From Antedon mediterranea (lineage: Eukaryota > Echinodermata > Crinoidea > Comatulida > Antedonidae), in the NCBI RefSeq assembly GCF_964355755.1, contig NC_092677.1, positions 26,320,101-26,384,100 of the forward strand: DNA of 64,000 nucleotides, in the 5' to 3' direction. A model generated the notes under the pieces. That model did no database searches and had not been told where the DNA came from. It saw nothing but the letters and a program-made list of their open reading frames with translations. Position 1 is the first letter of the stretch. Each line of letters opens with the position of its first letter. The translations under genes and the position numbers were made by a program. This document shows positions 1-64,000 of the stretch, in pieces.

Positions 1-817
1 GCTGACGTACTTTGCCACGTGTATCGCATACAAACACTTCGTGGTTGTACATATCGGTTATGTACAACAAGCCTGTTTTCGATATAGCTATCCCGAATGG
101 TTCGAAAGCGAACATGTTGGTCTCTTTGATTTCGAACGACCGTAGATGTTTACCAGACCGATTGGTTACTACAACACAATGACCCCCCTTATCTGTGACA
201 AAGAGTTCCTCCTCAAAAGCTGCAACATCATGTGAATGTTCGTATTTTACTTCTCCAAATACGCTACTGGTTTGACGTAACGGTGGAAATATTGTCAACT
301 CTCTTGGCGAGTTCGAGAGGTACGTTCCATTTACAGATGCGTATATCTTGTAAGTACCACTTGAGGTCAGACGGAACGTATACTCCCGACACGTGTCTTC
401 ATTACCATATTCTACAATACCACCACCTGGATAAACCACCTTTATAATAAGGCCTACTCCACTTCTGTCTTCTACTGCTTGACCGTTCATGTTCTTCAGT
501 TTAAGCGTAACGGTTGCTCTTGCTTTGTGTTTCTCACATCTTACGTCTTTGATCTTCGATTTGGTGGCGTCAACTGGTGAATCTATGGCTTGTAACAAAG
601 CCAACGTTGTACGATCATTTGGAAGATCATGGACGTCGATCCTGCCATACTCATACCTGCATGTTGGGCAAAGTAGTGATCCTCCAGATGTCTCTTGACA
701 TCTTTTTAAACAGTCTTCACAGAATGTATGTTGGCATTCCGGTAGCAGCTTTGGTCTTTCAAATGGTCCCATGTGAATTGGACATTCGGTTAGAGGTTGA
801 AGGCTATGCAGTGCCAT
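1..817 (-). CDS. RING-filamin-NHL (TRIM2/3/71-like) protein, C-terminus cut by window edge
   Basis: Open without interruption from the ATG at 817 to base 1, so about 272 N-terminal residues are present. Residues 12-52 form a RING finger: C12-x2-H15, C28-x-H30, C33-x2-C36, then a CPTC pair. The second ligand is His (CPIH) rather than the usual Cys. A filamin-type Ig domain follows at roughly 90-180 (SGTYKIYASVNG, then SNSPRELTIFPPL), then the first NHL blades (HDVAAF, FGIAISKTGLLYITDMYNHEVFVC, written here only in part as LLYITDMYNHEVFVC). No B-box or coiled coil lies between RING and filamin, unlike canonical TRIM2/3/71. RING proteins of this kind are usually E3 ubiquitin ligases whose NHL propeller binds protein or RNA; the substrate is unknown. 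It is the first of three same-strand paralogues and appears to be a single coding exon. Confidence 0.85.
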   Translation of the reverse strand, partial: MALHSLQPLTECPIHMGPFERPKLLPECQHTFCEDCLKRCQETSGGSLLCPTCRYEYGRIDVHDLPNDRTTLALLQAIDSPVDATKSKIKDVRCEKHKARATVTLKLKNMNGQAVEDRSGVGLIIKVVYPGGGIVEYGNEDTCREYTFRLTSSGTYKIYASVNGTYLSNSPRELTIFPPLRQTSSVFGEVKYEHSHDVAAFEEELFVTDKGGHCVVVTNRSGKHLRSFEIKETNMFAFEPFGIAISKTGLLYITDMYNHEVFVCDTRGKVRQ

Positions 818-1946
818 CTTGTACCTTTAGTTAAGAAAAAAAACATACGAATCAAATGATTTGTCTTAGAAATTAGGTAGGCCTATACTGGTGATCCAAA
901 TGTTGATATACTTAGCTATACGAGATAACCTGTACCCAATATGTTGAAGAGGTGATACTAGGTCAGAGTTTATTGCCTATGCCTATCACGTGAATAAAAT
1001 AAATGAAAATAATATGGCTCTAAACGGACTGACCATATAGATATGCATCTACGAACCTAAGTGCGAAAACCAATTTTAATCCATACGCTATATGTAGTCC
1101 AAAACAGTTTTAATGAAAACACTTTTAACGCACACCTACAATAACAGTCCATCCCGCACGTACAATGGATCGAAAGTATTGACCACCATTTTATTTCTGA
1201 TTTCTACCATAACACCAAAGCACAGTACAGTAGATGGAACAGACTGCTCTATTTTTAAGTTTAGTAAAAATGAATACGGCTATTTAGTATTTTAAATTTA
1301 TATGTATAAACATGGTAGTCTACCGGTGGTACATTACCTTTATCCTGAACGTACACATCCGACGAGCTGGCTGCAGGCTAAGGGTAGGCCTAACGATTGA
1401 CGGTCTTATCTTGATGTTTGATGTAAGAGCAAAGTTCAGAAATAACAACTATCACAATGGGTACGTATTATCTTTTTTGGGTATATTACGTCACTATGTA
1501 CAAATACATTGTACTGTAATAAAACGAATATTTACAGTAGTAGCCTACGTAAAATCATAAACGCGTATATTGCTTTCTTTAAATTATAAATCAAATATTT
1601 CTAAAGAATGATTTGTAATACCACTATGGAAAGATACAGTATTATACAGTAATAATACTTTCGAATACGTATTGCTTTTTCAGAAGATAAACTAAAAAGT
1701 TTGTTAGTTCAAGAAAAACAATACAAAGGTTTCGGAAGACTAAGCGTGGTTCCCATTTTGGAAAACAATTTGCCGAAACGCAACGACAGAATTTCTTCCA
1801 ATAGGTCATTTTTTCTTCCGCCTCTGTATGTTTGCGTCACGTACGTACATACGTGCGTCTATACTCACGTACATACGTACGTCTATAAATACGTATGCCA
1901 CGTGCGTCCATAACTTTATATTGATGTATTTGTTTTTAAATCACTA
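818..1946. other. Intergenic spacer between two RING/NHL genes
   Basis: It should hold the promoter of the gene starting at 817 and the 3' flank of the gene ending at 1947. I see no convincing coding exon. Bases about 1834-1905 are rich in TACGTACG/ACGTGCG alternations, a low-complexity simple-sequence tract. The short ORFs here have no family features. Confidence 0.5.
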
Positions 1947-3320
1947 TTAAATCATTTTATATTTGTGCAACGCATTACTGTCATCTGTAACTATTAAGAT
2001 GTGTTCTCCACTATCATCCTCAGTAATACACATTCCACGTGGCCTCAAAAGTTCATCTCTTAGAGATATTTCTCCATAAAACTTTCCGTTCGCGTGGTAC
2101 ACCATCACCACGTGTTTATAGTTCATTTTTGTCCATCCACTATCAATAACAGAACTGATATAAATCTTGTCTTCGTGATCAACAACCACACCTCTTACAA
2201 GATAGCCAACAGGAATTGATCTAAGAAATCGAAAAGTACCGGAACCATCAAATACTTGTAAACGACGGTTGTTGCAATCTGAAACAATCCAGTCACCGTT
2301 CCCAGTGATAGCTACAAACCATGGATGGTTAAACTGTCCATAATCTTTTCCTCGAGAACCAAATTTTCGTTTAAATCTCCCATCATTCTCGAACATGTAC
2401 AGACAGTAGTCATCATAATCTACAACGAGTATTTCATTATTTTTTGTTAATGAAACGCCATTTGGTTTCTTCAAGATATCTTTACCAAAACGCTGACGTA
2501 CTCTGCCACGCGTATCACAAACAAACACTTCGTGGTTGTACATATCGGTTATGTACAGCAAACCTGTGATCGATATGGTTATTCCAAATGGGTCAAAATG
2601 TCCCATGTTGGATTCTTTAATTTCGAATGACCGGATTTGTTCACCAGATCTATTCATTACTACAATACAACGATTGTATCTGTCTGTGACAAAGATTTCA
2701 CCATTAAAAGCTGCAATATCATGTGCACCTTTATATTTTGCTTCTCCAAATACGCTACTAGATTGACGTAACGGTGGAAATATTGTCAATTCTTTTGGAG
2801 AGTTCGAGAGGTACATTCCATTTACAGATGCGTATATTTTGTAAGTACCACTCATTGATGGAAGAAACTTATACTCATGGCTTGCATTTGTCACCTGACA
2901 TTGAACTAAATCTCCACTTGGGTTGATTACCTTAACATTTACTCCTCTTCTATCCAAGACTTCTTTACCATCACTATCTCTGAGTTTCAGCACGACGGTT
3001 GCCCGGGGCTCTTGTTTTTCATACCTTACGTCTTTAATCTTTGATTGAGCTGCATCTGCGGGCGAATCCATTGAATCTACAGACGAATCAACAGCCTCTA
3101 ACAACGCCAACCTTGTATAATCATTTGGAAGTTTACTGACGTCAATTGCAGAATACTCGCGCCTGCATGTTGGACAAAGAAGTCCCCCAGAGCTATCTTG
3201 ACATCGTTTCAAGCAGTCCTCGCAAAATGTATGTTGGCAAGGTAGAACTTTGGGTCTTTCAAATGATTCCATATGTATTGGACATTCTGTAAGAGGTTGA
3301 ATAATATGGAATGACGCCAT
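1947..3320 (-). CDS. RING-filamin-NHL protein (TRIM2/3/71-like without B-box), complete, 457 aa
   Basis: Intact single-exon frame from ATG 3320 to the stop at 1947. RING at residues 13-52: C13-x2-H16, C28-x-H30, C33-x2-C36, C49-x2-C52. A filamin-type domain spans about 93-185 (SGTYKIYASVNGMYLSNSP). Six NHL blades follow at about 195-457 (for example LLYITDMYNHEVFVC, NEILVVDY, GDWIVSDCNNRRLQVFDGSG and the terminal ILIVTDDSNALHKYK). The order RING, filamin, NHL lacks the B-boxes and coiled coil of TRIM2, TRIM3 and TRIM71, and the protein is far shorter than them. A role as a ubiquitin ligase with a substrate-binding propeller is inferred from the family. His in place of the second zinc-ligand Cys is shared with the copy at 1-817, so it is probably functional. 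Coding is clean and paralogous to both neighbours. Confidence 0.9.
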   Translation of the reverse strand: MASFHIIQPLTECPIHMESFERPKVLPCQHTFCEDCLKRCQDSSGGLLCPTCRREYSAIDVSKLPNDYTRLALLEAVDSSVDSMDSPADAAQSKIKDVRYEKQEPRATVVLKLRDSDGKEVLDRRGVNVKVINPSGDLVQCQVTNASHEYKFLPSMSGTYKIYASVNGMYLSNSPKELTIFPPLRQSSSVFGEAKYKGAHDIAAFNGEIFVTDRYNRCIVVMNRSGEQIRSFEIKESNMGHFDPFGITISITGLLYITDMYNHEVFVCDTRGRVRQRFGKDILKKPNGVSLTKNNEILVVDYDDYCLYMFENDGRFKRKFGSRGKDYGQFNHPWFVAITGNGDWIVSDCNNRRLQVFDGSGTFRFLRSIPVGYLVRGVVVDHEDKIYISSVIDSGWTKMNYKHVVMVYHANGKFYGEISLRDELLRPRGMCITEDDSGEHILIVTDDSNALHKYKMI

Positions 3321-4766
3321 CTTGTAGCCTAAGTAGAAAAGGCAACATGTAAAACGGTGGTGGTCGAATGTACGCGGCCGGGATGCAGTTAACTTGCGTT
3401 GTGTTTATATTTTAACATCATACGAATATAATAGAGGTATTTGCCTCATCCATGATAATTCAAATAGTTTAGTATTGTCGGAGCAAAATTCAATCAATTT
3501 AATTCAATTTTGTTTTTAATATATACAATACAATACAAATGAAATCTTTAATAATCAACTAATAATAATATGAGAAAAAGATTCCCCACTGAATGAATGT
3601 TTTGGTTTGATAAAAATATTGTTTCATTTATTATACACAATTTTTAATTGTTTAAAAAAATATATTTCATCAGATATACGATCTTTTAAGAATTATATTT
3701 TTTTTTAACAATTAAAATTATTAAATCACTGTTTTGTATAATTATAATTCATGACATCCCACATTAACTTCACACGCCACCCAGCATAGCGCATTCTCTT
3801 CCTGTGCGCTGAGAGAACGATGATTGAATTATACGTATATGCCCAGGGAGGTATAAAAATAATTATTATTTTATTTATTTGTATACCTTCATGATATGCC
3901 TATCAGTTATAGCCTGCTGTTTTGTATTTTACGATCATTCGGGAAATTACCTCACACGTCTTAATATAATCATTTCCGATTATGAAAATCAGCATTTCAG
4001 GCCCAGCATTTGTGTTGTATCCGACCAATAATAATGATCAGTATAGGCTTACTAACCTGAGTGATCGGCAGGCTTCTAGCGCTGGCCTGTAGCTTGCTTC
4101 TAGGCTGCTGGCCTGTAGCTTGCTCCTAGCGCTGGTCTGTAGCTTGCTTTAAGTGCTGGCGTGTAGCTTACAATTACGGCTGGTTTCTAACGCATTGGTT
4201 CATCTCAAAGTCTTCTATTTATAAAAGATGTCGATGTATAACGAAAGCGAACAGGCACAGTATTACACATCGAAACCAAAATGTTATGCTTCATTTATTT
4301 AACAACAAAATAACAATAGGTTTGCACAATAATAGTCACATACAGTAGCAGACGTGTGCATTCTTACTCTGCATACATTAGTGACGTACCAGGTTCAATC
4401 ATGCATTAAACATCGGAATCATAACAACTCAGGAAACTAAGCCTATCATTAACATTATTCTACGGCAGTTTGTTTATATACTAATTTAGTTAGCGGCTTT
4501 TTAGGTTAATACATACTGTGTATTGCAGTGACTTATAAATGTCTACGTTAAACAATCTAAAATAATACAATTTATTACAGTAGAAAAGTTAATGTAGTAA
4601 AATCATTTTAACATGATCACAATGTTACAAACAAGTTTGATTGATCGCCGTGTATTTATGCATTTTTTTAATGGAAATAATTTCTCTTGTTGCGCAAATA
4701 AAATCTATCTTTATTATGAGTGTCCTCATGGAACAAATAAATCATGAGAAAGATTATTTATCATAT
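3321..4766. other. Intergenic spacer, AT-rich
   Basis: Upstream region of the gene starting at 3320 and downstream flank of the one ending at 4767. It contains A/T-rich tracts (about 3510-3740) and the short tandem repeat at 4071-4192. I see no supported gene. Confidence 0.5.
4071..4192. repeat. Tandem repeat, unit about 24-27 bp
   Basis: Four to five imperfect copies of a unit built on GCTGGCCTGTAGCTTGCT followed by a CTAGCG-like spacer. It is G+C richer than the surrounding DNA. Confidence 0.75.
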
Positions 4767-5885
4767 TTAAATCATTTTATATCTATGCAATGCATTACTG
4801 TCATCTGTAACTATTAGGATTTGTTGTCCACTATCATCTTCAGTAATACACATTCCACGTGGCCTCAAAAGCTCATCTCTTAGAGATATTTCTCCATAAA
4901 ACTTTCCGTTCGCGTGGTACACCATCACCGCGTGTTTATAACTCATCTTTGACCATCCACTATCAATAACAACACTGACGAATATCTTGTCTTCGTGATC
5001 AACAATCACACCTCTTACAAGATAGCCAACAGGAATTGATCTAAGAAATCGAAAAGTACCGGAACCATCAAATACTTGTAAACGACGGTTGTCGCAATCT
5101 GACACAATCCAGTCACCCTTGCTAGTGATTGCTACAAACCATGGATGTTTAAACTGTCCATAGTCTTTTCCCTGAAAGCCAAATTTTCGTTTAAATCTCC
5201 CATCATTCTCGAACATGTACATGCAGCAGTGATCATAATCTACAACGAGTATTTCGTTATTTTTTGTCATTGCAATACCATTTGGTTTCTTCAAGACGTC
5301 TTTACCAAAACGCTGATGTACGGTACCATCTGAATCGCATACAAACACTTCGTGGTTGTTCATATCTGTTATGTACAGCACGCCTGTGTTTGCTATACAG
5401 ATACCGAATGGGTTGAAAGGTCCCATGTTGGTTTCCTTAATTTCGAACGATCGCAGATGTTCCCCAGACTTATTGATAACCACAATACGTTGCTTTTCTG
5501 TAATGAAGATCTCACCATTAAAAGCTGCGATATCATGCGCACCTTTATAGCTTCCTTGTCCAAATCGTAAACTAGGCTGATTTAACGGTGGTAAAATTGC
5601 TAAATCTTTTGGCGAGTTCCAAAGTTGTACTTCATTCACCAACGCATGGATCTTAAAAGTACCACTCAATGTCGGACGGAACTCATACTCGTGACTTGTC
5701 TCTTTCTTCTGACATTGGACTACACCTCCACCAGGCTTATCTACTCGTATGGTTACTTCTAGGTCTGTAGTTTCTTCCCCGGCAGAACTTTTGCATTGAA
5801 CACCAAAGAGTGCACGCCCAAGGCGTTTATCATACCGTGCGTCTGTGATCTTTGATTTTGTAGTATCAACGGACGAAACTGACAT
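4767..5885 (-). CDS. Filamin-NHL protein lacking the RING, 372 aa
   Basis: Intact frame from ATG 5885 to the stop at 4767. It starts just before the filamin domain of its paralogues: residues 10-100 are filamin-like (LSGTFKIHALVNEVQLWNSP) and about 105-372 form six NHL blades nearly colinear with the 1947-3320 protein (LYITDMNNHEVFVC, GDWIVSDCDNRRLQVFDG, ILIVTDDSNALHRYK). The RING is absent. Upstream, the same frame stays open for a short linker resembling the paralogue's post-RING segment (LPKDYTKM against LPNDYTRL), then stops at a TGA. The protein could not act as a RING ligase. It may be a decoy or adaptor, or an early pseudogene whose propeller is still intact. A start upstream of 5885 joined by splicing cannot be excluded. 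Confidence 0.75.
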   Translation of the reverse strand: MSVSSVDTTKSKITDARYDKRLGRALFGVQCKSSAGEETTDLEVTIRVDKPGGGVVQCQKKETSHEYEFRPTLSGTFKIHALVNEVQLWNSPKDLAILPPLNQPSLRFGQGSYKGAHDIAAFNGEIFITEKQRIVVINKSGEHLRSFEIKETNMGPFNPFGICIANTGVLYITDMNNHEVFVCDSDGTVHQRFGKDVLKKPNGIAMTKNNEILVVDYDHCCMYMFENDGRFKRKFGFQGKDYGQFKHPWFVAITSKGDWIVSDCDNRRLQVFDGSGTFRFLRSIPVGYLVRGVIVDHEDKIFVSVVIDSGWSKMSYKHAVMVYHANGKFYGEISLRDELLRPRGMCITEDDSGQQILIVTDDSNALHRYKMI

Positions 5886-6085
5886 TTTGGTATAGTCTTT
5901 CGGAAGCTGATATATAGCGTACCTAGTTGTGTCTCAATGTATTTGACAACTTTTTCAGAACTTTTCTTTTTTTCTGAACGCGTTTCAGAGCGTTTCAAAC
6001 CGTCTTTGCTAAACGTCTGTTTCTAATTTCCCATGTGAATTGAACATTGTGTAAGATATTCAATACTTTGGTTGCTTGCAATTTC
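5886..6085 (-). pseudogene. Relic of the lost RING region of the filamin-NHL gene
   Basis: At about 6027-6080 the minus strand reads IEYLTQCSIHMGN then a stop. This matches the start of the paralogues (LTECPIHMGPFE) including the Cys and His ligands. The equivalent of the start codon is lost and the rest of the RING is replaced by unrelated AAGAAAAGTTCTG-type sequence. The linker just before 5885 is still recognisable. This shows how the 372-residue protein lost its RING. Confidence 0.65.
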
Positions 6086-6321
6086 TTGCTGTTTCAAGCC
6101 TAAAAATGTAAAGATATTTTATTTTATATCTCAAATCAACAGTATTTAAGGAACAATGAGTGACCAATAATTCTAAAATATTCAGCCGATTCTGCAGCTG
6201 CCACTAGATACAGCTATCAGACAGACTATTGCAAGTCATCTAGAAACCAATCTAAACGGGTATGACAATTATATTACAGAACACAACTTCATTGTTTCGT
6301 TCGATAATGAATGAATCAACA

Positions 6322-6486
6322 GTAGCGGAGCTGTAACTTGGTGTTTAACGTGCTTGCCTTCCAATCCCAGGGTTCAGAGTTTAATCCTTACCTAGTGCAT
6401 GCCAGGGTTGTAACTCTCACAATCTTTCAACTCCACTCTCTAAGCTTCAAATGAGATTTGGTTTATGCACGATCAATTATAAAATA
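6322..6486 (+). mobile_element. tRNA-derived SINE copy
   Basis: It has a degenerate box A (TAACTTGGTGTTTAACGTG) and a box B-like GGTTCAGAGTTTAATCC, followed by a body (CCAGGGTTGTAACTC, TCTTTCAACTC, AAATGAGA, GCACGAT) shared with the minus-strand copy at 38447-38588. Two colinear copies in opposite orientation, each starting with pol III promoter boxes, support a SINE. Confidence 0.65.
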
Positions 6487-6963
6487 GTTTATCCATCTTG
6501 TAATTGGCGAGATTGTGCTCGCCGTTGGATGCGTATGAAATTAAAAAACACATTTCTAAAATTCCACTAACGTAGATTCTAACTCATCTAATGATTAACG
6601 ACAAACGACCCGGTTTAATCGAAATAGAAAATTGGGATTGTAGATGTTTAGCTTTATTTTCCAACTAATTGAATGAATCGGAAATTTTATATAACTAAAA
6701 CGTTTAATTGGTAATAAAAGCAATTGAATACCAACCTTTGGATAGAAGAAACTAAACCTATTCTGTAAATTTAGCTTGAAATTCACATAATAAAATAAAA
6801 TGCACAGCTCTTATGTTATCTTCTGGTGTAAGAGCAAGGTCCACAGTTGAACTAATACTCAGCTTATAAGGTGGAAGATTATCTGATACGGATATAGGCC
6901 TTTAAATAGTACCAGCGGATGCTTTAAATTCAACTATGGAAATGTACTGTCTAATAAACAAAT

Positions 6964-7080
6964 GATCAAAAACTACACCTCTTACAAGATACAACAGGAA
7001 ATTAGAAATCGAAATGTACCGGAACCATCAAATACGTACGTGTAAACAACGGTTGTCGCAATCTGAAACAATCCAGTCAC
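6964..7080 (-). pseudogene. Isolated NHL-repeat fragment of the RING/NHL family
   Basis: About 117 bp match bases 2181-2297 of the intact paralogue (CACCTCTTACAAGATA, ACCGGAACCATCAAATAC and CAATCTGAAACAATCCAG blocks) but with small deletions that break the frame. It is an orphan piece of a fourth copy. Confidence 0.75.
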
Positions 7081-7751
7081 AAAACGTTATTAGAATCAAA
7101 GATGCATTTATAATCGTATAAACGTTAGAAACAAAATAAAACATAAAATAAACCGATTCACTGACTGTTTTTATTTGCATTTATAACAATTGAATACACG
7201 AATACAATAAACGATGCAGGCCTATTGACATATGGGATAAATTGAAAATACAGTGCCTTACTATGATGAGACAATGACCGTAAAATGTGCAAGAAATGGT
7301 GGATGTTACATTGCCTTATTTTAACAAGGTCATATAAAATGCGTGCTCAATTTAGTGTTTACCGACCAACCGACCGACCGACCAACCCACCGACATAGTG
7401 AGCTTTAAATTCATCCATTTATCTATACACCTATACATTTTAGTAATAATGCCTACAAGATAATCGTAATACAATTGTTATCGTTAAAAACCGTACAATA
7501 TTCTTATAATTATGAATTTTATAACATATAGGCCTAAAAGTAACATTTTCATAATATTTAAACTTCAAAAGCTCAAGAGCATATACAAATGCTAAAAACA
7601 CGAAACTATTTTTGTTGTTTTTTTACACAGCGGACTAAAATAGACAAAATAACAGATAGAAAGGCTATAGCCTATACTTATAATAATTCAACAATATAGG
7701 CGCTAATTAGGCCTAATGCTGCAGGTCTTTTAGAGAAATGTTGCAGTATTT
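7081..7751. other. Spacer between the RING/NHL cluster and gene A1
   Basis: No gene seen. It holds a short (CCGA)n tract at 7361-7394 and otherwise AT-rich sequence. The end nearest 7751 is the 3' flank of gene A1. Confidence 0.4.
7361..7394. repeat. (CCGA)n microsatellite
   Basis: Imperfect run of ACCGACCAACCGACCGACCG type. Confidence 0.8.
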
Positions 7752-10349
7752 TCAAGAGATTATGCACCTACGGGAGGCTTCCCTTTCATGTATGTGGAAT
7801 TCTCCCTTCGAATCAACATAACCTGTAACTTCTTTTTGCTGATCTGTTTCTCCAGATGAAATATGAAATGAAGAATTACCCTGACCATAAAGAGATAGTT
7901 TTACGTTCTTGTAACTGGTTACTTTGTCAGCCTCCAACTTGGTCATGAACGCTTGTAGTAGTCTTCGTAGTCCAGCCTGTTCCGTTGTTTGTTCAGCGCC
8001 CTCATTTCCACAAAGTTTGAGTATGATGTTTGCAAGTGTACGTTTGTTTATCTCATCGACGCAAAACTGAAAGATTAAAACAAAATTTGATTTATTCAAC
8101 AATCATCAACATTGTTATATCATAGAACAAAAGATTACCGATATTATTTATGCAATAGCTTATGTTTTCTTTCAAATCATATTTGTTTCTGTTTTCTTTC
8201 TCTGAATTATTGTTTTTTTATGTAAATGTTTTGAAATGAAATAAATAAATCTGGAAAAAAAAGAAAGGTTTAAAGCAACATTAATAAATTATTTTAATGA
8301 CTGTGAAAATGATTGCTAACATCAGCCGTAGGTATAATAATCTCGGGTTGAAATAAATTGAAACCGTTTTAAAACCACAGATTTTAAATCCAGTTAATTC
8401 ATTTCAATGAACAATAGAAATTATCTTTCATTTGCTTAATAATCACATAAAATACATCGGGTGTCTATGATTAATTGCAACAAGTAATCATACTTTTTCG
8501 AACAGTCCTAATGTTGTAATGTAAACAAGTTTAAACGTACAAATCAGGTTCGATTGATTATTCTTATTTCTAGTACATTTTGTTCACCATGGGTGAAAAA
8601 ATGGAGAAAACACTGAACAATACCTTTAATTATTACAAATTGAATATATTATGAATAATATTTATTAAAGACCTACCATGACTTCTTCGCGGTGTTTATC
8701 ATTCTGGTGAACCATTACAGTATACTTGACATTCTTGCTGTTAAATGTAACTTGTTCTCCATTCAAGCCACAAAATATTAGCTTTAAGTTAGAAAACCCC
8801 TTTTCTCGAAACGAACTTGTGAAATATTTCCAATGAGATAGAAGCTTTGTCCAATATTGAACGTCTGGTTCAGAAGAACTGACACGTGCATCAACAGAAG
8901 TGAAGTCTTCAAAAACACGAGACATCCTTCCGTGACTTTCATCGTCTGCAAGACACGAACAATCTTGAAAGTCTACGATCAACTATAAAATACAATGTAT
9001 TTTAAAAAAAAAGTAGTAAATATCTCGTAGTAAAATGACTTAGTTATGCAAGTTTGTACGTCATCATGAGTAAAAGTGTATTACTTTTATATAAAATAAA
9101 AAAAGAGCATTACATTGGTATTTACTCTCCCTTTGTTTATCGTCACTTTCATCGTGTATTCGCCAACAGTCGCTTCACAGAATGCTGTTTCCGATTTAAT
9201 AGTACCGCGCGTCTCTCCTGTTTTTGTTTGAAGAAACTCGGCACACTTGCTGGCAAACTGACGTCGTGCATCGGTTGTTTTGTTTTTAAATAAATTGTTT
9301 AAAGCTGATTCAAGTTTGTTCTTACTAAACTCACTCATATCAATTTCCTGCAAAAATTAGACCTGTATTAGAAATTGGCGTCAATTGCAGGTGAAAGCAT
9401 AAATGAATGTTGTTAGGAATGCTGTAGTAGTAGATTGGCTTTCAGTTCCATAGCCGTTCCATGGAACGTCTGTACATTTAAAGCCCCATTCCCAACGTTT
9501 TTTATATCTATTTTAAGGTTACAAACTACATTTCATGTAAAAATAAATACTACATGGCCCTATTGAGATAACTTTTTTCGTCTTTAAATGGTTAAAAATG
9601 TGAAAAATAAGGAGATTCTCATAATTATAACGGCCCGCTATAAATCTTTTGGTAACATGTATTGGGCGCGGATTGATATTTTTGTTTTTCTTCTGTAATT
9701 CACCCACTTTTCGATCGATCGTGACGCCATAAACAATTAGAAGATTCCTAATCCTAACTTTTCAGCGAAAATACTGGAAAATACTCCCCCAATTGTTATC
9801 AACAGAGTCTGGCAAAACAGAAAGATAATCAATGCAGCAACTATACAACGTCAGGCTAGGCCTATAGCTAGCGTACGATGTTCGTACGTTACCGATGTTT
9901 ACCAGCTTGGCCTACAAAACTAAGCCTAGCTAGGTTAGGCCTAAAGACAGCCAGCGAGAGGACAATCACCACGAGCTACTTAGATAGTGTATTGTTTCTC
10001 TATGGCCTGGTTTAATGTTTTTAAAGTAATATATATGCATTACTTTTACAAAACGTCACAAATTGTAGGGAATGGGACTTCAAATTTATAAATCCAAATA
10101 TCATTTGACGTCGTATCCCCAATTAACAATTTAAGGATATCATAGATGAATATTATAATGTAAAAAATAAAATAATCTTCCGCTACAACATTAGAGCCAG
10201 TAGGCTAATATTACTACAATTAAAAATAGAATACCTATCCGTGTGAATATAAATAAAATAAATCTTACCGTTTCCTTAATTGATTCTGTCTTTCCAATCA
10301 GCAAAACAAACCACTCACAAAATTGTGAAAAAATTACTCCCATCAACAT
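7752..10349 (-). CDS. Family A gene A1: four-exon protein of unknown function with CaaX end (about 307 aa)
   Basis: I do not recognise the family. Exons, all joined in phase 0: 10349-10269 (27 codons; a second ATG at 10343), 9347-9126 (74), 8982-8677 (102), 8066-7752 (104 plus stop). Acceptors end TTTTTGCAG, TTTTATAG and ATCTTTCAG; donors are GTAAGA, GTAAAT (an alternative GTAATG lies 12 bases on) and GTAGGT. The same exon pattern recurs in A2 and A3. Exon 1 is short and aromatic (CEWFVLLIGKTES). Exons 2-4 each have a helix-rich half then predicted strands (NLKLIFCGLNGEQVTF in exon 3; NVKLSLYGQ and VDSKGEFHI in exon 4). The C-terminus RRCIIS is a canonical CaaX box, so prenylation and membrane attachment are likely. 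The promoter carries kappaB and CRE sites; a B remnant is divergently placed 387 bp away. Confidence 0.72.
9480..9715. repeat. Dispersed repeat copy (pair of 40801-41035), in A1 intron 1
   Basis: About 235 bp are colinear with 40801-41035, sharing ATAACTTTTTTCGTCTTTAA, ATGGTTAAAAATGTGAAAAA and TTTTTCTTCTGTAATTCACC. No coding content; an unclassified interspersed repeat. Confidence 0.7.
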
Positions 10350-10437
10350 AGATTGCCTGACCACAATTAAGAACAGACTCTCAGCGAAGACTGGTGTGTA
10401 CTAACAACATTTTTTTAGTTTCTATAGAGATATCCAT

Positions 10438-10474
10438 TGACGTCACTTCTTACAAAATATCCAATGGAAATTCC
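10438..10474 (-). promoter_or_regulatory. Composite CRE and kappaB sites upstream of A1
   Basis: TGACGTCA (10438-10445, CRE/ATF consensus) lies 20 bp from GGAAATTCC (10466-10474), which reads GGAATTTCC on the gene strand, a Rel/NF-kappaB 9-mer, flanked by CCAAT boxes. The same pair, order and spacing (21 bp) occurs upstream of A3 at 63605-63642. The CRE is about 90 bp and the kappaB site about 120 bp upstream of the A1 start codon. This suggests stress- or immune-inducible transcription. Confidence 0.6.
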
Positions 10475-10610
10475 AATTTTATAGTTTTTGTTTGATGATG
10501 TATATTGTTATCGTTACCAAGTGAACATATAATAGTGAATATATAATAATGAATGTCCATTTGTATTGCGCCATTCCAACAATCATTAATTCATGACGCT
10601 CTCGACTTAG

Positions 10611-10915
10611 ATGTTACACGCCTATATTCTTCTCTCCTAAATTGATTGAATGTTTTGAGTTCGGAAATTGAGATTGTCTACGTTTGAAACCGTATGGTTG
10701 GTTGATGTTCTGAATTTAATGTAACGTAACTCAACATGACAGAGGTAAACTTAATATCAGAATTTTTTTATCTAACATTGTCAAGCCAAATTATAGGCCT
10801 AGTGGCTGAAAAGGCGCCATTAAATTTAATTTCTTTCAACTGAGTGTCTTGATTTGTTTTTTAGCAGGTAACATTAACTAAACAAATTCAGTCGTCCATT
10901 AGCTGTAAAGTTATT
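10611..10915 (+). pseudogene. Remnant of a family B locus: 5' region and first exon, modules deleted
   Basis: Bases 10611-10770 match the region ahead of gene B1 (49508-49710): TGAGTTCGGAAATTGAGA, AAACCGTATGGTTGGTTGAT and an ATG followed after two codons by GTAAACTTAATATC. Here the mini-exon is ATG ACA GAG at 10736-10744. No B module follows. Instead about 10855-10915 resembles the intron sequence that follows B modules at 40700-40760 and 56980-57035. The module exons therefore appear to be deleted. Confidence 0.5.
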
Positions 10916-12184
10916 TACTTTTAGATCCTCTTCATTCCATCCCACCAAAATTCGTTAGAAATATTTTAACAACACTCGTTACAGTAGAATTAAATATTAT
11001 AATTATAAAGAATATTAGTAGTATAAGTACTTATTGTTTTCTTACTTTGTACCGTAATAAAATATTTGAAATTTGTCTCATAGGCCTAATTATGGAGCGG
11101 TTCCACTTTTTGTGATTTACGTTTAATTATTAGATAGAATTAATAGCATAACATTGTTGTTTCACCCAGCATCGGTATACCAATTAATATTAAAACTTTA
11201 AATTACCGGTACAGCCAATTAAATTATTACAGGCCTTACTTCTTTCTATATTTAAATCAATTAATTTAAAATTCAACAGTCAGTATAATAATAATAACAG
11301 TGGCTTTCGAAAAATATCATTAAATTAATTTAATTAAATTAAATATTATATTAATATCATTAATATATTATTTGATGTTAATAATACAATTAAATAATTA
11401 AAAAACATATTGTATAAAGCCTATTTATTGACTTATATCCAAAGCCTTCGATATAATTAACCATACCATTTTAATAAATAAACGTAACGCTTATAGAATA
11501 AAAGGCACTCATTTGAATGGGGTTTGTAGCCCATTTTGAAGGCAAAAAAACCAGTTTATAATTCTAGGCTCATCAACGAGAGATATTACTTGCGGCGTCC
11601 CTCGAGGCAATATCAAAATTAACTACTGGTCATTTTCAATCGATTTTGGTGTCATTTTCTGTAGAATACATTTATATTTGTAGTAAATGTTTGAAACATT
11701 TTAACATGAAATGAACTGGAGATACAATTTATGACCTTTGACATTTATACGATTTTTAATTATGTGAACATACTGTATATATAAATGCATCGATTTTTTT
11801 TAACAGAATAAATGACATGTCCAGAAATTATTATTCTGAATTTGTTTCTCTTGATCTGATTTAAATAATAACAATAACAATTTGGTAAAATATGATAGAT
11901 GACTGAGAAACATTCCGACAATCTCAGTTCTTACAATCCGCATTACATCCACATTGGACCTAATGATGTACAATCTCCCACTTTTGCAGCTCTCCACATG
12001 CTTTCGACACTTCTGGAAGATCAGATCAGTGGGAAACAAATCCACTGCCATCAACTTTCCTTTCGATAATTAGTTATTGACAATTAAAACGAATTTAGGT
12101 TCAACGATTTGCCCCAAATAGGGGTGTTTTTCGATCGTGGTATACACTGTCTAATGGATGCCCATCTTGAAAAATACCCACAGA
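10916..12184. other. AT-rich spacer with no gene seen
   Basis: Long TTAAT/ATTAA-rich stretches at about 11270-11420. The short minus-strand ORF at 11800-12054 has no family features. Confidence 0.4.
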
Positions 12185-13323
12185 CAATAATACGAGAATG
12201 CTTCGCATTTTCCTATATCCTCCTACGATAATTGTTTTTATTGGCTGAAAACCGGTTGAACAGCTCGAGTACAGCATCATAATGTTGAAGACAGGCCGAT
12301 TTTCTTTAAAAAATACTATTTTGATAGATTTAATATACGTTTATACAAATGTATTGATTTGCGATGAATGGAACATTCCAATCTTTGTTCCACAAGTGTC
12401 TATTCCCTCAGGCGTCGTAAAGGCAAGTACAGTATACTCATAACAGAAATTCGATCCATTTTTTTTTCAATTTGTGCTGCAAGAGGTTGGATATAGATTT
12501 TTTTAAACGGATAATGAGCTAGCGTTTTCCATCGCCGTATATTTATGTACAAATCTTTATTATTGAAGTTAAATCACCCACATCATCACCCTTCCCTCAC
12601 TGGCATGAGTAGCGTTGTAAAGCCAGTAGAGGATAGGCCTACAGTGCATCACATGCCCTAAACGTAGAACAACTTTGGTGGGTAGGGTAGGAACCAATTT
12701 AAGTATGAATTAGCTTTAAGAAACAATTGAAAACCATTAGTCCTACTAATTAGTTGAGTTAGATAATTTAATATGTATTGACGATTAAATCGAATTTATG
12801 ATTTGCTCCGAATAGAGGTGGTTTTCACAAATTGTTTTACATTATATAAACATATACACGTCGTAGTGATGTATCGTTACACGTACTGTACTTTTCAATC
12901 GACTAGGACGGTGATAGTTTCAACAAAGTATTACATCGCAATGTTTTACTGTGTTTACTGGTGTATTATTTGTAAAACATGAAAACAATTAATATTTCGT
13001 TACTAAATGGATAAAGAATATATTTAAAAATTGTTCCTCTTTGCACCCATCCTCTTCCCCATCCCTCAACCCTAATGTTACATATAAAACACAAATTAAG
13101 TTTGTTATTGGTCTCATTTTGTGACAAGTTTCTCTTTCGGAAGTAATTCCCAGGGTGCTAATTTTAGTTGAGTACATAAATCACAGTGTCTATTTATTCG
13201 TTCCTGTAAACGACATGTATTATTATTATTATTTGAAATCGCAGTTTTTTAACGCTGAAATTATTACGTATTCGAGAACCATCTGTGGGCACGACCTAGA
13301 TGGTACGCGAGCGAAGCGAGCGT
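12185..13323. repeat. Left arm of a large imperfect inverted repeat
   Basis: Read inward, this stretch is the reverse complement of 22016-23070, with indels. Shared blocks include ATCGCAAATCAATACATTTG, CGATTTTCTTTAAAAAATAC, GAATTACTTCCGAAAGAGAA and the hairpin-like GGTACGCGAGCGAAGCGAGC at the inner end. The arms bracket 8.7 kb. Confidence 0.75.
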
Positions 13324-13439
13324 ACACAGCAAAATTTGAAATTCTAAGCAAGAAAAAAAAATCTTGTTTTAAGAAAAAATTCTTAAAATAAGTATTTTTT
13401 TTCTTGTCAAGATTTAAAATTACTTAAAACAAGAAATAA

Positions 13440-15000
13440 TTTTCTAGAAAAGACACATTTTCTTAAATTAAGTTTTGCAATATTCTTGAAAATGCTTATT
13501 ACAAGAAATATTTTACTTAAAATAAGAAGTCAATATCATTCTCTTCTTATTAAGAATAGTTTTGCTTAAAACAAGATTTGAAAATACTTAATTTGAAAAG
13601 TATTTTACTTAAAATAAGAAATCTATATTTTATTTATCCCTATCAAGAATAATTTTTCTTAAATCAAGATTGATGAATTATAAAAATTACTTAAAACAAT
13701 CAATATTTTTCTAGGTAAGACAAAGTTTCTTAAATTAGGTTTCGCAATAGTCTTGAAAATACTTGTTTTGAGAAATATTTTACTTAAAATAAGAAGTCAA
13801 TTTCACACTACCCTTATCAAGATTATTTTTACTTGAATCAAGATTCGCAATATTCTTGAAAATGCTTATTACAAGAAATATTTTACTTAAAATAAGAAGT
13901 CAATATCATTCTCTTCTTATTAAGAATAGTTTTGCTTAAAACAAGATTTGAAAATACTTAATTTGAAAAGTATTTTACTTAAAATAAGAAATCAATATTA
14001 TATTTATTCCTATCAAGAATAATTTTTCTTAAATCAAGATTGATGAATTCTAAAAATTACTTAAAACAATAAATATTTTTCTAGGTAAGACAAAGTTTCT
14101 TAAATTAGGTTTCGCAATATTCTTAAAAATACTTATTTTGAGAAATGTTTTACTTAAAATAAGAAGTCAATATCATAATATCTTATCAAGACTATTTTTG
14201 CTTAAATTGAGATTCGCAATATTTTTAAAAATACTTATTTTGAGAAATGTTTTACTTAAAATAAGAAATCAATATCATAATATCTTATCAAGACTATTTT
14301 TGCTTAAATTGAGATTCGCAATATTTTTAAAAATACTTATTTTGAGAAATGTTTTACTTAAAATAAGAAGTCAATATCATACTATCTTATCAAGACTATT
14401 TTTACTTGAATCAAGATTCGCAATATTCTTAAAAATACTTATTTCGAGAAATGTTTTACTTAAAATAAGAAGTCAATATCATACTATCTTATCAAGACTA
14501 TTTTTGCTTAAATTGAGATTCGCAATATTTTAAAAAATACTTATTTTGAAAAATGTTTTACTTAAAATAAGAAGTCAATATCATACTATCCTATCAAGAC
14601 TATTTTTGCTTGAATTCAGATTCGCAATATTCTGATTTTGAGAAATGTTTTACTTAAAATAAGAAGTCAATATCATACTATCTTATCAAGACTATTTTTA
14701 CTTGAATCAAGATTCGCAATATTCTTTAAAATACTTATTTTGAGAAATGTTTTACTTAAAATAAGAAGTCAATATCATACTATCTTATCAAGACTATTTT
14801 TGCTTAAATTGAGATTCGCAATATTTTTAAAAATACTTATTTTGAGAAATGGTTTACTTAAGATAAGAAGTCAATATCATACTATATCCTATCAAGACTA
14901 TTTTTGCTTGAATTGAAGTCAATTCTATTTTAATATTCTTAAAAATACTTATTTTGAGAAATGTTTTACTTAAAATAGATTGTCAATATCCTTATATTCA
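13440..15000. repeat. Tandem array, 102-bp unit
   Basis: Units are recognised by GAGATTCGCAATATT, CTTATTTTGAGAAATG, TTTACTTAAAATAAGAAGTC and CTATCTTATCAAGAC recurring every 102 bp, clearest from 14100 to 14900. Because 102 is a multiple of three, the array yields long repetitive ORFs that are not genes. Confidence 0.9.
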
Positions 15001-15004
15001 CACA

Positions 15005-15075
15005 ACGGTAGAGCAGTTAGCACTTCAGTTTCAACTGATGAAAGAATCTGGGTAATCAAACTGTTTGTGCTTTGA
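15005..15075 (+). other. Possible degenerate tRNA-like or SINE head
   Basis: GGTAGAGCAGTTAGCACTTC resembles a tRNA D-arm/box A and is followed about 30 bp later by GGGTAATCAAAC, a weak box B. No second copy was found in the window, so this is only suggestive. Confidence 0.25.
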
Positions 15076-15410
15076 ATAATCGATTGCACTGCAACCTAGA
15101 GAAAATAATATTGATTTAATATTTTTTATATTCAAGTTTTAATATGTTTAAAAACTAAGTTGTACTTTAGTTGGGGAGCTATGCAGCCTAACAAAAAAAT
15201 GTTATTTGTAACAATGAAATTGGTCACAAAAAAATGCAACATAAACTTAGAGTGTATAATGCCTAGGCCTAGTACCCAAGTCCTATAGTTACTATAGCTA
15301 ATAGTCCTGTATAATAACAGTACCAGCAAGGCATAGGAAATAGACGTATTTCTCTAATAAAAAATAGTTTAAAATGCATAATTGTTGTAATTTTAAAGCA
15401 AAATGGCTTA

Positions 15411-15845
15411 CCTGTGGAATCTTGTTTCTCTCCTTTAATTTTAGTAGAAAGAAATCAGCATTTTTTATACTATTATCTGCTTGTTCATCCTCTAGTTAGT
15501 AGGCCTTCTTGCTGAGCATCAACAAGATAATTAATATTAAACAATCATTAACAGTATAACAATACTAGAATTATCACTACTACTATCGTCAGTTGATAAA
15601 TCATCCCCGTTATAATAGTTTTTTTCTTCATTAACTTCGTCAGTCTCCTAGTCTAGGCCTAGTTCTACTTCATCCTCAATTGGCATCCTCGTTTTCTCCA
15701 GGCATACTTATATACTGATATTTCCATCGTCAACTGCAGGAGGTTGCCGATTGTTATACTCGTCCTTAAAATGGCGTCTTATGACATGCTTGTAAAACGA
15801 ATTGTAAATTCCAAAGCTTGCCGGGCAGCGAACCACCAATTCCAC
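15411..15845 (-). pseudogene. Broken exons of a zinc-finger-like protein inside the foldback element
   Basis: Minus-strand pieces look coding: about 15845-15745 reads RCPASFGIYNSFYKHVIRRH, a CxxC2H2-like finger with part of its ligands. About 15650-15545 is acidic (DDLSTDDSSSDNSS). An exon at about 15492-15414 with acceptor TAACTAGAG and donor CAG|GTAAGC reads NADFFLLKLKERNKIPQ. The order and style suit a zinc-finger protein often carried by mobile DNA, but stops separate the pieces. Confidence 0.35.
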
Positions 15846-16302
15846 ATGTTACTCGAAAATTCGGAGTATTTCCATGAATTGAATTATAATGCCTTAGCAA
15901 ATAGGGTAGCAAATACTGTACCTACTTCAGTTTACTGGCACCAACTTATCGCTTTTTTCTGACTGCAACAAACATGTGTCATTATTATTGTCTGTCGTAT
16001 TACTGTTGGTCCAGACGTTTTATAGATTTGCTTTAACCACCATGGAGGTTTATACCTCCATGCTTTAACGTTGAGCAGTATAATGACCTTATACATTCTG
16101 GGTAAAAGGCCAGCGATAAATTTTTGGTTATAGTTGAAAAACAACACTGTGTGTGGTCGATGACCTAGCTCCCGGCGGGATCATGGCCAACGGTTTTTTA
16201 AAGTAATCATTCAAAAATCTAGAGTTTGTAAGTAAAAGACACCTTTCATCGCAATTTATATATTAAATGCTTCAATAGGCCTAGTAAGATTAGTCTAATA
16301 TA

Positions 16303-17700
16303 ATGTCGAAGGAAGACGCTTTGTTGAAGATCCGAGAAATAGATGAAGAAGTGGCCAACATTTTAACAGGTTCGTAGGCCTAATAATTATATTTTAATCT
16401 GCCAGCAGTCTAGGGCTAGGCTCCTTCCTAGTTAGTAATACTGTAGGCCTGGAACTAGTAGGTCTAGGCTAGCCTACTATGCCTTTTCTGACGGACAGGT
16501 GTATAGGTTTAGCTTAGCATTTTAGTTCAGACATTGACAGAGGGGACAAATATTAACACCAGTCCTCCATCTGGTAAGTACAGTGTATGTTTTTGTACTT
16601 TTATCTATTCATAAATAGTTTTATAATGGACCAATGGTAGTGAGGAAAATACGTGTAAATATTGTGTACGTATTTTTAACAGCTTGGTTCGACTCAAGCT
16701 AGTGTCATGCACTCCTCCCTTTGACAACTAAAATTAAATAAATGACTTATGAATATTAATTTTTGACATATTAATGCTCTCCTGGCCAGCCCACCCTTTC
16801 TCCTTCCTTTTACATTGACCACCTACAAAACTGTAGGCTACATTATTAAAAATTTGAGCTACAGTATATCAAGTTTATGTCCATACATTATTCCACTCAT
16901 TTAAATAAATTTATATAATATAATGTTTTCAATTTGTTATTTTTGGTTAGGTTCAAAGATAACCCATATGTTGTCAAATCTGTCAAACATATTTGTTGGG
17001 AAAAACTCATCAAAAAAAGTCTGCCGACCTTGAAGGTATTTTTAGTGTTTTTTTAAATTTAAAATACAAGTAACATTATGTACATTAAAAAAAAATATCT
17101 TAAAGTGTTTTTTTTAAATCAAATTTATCTTAGCTTAAAATTCGAGGTATATACTATGTTTACAATAATTTATTAAAATCAAACAATTAAACAAAATTTA
17201 CATTTAATTGTATGATTGTTATTATAAACATTGATACGGAATAAAAACATCAATCAGGATTGAACACCGTTTTGCGTATTGTCTTCCTAAATAGTAATAT
17301 TAAAAATAAATTTAGACCCTAATAATTTAACTAAAAATAATAGATACAGCCAGGCCTGTCTTTGGGATCGGTATAAACAGGGCAAAGTTTGTGATTAAAA
17401 AGTTCAAATGCATATTCCACCCACCCTTATGTCTTATAATGTAAAATTATTCTTACCACCGTTCTAATATTGCGTCATGTTTTTGTGTTTACCGCCCCAG
17501 ATATAGGACTCTAAAACCACACCGTACCCAATTAGTTGATGATGTTACACATATTTAAAATACAGTAATAACTAAAACTATATTAATCTCTTTTCATTTT
17601 TAGGAACATGAATAAAGATCCAGAATCCTGGTCTTCACGCCGATCAGGTAATATGCCGGTATTGCTTTTGGACACAGAAATGGCCTACATTAAAGTTTAG
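16303..17700 (+). other. Candidate short exons of an unidentified gene in the centre of the foldback element
   Basis: ATG at 16303 opens MSKEDALLKIREIDEEVANI, continuing to a donor (GTTCGT at 16370 or GTAGGC at 16374). A second candidate exon lies at about 16953-17034 (acceptor GGTTAG, donor GTATTT) and a third at about 17605-17647 (acceptor TTTTTAG, donor GTAATA). The frames do not join cleanly in any one combination I tried: either a stop falls at the end of exon 2 or exon 3 stops early. It could be a small real gene or a relic. Confidence 0.25.
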
Positions 17701-18119
17701 CAAACAATTCTAACTACAAAGAAAGCAAAATTAGATGAGGCTCTAGTTACTCTCCTCTCCACTTTTTACCTTCTGGATTTCGATTATCCAAAATGAAAAG
17801 AAGTACTGTAGGCCTTACTATCCTTTAACAGTTAGTGATTTGTGATGAAAACACACCTGTACACTTGACAAAGGCTGTTGAATCATCATTAGTATACATT
17901 AATAAATTTAAAGACACCTAATAGTTTAAAGCCCAGGTGCGGGAGAAGAATTTTACGAAATTTGTATTTTACCATTTTAATGTTTTTAAGTTTTCTTTTG
18001 ATGGCATTTTATTATTAATAAAAACAAGTTTGTTTTAAAGAAGTTGTATATATTATTGTACCTAATGTCATGTAAATTGTAGTTCTTAATGAAAATAACA
18101 GTATTGTTAATATTATGTT

Positions 18120-19620
18120 TTATAACATTCTTGAATTTATTTGTTTAAGTAAAATATTACTTAAAATGAGTATTCATTTATCGTTCTTAAAATAAATTTT
18201 TAATGATTTATATTTTATAGAATTCTTGTTTCAAGCAATTTTTTTCCCAATATAAGTAAGAATTTACGAATTTTAATTTGATAGAATTCTTGTTTCAAGC
18301 AATACTTTTCTTAAAATAAGTAAACATTTACTGGTTTTTATTTGATAGACTTCTTGTTTACTTATTTTAAAAAAAGTTTTGCTTGAAACAAGAATTCTAC
18401 AAATAAAAATCGGAATAATATTACTTATTTTAAGAAATATATTGCTTGAAACAAGAAAACTAAAAATATAAATCGGAATATTCTTACTTATTTTAAGAAA
18501 AATATTGCTTAAAACAAGAATTCTAAAAAATACAAACCGGAATATTCTTACTTATTTTAAGAAAAATATTGCTTGAAACAAGAATTCTACAAATAAAAAT
18601 CGGAATATTCTTACTTATTTTAAGAAATATATTGCTTGAAACAAGAATTCAAAAAATACAAATCGGAATATTCTTACTTATTTTAAGAAAAATATTGCTT
18701 GAAACAAGAATTCAAAAAATACAAATCGGAATATTCTTACTTATTTTAAGAAAAATATTGCTTGAAACAAGAATTCAAAAAATACAAATCGGAATATTCT
18801 TACTTATTTTAAGAAATATATTGCTTGAAACAAGAATATTAAAATTAAAAATCGGAATATTCTTACTTATTTTAAGAAAAATATTGCTTAAAACAAGAAT
18901 TCTAAAAAATACAAATCGGAATATTCTTACTTATTTTAAGAAAAATATTGCTTGAAACAAGAATTCTACAAATAAAAATCGGAATATTCTTACTTATTTT
19001 AAGAAATATTTTGCTTGAAACAAGAATTCAAAAAATACAAATCGGAATATTCTTACTTATTTTAAGAAAAAAATTGCTTGAAACAAGAATTCAAAAAATA
19101 CAAATCGGAATATTCTTACTTATTTTAAGAAAAATATTGCTTGAAACAAGAATTAAAAAAATACAAATCGGAATATTCTTACTTATTTTAAGAAAAATAT
19201 TGCTTGAAACAAGAATTCAAAAAATAAAAATCGGAATATTCTTACTTATTTTAAGAAATATCTTGCTTGAAACAAGAATTCAAAAAAATACAAATCGGAA
19301 TATTCTTACTTATTTTAAGAAATATATTGCTTGAAACAAGAATTCTATAAAATACAAATCGGAATATTCTTACTTATTTTAAGAAATATCTTGCTTGAAA
19401 CAAGAATTCAAAAAAATACAAATCGGAATATTCTTACTTATTTTAAGAAATATATTGCTTGAAACAAGAATTCTATAAAATACAAATCGGAATATTCTTA
19501 CTTATTTTAAGAAATATATTGCTTGAAACAAGAATTCAAAAAAATACAAATCGGAATATTCTTACTTATTTTAAGAAAAATATTGCTTGAAACAAGAATT
19601 CTATTTTAAAAAATCGATAA
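18120..19620. repeat. Tandem array, 63-bp unit
   Basis: About 20 well-conserved copies carrying TTACTTATTTTAAGAAA, TATTGCTTGAAACAAGAATT and ACAAATCGGAATATTC every 63 bp, most regular from 18370 to 19600. ORFs of 128 codons in it are artefacts of the unit length. Confidence 0.92.
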
Positions 19621-19992
19621 ATTGTTACTTATTTTAAGGCAGATACTGCTTAAAACAAGAATGAAAAAAGCAATTAAATTCTTGGTAAGAATATTGTTCT
19701 TAAAGTATTATTTCTTGGTAAGAATAATTTTCTTGATAAGAATTTGTGTGATTCTTGTTAAGAATTTTACGATTCTTGGTAAGCCAAAAAGTATTGAAAT
19801 ACGGACAAGTCAAAATTTACTTGTTTCAAGAAATATTTTGCTTGAAACAAGTTTTTTTTTTCTTAAAACAAGAATCAGAATTTTGCTGTGTATATAATTA
19901 ATATTGAGCAAACAAAACAATATTGATAAAATGGCAAGACTATTTTAAGTGGGTTGCCCAGAATCGTAGCAAGGATCTGAACGAATTCGATC

Positions 19993-20130
19993 AAACTCGG
20001 CCCTAAACCGTCTCGGCCAAAGTCAAGTCGGCCCCTAGTCAAGACGGTCCCAAGTCAAGTCGGCCCCACGTCCACTCGGCCTCAAGTCAACTCGGCCTCA
20101 CGTCAACTCGGCCTCACGTCAACTCGGCTA
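19993..20130. repeat. Minisatellite, unit about 16 bp
   Basis: Seven to eight copies of a GTCAACTCGGCCTCAC-type unit, much more G+C rich than its surroundings. It is similar in style to the TGTCGGCAAAATGTCC repeats at 46549-47212 but present here in one orientation only. Confidence 0.8.
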
Positions 20131-22015
20131 AGGATAACATAGCGTTCAATGCGAAATACTTCCGGTAAGGGAACAAATTCTAGCAATTATAATCAATACA
20201 ATTTACTTATTATTATCAATTAATAATTTTAAAAAGTAAGACAAAAAATGTGAGGCTGATGCTATAAACATATTGAGCAAAACGTTGAATTATTTTGAAA
20301 TAAATGCTAAATAAGTCAGTAAAACCACAATTTTCTAAATTTATTTTCATTTATCCACTATAAACTGTATAAGAGTGTTGCTTAAACACCACTTCAGAAA
20401 AAATGTGATCAAAATTTGCAGAAAGAATGATTTAAAAACTGTTATTTCAAAGTTCGGAACGTTCGTAATTACTACGGAAATTCGACCCAATATTACGTAC
20501 GTAGGAAAATGAGATAAATGGGGTACTACGGTTATACTTCAATATGGAAATCCCCGGCAAAATGCAATACTTATGGACACATCATCGACCCAAATGAAGG
20601 AGTTTCCAGGAACACAGTTTGTGGTGGCCTTTCGTACCTTTTTTTTGTTCAATTCATTCTGATTTAGCATGATCAGAAACATATCTAAAAAAATAATTAT
20701 AAAAAATACGGTGGTAAATTGTGCGCAGTATTGTTGACTTATTTGTTGGTTAATTTTACGCTGAAGTCTGTAAATATACATATAGGCTCTTCCAACCCTG
20801 GACTTCTATAACGTTAATGGTTAATTCAATTATAATAAATTATGATGAAATGGGTCTAAATTTTTATTTAGTGGCAGAAAAAACATTTAGGCCTAGTATG
20901 AAATTAAGGGTGTTGCCCGGGAAACTGGGGCAACATCCCTGCGCCCGCCCCTGCTTTTTTATGTTATATACGTGTCCCGTAGTCACGCTCAAATCATGAA
21001 ATGTCCCGCTTTTAAATAAAAAAAGTAGATATAGGCCTAATATTTTTTAAAATAAATAAATAAAATGTTCAAAAAACTGAACTTTATAGCATCAAGAGAA
21101 TTTATTCTCTACACAGCATTTATTAAACATTTTCACAATTAATAATTGTGCTATCAGGCACGATATGCCTCTTGTTTTGCATTTGTTTGTTGTTTGAAAT
21201 ACATACTGGCAATGCTTATACCTGCATTGCACAAAAAAAATTAATGTGTTTATTTGAAATTGGATAAAGAGTTCAAATAATTCTATATTTATCCCCTGCT
21301 CAGCAGCTGTGTTCTCTTCGTGAAATTTCTATAAATAAATCGATTTCTAAAATTTAGTATTACGGTAAACAGAAAGTCGCTGTTTATATCTCATCACTTA
21401 GCAACTACGGTGCACTTTACTTTGTATTATAAATTTATAAAAGGGAAATTTATATATTTAACAAGAAATTGTCAATAGTTTTTAGATAATATCGAATAAT
21501 AGACTTACAATGGGTGCATAACGCGGATTAGCTACAAACCGTGAGAAACACATTATTGATAATTCAATTGAATTGAAGCATTATACTCTTCTTTCGTTAG
21601 ATATTGTAATGCCGGCGCCATACATGAAGGTTTATCACAACTATAAATGTTTCTTTCAAATACAAATATATCACATGGTTGAATCATAAAAATGGGATTT
21701 TATGTGTATTTTGTTTTATCAGACTGGAACGTATCTTATTATTATCTATATATATGGTTAATTCTGACATAGAACTAATTTCTTGGTTCACTGTGAGTCC
21801 ACGGGATCACCTTATAACTTCCTGGTTTCAACCAAGTTGGCCGTTAGGTGGCGATAGCTATTTTATTTATTTTTTGTTTATTTTTTGACCGCACGTGTGA
21901 AGGTGCAATAGCAAAATAAAAATTATACTGCAAATTAATAAAGATCAAATTTAATATGCGTCATAAAGCATCGGAGTATATTGTGTCAAATTGTACAATT
22001 ATATAAACTAGATGG
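20131..22015. other. Spacer inside the large inverted repeat; no gene seen
   Basis: The short ORFs show no recognisable domain, and I see no splice-bounded conserved exon. Confidence 0.4.
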
Positions 22016-23070
22016 TACGCTCGCTTCGCTCGCGTACCATCTAGGTCGTGCCCACAGATGGTTCTCGAATACATAGTAATTTCAGCGTAAAAAACTGGCG
22101 ATTTCAAATGTACGTACCACATGACTATAAAACATTGTCGTTTACAGAAACAAATAAATAGACACAATAATTTTATGTAGTCAACCAAAATTAGCACCCT
22201 GGGAATTACTTCCGAAAGAGAAAACTTGTCACAAAATGAGTCCAAATTTTTGATTTGGACTAAGCAAACCCAATTTGTGTTTTGTATCTAACATTAGGGT
22301 TGAGGGTTGGGGATGAGGATAGTTACAAAGAGGAACAATTTTTTAATATATTCTTTATATTAAATTATTCTTTATTTTTCTTTATTATCCACTCAGTAAC
22401 GAAATATTTTTTTTATAGGCCTATAAATAATATACCACTAAATAGAGTAAAACATTTCCGATTTAATAACTTTGTTAAAATTGTCACTGTCATAGTCGAT
22501 TGAAGTAGTAAAGTACATGTAACGATACACCACCAAGACGTTTATATTTTTTGTAATTATTAATTAATACAAACGTTGAGAAGCAACTGTCAGTAATAAA
22601 GTATTATATTATTATGTGTTTAGGCCTATAATCTAATAGTAGGGGCTACCCACACTCACAGTAATAAAGTGTATTAGTATATTTGTCTATATTATATAAC
22701 AGTACCAACAATAAGAAATTTGCGATTCAAATGGCGATCAAAAGTGGTTAATACCTATTCACAGTATTGTATAGCATTACAATACTATTTATGTTTATTC
22801 TCCAAGGGCCCATAAATTTACCTACTTGTGTTAAACCATGGAGGTATGCAAGCATGCTTAAACCAAATAATTTGGAATGTTCTATTCATCGCAAATCAAT
22901 ACATTTGTATAAACGTATATTAAATCTATCAAAATAGCATTTTTTAAAGAAAATCGGCCTGTCTTCAACATTATGATGCTGTACTCGAGCTTTTCAACCG
23001 GTTTTCAGCCATTAAAAACAATTATCGTAGGAGGAGATAGGAAAATGCGAATCATCCTCGTATTATCGAA
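22016..23070. repeat. Right arm of the large imperfect inverted repeat
   Basis: Reverse complement of 12185-13323. It retains an intact terminal hairpin, AGATGGTACGC ... GCGTACCATCT, at 22014-22047. The left arm has lost the outer half of this hairpin where the foldback element abuts it. Confidence 0.75.
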
Positions 23071-24309
23071 CACAATTTAATTAGTAAACAGGGTTACATC
23101 AGGTGGTTAAAATCAGTACCGAAAGTACGAACCAACTTTATACCCAACGAGTAAACATTCTAGAAATAACGCGCGATTTACCGAATTTTGCCCTTACGTA
23201 AATTTATATATAGATTACATAGGATTGAGAACTGATCTTTTGTTTAAAATCGAGTGAAACCCCGATAGCAGAGTTATTGAGTAATCTACCTGGTATGAAT
23301 AACTGTGGGCTATCCAGTTAGGACCCGAGATACTTCTGCCCATACTTCTAACGTCTTCGATCCTTCTTAGGCCGACGGCCCATTCTGTCGTGGAAGTTAG
23401 TTTCAAAAGATGTTTAAACTAATTAATGTATCAATTATACCAGTTAGGATGGTAGGCCTATTTATTTGAATAAACGCAGAACACCTTCCCAATAAAACAT
23501 CACATCAGAATAATAATTCGCATTCTATTAGAAGATGTTATTAATTTTACCATATTAATAAAACTATCCCTCGAATAAACACCTCCCGCAAATAAACTCC
23601 GCCTCCCCACCTCCGCCCCAAAAGGGCCCTACCGAACATAATAAACACTATACTTTAAAATGTTATTAATCATCTAAGACACTGTGAAACAGAGTAAATT
23701 TAGTTTTATGAATATCAATCATTTCAATAATGGTAACCGACAGAAAACGTCCAAACCAGAACGTCCTTCTAAAACCTCTTTACCCGAGTCATTATCATTC
23801 CGAGATAACCATTGTCTACACTACACTAGTATTTCATCAATTCATTTTGTGAACCTAATAAGTTAGGCCCATAACTAGACTATGTCCCGCTTCTCAACAA
23901 CAAGCGGTTAAATGTCTGGAAATGGTATTCTCGCATGTAAAATTCATGATAAAAATGACAAATCTAGTTCGCTGGAAATGACACTCCATAGCGCGCTAGA
24001 AACAACAATATGATCGTAGTCTAACGACTGACATTGAAACAATAGGAAACATTGTTTGCGTTCAGATGAAGGTACTTCCAGTACAATAATTATAACCAAT
24101 AAATGCTCATTAATTAGTATTAATAATAATAATTGAAAAAGTGACAACAAAAAATATGAAGCTCATGCTATTATGAAATGTTGAACAAAACTTTGTTTGT
24201 ATTATATTTAAATTTTGAAACATAAAACAACAACATCAAAAACGGTTAACAATAAAATACAGATAGAAATATATATATATATATAAACATGCCATAAACA
24301 TTTTCAATT
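23071..24309. other. Spacer with no gene seen
   Basis: No conserved exon or long frame. There is a short (AT)n tract at about 24266-24285. Confidence 0.4.
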
Positions 24310-24611
24310 TAAAATGTATATTAATATTAATATTAAAACAGGCTGTTCAAGAAGTGAACACATAATCATCCTCTTAAAATAACCTTAAAAATATCAATAT
24401 GATTGCTATTTAGATTATTAAATGTATATGGTAGTCTATGAAAAATTCCCCTTTTAGTACAGTCGACACGGCTAAAAGGAATATGCAATAAATGTCTATT
24501 TCGTGTACGACCAGGGATATTTAAACTAAATAGTGAAATTAATGAACAGTCATATTTAGAATTTAAAATATTATATAAAAAAACCATATCAGATATCGTT
24601 CGACGATTACT
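24310..24611 (-). pseudogene. 3' end of an older LINE, separated from its RT by a later insertion
   Basis: The minus strand reads SNRRTISDMVFLYNILNS, then TRNRHLLHIPFSRVD and RLPYTFNNL, typical of the region C-terminal to the reverse transcriptase in CR1/L2/jockey-type LINEs. It continues the frame of the RT fragment at 27653-28294. The two were split by the plus-strand LINE between the GACAG(G)AATC duplications. Confidence 0.75.
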
Positions 24612-24620
24612 GACAGAATC

Positions 24621-27600
24621 AATGGAAAAGGCAAAATTAACACAGTTGATGGTGCAAGAGACCCTAACTGTTTTGAAAAAAATTCTATTAAGGTCTTATA
24701 TTCTAATGTTGACTCGTTTTTAAGTAAAAAGAATGAGATGGAGATTTTGATTTCAATTAATAAACCAAGTATAATTATGTTGACTGAGATATTCCCAAAG
24801 AATCCAAGTAAGAAGAATTTAATACAGGAGATTGATTTAAAATTGGATGGATATCAAGTATTTTTTTCCACAAATTTTGACGGTAGAGGTGTTGCCATTT
24901 ATTTAAAAGAAGATTTATGTGGATATGTGACAGAATCATCCAGTGGAGATATTGGAGATATTATTTATGTGAAACTTTCATTGAAAAACAATGATTCCTT
25001 ACTTTTAGTTTGTGCGTATAGGAGCCCTAGTAATAGTCAGGAGCAGAACGTTTTATTTTTGGATAAATTGAGTAATATATGCTGCATTAACTTTTCACAT
25101 TTACTAATAACTGGTGATTTTAATTTTGGTAGCATTGATTGGATTAATCAAGCATCAGGATACTCTGATAGTCATGATGGAACAAATTTTATGAACTGGG
25201 TTCAGGATCATTTTTACTTTCAACATGTAACACAAGCAACTAGATTTAGAGATGGACAGAATCCTAGTCTTTTAGACTTGGTTTTTACAAATGAAGAGGA
25301 CATGATCGATGACATTTGTTACAGTGCACCACTCGGTAAAAGCGATCACGCAGTATTAACATTTAAATTTGATTGTTACATTGAGTCGCAAGACAATATC
25401 TTGTTAAAACCAAATTATCATTACGGTGATTATGTTCAAATAAATGAAGAACTAAAAAAGATTGATTGGGAGGGGAAATTTGAAAATGGTGGAACAGAAG
25501 AGTGTTGGAATTTGTTTAGTGAAATTATTGCAGAAACTAGTGGACGGCACATTCCCAAGGCAAAAAAGGGGGACAACAGTAAGGTCAAAGAGCCTCTTTG
25601 GATAAACAAGGGTATGAAGAAAATGATAAAGCTTAAAAGAAAAGCATGGTTTAGGTATAACCATTGTCCAAGCAGATCTAATAAAGCAAAATTTAAAGAT
25701 GCTAGAAATAAAGTAACATCCATGAAAAGGAAGGCCATTTGGAACTTTGAAAAAATGATTGCTTCAGAAATAAAACAGAAACCCAAATCATTCTGGCGAT
25801 ATGTAAACTCCAAAACCAAGGTTAAAGCGAGACTACCATCCCTGAAAGATGAGAACAATGTGGCACACAGTGATGATCAGTCCAAGACTGAGATACTTAA
25901 TACTTTTTTCTCTACAGTTTTTGTAAGGGAAGATATTGATAACGTACCAGAGTTTCAAAGAAGAGTTTTTGATACAGTTTGTTCTGAAGTTGAAATATCA
26001 CCCCAAATCGTTGAAAAATATTTAAAGAAGTTAAATGTGACTAAGAGCCCAGGACCTGATGGTATTCACCCTATGATTTTAAGAGAGTGCAGAGCTTATA
26101 TTTCTGAGCCGCTAAGTAAAATTTTTTCTAATTCATTGAAAGAAGGTATTGTTCCTCGGAATTGGAAAGAAGCTCATATTGTACCTATTTTTAAAAAAGG
26201 AAGCAGGGTGGAAGTAAATAATTATCGGCCTGTTAGCTTGACTGCTGTTTGTTGTAAAGTTATGGAAAGTATTATTAGAGATTCTTTAATTAAGCATTTT
26301 GTCAACAATAACTTATTATCGGAACATCAACATGGCTTTAGGTCCGGTAGATCCACAACAACTCAACTATTAGAGATAGTAGAACATTGGTCTAAGCTTT
26401 TAGATGATGGGCGTGATATTGATGTGGCATATTTGGACTTCCAAAAGGCCTTCGATTCTGTACCTCATATGAGACTGTTAAGGAAGGTTGAAGCTTATGG
26501 TATCTCCGGTAACGTCTATAATTGGATTCAAGACTTCTTAAAAGGTAGAAGACAACGAGTAATGTTAAATGGGACTCTGTCGAAATGGTCGGATGTGATA
26601 AGTGGTGTTCCGCAAGGAAGTGTGCTTGGTCCGATTTTATTCTTACTCTTTATCAATGACTTGCCTGAAGTTGCAGTATCAGAAGTTAAGATGTTCGCTG
26701 ATGATACTAAAGTTTATGATTATGGGGAATCCAAAGAAAAATTGCAGATCTCACTTGATAATATGTTTAATTGGTCGACCAGATGGCAACTACCTTTCAA
26801 TGCCAACAAGTGCAAGATGTTGTATATAGGGAAAACAAATGAGAAGAATGAGTATTTTGTAAATGTACAAGATAAAGTTAAAATTGAAGAGACTGCTATA
26901 GAAAAGGATCTCGGAGTATACTTTGATCATAAATTGAACTTTGATTATCATATAAATTGCTGTGTTGCTAAGGCAAATAAAATAGTGGGTCTCATCAAAA
27001 GGACTTTTTGTTACAATGATAAGGATATGTTTCTTAGTCTATACAAATCTTTAGTCCGCCCTATCTTGGAATTTAACTGTTGTGTCTGGGCACCTCATCA
27101 AATTGGACTGATTAAGAAAATCGAGTCGGTTCAACGAAGAGCTACCAAATCATTGTCAGAAATTAAACATTTGGCATATCCGTATAGATTGAAGTTTTTG
27201 GGTTTACCTACACTGGAGTACAGACGATTAAGAGCGGATATGATCCAAATCTTCAGAATTATAAATGGTCTTGACGCTATTGAATGCAGAAAGTTTTTTA
27301 CATTTGTTGATTGTCATGGAACTAGAGGTCATGAATACAAGCTATATAAAAACAAGTTTAGGCTTAATTCCAGGAAGTTTTCCTTCAGTTGTAGAGTTGT
27401 GGACTCATGGAATAACTTGCCATCTAATGTTGTAAAAGCTCCAAATTTAAATCTGTTCAAGTCACTCCTCAATGGTCATTGGAAGTCCCTTGACTGCAAG
27501 TTTACCTTTTCATATTTATAATCACTTTGGAGCATTATGTGTACCCGGAGCCCGGAGTCATACGAAGACAAGAAGGGTCATATAAGCTATATTTAGCTTT

Positions 27601-27642
27601 CTAACCGACCCATAACATCAAGCAAGTATCAAGCAAGTATAA
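24621..27642 (+). mobile_element. Non-LTR retrotransposon (endonuclease plus RT), nearly intact
   Basis: A LINE copy inserted into an opposite-strand LINE. The left target copy is GACAGAATC (24612-24620), the right GACAGGAATC (27643-27652). The 3' end after the stop holds a short untranslated region ending in two copies of CAAGCAAGTAT. The 5' end is truncated or variant: the frame upstream of ATG 24738 stays open (KVLYSNVDSFLSKKNEMEI) back to the junction, so the natural start lies beyond it. The long open frame suggests recent activity. Confidence 0.85.
24738..27521 (+). CDS. LINE polyprotein: endonuclease and reverse transcriptase (927 aa)
   Basis: Residues about 1-210 are an endonuclease/exonuclease/phosphatase domain: PSIIMLTEIFPKN, LLITGDFNFGSIDW (about 122-135) and KSDHAVLTF (about 200). 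Reverse transcriptase follows: SPGPDGIHPMILRE (about 437), FRSGRSTTTQLLE, AYLDFQKAFDSVPH (about 563), SGVPQGSVLGPILF (about 621) and the catalytic MFADDTKVYD (about 652). The C-terminal part has the usual KDLGVYFD and CCVWAPH motifs of jockey/CR1-type elements. It nicks target DNA and copies its own RNA by target-primed reverse transcription. No stop or frameshift breaks it, unlike every other LINE in the window. The annotated ATG is internal to the domain; the true N-terminus is probably missing. Confidence 0.92.
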   Translation: MEILISINKPSIIMLTEIFPKNPSKKNLIQEIDLKLDGYQVFFSTNFDGRGVAIYLKEDLCGYVTESSSGDIGDIIYVKLSLKNNDSLLLVCAYRSPSNSQEQNVLFLDKLSNICCINFSHLLITGDFNFGSIDWINQASGYSDSHDGTNFMNWVQDHFYFQHVTQATRFRDGQNPSLLDLVFTNEEDMIDDICYSAPLGKSDHAVLTFKFDCYIESQDNILLKPNYHYGDYVQINEELKKIDWEGKFENGGTEECWNLFSEIIAETSGRHIPKAKKGDNSKVKEPLWINKGMKKMIKLKRKAWFRYNHCPSRSNKAKFKDARNKVTSMKRKAIWNFEKMIASEIKQKPKSFWRYVNSKTKVKARLPSLKDENNVAHSDDQSKTEILNTFFSTVFVREDIDNVPEFQRRVFDTVCSEVEISPQIVEKYLKKLNVTKSPGPDGIHPMILRECRAYISEPLSKIFSNSLKEGIVPRNWKEAHIVPIFKKGSRVEVNNYRPVSLTAVCCKVMESIIRDSLIKHFVNNNLLSEHQHGFRSGRSTTTQLLEIVEHWSKLLDDGRDIDVAYLDFQKAFDSVPHMRLLRKVEAYGISGNVYNWIQDFLKGRRQRVMLNGTLSKWSDVISGVPQGSVLGPILFLLFINDLPEVAVSEVKMFADDTKVYDYGESKEKLQISLDNMFNWSTRWQLPFNANKCKMLYIGKTNEKNEYFVNVQDKVKIEETAIEKDLGVYFDHKLNFDYHINCCVAKANKIVGLIKRTFCYNDKDMFLSLYKSLVRPILEFNCCVWAPHQIGLIKKIESVQRRATKSLSEIKHLAYPYRLKFLGLPTLEYRRLRADMIQIFRIINGLDAIECRKFFTFVDCHGTRGHEYKLYKNKFRLNSRKFSFSCRVVDSWNNLPSNVVKAPNLNLFKSLLNGHWKSLDCKFTFSYL

Positions 27643-27652
27643 GACAGGAATC

Positions 27653-28294
27653 GAACAAACTTCGAACAGTGTCGATTCGACGGGCCTGACATGGAGAAAT
27701 TGAATTGAAAATTACGGAACAATATTCAAGGTGAGGACGTATAATAGATTTGTATAAAGATAAAAGTGGCCTGCCGTCTTTCCTAAACCTAAAATTTCTC
27801 CATATCAAGCCCATCATTCTATTAACTTTTGACAACACATGATTAATATGTGAACAAAAATTTAATTTACTGTCAATAAAAATACCTAAATCTTTCTGTA
27901 CATAAACCATCTCAAGATCATGTCCATTCAAATTATAATTGAAGAGCACAGGCCTTTTTTTAAGTGTTATAGATAAATATTTTGCATTTATTAGCATTAA
28001 GTTTTAGCCCCCACTTCTCCGTCCATTTCACGAGACCATCCAGATCCTCCTGAAGTGAAAAAGCATCATGTGGAGTGGTAATCACTTTAAACAATTTCAG
28101 ATCATCAGCAAATAAAAGAAACTCGGAATGATTAAATTTTAAAGGGAGATCGTTGATAAATAAATTAAACAGAAGCGGGCCCAGGATCGAACCTTGCGGA
28201 ACGCCCGATAACACAGGGAGCCGATCAGATGTCTCTCCCCCAATGACAACACGCTGTTGTCTATTAGTTAAATAACTTTTAAACCAACTTATCA
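27653..28294 (-). pseudogene. RT fragment of the older, interrupted LINE
   Basis: The minus strand reads SWFKSYLTNRQQRVVIGG, LSGVPQGSILGPLLFNLFIN, EFLLFADDLKLF and KLNANKCKIF. A frameshift at about 27975 follows, then DLGIFIDSKLNF and SLYKSIIRPHLEYC to RRIDTVRSLFDS at the insertion point. The 5' end stops abruptly at a (TTA)n microsatellite. Its C-terminal continuation lies at 24310-24611 beyond the inserted LINE. Confidence 0.85.
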
Positions 28295-28296
28295 TG

Positions 28297-28371
<75 letters not shown>

Positions 28372-28440
28372 TTATAATAACAACAACAACAACAATAACA
28401 ACAACAACAACAACAATAACCAACCACCAATAACAATAAC
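28294..28440. repeat. (AAT)n followed by (CAA)n microsatellite
   Basis: About 80 bp of AAT repeats, then about 60 bp of CAA-rich repeats with TAA interruptions. The tract forms the boundary of the LINE fragment and creates a spurious poly-isoleucine ORF. Confidence 0.92.
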
Positions 28441-29471
28441 AGCATTAGCAGTCCTAAAAAGAGCATAATAGCGGCGTTAAAGATGTATTGTCCCCCAAAA
28501 CATGAAAAATGAAGATTAATTAAATCAGACTTTGAATAGGTTATTTTGTAGTTTTAATAAAGTGAATCACTTCCGTAGAAAAAAAGGGAAACAATTATGT
28601 TTTCACTTATAAAATAACATGATAAATGGTTAAATTCAACCAAAAATCCATTGGCTGGCAGCCAATTTGACCATTTTTTTGCTTTGAATTCCAGTTTTTT
28701 CAGGTAAATAATTTTTTTTTCGATTCAATTTTTGGTCAAAGTCAATAACTATTATGTGACATTAAAATGGCATATTCAACAAAAAAAAATTGTCAAAAAT
28801 TATTTTTTTTAATACATTTTTAAAGCTTGAGCAAAACAAAAGATGTGCTAAAAAGGGGGAAGGTTATTTAAAGAGCTCATTATATGCTTAAATGTGCAAA
28901 ATTAGCTAAAGATATACATGTTATATTCTGCTTATTTATGTTTTTTATGCTTTAAACAATCCTTTTTTTTGCAAATTGATGTTTTACTTGGACCAATTCT
29001 TTGTTCGTTAGATGGTTTATTTATTTAAATAAATCAGCTGCAACAGACTTAAGTTTACTGGCACTGAATTCATATTCCTTTGGTTCCTATGACAAAATAC
29101 AATAAGGATAAGAGCGTAGGCCTATATTATGTCAAGAAACACATGTTTTTCTTTTTACCGAACAACATTAAGAAAATAAACCTAACAAACATTTAAACTA
29201 AAAAGATTTATTTCAATAAACAGCCAAAAAAAACCATGACAATTGTTGTGTGGTCTAGCTACATTAAGGGATAGTAAAAATGAAATAAACAATAATTACC
29301 TTTTGCATCGATTTCTGAGCCATTGTAGTAGAGCGTGAGATTATATAAATTGGGTGAAACCTACTACGTACCAATCAATCTATTTAATAGATTATTTATC
29401 GGTTATATGCGGACGTCGTCCAGAAAGTCCACTCAGTTTGTCGAATGACGTTACTTCACTCCCCACTTGTT
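28441..29471. other. AT-rich spacer with a dispersed repeat
   Basis: Bases about 28610-28800 share blocks with 45290-45430 (CCAATTTGAC, AATAACTATTAT, TGACATTAAAATGGCATAT), suggesting a non-coding interspersed repeat. No gene seen. Confidence 0.45.
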
Positions 29472-31600
29472 CATTTCATTTCAATTCAATTTATTTTCCA
29501 CATACTTAAGCTATTAAGTAACCTTAAAAAATAATAATTACAATAAACGTAAAACCAGTGAATAAATAAGTAAGAAAATAAATATATAAATAAATAAAAT
29601 AAATAAATAAAATAAATAAATATGGCAGTATACAAAAAAAAAATAATCCATATTTCATTTTATATTGTATGATATATAATAAATAGTAAATAAGCAGAGT
29701 GGTATTTACTCACCTTATATCGAGATCAGAGACGGTTTAAACGCACGCTTAAAGCTATTTACAGATGTTTTATCTAAGTTTAAATTGGAAATAAATTGCC
29801 ATAATTTGGGGTCAGCATAAAAAATGGAATGTAGTCACATTATTCTATATATTCATCAAATAAACATTTTTTAACCTGATTTATAAACGATTTCCGATAA
29901 ATAATACTACGAATTTCAACTGAAATGTTATTCCATAAATTGGCTCCTTCAAAACTAATCCTAAACTTCCCTAAAGAAATACGAGCTTGAGGTAACATTA
30001 AATTAAAATCATTATTAAATTTTGTACTATGAGAGTGTCCAATAGATGAATAATAATCTGTTAGCGTATGAGGAGTTCGCTTAGAAAATATATCTAAAAT
30101 AAATTTGAGAACATGTAATCTATGTAGTTTATAAACATCTATTATTTTTAGTTCATAAAACAAAGGAGAAGAGTGTGCCCTAAAACTTGAAAATGTAGGC
30201 TAATACATCTAACGATCATTTTTTGTACGATTAAAACAGGATTTAAGTAAGATTCAAATGTACTAGCCCAAACTTCAATGCCATAAGTTATGATTGGATA
30301 AATAAATGATTTATAAAGCATGATTAGAGTTTTTCTAGGAACAAAATGTCTCAACCTAAATGACAAACCAGCCTTTTTCTTAATTTTTGCGTTACTATCA
30401 TAAATGTGAAACTTCCATGAAAGAAACTTATCAAATTTAATACCTACAAAATTAATACAAGTACTTTCTTTAATTATTTTGTGTAATTTGTTTATTTTTA
30501 GACTGAAAAATCATATAGTTAGTTTTATCAAGCTTAATTTTTAATTTGTTTGCCTTGCACCAATCTATGACTTTCTGGAATTGAGTGTTAATAAGATTGT
30601 GAGCAAATGAATGAAATAAAACATACAAAAATTAAAAAAAATTAGAATTTGGAAGATCATTGATATATATTAAAAACAGAATAGGGCCAACAACCGAGCC
30701 TTGAGGTACACCACAAGTGATAGGTAATTTTTCAGAGGTAAAACGATTTGATGAAACAAATTGTTTTCGGTTGTTGAGATAATCAGAAATCTAATACCAT
30801 AATGAAATAATTTCGAACGTAAAATGTTATGATCAATCGTATCAAAGGCTTTACGAAAATCAATAAATATACCAATTGAAGAAATTCCCTTATCAATATC
30901 ACATTGAAGACTGTTAACTAAATTAATAAGTGACAACTTAGTGCTATATTTTTTTCTAAAGCCATATTGATGATTGTAAAATAAATTAAATGTTTTAAAG
31001 TAATTTACTAAACGTGTATTATATAGTTTTTCAAGAACCTTGCTTAATACTGGAAGAATGGAGATGGGCCTATAATTTCCAAGATTGTCCTTTGCACCTT
31101 TTTTGAATAATGGAATACGGTAACTTTAGCAATTTTAAATGCTGAAGGAAATTTACAAATGTTAAGTGAAAGATTAAAAATATATGTTAAGGGAATGGAT
31201 ATAAAAGGAGCAGCCATAGAAATTAACTTTGATGGAATTGTCTGAACCAGTAGCCTTTTTCGAATCTAAAGATGAAATTATTTTAAAAAATTCATCATGA
31301 GTTGTTGGTTCAAGAAAAAACGAGTTTAAACGAGGTTGACCTAAAAACGAAGAATAACTAGAAGATGTGCTATTAACATTCTTCGCTAAATTAGGGCCAA
31401 TGTTGGTAAAATATTTATTAAATTTGTCAACAATTGACAATTTATTGGTATAATTATGCGTCCATACAGATATATTTATGGGTAAGTTATTAGTGTTATG
31501 CTTATGTCCTAATAATGTATTGATTGTTTGCCATGTTTTAAAGGAGTATGTGTAGCGCGAATTAATGGAAACCAGGATTTACAAAATCTAAATGAATCTA
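29472..31600 (-). mobile_element. Decayed, 5'-truncated LINE
   Basis: Minus-strand pieces in order: SIVDKFNKYFTNIGPNLAKN (31440), SSLDSKKATGSDN, GIFIDFRKAFDTIDHNIL (about 30880), RLRHFVPRKTLIMLYKSFIY and ITYGIEVWAS (30366-30250), ISFEGANLWNNI and VKKCLFDEYIE (29840). It is broken by several frameshifts. The 3' tail at 29472-29500 reads AATAAATTGAATTGAAATGA, a common LINE tail, preceded by a (TTTA)n-rich UTR. The family is similar to but distinct from the neighbouring LINEs. Confidence 0.85.
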
Positions 31601-32305
31601 TTTTTTGCCAAAATACTGTTTAGAAGTTTACGGATAATCAAGCAGCCCGAGTAAAGACAAGACTGACCCTACATCCGTGTGGACAATAATCCTATAATTA
31701 TACATTTTTTTGTTTTAAGCTTGATATTTACATATAATCGTTTCTATTTTGTTTTTGCTTAGCACGAAAAGAAAATCCCGGATGAAGCTTGTACTGGTTT
31801 TGCCAATTTTGTCAAAGAATTTAATATATATATAATAATTTAATTATTAATATTAGTATTTCTATATAATAGTATCGTACGTCGCCGCCATTGTCGTCAT
31901 ATTATTATTACGTACTAGCGCATTTCAACCCTCTAAATAAAAGTAAAGTTAGTACAATTGATTGTATATTCCGAACACAATTTTATATTTAAATTTTGAA
32001 ATTTATACATTGGCTATTAGATCAGCGCTATTTGAACCTAATTTTAACGGAAGTGCCAATAAAAATCTCCGCTCGATCCTGAAACCCGACAGTGGACCTT
32101 GCCCTTCCTCCTAAATTAGGAGTAATACTGTTGTCGAATTATTACGGTATACGTTTCAAATTGATTTAAGTTAGGTGCTCCTCAATTAGCATTGATACCA
32201 TAGTTTTAGTAAAATGTTATGCCTTTATTTATTTATTATTATGTTTGGCTTAATTGATCTCACAATTGAAATAACTAACACATTTACGTTCATTTTAAAA
32301 CATAG
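31601..32305. other. Spacer upstream of the B2 exon
   Basis: It should contain intron or 5' sequence of B2, but I could not identify a first exon or a conserved B-type 5' block here. Confidence 0.35.
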
Positions 32306-32668
32306 GTTTATTGTGGGACTGAAATCACTGTTGGTGACATAGCCGCTTTACACGGCAAAGAAGGCCTAGAAGCAGGATTTCTTGATAAGGCTAAGGAAAT
32401 GGTTTCGACAAGACCACAGTGGATTTTCAAAAATGCAGAAATTGCTATTGCATCAAATCCATCATACGTACTATACGCTGGCGACAGGTCTAATAAATTT
32501 GGAATTTACTGTACTGAAGGAATCTACAAATGGTCTACACGGAATAGAAGTTTGCGGTTATGGCTGGATGACCATATATGGACACCGGTGGTGGAAAATT
32601 ACATAGCGCGTGTGATAACCTATATTACCGGCAGCAATATTATGGCCGCTATTGGATGGTGGTGGTGA
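32306..32668 (+). CDS. Family B terminal exon B2: one module plus aromatic C-terminal tail (120 aa)
   Basis: Acceptor AAAACATAG then a phase-0 frame to TGA at 32666. Residues 1-75 follow the B module: VYCGTEITVGDIAAL, a second helix, PQWIFKNAEIAIAS, YVLYAGDRSNKFGIY. A tail of about 40 residues follows (LRLWLDDHIWTPVVENY, ITYITGSNIMAAIGWWW), amphipathic or hydrophobic and ending in three Trp. The last exon of B1 is built the same way and ends IQWW. Upstream exons are not found nearby, so it may be the surviving 3' end of a longer gene, or use a distant first exon. Function unknown; membrane association of the tail is inferred. Confidence 0.6.
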   Translation, partial: VYCGTEITVGDIAALHGKEGLEAGFLDKAKEMVSTRPQWIFKNAEIAIASNPSYVLYAGDRSNKFGIYCTEGIYKWSTRNRSLRLWLDDHIWTPVVENYIARVITYITGSNIMAAIGWWW

Positions 32669-34398
32669 TTAAAGAACCAAGGTCATTTCATGGTGATGCA
32701 GAATGGGTCATTATTTTAAGCTCTGTCTACACTTATGTGATGTGCCACTACCATTCATATCAATACCATATATGGACACATCACACTTTTTTTCACATAA
32801 CGATTGATAGTGTAGACAAGGCTTTCGATTATTCCAAACTTCTATAGAATTTATTCGTAGATAGGTATTCGTTTTAACGATAATAGGCAGCCGTACAGGC
32901 TATACAAAACGAATATAGGTTTTAACATAATTATTTATCATCTTTAAAAAAAAAACATGCAATGTATTTATAATTTTGGGATACATGTACATGATATATT
33001 GAAAACAATTGTCTAAAAAGTGCAAAGTTAATTTAACAAAAATTAGGATAAATAGCAAGTTGAAAGTTTTTGCCTAGGTCTAAAATACTTCTAGTCTAGT
33101 AGTAGTAGACCAAGGCCTAGCTATCCGGGTACAAAATGATCTGTGAAAGAATACACAATACGTCAATGCAAGTGTTGGTGTCTCTGTATCTAACTCTTTA
33201 GTTCCACAGACTCAACCTTAGCTGCTTTTACTTTTTGTGCGAATAAGGCCTTAATTAAAAAAAAAATGTCATGTTGGCGTTTTAAGCATCGCATCGCCGA
33301 TGAACAATTTTGAACACATGCTAAGAATATGGAAAGAAACGATTAACACTACCGTCAAACAAAATATAACACTATAGTAATTATAAAGCCTACATAAATC
33401 ATCTTATAAATGTTTATTATAATTAGAGATGGCATCCCAACTATATATGTAAAAGAAGCTATCAACAGTTAAAACTGCAATGATAATAATCATACTTCTG
33501 TACTTGTCTTAGGACATTTAAATTTAACCAACTGTGTATTATTATTATTGTTATTGTTATTATTCGTATAGGTTAAAATAATAAATGTACAATATATTAT
33601 GTATTATGTTAAATAATTATGTATATCTACCTCTACCTATAGCGTCCATGCTCTCTTCATTTTTCACTTTAATTCGAAAATATGGAAATGAAATATGCTG
33701 TATTAATTTTGTTATAGTCATTGTTATTTAAAATGTTTATAAAATTGAAAAGCAATTAGATTATAGTTTTAGCACCGTTTCAAACCCAGATAAAATGATA
33801 AACCATTAATAATTTCTATGGTAATATTGGAATAACATTAGCTGTACAGTTGAATAAACACAATATAGACGACTTGCATTGTAATGTGCTTCATTTAGAA
33901 TGTAAAGTAAAGTACACAAACAACATACGGTAATTGTGATAGATTTGTTAATTATGTGTATCCAATATGTGATATTTCCTGAAAGTCTTTATTTGCAATA
34001 CTAAAATGCAACGTTGCAACATCCATTATAATGATTTCTGAATAAATTATGCAGTAAGGTGATACATTTATAACAATCGCTCCACCATTCTTTTAAATAA
34101 AAACACGTTATCAATGTGAAGCAATGAACAAAATGACACAATGAATTGGTTTCTAAAGATTTTTCTTGACTTGATGCTATGGTGAAAGAGCAAGGTCCGT
34201 TAGACAAATTATTAGGTCTAATCAACAACTATTTATAATTATTACAATTACTGACGTTTTAACATCTGTTTTCAAGGAATGTGGTTAATGACTCGTGTAT
34301 TTCTTAGTTTACTAAATGTTTAAAGGATTATAAAAATGGACCTCAGAATTATAGTAAACATAATGCAACGATTTATGTATATTTTGTATTGGGCCGGT
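32669..34398. other. Spacer with conserved B 3'-flank repeat
   Basis: Bases about 33785-33965 match segments downstream of B1 (57830-58020) and at 41735-41900 and 60140-60300: ATATTGGAATAACAT, CAGTTGAATAAACA, GACTTGCATTGTAA and GCTTCATTTAGAAT. Bases 34141-34398 match 60780-61035, the 3' flank of A3. No gene seen. Confidence 0.5.
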
Positions 34399-34547
34399 TC
34401 AAGATATTATACATCTAGATGTATATCTTTCATGTATATGGAACTCTCCTTTCGAGTCAACATAACCTGTAACTTCTTTCAGGTGCTCCTTTTCTGATGA
34501 ATGAAATGTGAAACGAAGAATCACTCTGATCATAGAGAGAAAGCTTG

Positions 34548-37500
34548 TAGTCAGGCAGCATTTGTATTTTACTTCATATATTTAGCCAAGTTTGATTTTT
34601 CACTTTTAAGTGATCAAGGACATCACAACGAACAACTTCCAACTTGTTGTCCAAATTCTAAACGCGTTTTTCATTCGCTGGGGGCGCTTTTTCAAAATGG
34701 CCACTTATGCTATCAAATACTTATATCTCGGCAACCACTAATCGTAGAGACTTGGTTTTAATCTTAAAATGTTTGTAAGGTACATATTTCTATTTACTCT
34801 AATGGAATATTTTGACCAGAAATGACTGAAAATGCCATTTCTGACCGTTTGACCTTTGACCTTCTATCATCATATCTCGGTAACTAATGGTCACACAGAC
34901 TTGAAATTTGTTTCAAATTGTTCGCAGTATGCCTTTTTATATTTACTGTAATTAAATGTTTTGTTTTAAAGCAAACAGAAATGCCATATCTGACCTCTTG
35001 CCCTAATGCATGTAATATCCACAACTGAGAGACTATAGATTTGTCTAGTATTGTTTATAACTTGTACCGGTACTTGTGGTTTTGTTGATAATATACCTTG
35101 TTCCAAAATCAATATTTCAAATCACCAATGGAACTGTTATAATAAATAAATACATACCATAAATATTGAATATAGTCAGATTACCCTCTCCAGTCAATAA
35201 AGTTCATCGATATCGTCTACTAGCTCTACATTCCAGTCCTTTGTATTCTCACATCCATCACCACACTCACATGCATCAGTACAGAGCAAGTTGTTTTTCT
35301 TACAACTACAGCGATTTGTTGAACATGAACCACTGCAGGTACATCGACGAATTTCTAGAAGAGCTTCTGGTGCTGGTGGATTGTTGCAAAATACCGGCTT
35401 CAAGTGACCATCTTCTAGTTGCCAGGAGTAGTCAGTTGCTGGTGGAATAGATGGAGTTGGCTTGCATGATGAATTCCATACAATAGACATGATGTATGCT
35501 CTTTCCACGTGTGGTCTAAGAGTTGCCATGGTTGGAGGTAATTGTTGTCCTTCCTTGCCTTTCTGTGCAAATAACATCCATCTCAAGTCTGTGACATATT
35601 CTGCCTTGATCTTAGAAGTACTGTATAATATGCAAACATATCTTTCCATTTGCCTGAAAATCCAATTTGGTATTTCAGAGGTCAGTCCATATACAGCAAA
35701 TGCATCTAGTATTTCATCGTCACATTTCATAAGTGCTTTGAAATGGGCAGACACTCCTTTTCCAGCAAATGTACCTGTGTTATCTGTACCTTTAAATGCG
35801 TACCATCCAATCACTGTTGCTGATATTTGTTTTCAAAGTCGGTAATAGCATTGCCATATAGGTATTTTTTCCCCTCTTTTCCTACAAAATGTGGTCATTG
35901 GAGGAAGTAGAGGATAGCTTCCTGTTAAAAGGATAAAGACATCAGTATCTACAGAAAGTATGTCAACATTGGCACTTGGGTCTTTGTTCATACAATCAAA
36001 GGCATACAATAAGACCAGTTGGTCCCCTTCTTCCAATGTGTGTTGTCCGTGTGTCATCTCTGGCATCATGATAACTTCTGAGAGATTGCAGTTTGCCATC
36101 ATGGACGTGTGATGTGTTACTAGGACCTTCTTCGTGTTGTTCTTGAAGTGATTAGGTATCTTCTCTGACAGATAAGTTCAGCTTTTGTCTCTTTGTGCGA
36201 TAAAAATGTCTTAATGTTCTTAATCTCAGTGTTGTCATTGACATGGTAGTGAATGGTAGTTGTTTTCTGTTTTCTCTTATCTCGTGTAGATTCTTTTAAA
36301 GATCCTGATAGATATTGATCAAATAAAAGACGAACTTCATCATATGGTTTGCTCATACCAAACAAATTCAGATGCAAAGTCAGAAGCATTGAACTTATCA
36401 GACACCTTCTTTACCATATTGACGACACACATTCCATCAAAAATTAGGATTGATGCTGCTTTTTATCATCTTTCTGTACAGGCCTGCTGACATTATCTGG
36501 TAGAGGGAGTTCTGTTATTGACTGCAATACCATTCTTCCATCTGGATGGAAATTTGATGGTGGAGTGCTATTGAACTCATAGTTGTTGCCTATGACATCC
36601 TTTAGAGCGAACTCTGGCCTGCTCTTCGCCACAACTAACAATCTAGACAGCATCTTTCTCTCTTGCTTAATTGAAACTAGTTGACCTTTAATTTGGTTTT
36701 CACCACTGCTCCTACATCCTTTAAATAAGAGAAGTTGTTTTTCTTTTGAGGGTCCCAAAAAACGGTTTTTTCAATCATTCGTGAAGTCACAAATTTATCC
36801 AATGCTTCTTTTCCTAATTGGTCTCGCTTTTCAATCGTTTGACTAACATCATCGGAGGTTACCATGCCAGGCACTGAGTTGGCTTGTCACTGAGTTCCAC
36901 GGGGATCTCACCAGGCTAGCATTGTTTGCTAGGTGTTAGCGACAAGGCCTAGGCTGGAACTATAGTGTATAACTATTTAACTAAGGCCTCTCTGTACAAC
37001 ATTTATATCAGCATAGGTACATTATTATACAAGTAAATGTATATGTACTAATAATAAGTAGGATTTCCCAGCAAACACGGTTTAAATCGGTTTAAAAAAC
37101 ACTTATCATTTAAACTCATGAAATCTAATCTGCTTGAACTTTCAGCCAATCACAGGCTAGGATTATGTATGGAGATAATGAGTGGCTTTTATTTATTTTA
37201 AAACTTTAATTTCCAAGCTTAAGTGAATGTTTTAAAGCATCAATAATTGAAAAATCAATAATGTGTTACAAATATGGATGTTCTGAGCAATCTGTCGAAA
37301 AATGTTATCTGTAACCAACATGTTGTGGATATCACACAGGTTATGGTCAAAGGTCAGATATGGTTTTTCCGGCCATCTTGAAACAAACCTTTCCATTAAA
37401 GCAAATAGAAACATATATTTTCTGAAAAATTTGGGATAAATATCAACTCTTTCTGACCAGTAGTTATTGAGATATGATAAGATCAGGTCAAAGGTCAAAT

Positions 37501-37809
37501 TGTCAGAAATAGTATTTCCGCTCATTTTAGGGCAAAATGTTCCATTATAGTGAATAGAATTATGTACCTTACGAACATTTTAAGACTAAAACCAAGTCTC
37601 TACGATTAGTGGTTGCCGAGATATAAGTACTTGATAGCATAGACGGCCATTTTGAAAAAGCGCCCCCAGCGAATGAAAAACGCGTTTAGAATTTGGACAA
37701 CAAGTTGGAAGTTGTTTCTTGTGATGTCCTTGATCACTAAAAAGTGAAAAATCAAACTTGGCTAAATATATGAAGTAAAGTTAATATAGTGACAAATGCT
37801 GCCTGACTA
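34548..37809 (-). mobile_element. DNA transposon with long terminal inverted repeats
   Basis: The ends are TAGTCAGGCAGCATTTGT and its reverse complement. The inverted repeat is nearly identical over about 250 bp, apart from a short deletion near the left end, and fades over a further 100-150 bp (left 34548-34900, right 37450-37809). A 3-bp duplication TTG flanks it (34545-34547, 37810-37812). Removing the element and one TTG restores an alignment to the A2 exon at this place, so the boundaries are firm. It carries a broken minus-strand gene at 35194-36874. The superfamily is not assigned. Confidence 0.88.
35194..36874 (-). pseudogene. Transposon-encoded protein with PIN-like and Cys-rich CXC segments, frameshifted
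   Basis: Fragments in order from 36874: KEALDKFVTSRMIEKTVFWD; a frame change to RPEFALKDVIGNNYEFNSTP (36444-36758); LNLFGMSKPYDEVRLLFDQY (36389); EEGDQLVLLYAF and VDILSVDTDVFILL (about 36020-35920), which resemble a nuclease-like EADT/DTDV motif pair; IGWYAFKGTDNTGTFAGKG (35814), a HAFTGCDT-like motif; then RRCTCSGSCSTNRCSCKKNN and CTDACECGDGCEN, a tesmin/TSO1-like CXC zinc cluster near the C-terminus. At least three frame breaks show it is dead. This protein type is widespread in invertebrate genomes; its role here as the element's own protein is inferred from position. Confidence 0.7.
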
Positions 37810-38446
37810 TTGGTGTCAGTGTAACTTGTTACTTTATCAGTCTCTAACTTTGTCATGAACGCTTGTAGTAGTCTTCGTAGTCCAGCCTGTTCTTTCGTTT
37901 GTTCAGCGCCCTCATTTCCACAAAGTTTGAGTATGATATTTGCAAGTGTACGTTTGTTTATTTCATCGACGCAAAACTGAAAGATTACAATAATAATTAA
38001 ACTGATGAAAACAATTAGTAGTAGTTATGAATCATTTCAATGACTGTGACGTCACAGAAAGTCTTAGCCACATGCATCTATAATATTCATCTCGGATTGA
38101 TTAAATCCAGAAAATAAAATGTTCGTTGATAAAATAATTGTCACGGAGTAATATAAAATTACTTTATATCTCACTTTTGATTAATATAGACCTTTTCCAA
38201 AAGTTTTAAGTATAAAATTAAGGAACAAGAAATCGACTGATTAGTCTATTTAAGTTTATTTCAAAATAAACACTCTTTAAACTCCTGGCTGCTCTCCAGT
38301 GAAAAGAATTATCAAGACGTACAAATGATATTTATTTTATTTATTCACATAATATACCTACCATGACTTCTTCGCGGTGTTTATCATTCAGGTGAACCAT
38401 TACAGCAAACTTCTTCGCACAGCTGCTATTAAATGTAAATTGTCCC

Positions 38447-38588
38447 CCATAATAATTTATCGTGCTTATAAACTAAGTCTCATTTGAGAGAGTTGAAAGA
38501 GTCGTGAGTTACAACCCTGGCATTAGGTCAGGATTGAACCACGGAATTTGGCACGTTAACCACCAAGCTACAGCTCCACTACATTATG
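38447..38588 (-). mobile_element. tRNA-derived SINE copy
   Basis: On the minus strand, box A TAGCTTGGTGG (38561-38571) and box B GGTTCAATCC (38531-38540) are followed by CCAGGGTTGTAACTC, CTTTCAACTC, AAATGAGA and GCACGAT, colinear with the plus-strand copy at 6322-6486. It sits exactly where A4 exon 3 breaks off. Confidence 0.75.
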
Positions 38589-40214
38589 CCAATCCACAGT
38601 AGGGCACTGCAGTTTGAGAGATTAATATGGTAAAAATCAATTTTGAAACTGTTGCTTTTTTTGTCAATATCATTTTTTCATTAAATTCAAAACCATAAAA
38701 TTACTAACTATTCAACTATTGTTGTAAAGTTCAATTTCCTAATCAAATGAATTGATAATAAACATAAAATGATACTTTATATCTGATGACGCATATGCGT
38801 CTTTTGTAGTGTGCCATTTGAAACATATTTATATTTAATATTTATTAACTCCTAACAAAAAAACATTCATAATCCAATAATGAAAGGGAGGTTAATGCTT
38901 GCAGAAAGCATAATAAATGGCTATAATGTTTTATGGTCGCTAACTAATGTGGTATACCCATTTTATTACTGTTATTCGATATCATGAATATTGACAACTT
39001 CTTTTTTAAAGTATTCTTTTGAAATTCTAACAATTGTAATTTCTTTAAACCCATAAAAGTCGGTAGTTGCCAAATAGCCTACTAATTGCAACAGCGAATT
39101 TCAGTTCACACATTTTAAAAATTGATATTCCTTTATAAATATTTCCTGACAGTCTTTATTTACAATGCTAAAATATAACGTTACAAAATCTATTAAATTA
39201 TTTCTGAATGGATTATGCAAGAAGGAGAAAAACAAAATAAAAAAAACATTGACGCTTTATGCATCTTTTGTATTACAACAAAATCAGTGACTAAATGAAT
39301 TTTAAATCAATCCACTACAAAATACAATAAGGAAAATACACACAGAATGGAGGAAAAAACTGTTGACGTTATCTGAAAACCAATTAAAGACTGATTATAA
39401 TTATATGAGAAAATCTACACTTGGGTCAACTGTTTTTCTTTCAATTGAGGAGAACGAATATGTTTAGAGGGTTTTCAAAAAGTGTTTTTTTTTTCCTTCA
39501 ACTAAAAGACCCTGTTCCTTCCAATTGCCTATTGTATTTGCCTAGTAGGGACACTTTCTCTTTGTGTAAACATAGATGAACAAGACTTTAGATCTACAAT
39601 GCAAAAGATAAAGACAATAGGTAGAGTAAGACATTATTATTATATTGTAATACAATATTAGACGTGACTAGTTTGGTTACTCTTCAATGGTGAAGATTTT
39701 CCCCGCGAAGGTTGCATCAGTACTACTATTATAATGATTACTTTGTGTTAAGTTTATTGTTTTCGTACGCCAGAGTACCACTGTAATTTTTCGAATAAAG
39801 TTTATAAATATTATAGCCATAACTTAATAGGCCTACATAAAAGCTTAATGTGGTTGAATAAATTGTTGCAAAAAATAGCCTGAGTTAATACAGGTATAGT
39901 GATTGTGTCCAACGTTGACAATCCCTAATACGATGATAAAGTGCTGTAAGCACTAAAAAGTGGAATTAAAACAATGTTTCATTAAATGATTTAGAAATAA
40001 AAAATGGTATCAAAGTATTCTTTTCGATACTTAACTATGAAATTAAAATGCATTTACATACTTTGATTTCGAATTAGGAAATTTAAAGTAAACAAAGTAC
40101 TGTATGTACTGTAAAGTAATGCTAATTAAATACTGGACGTTATGTAAATTGAACAGGCTACATAATAGTGCACCACAATCGCCAATGTAAAATTGATTTG
40201 ATTTATCTGTACCG
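38589..40214. other. Spacer with no gene seen
   Basis: Bases about 39140-39180 (ATATTTCCTGACAGTCTTTATTTACAA, in short blocks) resemble 33975-34000, another scrap of the A/B flanking repeat. No exon is supported. Confidence 0.35.
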
Positions 40215-40397
40215 ATAAGATGGTGAAATTAGATAGTATCTCTCTTATCTAATTGGTACCGATTTATTTAGCACCTTTCGGGGTCCCTCCGGTTTAGACG
40301 CAGCAGGGGTACCCGGCAGACTCTCATTTTCATTGACTTCAAGTGACCCCCAACACACTTAAATAGTCAGATATTGGTACCTAGCTCATCTAACTAA
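40215..40397. repeat. Dispersed repeat copy (pair of 49197-49382)
   Basis: About 183 bp are colinear with 49197-49382 in direct orientation, sharing CACTTAAATAGTCAGATATT, GGTACCTAGCTCATCTAAC and TACCCGGCAGACTC. It ends exactly at the start of the B3 pseudo-exon and has removed its splice acceptor. Confidence 0.75.
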
Positions 40398-40399
40398 AT

Positions 40400-40657
40400 G
40401 TACATGAAATTGATTGTGGAACCGAGGTTACACTTGGAGATGTTGATAGTTTAGAAATAAACGATGATGATAACTATTTGATAGATGGTACTAGAAAACT
40501 GATCTGCAAGACACCAACGTGGGTTCTTAAAGATGCAGACATTGAAATAGCATCTGATCCACCATACTCATTGTGTGCAGGGAACAGAGATAATAAATTT
40601 AAAGTGTAAAGAGGGGAAGATGGGTGAATTAAGATAATAAAGAAGGCGATACCGAAG
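40400..40657 (+). pseudogene. Family B pseudo-exon B3
   Basis: It is colinear with B1 exon 4 (IDCGTEVTLGDVDSL, CKTPTWVLKDADIEIASDPP, YSLCAGNRDNKFKV) and retains the donor AAG|GTACGT. Two nonsense changes lie near the end (TAT to TAA after KFKV; TCA to TGA after DG), and the acceptor AG is missing. Confidence 0.8.
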
Positions 40658-40800
40658 GTACGTAAATCAGGTGTTTTATTTATTTTTTTAGCAGGTTTAT
40701 GTTTTTATAGCAGGGTAGCATGTAAACTAAAAACGTCTATCGTCTATTAACTGTAAAGGTATGAAAATGAATGGTTCAATAATACACTGTTTTTTTAATC

Positions 40801-41035
40801 AAGACACCTTCCCTGCGTTTTTTAGATCTAATTTAAGATCACAAACTATATTTAATGTAAAAATAATACTATATGGTTCTATTGCGATAACTTTTTTCGT
40901 CTTTAAATGGTTAAAAATGTGAAAAATAAGTCGATTCTAATATTTATAGCGGCCCCGCTATAAATGCTAAAATGCATTTCGCGCGGATTGATATTTCTGT
41001 TTTTCTTCTGTAATTCACCCAAACAACGATCGTAC
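40801..41035. repeat. Dispersed repeat copy (pair of 9480-9715)
   Basis: See the 9480-9715 copy. It lies at the left edge of the duplicated block 41035-42436. Confidence 0.7.
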
Positions 41036-41677
41036 CTTTTCTGCCGACAGTGTTTTGTTTTCATTTGCGTTCAATGCGTAGTCAGTACTGTAATATGTTG
41101 TTTAAAAAAGAGGTTAAAAAAAGACGCTAAAGCCTGATTAGCACACGCCTAAACCCGCGCCTCCTGGCGCCACGAAAGTGGCAATCGAGTTGCGTAGCAC
41201 CGACAGGGCTGAGGACTTTAAAGGGGATTTAGAAAGGGTTTCTCCATCTCGAACGTAAGACAATTTAGAAAAAAAAGTGCTTACAAACTGTTATAGTGCA
41301 ATCTTAATTGCAAGATACTGTTTCCATCACATTATTACAAATGTTACACAATGTATATTTAGAAAACTCCTCCCTACGAATCTTTTTCGACGAACTTTGA
41401 TCAAAACGAACTGACCCCGCAGTAGATGCACGTGCGTGGTACTATGTTGTGTCAACCTAAGATATACATTCTACAGCCGGGTGAATGACTCAATGTAAAG
41501 AGTAGTTTCAGTGATCGCCGTGTCCATTTCAAAATGGCCGCCATTTTGGACAATTTTTCTTTTCTGTTTATGGCATTAAAAGATGTTATCGAGATAGACA
41601 TTTAATCATAAGTAACAATAAATGTTCAACTAATATTTCACATCATTTGTGTAACAGAACAAGTTTAACGTTAGAAA

Positions 41678-42282
41678 ATGTCGACGCAATATAGTCATTT
41701 GTCTCAGGTTGCATCGACAAATGCTAAACCCAATGATCCGGTAATTTCTATTGTCATATTGGAATAACATGAGTTGAAATAAACATAATATCTAGAAGAC
41801 TTGCATTGTAAATGTTATGCTTCATTTAGAATAGAAAGTACACACACACAATACGTGCGATGGTTGATTTCTTTATAATGTGTATTCAATATCGGACATT
41901 GTTAATAATACAGACAGATATTTGTAAAGAATCGCTCACAACCTAGTAACGGTTCATTACTATTATTATTTCAATATAGACACATAACTTCACGATTTAG
42001 GAATGATACGTAATTTATAGTAATTATTTAATTTGATCATGTTATAAAACCGACTTCGGCTAAAATCTTGCGGTGGAGCTGATACCGATATGAACAAAAA
42101 AATAAATAAATAAAATGGTACCTACTTGTTTATTAATTCTATAACTGGGTCGTGGAGCAAAAGTACTGATGATTTTCTAAGCAATTTTTTATTCTAGGGC
42201 ACCGGAGGTATAGTAGAGCGATTGATTACAGTTTTGTTAATAACAAATAAGTTTGATTTTGATGATGATATGATGGTAACAG
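41678..42282 (+). CDS. Candidate two-exon fragment (C), duplicated at 60085-60671
   Basis: Exon 1, 41678-41740, is 21 codons (MSTQYSHLSQVASTNAKPND) with a phase-0 donor CCG|GTAATT. Exon 2, 42198-42282, has acceptor TTTTTTATTCTAG, frame GTGGIVERLITVLLITNKF then DFDDDMM, and a consensus donor CAG|GTAAGT ending in phase 1. The exon 2 sequence is identical in both copies. No later exon was found before the antisense A gene. The exon 1 flank recurs elsewhere without the coding frame, so this may be only a chance frame in a repeat. Confidence 0.3.
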
Positions 42283-42307
42283 GTAAGTTTACAGATACGT
42301 TGATATG

Positions 42308-42377
42308 AAGTTTGCGGTACACCACCACGACGTTTATTTTTAGAACTATATTATTATACGTGGTGTGCCGCAAACTT
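42308..42377. repeat. Small hairpin (MITE-like) with 19-bp arms
   Basis: AAGTTTGCGGTACACCAC is followed about 30 bp later by GTGGTGTGCCGCAAACTT. The same structure is at 60697-60766, and a single arm (GTGGTGTACCGCAAACTT) is at 49494-49511. Confidence 0.7.
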
Positions 42378-43119
42378 TATAACAACATATGAATTGGTTT
42401 CTAAACATTTTCTTGACTTCATGCTATGGTGAAACAAATTTAATGGGTCACGAAATGTACGTTAATGTTATTATTTATTTAAATAGATATCCTACTAAGT
42501 AGTAGTACACAAAGTACTGTATTATTAATTATTAATTTCATCAACTTCAAAATGCACTATGGTGAAAATAAACATTTAATATCAGGGGCGGTCGCATGAA
42601 TATTTTAATGGGGTTGCCTAAAGAGTAGGCCCACAGAGCGGTAGACAGTAGTATTTGAGCCACAGTCCCCATGGTAATACACGAACAATAGAAATGTCTA
42701 CATTCAACTGCAAACACAATGTAAAAAAATATCCAAAAAATATGTGTGAATGATTAAGCTAATGGGACGAAGTTGAAAACTAGATACAATATTTAGGTTG
42801 CCACCAGCGACAGACCTCATATCCGACGCACATATTTTACTCACTGTTTCAACAAACGCAAAGATTGTAACATTTAAACACTTAGCTTAGTATAATTGAA
42901 CAAAAAGTCTAATTATTACAAATGGATCAAATATATCATACACATTTATCTCTGATTGGATATGATCATACATCATGATACTACTTGACTGTCATTCAGT
43001 CAAGATATAAAAAATGGTTTTAGAACACAATTTTTGATTTCATCGCCGTAGGTTTTCATAGTGTAGTCAACAAGTTGTCACAGTGTCTTCAAACACACCT
43101 AAATCACATCTAAACACAG

Positions 43120-43283
43120 CCAACCTGGTGTATACTGTATCCCATGTGAATGTGGAAAGGTATACATTGTGGAAACTGGACGCGACCTTCAAACCAGGCT
43201 CAAAGAACATCAAGGCCATGCCAGAAGAGGAGAGCAAGACAAATCATCAATAGTTATGCATTCTCACAAACACGGGGAAAGCT
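43120..43283 (+). pseudogene. GIY-YIG endonuclease fragment of a Penelope-like retroelement
   Basis: The plus strand reads PGVYCIPCECGKVYIVETGR, then RLKEHQGHARRGEQDKSS, the GIY-YIG module found after the RT in Penelope-like elements (usual pattern IPC-CG-YIGET-R-R-EH). The YIG Gly is replaced by Val and a stop follows soon after, so it is a dead remnant. Confidence 0.7.
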
Positions 43284-43504
43284 AAAATTAGCTGAAAAAT
43301 AGGGTGGAATTACAGGGTTACCATATCTTGAAAACTAATAAGGGCGCTGCTTCAAACTAGTAAAGCTAATCCTAGCAACAACTAACATGTCGCTGCCAGA
43401 TGGTGTTGATAACTAATCGAAACGTCGCACACGTACGTACTACTTTTGGTTTCACATAAAGGTATTGTATACATATATATCCTTTAATTATATTTCGAAA
43501 ATTT

Positions 43505-46367
43505 TCAGAAAATTGTACATTGAATAGAGGGTTTCTTTTCAGGTATGTGAAATTCTCCCTTCGAGTCAACATAACCTGTAACTTCTTTCGGGTTGTCTTT
43601 GTTTCCAGCTAATATATAAAATGCTGAATCACTCTGACCATAAAGAGACAGCTTGACGTCAGTGAAACTGGTTACTTTATCAGCCTCCAACTTGGTCATG
43701 AACGCTTGTAGTAGTCTTCGTAGTCCAGCCTGTTCTTTTGTTTGTTCAGCGCCCTCATTTCCACAAAGTTTGAGTATGATATTTGCCAGTGTACGTTTGT
43801 TTATCTCATCCACTAGAAACTGTAAAAATTATGTAAATGTTTACTGATACAATGAATACCTCACTAAGCAGTACATTTTTAAGTTGAGAAATTCTGTATA
43901 ATCATTATCCAGACTATTTGGAATGTACCCTATCTAGGGTTACCAGTATATGAAATGGTCATTTTACAAGTTCAACGGGTAAATTAATTGGTTTATATTG
44001 TGTTGGTTTTCACTTTGTACCAGTGGCACTAGTAATGCCAACACTGTTCTAAGTGGGTGCTAAGTTACTATGCTTCCCAGTCAAAATAGACTGCTACTGC
44101 CAGAAGGGTGTAACAATAATATATACGAAAGACCTACCAATACTTCTTCATTCTTTTGAACCATTATAGTGATCTTGACACGATTGCTTTTGAATGTAAC
44201 TTGTTCTCCATTTAACCCACAAAATATTAGCTTTATATCTGAAAACCCCTTTTGTCGAAACGAACTTGTGAACTTTTTCCAGTATGATAGAAGATTTGTC
44301 CATTCTTCAGAAGGACTGTCACATGGGTCAACCAACGCATCAAAAACACGAGACATACATGTGTGACTTTCTTCGTCGGCGAAAGTGGAACAATTTGGAA
44401 GATCTACAATCAACTATAAAAACATAATTTATGTCAAATGTATGTAAGAAAGAGGACGTATAAATGTTTTGGAAACAATTAGGGCAGATCAATAAAAAGT
44501 AACATTAGTTATTCTGGTTAACTAAAACAAATAAAAATTAATGGGCCTAAAAACAATTATTATCTTATTATAAACAAAAATGATTTTATTACATTAGTTG
44601 TTACTCTTTCTTTGCATGGTATCTTTACCATCAGCGTGTACTCGGCAACAGTTGCTTCACAGAAACTGGTACTCCATCGAATCGTACCAACGCTCGTCTG
44701 TACATTTTTTGTTTCCAGAAAATCTGCGCATTTGTTTGCAAATTGACGTTTTGTTTGGATTGTTTTGTCGTTCTTTCGATAGTTTATTTGTTTAAATAAA
44801 CTACTATGAACATTTTTAAGTTGTCTTATACTGAATTCACTCTCGTTGGATTTCTGTAGAAAAGACATAATGAAGTGTTTACCTAGTACTCGACTACTGT
44901 AATCCTGAACATGTTCTAAACCATAAACTTAATTTTTATTCAAACCTCGTCTCTGGCGCACATCACGCTTAGATCACACCGGTGTAGGCCTATTATTTTC
45001 TGATCTAACAGTGCAAATTGTGTTCGGTGGCAGATGGGAGAATCACTACCAAAAAGGGACAAATTGCCTTCGAACTTTTCTAGACCAGAAATCGATCATG
45101 GTAGGAACCGTTTTCAAGATAAGTTATTACTATAGCAGGGTATATATTACCAACAACATTTTGCTACTTTGAAAGAAAAAAGAACTACATTTTGAATTTT
45201 CTTTTAGAACATGCATATCAACACACAGATAAAAAATGTTTGCCATGAAGCAATGAAGTTTAAACAAAACCGAAAAACCCCACAAAATAAACGGTAAACA
45301 AGCCAATTTGACTATGTTTTGCTTTATATTACAGTTTGTTAGGTAGGCCTAAATATCTACTTTTTTGTATCAAAGTGAGTAATAACTATTATATGACATT
45401 AAAATGGCATATTTAACAAAATATTTGAAACAACATTTTTTTAGGACAATATCTTTAAACAAAACCCAACATTATGGCCTATAAACTAATAAATAGGCTA
45501 TGACTGTATCGTTTATTGTATTCGTTGATGTCAACTGTTATAAGTAAATGAAAACAAGTCAGTGAATCAGTTTATTCAACGTCTATATTTTTTTAATGAT
45601 ATTTCTCTTCTGGATGAATAAAAAAAATGAAATTAAATGATTATTATTAAAGATTACTACAATTTTATAATAATAATGAATTTAAAGCGTCCGTTAATAC
45701 TATTTAAATGCCTATACCATTATCAGATAATCTTCCACCTTATAAGCTGAAGTATTAATTCAACTGTGGACCTTGCTCTTTCACCGTGTTAAGAAAACAA
45801 CATCAGAGCTGGCGACGCAATAATGATTAATGAATCAATGGTGGCAATCACATTGGACTTTAATCCAAATATAGTAGGCCACACTGTCCATACAAAAATG
45901 TTTACAATTAATTGAGTAAATTTGTAACGCAGGCCTATTATCTCATAACTGTATATTTTTGCCGTTGTGACAATACAGTTTTATCGTATCGTATTGTATA
46001 TTATTTTTAATTTATTTTGCAGGGTACAATATATCTTTAATTAATAATCTTCTGTAATTATAGAAACTGAACAGCATATGTAACCTAAACCTTTGTCAGT
46101 TGGCCTAGATTGGCATACGACTGGGCAAAAAAAACACCCGTTATGATAACGATTCTTACTGAAATCTAAGTATTCAAACATTCTACCATCAACCATACAT
46201 AACAATACCTTTCTTTATGATATTAATAATGTAACCTACAATTAAAAACAAAAATATTGATATCGATATAAACTGATAACAATTAAATAGCGTAAACAAT
46301 TTACCGTCTTGTCAGCAACTAATTCGGTCTTGTGTCCAAAAAAACGCTGTTTAAGATTACTTGCCAT
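43505..46367 (-). CDS. Family A gene A2: four-exon protein of unknown function with CaaX end (about 300 aa)
   Basis: Exons, all phase 0: 46367-46305 (21 codons, MASNLKQRFFGHKTELVADK), 44853-44605 (83), 44413-44138 (92), 43819-43505 (104 plus stop). Donors ACG|GTAAAT, AGA|GTAACA and TTG|GTAGGT; acceptors TTTCTACAG, TTTTTATAG and TTTTTACAG. Exon sizes and joints match A1 and A3. Signature strands: AEYTLMVKI (exon 2), DIKLIFCGLNGEQVTF (exon 3), DVKLSLYGQSDSAFYI and VDSKGEFHI (exon 4). The C-terminus IQCTIF is a CaaX box whose final Phe suits geranylgeranylation, unlike the CIIS of A1 and A3. No stop or frameshift in any exon. The promoter pair seen in A1 and A3 is not obvious here. B1 starts divergently about 3.3 kb away. 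Function unknown. Confidence 0.72.
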
Positions 46368-46548
46368 GATCACAGAGTAGCTGACCTGGAGTGAAGCTTA
46401 GGCCTACTTGCTGCGAAAAAATAACCAGTTATTATGTGAATAAATTAACCCCAATTTCTTGGCAGCAGAAACACGAAAAATTGTCTGTAACCCGGTAAAT
46501 AACAGCCTGAAAATAACGGTTAAACCACCTAATTGATTCGGTGAGAAC

Positions 46549-47212
46549 GCCATTTAACCGACCGGAAATTTTGTCTAATGGGCATTTGGACGACAGGACA
46601 TTTCGCCGACAGACAATGGCCGACAGAAAATTATCCGACAGGACAAAATGCAAATTTCGCACCTTACTCGGTTCATTCTTTATTTCGTACAGTATCACTA
46701 CACTCATGTTTACAATAACCATGTGTCTATGATGATTTTAATATACCGTAGTTGCGAATGCTCTCTAAATTTTACCATAAAAATTAAAACAATTTATTGA
46801 CACTTTTTAAAATATTGTTTCCTGCCCTCAAACTTATTTTATTTTGGTAACAACCATTATTGAAACCAATTAATTTAGCGATTTTGTCATGGTGGGCATA
46901 AGAATATGTTGGGTTTTTCATTTCGAATTGCTTTTATACTCTATTATATTTTTTTTAAAAAACACGCCAACCACCAGGTGTTCTTCATAAGAACTTATAG
47001 CACGTAAAATATTTATAAAACAAAATACGAAATGAATGCCTATTACAAACCTCAAACTATGTTAAATTCACCGTACTACTGAACTGCACGTCTCGTTTTC
47101 ATGTCATACGGATTGTGTCGGCTGTCGGCAAAATGTCCTGTCGGTCAAATGATTGTCGGCCAAATCTTCTGTCGGTGAAATGTCTTGTCGGCAAAATGTC
47201 CTGTGTATTACG
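46549..47212. mobile_element. Small inverted-repeat element whose arms are 15-16-bp subrepeats
   Basis: The right arm (47115-47212) has five to six copies of TGTCGGCAAAATGTCC-type units. The left arm (46549-46651) has about six copies of the reverse complement (GGACATTTCGCCGACA type). The arms enclose about 450 bp of unrelated AT-rich DNA. This is the plan of a short foldback element. Confidence 0.7.
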
Positions 47213-49196
47213 TGTATTAGTAGAGTTGTTCTTGGTATATCCAGATATATATGGTTCGTCTAACAATCCCCAAAAGGATGCCTACAAATCGGAAAAATAT
47301 TTAATGGCGCCATTTAGGCAACGCCCGTTATGTCGTATCGAGAGATCTTCTGATTTATTGGTTCCGGATTGGTTATTTTTAATCACATGACTAATATTCA
47401 ACGTTTTCTTGACGCACACATCACCGAAATCAATGTACCAAAGAACTCTATATTATACCAAGCAACAACTCTGCTAATACAAGTAAGTAACTTGGCGTAG
47501 ACTGTCATACATTTAACAAGTTTTTCTAGTCTTATATGATATGTTTTGATTTGTAAACACTTTTAAATACATTCGACTAGCGTAGGATAAAGGCCCATAA
47601 TAGGCCCTATTTAATAGGCCACCAGGCAGAGAAGTACCTTTGCGATATTTTCGGCCAGAGACGTTTCGTAGGTACGGTCGGGTATGTGTTTTTTGCAATG
47701 TCATATACATTCGTGTGTCTTAATAAACAAACTAGATTTGAACTCGTCACTACGGACGAGTTAGGTTATCCGCAGCGCAAATGCCACTGCACGTCATACG
47801 TTAGAATATTGCGCAAAGAAAAACGATTATGCCATTGAAACAATTTCAGTGTGCTCTCTATTTTGTTTCACGTCTAAGTATATACAGTACTATATACTGT
47901 ATACGTACTACAGACAGTGCAGAATAGGTGAAAATAAGTGACCAAAGTTATTGACGCTTTTGCACATGATGACGTCTAAAATGGTGAATCATGCGAAACC
48001 TAGACAATATAAAAAAATGGAGGGCAATGGAATACGGATAAGTGGAGATGCGCTCTATTAAATGTGACGAGCTATGATGAAAGAGACAAAAATCCTATAT
48101 TTTATATTCGAGTGGCCATACGATGACGTCACAATGTCCAGTTAGCCATATTGATGCATGATTCGATATTTACAGCTCATCTACTTTCAGAATATGTAAT
48201 TTAAAAAAAGTTCACCACATAGTTTATAATCTATGACTGTTTAAAGAAAGGCATAATTTTCACAAATTGTTGAACTTTTTCATAAAAAACGCACGGAAAT
48301 TGTTCAATTCTACGTGCTCGTATGACGTGATTTTAAGTCGAAATTGTTTGAAAGTTGGTAAAATTACTAGAAAAGGCTGAAAAAACAAAAATCACGCAAA
48401 AATATATGTTTTTTCGCTACATGCGCACGCGCGCGTAAACAATTGGAATGCTCAAAATTTTCGAAATGCTCAAAATGACATGAAACGCGTATGAAATTGA
48501 TTAGAAGTTGATTTTTCGCATTCTGAAATTTTAAACGCGCGTGCGCGCGTAATTTTCGTTAACATTTTTAATCCATAAAAAGTTTCCCCTTTATATGACT
48601 TGAATTTTCACCAAGTGTCAATACAAAATGACTTTTGGTTTTCAATCTATGATCAATCATTGAAATTCATAAAATCGCGCGTAACTTACGCTGCGCAACT
48701 CGAACGGGACCGAAAACCTTATTACGTCATCTTCAGATAGAGGTCAATCTTATGACAAAGTTATACATCTTATGTTGTCCAGAATTAGAGATATGCGTGC
48801 AACAAAATTCGTGGAAAGAAAGAAGAATATAGAAAAAAAAATATTACGTACAGTTAGTCTGTAATAGGTCATTTAGTATTGCTTACAATGTGCTAAATCA
48901 TATTACATTGGTTGCTGGTGGTATCTACAATATCTAAGCTGGGCTAGTTGGGGGAAGGGGGGTCTCTAGTCAAACTATAGGGTGTCTGGCACTTGCGGTG
49001 CAGCAGACAATTAGTCTGTTGTTATCCATTTAGTATTGTATGAACACAACTTGTTCATTTGGCATTAATTTTGAGTGCATCTATGCTAACCCCTTTTTAG
49101 GCCCTCCCTGGGGGGGGGGGGGGGTCTGGCGTGCCCTTTGCAGCAGAGAAAAAGTCTGTCGTTTGTGATACTGGTATAAGGATGTCAATGGGCATC
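47213..49196. other. Spacer between A2 and B1 with a CG-rich dispersed repeat
   Basis: Bases about 48240-48830 have CGCGCG-rich blocks (GCGCACGCGCGCGTAAAC, ACGCGCGTGCGCGCGTAA, TCGCGCGTAACTTACGCTGC) and end GTGGAAAGAAAGAAGAATAT. This looks like a member of a high-copy interspersed family. I see no gene. Confidence 0.4.
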
Positions 49197-49382
49197 CCAT
49201 GGTGGTAAAATTAGGTGGTATCTCTCTCATCTAACCGGGGTCGATTTTTTAGCACGTTTCGGGGTCCCCCCGGTCTAGACGCAGCAGGCCTGGGGGTACC
49301 CGGCAGACTCCCATTTTTATTGACTTAAAGTGACCTCCAACACACTTAAATAGTCAGATATTGGTACCTAGCTCATCTAACC
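49197..49382. repeat. Dispersed repeat copy (pair of 40215-40397)
   Basis: Direct copy. Just downstream (49410-49511) a CTGAGGACGATCAAAGCG ... GATCGAAGCGTCGAGAAACT segment resembles the tail seen in Penelope-like and related retroelements. Confidence 0.75.
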
Positions 49383-49659
49383 AAATGTCTCTGGGCTGCC
49401 TGTCTATATATTCTCACTCCTGAGGACGATCAAAGCGCAGCATATTGATCGAAGCGTCGAGAAACTCAACAGTTCTTTTCAGAAATAACATACGTGGTGT
49501 ACCGCAAACTTATATTAACACTACCTATATGCTTCTCTCCTCCTAAGCTTGATCGAATGTTCTGAGTTCGGAAATTGAGAATACGATTTTCTACGTTTGG
49601 TTATAAATGAAACCGTATGGTTGGTTGATGTTCTGCATTTAATATAACCTAAACTCAAC

Positions 49660-52600
49660 ATGCCAAAGGTAAACTTAATATCATAATTATTTTATCTAAC
49701 ATTGTCATTGTCAAGCTTATTACAGGCCATGTTAACTTCGTTTATTTTCTAAAATCAATGAAAATTTCATCTACTTTAAATTGTATATTATAATTACATA
49801 TTTAAAATATAAATCCAATATTCTTAATAAAAGTTAATGTGGATTTCGAAAACATTATTAAAAAACAACATCTACTGTTCTAGAACATAATATAACAAAT
49901 TATTTTTAAAAAGTATATTTATATATATATATATTTATATAAATCCAAAGGCAAATTACTGAAAAAAATGACAATGCTGTGGGTATCAGTGGCTGGATCT
50001 CAATGGAGATACAAAAATAAAAAGCGAAAAGCTAAATCAAAACGATAAAGTAAAGTAAACAGCCAGAAAAGTTAGCAGAGCTTTCGGGCAACACTAGCCC
50101 TTCATCAGTGCAAGTGAAGGAATTTGGATAACGTCATAGTATAAAGCTGGCAAGTGCTGCCTGGGTGGACAGGAATAAAAGAAATATAACAAAGGGAGCC
50201 AGGGTGGAGTCTGAATAAGAGTAGAAAACAAAGAAGATATATTTATATATATATATATTTATATATTTAATTTGAAACGATAAAGATGAGGAAATCTGTG
50301 AGAATGAGAAAAAGTCGCCCCAACCGAGACTCGAACTCGGACCGCCTGCTTGATATGCAGATGTCCTAACCATTAGACCACTGGGGCTTTCATGGTATTG
50401 TTCGAACTCGATTGGTTAACGACTCTTTAACATTCTCGGCGTGGTACGGCGGAACAGCACTAGTCCTCAGTTGTACGCACGCGCAACAGAGATCAAATTG
50501 ATACGCCCTCATCTTTCAGCGGTTTAGAATTAGTGTTCTTTGCCTATTGTGTTTATATATTTATATATTTATATATATTTATATATATTTATTGACTTAT
50601 ATTCAAAGCCTTTTGGATGTCATTAACCATACAATTTAATAAATAAACTGAATGCTTATGGAATAACAGGTACTCTTTAAATTAGGCTTTTGACCATCTT
50701 GACAGAAAACAAAATATCCCTTTGCAGACTTAACTCAAAGCCTCTAAGCATTGGGTTATTATTTCTAATTTATATTTATTACGCCGACTACAACTACATT
50801 ATTTCTCTTCAATCCTATATTAATACTCTATTTTAATAATTTTATTATTAAAAAAATAAGGAATTAAAAAAAAAACTTTATTTCAAATAAATTACTTGCA
50901 AACATTAAAAAAACAAATAGAAAAAAAAACTGAAAATGATGATCATAAATTATTATTTATTTTTTTAAGAAAATTGTAGTAACGAAAACGATATAAGCCT
51001 ATTGTCCCACTGAAAATATTTTCAAACATTTTCTGTTGAATATGCCATTATGCATATTTGAAAATAAAAATTATTTCCTGACAAAATTTTAATAAAACTT
51101 AATAATTAAAAATTTTAATTAAAAAGCAAAAAAATTACCTAAACAATGGTTTTTGGTTAACATTAACCGTTTCTTTTGCCTTTTTATAAGTAGGCCTAGA
51201 GTAATTATTTTTTTGGTTTTTATTTCCTACATAATTTTATAATTTGATTAAAACTGCAAAATAATAACCAACATTTTTATCAAGAAAACTATCACAATCT
51301 TATAGGAATTATCAACAAAATGAAACATTCCTACAAAATGTCACTTATAACATATTTACAATATGGCAATATCATATGGGCTGCTGACTATCCATATCCA
51401 AGCTTAATAATTTTACAAAAAGAACACTTACCATTTTAAAGAAAGAGGAAAAGTGTTAATAGCGACTATTGTCAACACGTAATACGGCTATTTACATTCG
51501 ACTATAGTTGTTTTTTCATTGCTTAGCCTTAATTATTTATGTTCAATTATTATTACATGATTATTAGGCTAGTGTAATACAATCCATAATTGATGTTTAT
51601 ATTACATTGTGTTAACACAGATTGATTGTGGGAGTGAGATTACGCTTGACGATGTTCACATGTTAAAATCTAAAATAAATGATACAGATTTTCTTAATGC
51701 TACTAACATACTGATTTGCGAGACACCACAGTGGGTTCTTAGAAATGCAGAGATTCATATAGCTTTTGATCCACCATACTCATTGTGCGCAGGGAACATG
51801 GATAATAAATTGTCATTGTATAGATGTAAAGATGGATCAATTAAGACAAACAGCACAGGAAACAAGGTAATCAGGGGTTTTGTTTTAATTACAACTTTAA
51901 AGTGTACAAGATAAAATCATACAGTAGGCCTCCTTTACTTATACCATAACGATGCACATTGTTTAATGTAGGTAGTTGACTGTGGAAGTAAGATTACACT
52001 TCCACATCTTCAAAGTTTAACATCTGCTACACATATTGAGGATAAAGATTTGTTTGCTGCTACCAGAAGACTGATCTGCGAGACACCAACGTCGGTTCTT
52101 AAGAATGCAAAAATTGAAATACCGACTGATGATTCAACATACTCACTGTATGCAGGGAAGAAGACTCATGAATTTGTAGTGTTTAGAGAAGAAGATGGGT
52201 CAATTAAAACTAAAAAGAAGGCAATAAACAAAGTAATAAGATGTTTGGCTTTATTTACCGGAATGACATATAATCTTACTATTGGTGGTCACGACTTAAA
52301 GTTGTCCGCAACTTATTTTGACCTCCATCTGCACATTTTTGATGTTTTTATGTTTTATTGTAATTTTTAAGTTATGTTTCTATCTTTTTTGCAATTTGTA
52401 ATTTTTATCTTTTATTTTAAAATGTGTGGATAAACCAATAAAGCAAACAAACAAACTATTTTATTATACTACAATAACCGATGTACGGTACTTAAAGAGT
52501 ATTGTTTTAACACAGGTACAGGAAATTCATTGTGGAACCGAGATTACACTTGGAGATGTTCAAAGTTTATACTTGGAAACAAATGATACTAATGAGGGTT

Positions 52601-55600
52601 TTATTCGAGTTACACAAAAACTGGTCTTCAAAGCACCAGCGTGGATTCGTAAAGATGCAAACATTGAACTAGCATCTGATCCACCATACTCATTGTATGC
52701 AGGGAACAAGGCTCATACATTTAAAGTGTATAGAGGGGAAGATGGGTCAATTAAGATAATGAAGAAGGCGATACCGAAGGTACGTAATCAGGTCTTTTGC
52801 TATATATATTTATATATTTATTGCCTTTCCGCTGAAAAGTCTGCCGATATTTCCGCTTGGGCTGCTCCGTAAATCTCTTTTACCAGTTTCTTCCAGTCTG
52901 ATCTTTCATTGGCTAGTTCTTTAAGTTGTTTCATGTCTTTCTTAGTTTTCAATTGTCCGGGATACTTAATGTCTGTGTTATGCTTATAAAGGATGAGTAG
53001 GGCGTTGCTGAGAGTTATTGGTAGGGTGGGTCTCGGTCTTCCTCGAAATTTTATATTGGTAGTGTTGCTGAAATAATAGCTTATTGCTGTGTCGGCTGGT
53101 GTACATGGGTCTTGTCTAAGTATGTGACCCAATAGTCTCCATCTTGCGTCGACTATTTCTAATGAAATCGGTTTTGTTCCTGTCCTTCTGTATAAATTTA
53201 TGTTCGATATCCTGTCTGGGAACCTGATACCTATGATTTTACGAGTCCCCATGTTTCAGAGTTGTAGAGTAATATACTTTTAACAAGTGAGTTGTACAGC
53301 TTGATACGTATTTTTAATTTGATTTTTCGAAGCCACATCGAGTTTAGTTTGGTCATTGCTACACGCGCTAGTTGTGTTCTTCTAATTATGTCTTGTCTGT
53401 CCCCAAGGAGCGATCCTACTTTTTTTCGTGTTTCTCCATTGTTCTTGTATGTCCTCTTTTTCTCGTCTTACAATAGTGTGTTCTGTTTTTTCTTTATTTA
53501 CATTTAAGTTGAAAGTTGATAGATGGCGTTCAAATTCGTTTACATTATGCTTGCTGTTTAGATTCTACATCATCAGCATATGATATCTCTTGATGTATTT
53601 CTGGATAATTGTTCTGATTCCTCGTAGCGCAGACTCAAGGTAAACAGTGAATAAGACCGGGCTTAAGCTATCTCCTTGAGGGGTGCCGATGTTGGTTTGG
53701 AATATTGGCTGTTCTTTTGCCCCTTTTATTTTTAGATTTAGTCCGGTTTCACTCAGCAGAAATCTAACGATCCTAAGTTCATCTTCGTCTATAATTGAGT
53801 ATGTCGAGGAGTTTGTTTCTATCCACGGTGTCAAACGCGCTTGACATATCTATACCGGTTATGTAAATATTTATTTTGTTCTTTTTGTGCTTTAGCTATA
53901 AGCCATCTATGTGTAAAAACAATATTACTTGTGCTTCTGCCTTTGCGAAACCCACTTTGGCTTTGTGGTAAGAATGCGTCTACTTTCGATGTAATTCTAT
54001 CCAGTGTTATAAGCGATAGGCACTTGCGTATGGTGTTAAGTAGAATAACAGGTTGTAAATTCTTAGTTGGACCCTTTTCCTTACCCGGTTTTGGTAGTGC
54101 TATGAGTGTTCCTTTATTAATATCCACGAATTCATGTTTTGTAAATATTTGATTTAAAATGTCTGAAATCATTGGAGCTAGAACAGCGGAACCGTATTTT
54201 AGTAGTTCTCCTGGGATACCATCCTCACCTGCTGCTCGACTGTTGTTTAGGCGTTTAAGATTCTTGGTTACTTCCTCTTCACTGATTTCACTATGGGAGT
54301 CCCGATGGGAGTGGATTTTATATTGGTAGGAAATGGGTTCCGAGTATACACAAAGTATGGAAATGTTCCGAAAGAATATCGGTATTACAACTAACCACGA
54401 AAGAAAGTTAATAACTTTGATCAACGTTTTTGCGCCGAATACATACATAGCAAACACGAAACCAGACGAAATAAACAAACTATATACCGACCTAGAAGGC
54501 CTTCTCAAGCGATACGGTAACAAAACATTACTTATTTTGCGGTGATTTTAATTCTTCGGTAGGAAAAAAACGGGATGACGAGAGGTGTATGGGATCATTT
54601 TCTATGAAAAACATAGATTTCTGTGAAAAACACAATTTATTCATAAATAAAAGCGCGTTTCAGCATTCAGCACACGTCATATAACTACATGGTCCCAACA
54701 GAGAAGAAACTCCAAAGGAGAACTGATCAAACTGTACACTCAAATAGACTATAATGTTATATGTAAAAGTAGATACAAGACTCTCCTAAAGAACGCTAGG
54801 TCATACAACGGAACACTTTTAGATAGTGATCACAGAATAGTAATCACAATATTCAACTTAAAATGGCATCGCGTCAACAAACAAAACACTAACAAAAACA
54901 TTAACTTATTTGCATGTGAAAAGCTAGTGACAAGCGAAGAAACTAGAAATTTATACGTAGAAAAACTGAAAGAATGCATAGATGTTGTTGTGAAACCGGA
55001 TCAGCCAGCCGTTACATGGCAGAAATTGAAAAGCGTCGTGAAGGCAGCTGCAAAACATACAATAGGACCAAAACAAAAGGTCGGCTACAACAAAAGGACA
55101 TACGACGACACTTGAACTCAACGCCTATCAACGCACCAAAAAGAACTTAGACAACAAAAAGCTAACTGCAAGTCGGAAATCGAACGTACATCATTAGTCT
55201 AGTGGGCTCCAGACGTTGTTTTTTCTTAATATTAGTAAAAATATAAATATTTTTGCACATATGGCGTTTCATACGTGTATTACTTGAGTTTGGATACTCC
55301 GCCTGGGGAAACACGCACAAGTCACGTGGTTTGACACCAAGAATTCGTGGTGCATACGATTATCCGGTTGACTAGTTTCAGCTGCATGCGATTGGCTACT
55401 CACTCGTACACCGTTTTAATATTCATGTTTCAGAATTTCAAAGACTCAACAACTAAGAAGGTACGCATGCGCTATGTTACGTTTAGAAAATGTGTACTTG
55501 GGAACATTAATGAAAGTTTCTGAAGGCTAGAAATGATTTTATATTACCGTATGCCTAGTAGTAGTCTGGTAAACATTTGATGGGATTTTTCCCATGAAAA

Positions 55601-57581
55601 CTCGTCTTGCTTCTCCGCAAATCAAACATTGAATGGATCATTTAATATTACGCGGAGATAATTTGATTTAATTCCCACCCAGACCCTGTTCTGTGTAGTG
55701 GTGTAGCCCTGTCTGCCTGCCGGTGGTGGTATGTAGGCCTACCTTATTGGCGCGCGTTTTATTTGGCAGGTCATACGTGCGAATTGAGTAGGACCTACGA
55801 AGGAGGCCTAGGCTAAGGACTAAACAATTAATAGACAAAACAACTTGGCAACACGATTTCATATTTCAACAGTCTCGATCGTACATTCAGCACTGTACGT
55901 ACTCGATCTTTTTCATTTGAAACAAAATGATTATTGGTTGATTCGAAATCCATATTTACATACCATATAGCCAAATACGGTATGATAACCTACGTCATTT
56001 ATCGGATGTTTGCGGTCTGCAAATCGATTTCTATACGTGTTTCACAAGTCTGTATTTTCAGACAAAAATCGGAGTCGAAATATAAACAAATAAATAAAAA
56101 TAAAAAACAATACAGACTTGGGGCAAGCTTAGTACATCATTAAAGCAAAAAAGAAACAAAATCATGCATGATATTAAAAAAAAAAGTAATTGAAACATGC
56201 AACAAAGAACTTGATCAGAAAAGTTTGGATATCGACAAAGCGATAAGGGGCGCCCAAATGTTTAAAGCAGTGAAAGATCTTAATAGAAAACCATTCGAAA
56301 ATCCAAAAGTGTTTGATGCTAACAAAAAGTTTATTGCCTCACCAAATGGAATAGCGAAAGTAATTGGCAATCACTTCGAAAACAAATTTTACGACGGAAG
56401 CAAACGAAATATAGATTCATTTTAGGGAAATCCTAGGCCATTAAATAAAGAAATCAGTGAAGAGGAAGTAACCAAGTGTCTTTTGCTATATTTGACTTTA
56501 AAGTATTGGAATTTATAACATAGATTTAAATTTGTATCCGTGTTTGTCGACAGGACCACAATGTAAAACAGGTATATTTCTACTTGATTGTGTATAATCC
56601 TGTATAAATATGTTGTTAAATAAAAAATAAATAATTAAAAAACATAAAACACACATTATTTGTATATACTATACTAACATAATGACACAAATTGTTTTAA
56701 TTCAGAAAGTTAACTGTGGAAGTGAGATTACACTTAAAGATGTTCAAGATTTACAATTTGAAACAAATGACGATGATAAAGATTTCTTAGATGCTGCTAA
56801 AAGACTGGTCTGCGAGACACCAGCGGGGGTTCTTAAAGATGCAGAAATTGAAATACCGACTTATTATTCAACATACTCCCTGTATGCAGGAAACAAGACT
56901 AATAAATTTGTAGTGTTTAGAGAAGAAGATGGGTCAATTAAGATTAACAAGAGAACAGGAAAAAAGGTAATCAGGTATTTTGTTTTATAGCATGGCAGAA
57001 TGTTAACTAAAATGTCCATCGTCATCAACTGTGAATGAATATGGTTTAATAATACATTGTTTGTTTTAATCAATTAAATTAAATGAATTGATATTGTTGT
57101 TTCACCATCCTATCGATAAAATATAAAAATATGAAGTATATATAATATCACAACTTGTATACTACCATAATCGAGTACATAAACAGTAATTATGATTTTA
57201 AAACAGGGGCCGGTCAAGATTGATTGTGGAAGTGTGATTACACTTAAGGATGTTCAACAATTAAACGCTAAAATAAATGACGATGAGAAAGATTTCGTTG
57301 ATGCTACAAAAAGACTGATTTGCGAGACAGAAAATTGGGTTCTGAGAGATGCGGAAATTGAAATAACGACTAAGGATCATAGTATATACAAATTGTATGC
57401 AGGGAACAAGACTAATAGGTTTGCAGTGTTTAGAGACGAAAATGGGTCAATTAAGACCTCACAAAAGGAACGGAGTTGGTGGAAGTTGATTTATGACGGG
57501 TGTCGTTGGGTTAGAGATAAGATCACCCCGCTTGCACAGCTGCTTAGTGATACTACTAGATTAGCTATCCAGTGGTGGTAG
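49660..57581 (+). CDS. Family B gene B1: five tandem exon-encoded modules and aromatic tail (about 471 aa)
   Basis: Unrecognised family. Exons, all phase 0: 49660-49668 (M-P-K, donor GTAAAC, least certain), 51621-51866 (82 codons), 51972-52232 (87), 52516-52779 (88), 56706-56966 (87), 57207-57581 (124 plus stop). Each large exon is one module: IDCGSEITL, helix, second helix ending RLICETP, WVLRDAEIEI, YSLYAGNKTNKFVVFR, EDGSIKT. The last exon adds a tail of about 38 residues (SWWKLIYDGCRWVRDK ... TTRLAIQWW). The terminal KK/GNKK before each donor is also conserved. A 3.7-kb LINE sits in the intron after exon 4 without touching splice sites. The modules resemble the A exons in layout. Divergent from A2. 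Predicted intracellular (no signal peptide seen); function unknown. Confidence 0.65.
49960..50130 (+). repeat. Dispersed repeat copy (retroelement tail; pair of 62085-62215 minus)
   Basis: It shares TCAATGGAGATACAAA, AAAAGCTAAA, CAAAACGATAAAGT, CAGCCAGAA and CCCTTCATCAGTG with the reverse complement of 62085-62215. The segment AGAGCTTTCGGGCAACACTA with CCCTTCATCAGTG is typical of Penelope/DIRS-like element ends in marine invertebrates (from family knowledge). Confidence 0.55.
50316..50387 (-). tRNA. tRNA-like gene, full cloverleaf, anticodon AUC
   Basis: 72 nt. Acceptor GCCCCAG pairs with TTGGGGC (one G-T), D-stem GTC/GAC with loop TAATGGTTAG, anticodon stem TCTGC/GCAGG with loop ATATCAA, T-arm CCGAG-TTCGAGT-CTCGG, discriminator G. 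The anticodon by position is AUC, which would read GAU (Asp), but eukaryotic Asp tRNA normally has GUC. No intron. The D-arm is more like Glu or Gln tRNA. Either a tRNA pseudogene or the head of a tRNA-derived repeat. It lies in intron 1 of B1, antisense. Confidence 0.5.
50525..51600. other. AT-rich intronic DNA of B1
   Basis: ATATTTATAT repeats at about 50556-50597, and long A/T runs at 50850-51130. No exon seen before the acceptor at 51620. Confidence 0.4.
52792..52805. repeat. Target-site duplication of the LINE, left copy
   Basis: GTCTTTTGCTATAT, repeated exactly at 56478-56491. These are the only two places where the flanking intron sequence is duplicated. Confidence 0.85.
52806..56477 (-). 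mobile_element. LINE with 5' inversion (twin-priming type), decayed
   Basis: The 3' half is on the minus strand: RT pieces 54300-53831 (EISEEEVTKNLKRLNNS, AAGEDGIPGELLKYGS, PQSQSGFRKGRSTSN), 53834-53565 (GTPQGDSLSPVLFTVYLES) and the C-terminus 53252-52818 (DARWRLLGHILRQDP). The 5' half is inverted on the plus strand: endonuclease 54333-55115 (ITLINVFAPN, GDFNSS at 54541, DSDHRIV at about 54825) and linker 56168-56477 ending EISEEEVTK. A 27-bp sequence encoding that motif occurs at both the inner minus edge and the outer plus edge. A 14-bp duplication flanks the whole, so it is one insertion. Several frameshifts; not active. Confidence 0.88.
55197..56131. mobile_element. 935-bp insertion inside the LINE, with 11-bp duplication
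   Basis: It is flanked by GTACATCATTA at 55186-55196 and 56132-56142. Removing it rejoins the LINE linker coding sequence. It has no recognised ORF or inverted ends; the right part is A-rich (AAATAAATAAAAATAAAAAA). An unclassified, possibly SINE-like element. Confidence 0.6.
56478..56491. repeat. Target-site duplication of the LINE, right copy
   Basis: Identical to 52792-52805. Confidence 0.85.
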
Positions 57582-59414
57582 ATAAGTATTTGAGCCACAT
57601 ATTTAAATCCGCGCCTGGCTACAAAAGCGGTTTTGTGGTTTTAAGAAGTAATTCCCAGTGGTTTTCCTTGTCTTTGCGAGTTTTGTCGCCTACATATTCT
57701 TTTTTTAGTTTTTAAATCGCCCATGATAATAATGACCTCTTTTTCTTTTTTTTTTAAACTAATGAGTTTTATTTTTATTATAATCTAAAATGTTTATGAA
57801 ATTGAAAAAAAACCACCATTCTAAACCCCCATTGTTGAATTCTATAGTCATTAGAATAACATGAGATGTACAGTTGAAATACACTATAATTTATCAATGG
57901 CATGTTATACTTTATTAGAATGGAAAGTAGAGATATATATATACACAAAATATTTCAACTTTCAAAAAGTGATAGATTTGTTATGTATTCAATACCGTAC
58001 ATTGTCCGTGATATAATAGATATATGTTAGGTCGTTCTTCACAACATTGTTAGATTATAGAGTCACCAATCACAAGTAAAAATTGTTATAAATTCCATGT
58101 AATTATGTAGTAAGTATTACGGTTTAATAGCTTTACGTTCAATCGATAGTTTTCGTAAACGTACATTAATTTGTTCTTTTTATGGTATAATATTGTTTAT
58201 TCTATAAGTTTATTCTTCTTGGACACGTGACACGACACGTTACGTGACACGAGTATTGTAAGTCTTATTAGTATGTTGCTGTTTGTTACATATTTAGAAA
58301 TTAGCCCTACAATAAGCTTAATGTGGTTGAATAAATTGTTGCAAAAAAATAGCCTATTACTTCTACTAAATTAATTGTGTATACACTGAGTTCCATACGT
58401 AGCACATAGGAAAAACAGGCCATAGAAGGGATGAAAAGCGAAACAGTTGGAATCTATGCAATAGCATCAGCTTTTTTGTTATCCACTTTGAAGAAGCCTA
58501 TTCATTTGTTGTTTATATTTGATTTCTCATCATTCAGTTAATAATTGTATTACTGCGTTGAGTCTGTGCAGCAGACATTCCAAAATAAATTGGGGAGGGG
58601 AACAATAACCCTAAAGTCCACCACTTAGAATGGTTAGACACAACAAACCCTGTTGCCTCCTATTAATAATACAAGGCCTCGTCAAAGGTTCAGGGGTTGG
58701 AGCTAGGGGTAGAAAGATTCACTGATAAACGTGCACTAATGATCTGAGGATATTTGTACGAATTTAATTCAAATTTGTTTTAGACTAATTCGCGTAAAAA
58801 ACAAAATAGGAAGATTTAGAAATGATACGATCTTTATGATAATTAATTCAGTCTTGTGAATTATTGCGACAACCAACTTCGGCTAAAATTTTGCGGTGAG
58901 TCGATACCGGTATAATTAACATAATAACATAGTGTGCCACCTTTTTCGTTAATTTGTACAAGGGTCCGGTCGTGGAGCAAAAGTAATAGGGACTTTACAA
59001 AACTGCTATAATATACAAATAATAATGAATGTTTATGAGTGTAATGGTACAAAATAAAGGCATGAGATGAATGATGAAAGGTTACATATCAACGAGGCGA
59101 CAGCCGAGTTGATATTTAACCTTTCATCATTCACTAAATGCCATTATTTGTACCATTACACGAATATACAACATTCATTATTTATATAACATCTAAATAG
59201 ATTCCTGTCATTTGAATAAAATAAAAGGTAGGCTAGCAGCCAAGGCCTACATTGATTAAAAAAGTAACATTTGGTTACAGGACCCCGTGACACAACCGTA
59301 GGATTAACGAGAGGGGGTTTCCAACATTCATGGTAAATGACACCCACCTCCCACTATAATCTAGTTGTCCCCGGAAATGACACTCGTCATGTATCGCAGC
59401 AATCAGCAAAACGA
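57582..59414. other. 3' flank of B1 with recurring flank sequence
   Basis: Bases about 57830-58020 and 58780-59020 are diverged copies of the sequence in the duplicated blocks at 41735-42180 and 60140-60560 (AGAATAACATGAG, CGGCTAAAAT, TTGCGGTG, CGTGGAGCAAAAGTA). This suggests that several family B copies once stood in tandem here. A small inverted repeat (ATGATGAAAGGTTACATATC with AACCTTTCATCATTCA) is at about 59070-59135. No gene seen. Confidence 0.5.
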
Positions 59415-60084
59415 TTGTACCTTCGGACCTGCGGACATTGTTTTGTTTTGATTTGCGTTCAATGCGTAGTCAGTACAGTTATATATTGTTTAAAAAAGGT
59501 TTAAAAAAAGACGCTAAAGCCTGATTAGCACACGCCTAAACCCGCGCCTCCTGGCGCTACGAAAGTGGCAATCGAGTTGCGTAGCACCGACGACAGGGTT
59601 GAGTTTGAAGAGGGTTTAGAAAGGGTTTCTCCATCCCGAACGTAAGACAATATTGAAAAAAAAACACGAAGTGCTTACAAACTGTTATAGTACAATCTTA
59701 ATTGCAAGATATTGTTTTCATCACATTATTACAAATGTTACACAATTTATATTTAGAAAACTCCTCTCTACGGATCTTTTTCGACGAACTTTGATCAGAA
59801 CGCTCGAAATGAACATCTGACCCCGCAGTAGATGCACGTGCGGAAAACGTACGTGGTACTATGTTGTATCAACCTGAGATATACACTCTACAGTCGGGTG
59901 AATAACTCAATGTGATCGCCGTGTCTATAACACATTTCACAATGGCCGCCATTATGGACAATTTTCTTTTATGTTTATGGCATTAAAAGATGTTATCGAG
60001 ATAGAAATTCAATCATAAGTAACAATAAATGTTCAACTAATATTTCACATCATTTGTGTAACAGAACAAGTTTAACGTTAGAAA

Positions 60085-60671
60085 ATGTCGACCCAATATA
60101 GTAATTTGTCTCAGGTTGCACCGACAAATGCTAAACCCAATGATCCGGTAATTTCTATTGTCATATTGGAATAACATGAGTTGAAATAAACATAATATCT
60201 AGAAGACTTGCATTGTAAATGTTATGCTTCATTTAGAATAGAAAGTACACACACACAATACGTGCGATGGTTGATTTCTTTATAATGTGTATTCAATATC
60301 GGACATTGTTATGTAAAGAATCGCTCACAACCTAGTAACGGTTCATTACTATTATTATTTCAATATAGACACATAACTACACGATTTAGGAATGATACGT
60401 AATTTATAGTAATTATTTAATTTGATCATGTTATAAAACCGATTTCGGCTAAAATCTTGCGGTGGAGCTGATACCGATATGAACAAAAAAGTAAATAAAT
60501 AAAATGGTACCTACTTGTTTATTAATTCTATAACTGGGTCGTAGAGCAAAAGTACTGATGATTTTCTAAGCATTTTTTTATTCTAGGGCACCGGAGGTAT
60601 AGTAGAGCGATTGATTACAGTTTTGTTAATAACAAATAAGTTTGATTTTGATGATGATATGATGGTAACAG
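60085..60671 (+). CDS. Candidate two-exon fragment (C), copy 2
   Basis: Exon 1 60085-60147 (MSTQYSNLSQVAPTNAKPND), exon 2 60587-60671, with the same splice sites as 41678-42282. Between copies exon 1 has two amino-acid changes (H to N, S to P) and one silent change; exon 2 is identical. No continuation is found, because the next coding DNA is the antisense gene A3. Confidence 0.3.
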
Positions 60672-60696
60672 GTAAGTTTACAGATACGTTGATATG

Positions 60697-60766
60697 AAGT
60701 TTGCGGTACACCACCACGACGTTTATTTTTAGAACTATATTATTATACGTGGTGTGTCGCAAACTT
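60697..60766. repeat. Small hairpin, copy 2
   Basis: The same hairpin as 42308-42377 with one change in the right arm (GTGGTGTGTCGCAAACTT). Confidence 0.7.
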
Positions 60767-61040
60767 TATAACAACATATGAATTGGTTTCTAAACATTTT
60801 CTTGACTTCATGCTATGGTGAAAGAGCAAGGTCCGTTAGACAAATTATTAGGTCTAATCAACAATTATTCATAATTATTACAATTACTGACATTTTAACA
60901 GCTGTTTTCAAGGAATGTAGTTAATGACTCGTGTATTTCTTAGTTAAATAAACACTGAAAGGATTATAAACATGGATCTCAGAATTATAGTGACGCAGAA
61001 CATAATTCAACAGTTAATGTATCTTTTGTATTGGGCCGGT

Positions 61041-63498
61041 TTAAGATATTATACATCTAGATGTATATCTTTCATGTATATGGAACTCTCCCTTCGAGTC
61101 CACATAACCTGTAACCTCTTTCTCCTGATCTGTTTCTCCAGATGAAATGTGAAATGAAGAATTACCCTGACCGTAAAGAGATAGTTTTACGTTCTTGTAA
61201 CTGGTTGCTTTATCAGTCTCTAACTTGGTCATGAACGCTTGTAGTAGTCTTCGTAGTCCAGTCTGTTCTTTCGTTTGTTGAGCGCCCTCATTTCCACAAA
61301 GTTTGAGTATGATATTTGCAAGTGTACGTTTGTTTATTTCATCGACTATAAACTGATAAAAACAATTAGTAGTAGTTATGAATCATTTCAATGACTGTGA
61401 CGTCACAGAAAGTCTTAGCCACATGCATCTATAATATTCATCTCGGATTGATATTACTTTTTTAAATCCAGAAAATTAAATGTTCGTTGATAAAATAATT
61501 GTCACGGAGTAATATAAAATTACTTTATGTCTCACTTTTGATTAATATAGACTTTTTCCAAAAGTCTTAAGTTTAAAATTAAGGAACAAGAAATCGACTG
61601 ATTAGTCTACTTAAGTTTATTTCAAAATAAACACTCTTTAAACGCCTGGCTGCTCTCCAGTGAAAAGAATTATCAAAACGTACAAATGATATTTATTTTA
61701 TTTATTCACATAATATACCTACCATGACTTCTTCGCGGTGTTTATCATTCAGGTGAACCATTACAGCAAACTTCTTCGCACAGCTGCTATTAAATGTAAC
61801 TTGTTCTCCATTCAAGCCACAAAATATTAGCTTTATGTTAGAAAAACCTTTTTCTCGAAACGAACTTGTGAAATCTTTCCAGTAGGATAGATGATTGGTC
61901 CAATCTTGAACTGGTAGGTTTAATGTCTCAAAGTCGATTTCAGTAGGCCTGTCACGTAGGTCAACAGAAGATAAGTCTTCAAAAACACGAGACATACATC
62001 TGTGACTTTCTTCGTTGGCAAGACAAGAACAATCTGGAAGGTCCACAATCAACTATAAAATACAATGTATATCAATTCAGAGAAACACTGATGAAGGGTT
62101 AGTGCAATTTTTCGTTCTGGCTGTTTCACTTTATCGTTTTGGTTTAGCTTTTTGCATATTTTATTTGTATCTCCATTGAGGTTCAAACACATTTTTTCAG
62201 TAATATGTCTTTTGAATTTAATTCAGAGAAAAACATTTTAATATGTCATATGAAAAATGATCAATGTGATTAAAGTTAACTTTTAGTAGGCTTTGTATTC
62301 AACCTAACTATTATCAATGTCATGAAAAATAGTAGGCCTAGTAATGTACTTATTAAATAATAAGTTCTTATAAGCCTTTTATATCGGTAAAATATAAGAT
62401 TTGACAACCTCTTGAGAATGATATTATGTTCTCGAGAAATATATTTCCTCGAACAAAATATCATTCCCTCGGGGATGTCAAAACTTATATTTACCCTCTA
62501 AGCAGTCAATATCTGTATAATAATGTACTGTATAAGAAGTATATTACATTGGTATTTACTATCCATGTGTTTATCGTCACCTCCAACGTGTACTCGGCAA
62601 CAGTAGCTTCACAACAACGGGGAGGCCTACTCCATTGAATGGTACCAACGCTCGTCTTTCCATGACTTTTTGTTGCAAGAAAATCTGCGCATGCGTTTGC
62701 AAATTGACGTTGTGTTTGTATGGCTTCATTATTCGTTTGAACGTTTGTTTGTTGAAATATATCATCTACAACAGATTTCAGTTTCTTGATACTGAATTCA
62801 TTTTTTTGCTGGGAGAAAAGATGAATCGAATTTCATTACGCCTGAATGAACATTCTATATACATTTTTACATACATCTTTACATACATTGATAAAAACTC
62901 ATACGTTATAGTGTAGAAACTAACACAAATTAGTATGTATTATACATACATTAATGAAACAGAATGTCGCAGTTTATAGTGAATTTATAGTAGATACCGT
63001 ATATGCCCAGCATTTTATTCAGTCTCTGGAAAAAACCGCTGACAAAAATATATAGCCATTATTATTATTGGGCCACCGGTACGTAAATTATGTTTTTTAC
63101 CGAAGACCGGTTTTACCGAAGAAATATGATTATTTTTATAGACTAAATACTTTATTATTGTTGAAATAAACATCCTACTACTTAAATCTCAATCTACCTA
63201 TAAGCTCCATAAATATCTAACAGTATAGCCTAATAAACAATTCATTTAAAAATGCTCATCTACCGATTTGAAACAGGAACCACACTAGCTATATATATCA
63301 CACTGAATGAGTACTGTATTGATATTACCAGTACATGGACGTGACACATGGGCCGTTCGGACAGATTACCGGCTAAGTTCCGGCCGTTCCTATCCACTAA
63401 AGTTAGCCTAATGAAAGTGAGTAAATTATGAATAGGCCTACCATTGATTCGGTGTCTCCCGTGGAAATCCACCACTGACAAACATTTGCTGCCATCAT
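61041..63498 (-). CDS. Family A gene A3: four-exon protein of unknown function with CaaX end (about 315 aa)
   Basis: Exons, all phase 0: 63498-63442 (19 codons, MMAANVCQWWISTGDTESM, donor ATG|GTAGGC), 62808-62560 (83; acceptor TCTCCCAG, donor ATA|GTAAAT), 62052-61723 (110; acceptor TTTTATAG, donor ATG|GTAGGT), 61352-61041 (103 plus stop; acceptor TTTTATCAG). Exon 1 aligns with A1 exon 1 through C-Q/E-W-W/F and G-K/D-TES. Later exons carry AEYTLEVTI, NIKLIFCGLNGEQVTF, NVKLSLYGQ and VDSKGEFHI. The C-terminus SRCIIS is a CaaX box, so lipid anchoring is likely. Exon 3 has about 8 extra residues relative to A1. Parent-like relative of pseudogene A4. kappaB and CRE sites lie about 110-145 bp upstream. 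No disabling change seen. Confidence 0.72.
62085..62215 (-). repeat. Dispersed repeat copy in A3 intron 2 (pair of 49960-50130)
   Basis: Reverse-complement relative of 49960-50130; see there. Confidence 0.55.
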
Positions 63499-63604
63499 CT
63501 AGGCCTAGCCAGCTGCTGAACTTACATACAAGAGATACAGTATACAGTATAATCAGAAAGAGTTGACCTGTTGAATGAAGTTATGTGCACCACCAACAAT
63601 AGGT

Positions 63605-63642
63605 TGACGTCACTTCATTTACATTTAAAGATTGGAAATTCC
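63605..63642 (-). promoter_or_regulatory. Composite CRE and kappaB sites upstream of A3
   Basis: TGACGTCA (63605-63612) and GGAAATTCC (63634-63642; GGAATTTCC on the gene strand) are 21 bp apart. The kappaB site is embedded in ATTGG ... CCAAT. Order and spacing match the sites upstream of A1. GAAGTGACGTCAA is also shared around the CRE. Confidence 0.6.
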
Positions 63643-64000
63643 AATAAGAATATTTTAGAAAAGCAAACAGTCGGTTTCCAAGCATTTGGTTGGTAAGTAT
63701 GGTTAATACCCTTGAAATATTTTAGGTTTACTTACCACCACTAAAATTTTACCGTATAAATATAAATCCTAGCTACTAGCTGCAGAATTTCGTAGTAAAA
63801 AAGGTGTCTTTGATGACAACAATTTAATATAACAAAACCTGGAATTACCAAGCCGACGATCGAGAGAGCTTCGTACTGCTGGAACGATTGGTGTGTAGGC
63901 CAAATTACGTGTGCGTGGTTTGTTTCCGACCATCAGAATGGAAGGTGTTTCGTTGCAAAGTGAAACATGGTAGGCCTTAAAAGTTTTAAGTTTGGTGGAA
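63643..64000. other. Upstream flank of A3; no gene seen
   Basis: By analogy with A1 and A2 a divergent family B gene might start near or beyond the window end. I found no B-type first exon or module here. Confidence 0.35.

Follow-up and report, generated by a model that had tools for sequence, protein, structure and literature searches.

Tandem divergent pairs of two orphan gene families in the crinoid Antedon mediterranea, a candidate inducible and membrane-associated system

We analysed a 64,000-nt stretch (the window) of contig NC_092677.1 (C8) of Antedon mediterranea, which contains four genes of family A, an extra A fragment and three genes of family B (Table 1). A and B are genuine spliced genes with phase-0 exons, each exon encoding one alpha/beta module of ~75-110 aa. 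Splice signals and phase 0, part of the gene structure claimed in the initial annotation, were seen at the exon borders inspected (A1, A3, A4 and the B exons at 51.6-57.6 kb); A1 exon 1 has the acceptor cag ahead, the donor gt behind and phase 0 at its end. The four minus-strand A copies claimed there were confirmed, and the "at least four" B loci came down to three on the module tree (32.3, 40.4 and 49.66-57.58 kb). Across the genome, A and B were found solely in one ~160 kb cluster on C8 and as a single pair on contig C9. The best non-self matches have E 4.7e-54 for the B module and 6.5e-70 for A exon 2, so the families are not chance.

Table 1. Coordinates of A and B genes and neighbouring features, counted from the first nucleotide of the window
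Feature	Position	Strand	Evidence or remark
A1, whole gene	7.76-9.35 kb	-	three module exons
A1 exon 3, module 3	7755..8066	-	CaaX end CIIS; AlphaFold model of exon
A1 exon 2, module 2	8677..8982	-	homology, splice motifs
A1 exon 1, module 1	9114..9347	-	ORF 9090-9356, splice motifs; homologues in 6 other A genes
CRE TGACGTCAC and kappaB-type site GGAAATTCC upstream of A1	10438..10474		starts 28 nt apart
A exon-1 fragment, broken	28955..29086	-	profile matches E 0.0016 and 0.0028
B gene, one module and aromatic/hydrophobic tail ending AAIGWWW	32306..32668	+	family matches
A2, whole gene	34.4-38.5 kb	-	exon 3 split by 3.2 kb stretch
A2 exon 3, second part	34399..34567	-	CaaX end CIIS
Stretch inside A2 exon 3	34568..37779		3.2 kb, flanked by 458-nt, 84% inverted repeats
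A2 exon 3, first part	37780..37976	-	cut by inserted stretch
A2 exon 2 remnant, exon's end only	38344..38472	-	homology
B module, broken copy	40403..40670	+	one TGA and one TAA in frame
A3, whole gene	43.5-44.9 kb	-	three exons
A3 exon 3	43505..43819	-	CaaX end CTIF
A3 exon 2	44138..44413	-	homology, splice motifs
A3 exon 1	44593..44853	-	homology, splice motifs
CRE TGACGTCAC between A3 and its divergent B	48124..48132		no kappaB site beside it; absent from initial annotation
Five-module B, whole gene	49.66-57.58 kb	+	proposed start exon and five modules
Five-module B, proposed first coding exon	49660..49668	+	ATG CCA AAG (MPK), then GT donor
Five-module B, module 1	51621..51866	+	family match, module tree
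Five-module B, module 2	51972..52232	+	family match, module tree
Five-module B, module 3	52516..52779	+	family match, module tree
Reverse-transcriptase-like frame, intron between modules 3 and 4	53831..54547	-	weak RVT_1 match
Five-module B, module 4	56706..56966	+	family match; placement not settled by module tree
Five-module B, module 5 and aromatic tail	57207..57581	+	family match; AlphaFold model, part of tail at pLDDT <50
A4, whole gene	61.0-62.8 kb	-	three exons
A4 exon 3	61041..61352	-	CaaX end CIIS
A4 exon 2	61723..62052	-	homology, splice motifs
A4 exon 1	62548..62808	-	homology, splice motifs
CRE and kappaB-type site between A4 and the divergent B beginning just beyond the window	63605..63642		motif search

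The proposed duplication with decay is borne out by the stop codons of the B copy at 40.4 kb and by the split exon 3 of A2, for which exon 1 was not found and exon 2 was found as its end part only. The broken A fragment, omitted from the initial annotation, matches the exon 1 regions of other A genes at 75-79% of DNA positions and is the neighbour from which the single-module B at 32.3 kb diverges. We did not locate the first exon of A, and A4 exon 1 as modelled has no in-frame start.

In the tree of 27 modules (the broken minus-strand B at C8:26439 was left out), modules 1, 2, 3 and 5 of the B exons at 51.6-57.6 kb cluster by position with those of the compact gene C8:26416604-26418737, and module 4 is without clear placement. 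On this positional grouping, the halves at 51.6-52.8 and 56.7-57.6 kb are read as a single five-module gene instead of two separate B loci, with the stretch carrying the weak reverse transcriptase match (RVT_1, E 3.9e-4, 20.6 bits, under the curated cut-off of 29.6) inserted in its third module intron. A near-identical copy at C8:26396-26402 kb has a similar spacing of modules 3 and 4. The proposed MPK exon shows an 82% DNA match over 74 nt to the equivalent spot (MPKE) ahead of two further B genes. The next B lies past the window end, with its first coding exon at C8:26384190.

The nearest upstream family neighbour is a divergent minus-strand A gene or remnant in 10 of 13 B loci (9/12 on C8 and 1/1 on C9); those at 26416 and 26426 kb lack an A partner. 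This head-to-head arrangement is absent from the initial annotation, where the two families, which stand, were called interleaved; a better description is that of divergent A/B units repeated in tandem. The A3/B unit has a recent duplicate, 98.2% identical over 1077 nt of flank.

The pattern TGACGTCAC-N15-35-GGAAATTCC, a CRE with a kappaB-type site, occurs three times in 354 Mb, each time upstream of an A gene (A1, A4 and A6), and the reversed-pattern control gave 0 and 0 matches. With the gap widened to 60-90 there were 68 matches, by eye 67 from one dispersed repeat and one not (C11:17688796), and the reversed control gave two, suggesting a non-repeat background of ~1 to 2. The flanks of A1 and A4 align poorly by eye apart from the CRE and kappaB sites, which are present upstream of both genes as had been noticed. 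The description of the promoters as inducible-looking holds in sequence terms at A1, A4 and A6 and not at the remaining pairs: the A3 pair has the CRE alone, the A7 and C9 pairs have partial sites, and no TGACGTCA was found at the pairs at 26476 and 26480 kb in the bases examined there. Two of the three occurrences lie between A and B and are mutual duplicates, so that the motif pair is found in only two of ten pairs. The guess that A and B work together draws support from the divergent pairing, including the separate C9 locus; the CRE plus kappaB arrangement, by contrast, is confined to these two pairs and the region upstream of A1. Of the seven TGACGTCA in the window, four fall in other places (in a neighbouring gene, in introns of A and in exon 3 of A3). 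GGRAWTYCC on its own shows no enrichment in the window (3 seen, 0.99 expected, at least 3 in 9 of 100 shuffles).

The A genes are under constraint, judging from dN/dS of 0.24-0.51 (21 pairs, concatenated exons of the seven genes with all three exons; two more were used for exon 3 only and fragments were left out). When the two exon-3-only genes were compared with the others, dS was saturated in 13 of the 14 cases, and A exon 1 by itself gave 1.01 in one pair. Pooled dN/dS of multi-module B is 1.14, 1.18 and 1.32, not significantly above 1 (P = 0.57, 0.53 and 0.35), and positive selection proper is not borne out by these values. Between the B genes at C8:26371 kb and C8:26416 kb, the 422 codons aligned contain 187 differences (65, 60 and 62 at the three codon positions in turn), with exon divergence of 0.14-0.21, near intron divergence of 0.16 and 0.24. 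Their ten modules contain zero stops, and ~10 would be expected if they were unconstrained (Poisson P about 4e-5, with 5.4% nonsense under an assumed mutation model). Replacements in multi-module B are scattered across the module. Fast change is not a general property of B, since dN/dS was 0.40 and 0.46 in the two pairs of single-module B. The rapid change of multi-module B fits host-pathogen conflict, but relaxed constraint would also account for it, as would a role in reproduction, in self-recognition or as a selfish element.

Plain duplication within the lineage, in which constraint on B is relaxed, the promoter motifs are inherited by coincidence and no special joint function exists, would account for the many broken copies, the recent copy of the A3/B unit, pooled B ratios near 1 and a motif pair present in few pairs. 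We consider it unlikely, given the stops missing from two five-module genes, the clear constraint on A, the pairing also on C9 and the retention of the motif pair between otherwise poorly aligned promoters.

The A and B families were called unrecognised, which agrees with our searches: no Pfam match at the curated cut-off for nine window A/B frames and seven further sequences, including the diagnostic domains of TLR, NLR, TRIM, GBP and other innate immune proteins; no match for four sequences in NCBIfam (a prokaryote library); and none in the PDB sequence search to E 10 for A exons 1 and 2, a B module and the B profile. With the profile of A exon 3, the PDB search gave only chlorite dismutase (E 0.65 and 0.75, 34 positions covered), which we regard as a chance match. 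A search of BFVD for viral proteins related to the B module had a best E of 0.087, with none <0.001. A narrow literature search by title found nothing on either family. As no catalogue entry was found, annotation by known domains would leave these genes nameless.

AlphaFold models of the B module and A exon 3 (the latter at pLDDT 68.5) have the same element order, strand-helix-helix-four strands. Profile-profile comparison of shallow alignments gave E 0.066, in register, for B with A exon 3, 0.18 and 0.25 for B with exons 2 and 1, and 0.012 for A exon 2 with exon 3; no value for A against B is significant. The A and B modules are probably of common origin, as the predicted element order and the phase-0 exon-per-module plan suggest, a relation that sequence comparison does not demonstrate. 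The modelled fold bears a weak resemblance to REDD1. The modules could be a divergent, repeated RTP801_C fold that damps mTOR signalling at membranes after stress, as in REDD1/DDIT4-like regulators; we give this a low probability. REDD1 membership by sequence was rejected, with no PF07809 row for the nine window frames and seven proteins (E up to 10, HMMER filters on), and the PF07809 search of the genome gave C6:27592548 as its sole match.

A CaaX terminus (CIIS, CTIF, CLIS) was detected in 10 of 11 C8 frames reaching the end of A exon 3. The CaaX ending attributed to A therefore stands for these frames and fails for the fragment C8:26462799 and for the C9 copy (0/1), which ends differently. 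Membrane targeting stays a prediction, which the ten termini bear out at the sequence level, and A is probably anchored at membranes via a prenyl group. In B, a near-invariant Trp tail recurs in 9 of 10 aligned tails, and the aromatic, partly hydrophobic tail probably contacts membranes. A clear amphipathic helix in the B tails was not borne out: of 12 tails, only two, themselves copies that are nearly identical, have a helical moment that stands above shuffles.

The A/B genes may instead serve reproduction or self-recognition (allorecognition), the B partner diversifying among individuals. Tandem copies and fast replacement in multi-module B would agree with such a role, but the proposed MPK[E] start runs straight into the modules, so that no signal peptide is seen, and the CaaX end of A indicates the cell interior; we find it distinctly unlikely. 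A selfish poison/antidote element would have B with its membrane-active tail as the poison and prenylated A as the antidote, spreading by duplication and decaying once drive is lost. It would explain the tight divergent linkage, the decaying tandem copies of orphan proteins, the constrained partner next to a fast one and the hydrophobic stretches in some B tails. We judge it very unlikely, since an intact adjacent A is missing at the 26416 and 26426 kb B genes and the 32.3 kb copy adjoins an A fragment only (an unlinked A could serve), the helical moment is unremarkable in 10 of 12 tails, and such pairs would not be expected to carry CRE and kappaB sites in this arrangement.

Taken together, the reading that we favour, with a probability of about 0.4, is a tandem cluster of a divergent A/B unit. 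The pair would be specific to its lineage, associated with membranes and possibly inducible, and its B member would evolve fast. Gene A would give a protein of at least three modules, prenyl-anchored to membranes, and the head-to-head gene B a protein of one to five modules with an apparent MPK(E) start and an aromatic, partly hydrophobic tail. The two genes could share regulation from the intergenic region, responding to a CREB/ATF- plus NF-kappaB-type signal, so that stress or infection would switch the pair on together. A may act as the conserved membrane-bound partner that physically meets B, and the modules of multi-module B would be the changing face toward a fast-evolving foreign or rival protein. 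A constrained A beside B copies of which some change quickly gives a hint of a defence or conflict role, and an immune function is one possible form of it. The stronger proposal is an undescribed animal two-component system, in which a CRE/kappaB-controlled divergent pair with a new alpha/beta module duplicates in conflict with pathogens or rival copies; at membranes, the prenylated subunit, which is conserved, would cooperate with a multi-module one that diversifies rapidly. We hold this proposal to be somewhat unlikely.

If A and B are co-induced and B is the fast partner, they would represent a new kind of animal paired effector, with a layout like that of paired plant receptors, and the CRE/kappaB region would be a defined control element open to testing. 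Even with a selfish or reproductive role, an orphan duplicating pair in which one member is constrained and the other changes fast would be a test case for the origin and decay of linked pairs.

Compared with REDD1/DDIT4 (RTP801_C, PF07809), a sequence relation was undetected, there are three module exons in A and between one and five in B, and the CaaX end of A and aromatic tail of B are not mentioned for REDD1 in the portion of the source available. The interferon-beta enhancer contains ATF/CRE and NF-kappaB sites. The A/B region resembles it in a putative CRE adjoining a kappaB-type site within about 30 nt, but only these two predicted sites are seen. Guanylate-binding proteins are interferon-induced, partly CaaX-prenylated and tandemly duplicated. 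The likeness of A/B to them is one of layout only: tandem copies that decay, CaaX termini and promoter sites of an inducible type. A and B differ in that neither a GTPase domain nor a curated Pfam match was found. Paired plant NLR genes are head-to-head partners. The A/B exons scanned showed no NLR-type domain and come from an animal genome, but they share with the plant genes a divergent pair retained through duplication.

Apart from retroelement frames, tandem repeats and NHL-type genes, the matches listed in the six-frame self-comparison of the window define two gene families, A and B. The two families described in the initial annotation are real, and they are more structured than reported: the A/B cluster is a duplicating divergent gene pair. 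Family A has three matched minus-strand exons with conserved splice signals, separated by two phase-0 introns. The plus-strand B exons (82-88 codons, phase 0) each encode a single module, and the tail of the B proteins is an extension of the last exon. MPK or MPKE is proposed as the tiny first coding exon of B, on the basis of conserved DNA in the upstream regions of three B genes, including a near-identical pair. The window spans C8:26320101-26384100 and contains A1-A4; subtracting 26320100 converts a C8 position to a window position. Feature coordinates are collected in the table.

Coordinates of the features (C8, the contig of the window, unless marked)
Feature	Position	Strand
NHL-type genes	window 0-6 kb	
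Three related frames, predicted TRIM-like	window 1-5933	minus
AT-rich repeats	window 13387-14913 and 18218-19606	
Non-LTR retroelement frame	window 24579-27521	plus
212-aa frame	window 35194-35832	minus
Five-module B gene at 26371 kb	window 51.6-57.6 kb	plus
A exon-3 fragment beside A7	26462799-26463065	
C9 pair, A exons	C9:8805180-8809189	minus
C9 pair, B	C9:8820072	plus
C9 A copy, without CaaX	C9:8805111-8805467	
DDIT4/REDD1 match	C6:27592548-27592871	

The genome search (354 Mb, 18 contigs) with a B module detected at least 28 places: 27 lie on C8 at 26.352-26.485 Mb and one is on C9. Searching with the divergent C9 module gave at least 27 places and zero new loci among them. A exon 3 was found in at least 13 places (12 on C8, one on C9), exon 2 in at least nine (seven on C8), exon 1 in at least seven (six on C8), and a divergent exon 2 in at least seven, all on C8. 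The A genes and remnants found on C8 all lie on the minus strand, and 11 of the 12 C8 B loci are on the plus strand, the exception being broken (26439150-26439521). A divergent A gene or remnant is the nearest upstream family neighbour of 10 of 13 B loci, the single C9 locus among the ten; those at 26416, 26426 and 26439 kb lack such a neighbour.

The module tree groups modules 1, 2 and 3 each by position across the B genes at 26371, 26395, 26416 and 26426 kb, and module 5 across the first three of these genes, all with starred support, so a multi-module B gene was duplicated whole; module 4 was placed without resolution. On this grouping, the five-module B gene in the window is read as a single gene that carries an insertion between its third and fourth modules. 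A recent copy of the unit at 26363-26377 kb lies at 26387-26402 kb (98.2% across 1077 nt upstream of B; dS 0.02 between A3 in the window and A5 at 26387 kb). The 26381 and 26430 kb units likewise resemble each other closely (94.3% across 2785 nt). Duplication with decay, as initially proposed, was confirmed: A2 carries an inverted-repeat stretch, and stops occur in both families: in-frame stops in the B at window 40.4 kb and the B module at 26427290, and one stop in A exon 3 at 26468695. The stretch splitting A2 also contains a 212-aa frame whose end is rich in Cys (CXC-like by eye) and which gave zero Pfam matches at E 0.001.

The dN/dS values for A were 0.24-0.51 when concatenated exons were compared in 21 pairs; exon 1 by itself was looser (0.35-1.01, pairs with enough change). 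Single-module B gave 0.40 and 0.46 in two pairs. For multi-module B, 13 per-module comparisons among the genes at 26371, 26416 and 26426 kb gave 0.60-1.76, with nine above 1; the pooled values were 1.14, 1.18 and 1.32, none of the three significantly above 1. The 26371 and 26416 kb genes show 187 differences in 422 codons, spread evenly by codon position (65/60/62), and their 10 modules contain no stops vs about 10 expected from 187 random changes, 5.4% of them nonsense under an assumed mutation model. In the 26426 kb gene, in contrast, module 2 carries both a stop and a small deletion. B introns diverged about as much as the exons. This pattern fits multi-module B genes with maintained frames and rapid replacement; the replacements are dispersed along the whole module, so a binding face is not defined by them.

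CIIS, CTIF or CLIS is the C-terminus in 10 of the 11 C8 frames reaching the end of A exon 3, and this CaaX ending is retained in the 26468, 26476 and 26480 kb copies, although their exon 3 is only 51-55% identical to that of A1. The sole C8 exception is the exon-3 fragment beside A7 (26464 kb), which reaches the exon end without CaaX. The C9 A copy also lacks CaaX and extends to ..SNWSKLIQWAQDIILTSNQR, a Trp-containing tail similar, by eye, to the start of B tails, suggesting that A and B may come from a common ancestor. Among 10 aligned B tails, at least 90% keep a Trp near the start and nine, by eye, an Ala-Ile close to the end. Only two tails, the near-identical ones at 26371 and 26395 kb, had a helical moment clearly above shuffles (reached by 9 and 7 of 500 shuffles), and hydrophobic stretches are present in some other B tails. 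Judged from these sequences, the proteins probably contact membranes.

We searched for putative CRE and kappaB-type control sites. TGACGTCA occurs seven times in the window vs 0.59 expected; only three of the seven are upstream of A genes, the rest being in a neighbouring gene, A introns and A3 exon 3, and GGRAWTYCC alone showed no enrichment in the window. TGACGTCAC was found upstream of A1, in the A-B intergenic regions of A3, A4 and A6 (26430 kb), in A introns and at 26440901; this lone-motif scan covered the intergenic bases outside 26389629-26394488 (the A5 pair), 26482348-26483111 and C9:8818059-8818571, where a lone CRE would have escaped it, and the joint pattern was searched genome-wide. 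GGAAATTCC follows TGACGTCAC after 28-29 nt at exactly A1, A4 and A6, the only three occurrences in the genome (reversed-pattern control, whole genome: 0 and 0). Because A4 and A6 stem from a recent duplication, the arrangement is present in two lineages at most. With a gap of 60-90 there were 68 matches, 67 read as a single dispersed repeat and one otherwise (reversed control 2). In the A7 and C9 regions, the sites are only partial. The kappaB and CRE sites that the initial annotation assigned to two A promoters were recovered at A1 and A4, and also at A6, but in only two of 10 A/B pairs. CREB/ATF or Rel factors may bind them. Dispersed repeats genome-wide (e.g. C1:2796120, C1:157195) contain TGACGTCA words, one also GGAAATTCC, so such sites can spread through repeats.

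Adjoining the cluster are three related frames (50-69% alike), predicted to be TRIM-like genes; of the two scanned, one matched RING, NHL and sub-threshold Filamin, and the other NHL and sub-threshold Filamin. The retroelement frame is open (980 aa), with endonuclease and reverse-transcriptase matches. In the AT-rich stretches frames recur every 102 and 128 nt and remain open in several reading frames; we read them as repeats, not genes. The genome has a clear DDIT4/REDD1 match on C6 (RTP801_C, E 3.4e-30).

The A/B exons tested had no significant match in Pfam, NCBIfam (prokaryote library) or PDB, and a narrow literature search found nothing on either family; we consider the families putatively novel on these grounds, with animal proteomes outside the comparison. 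An immune role of the A/B pair is plausible and unproven, and we favour the reading that A and B act jointly as an inducible, membrane-associated pair with B as the fast partner.
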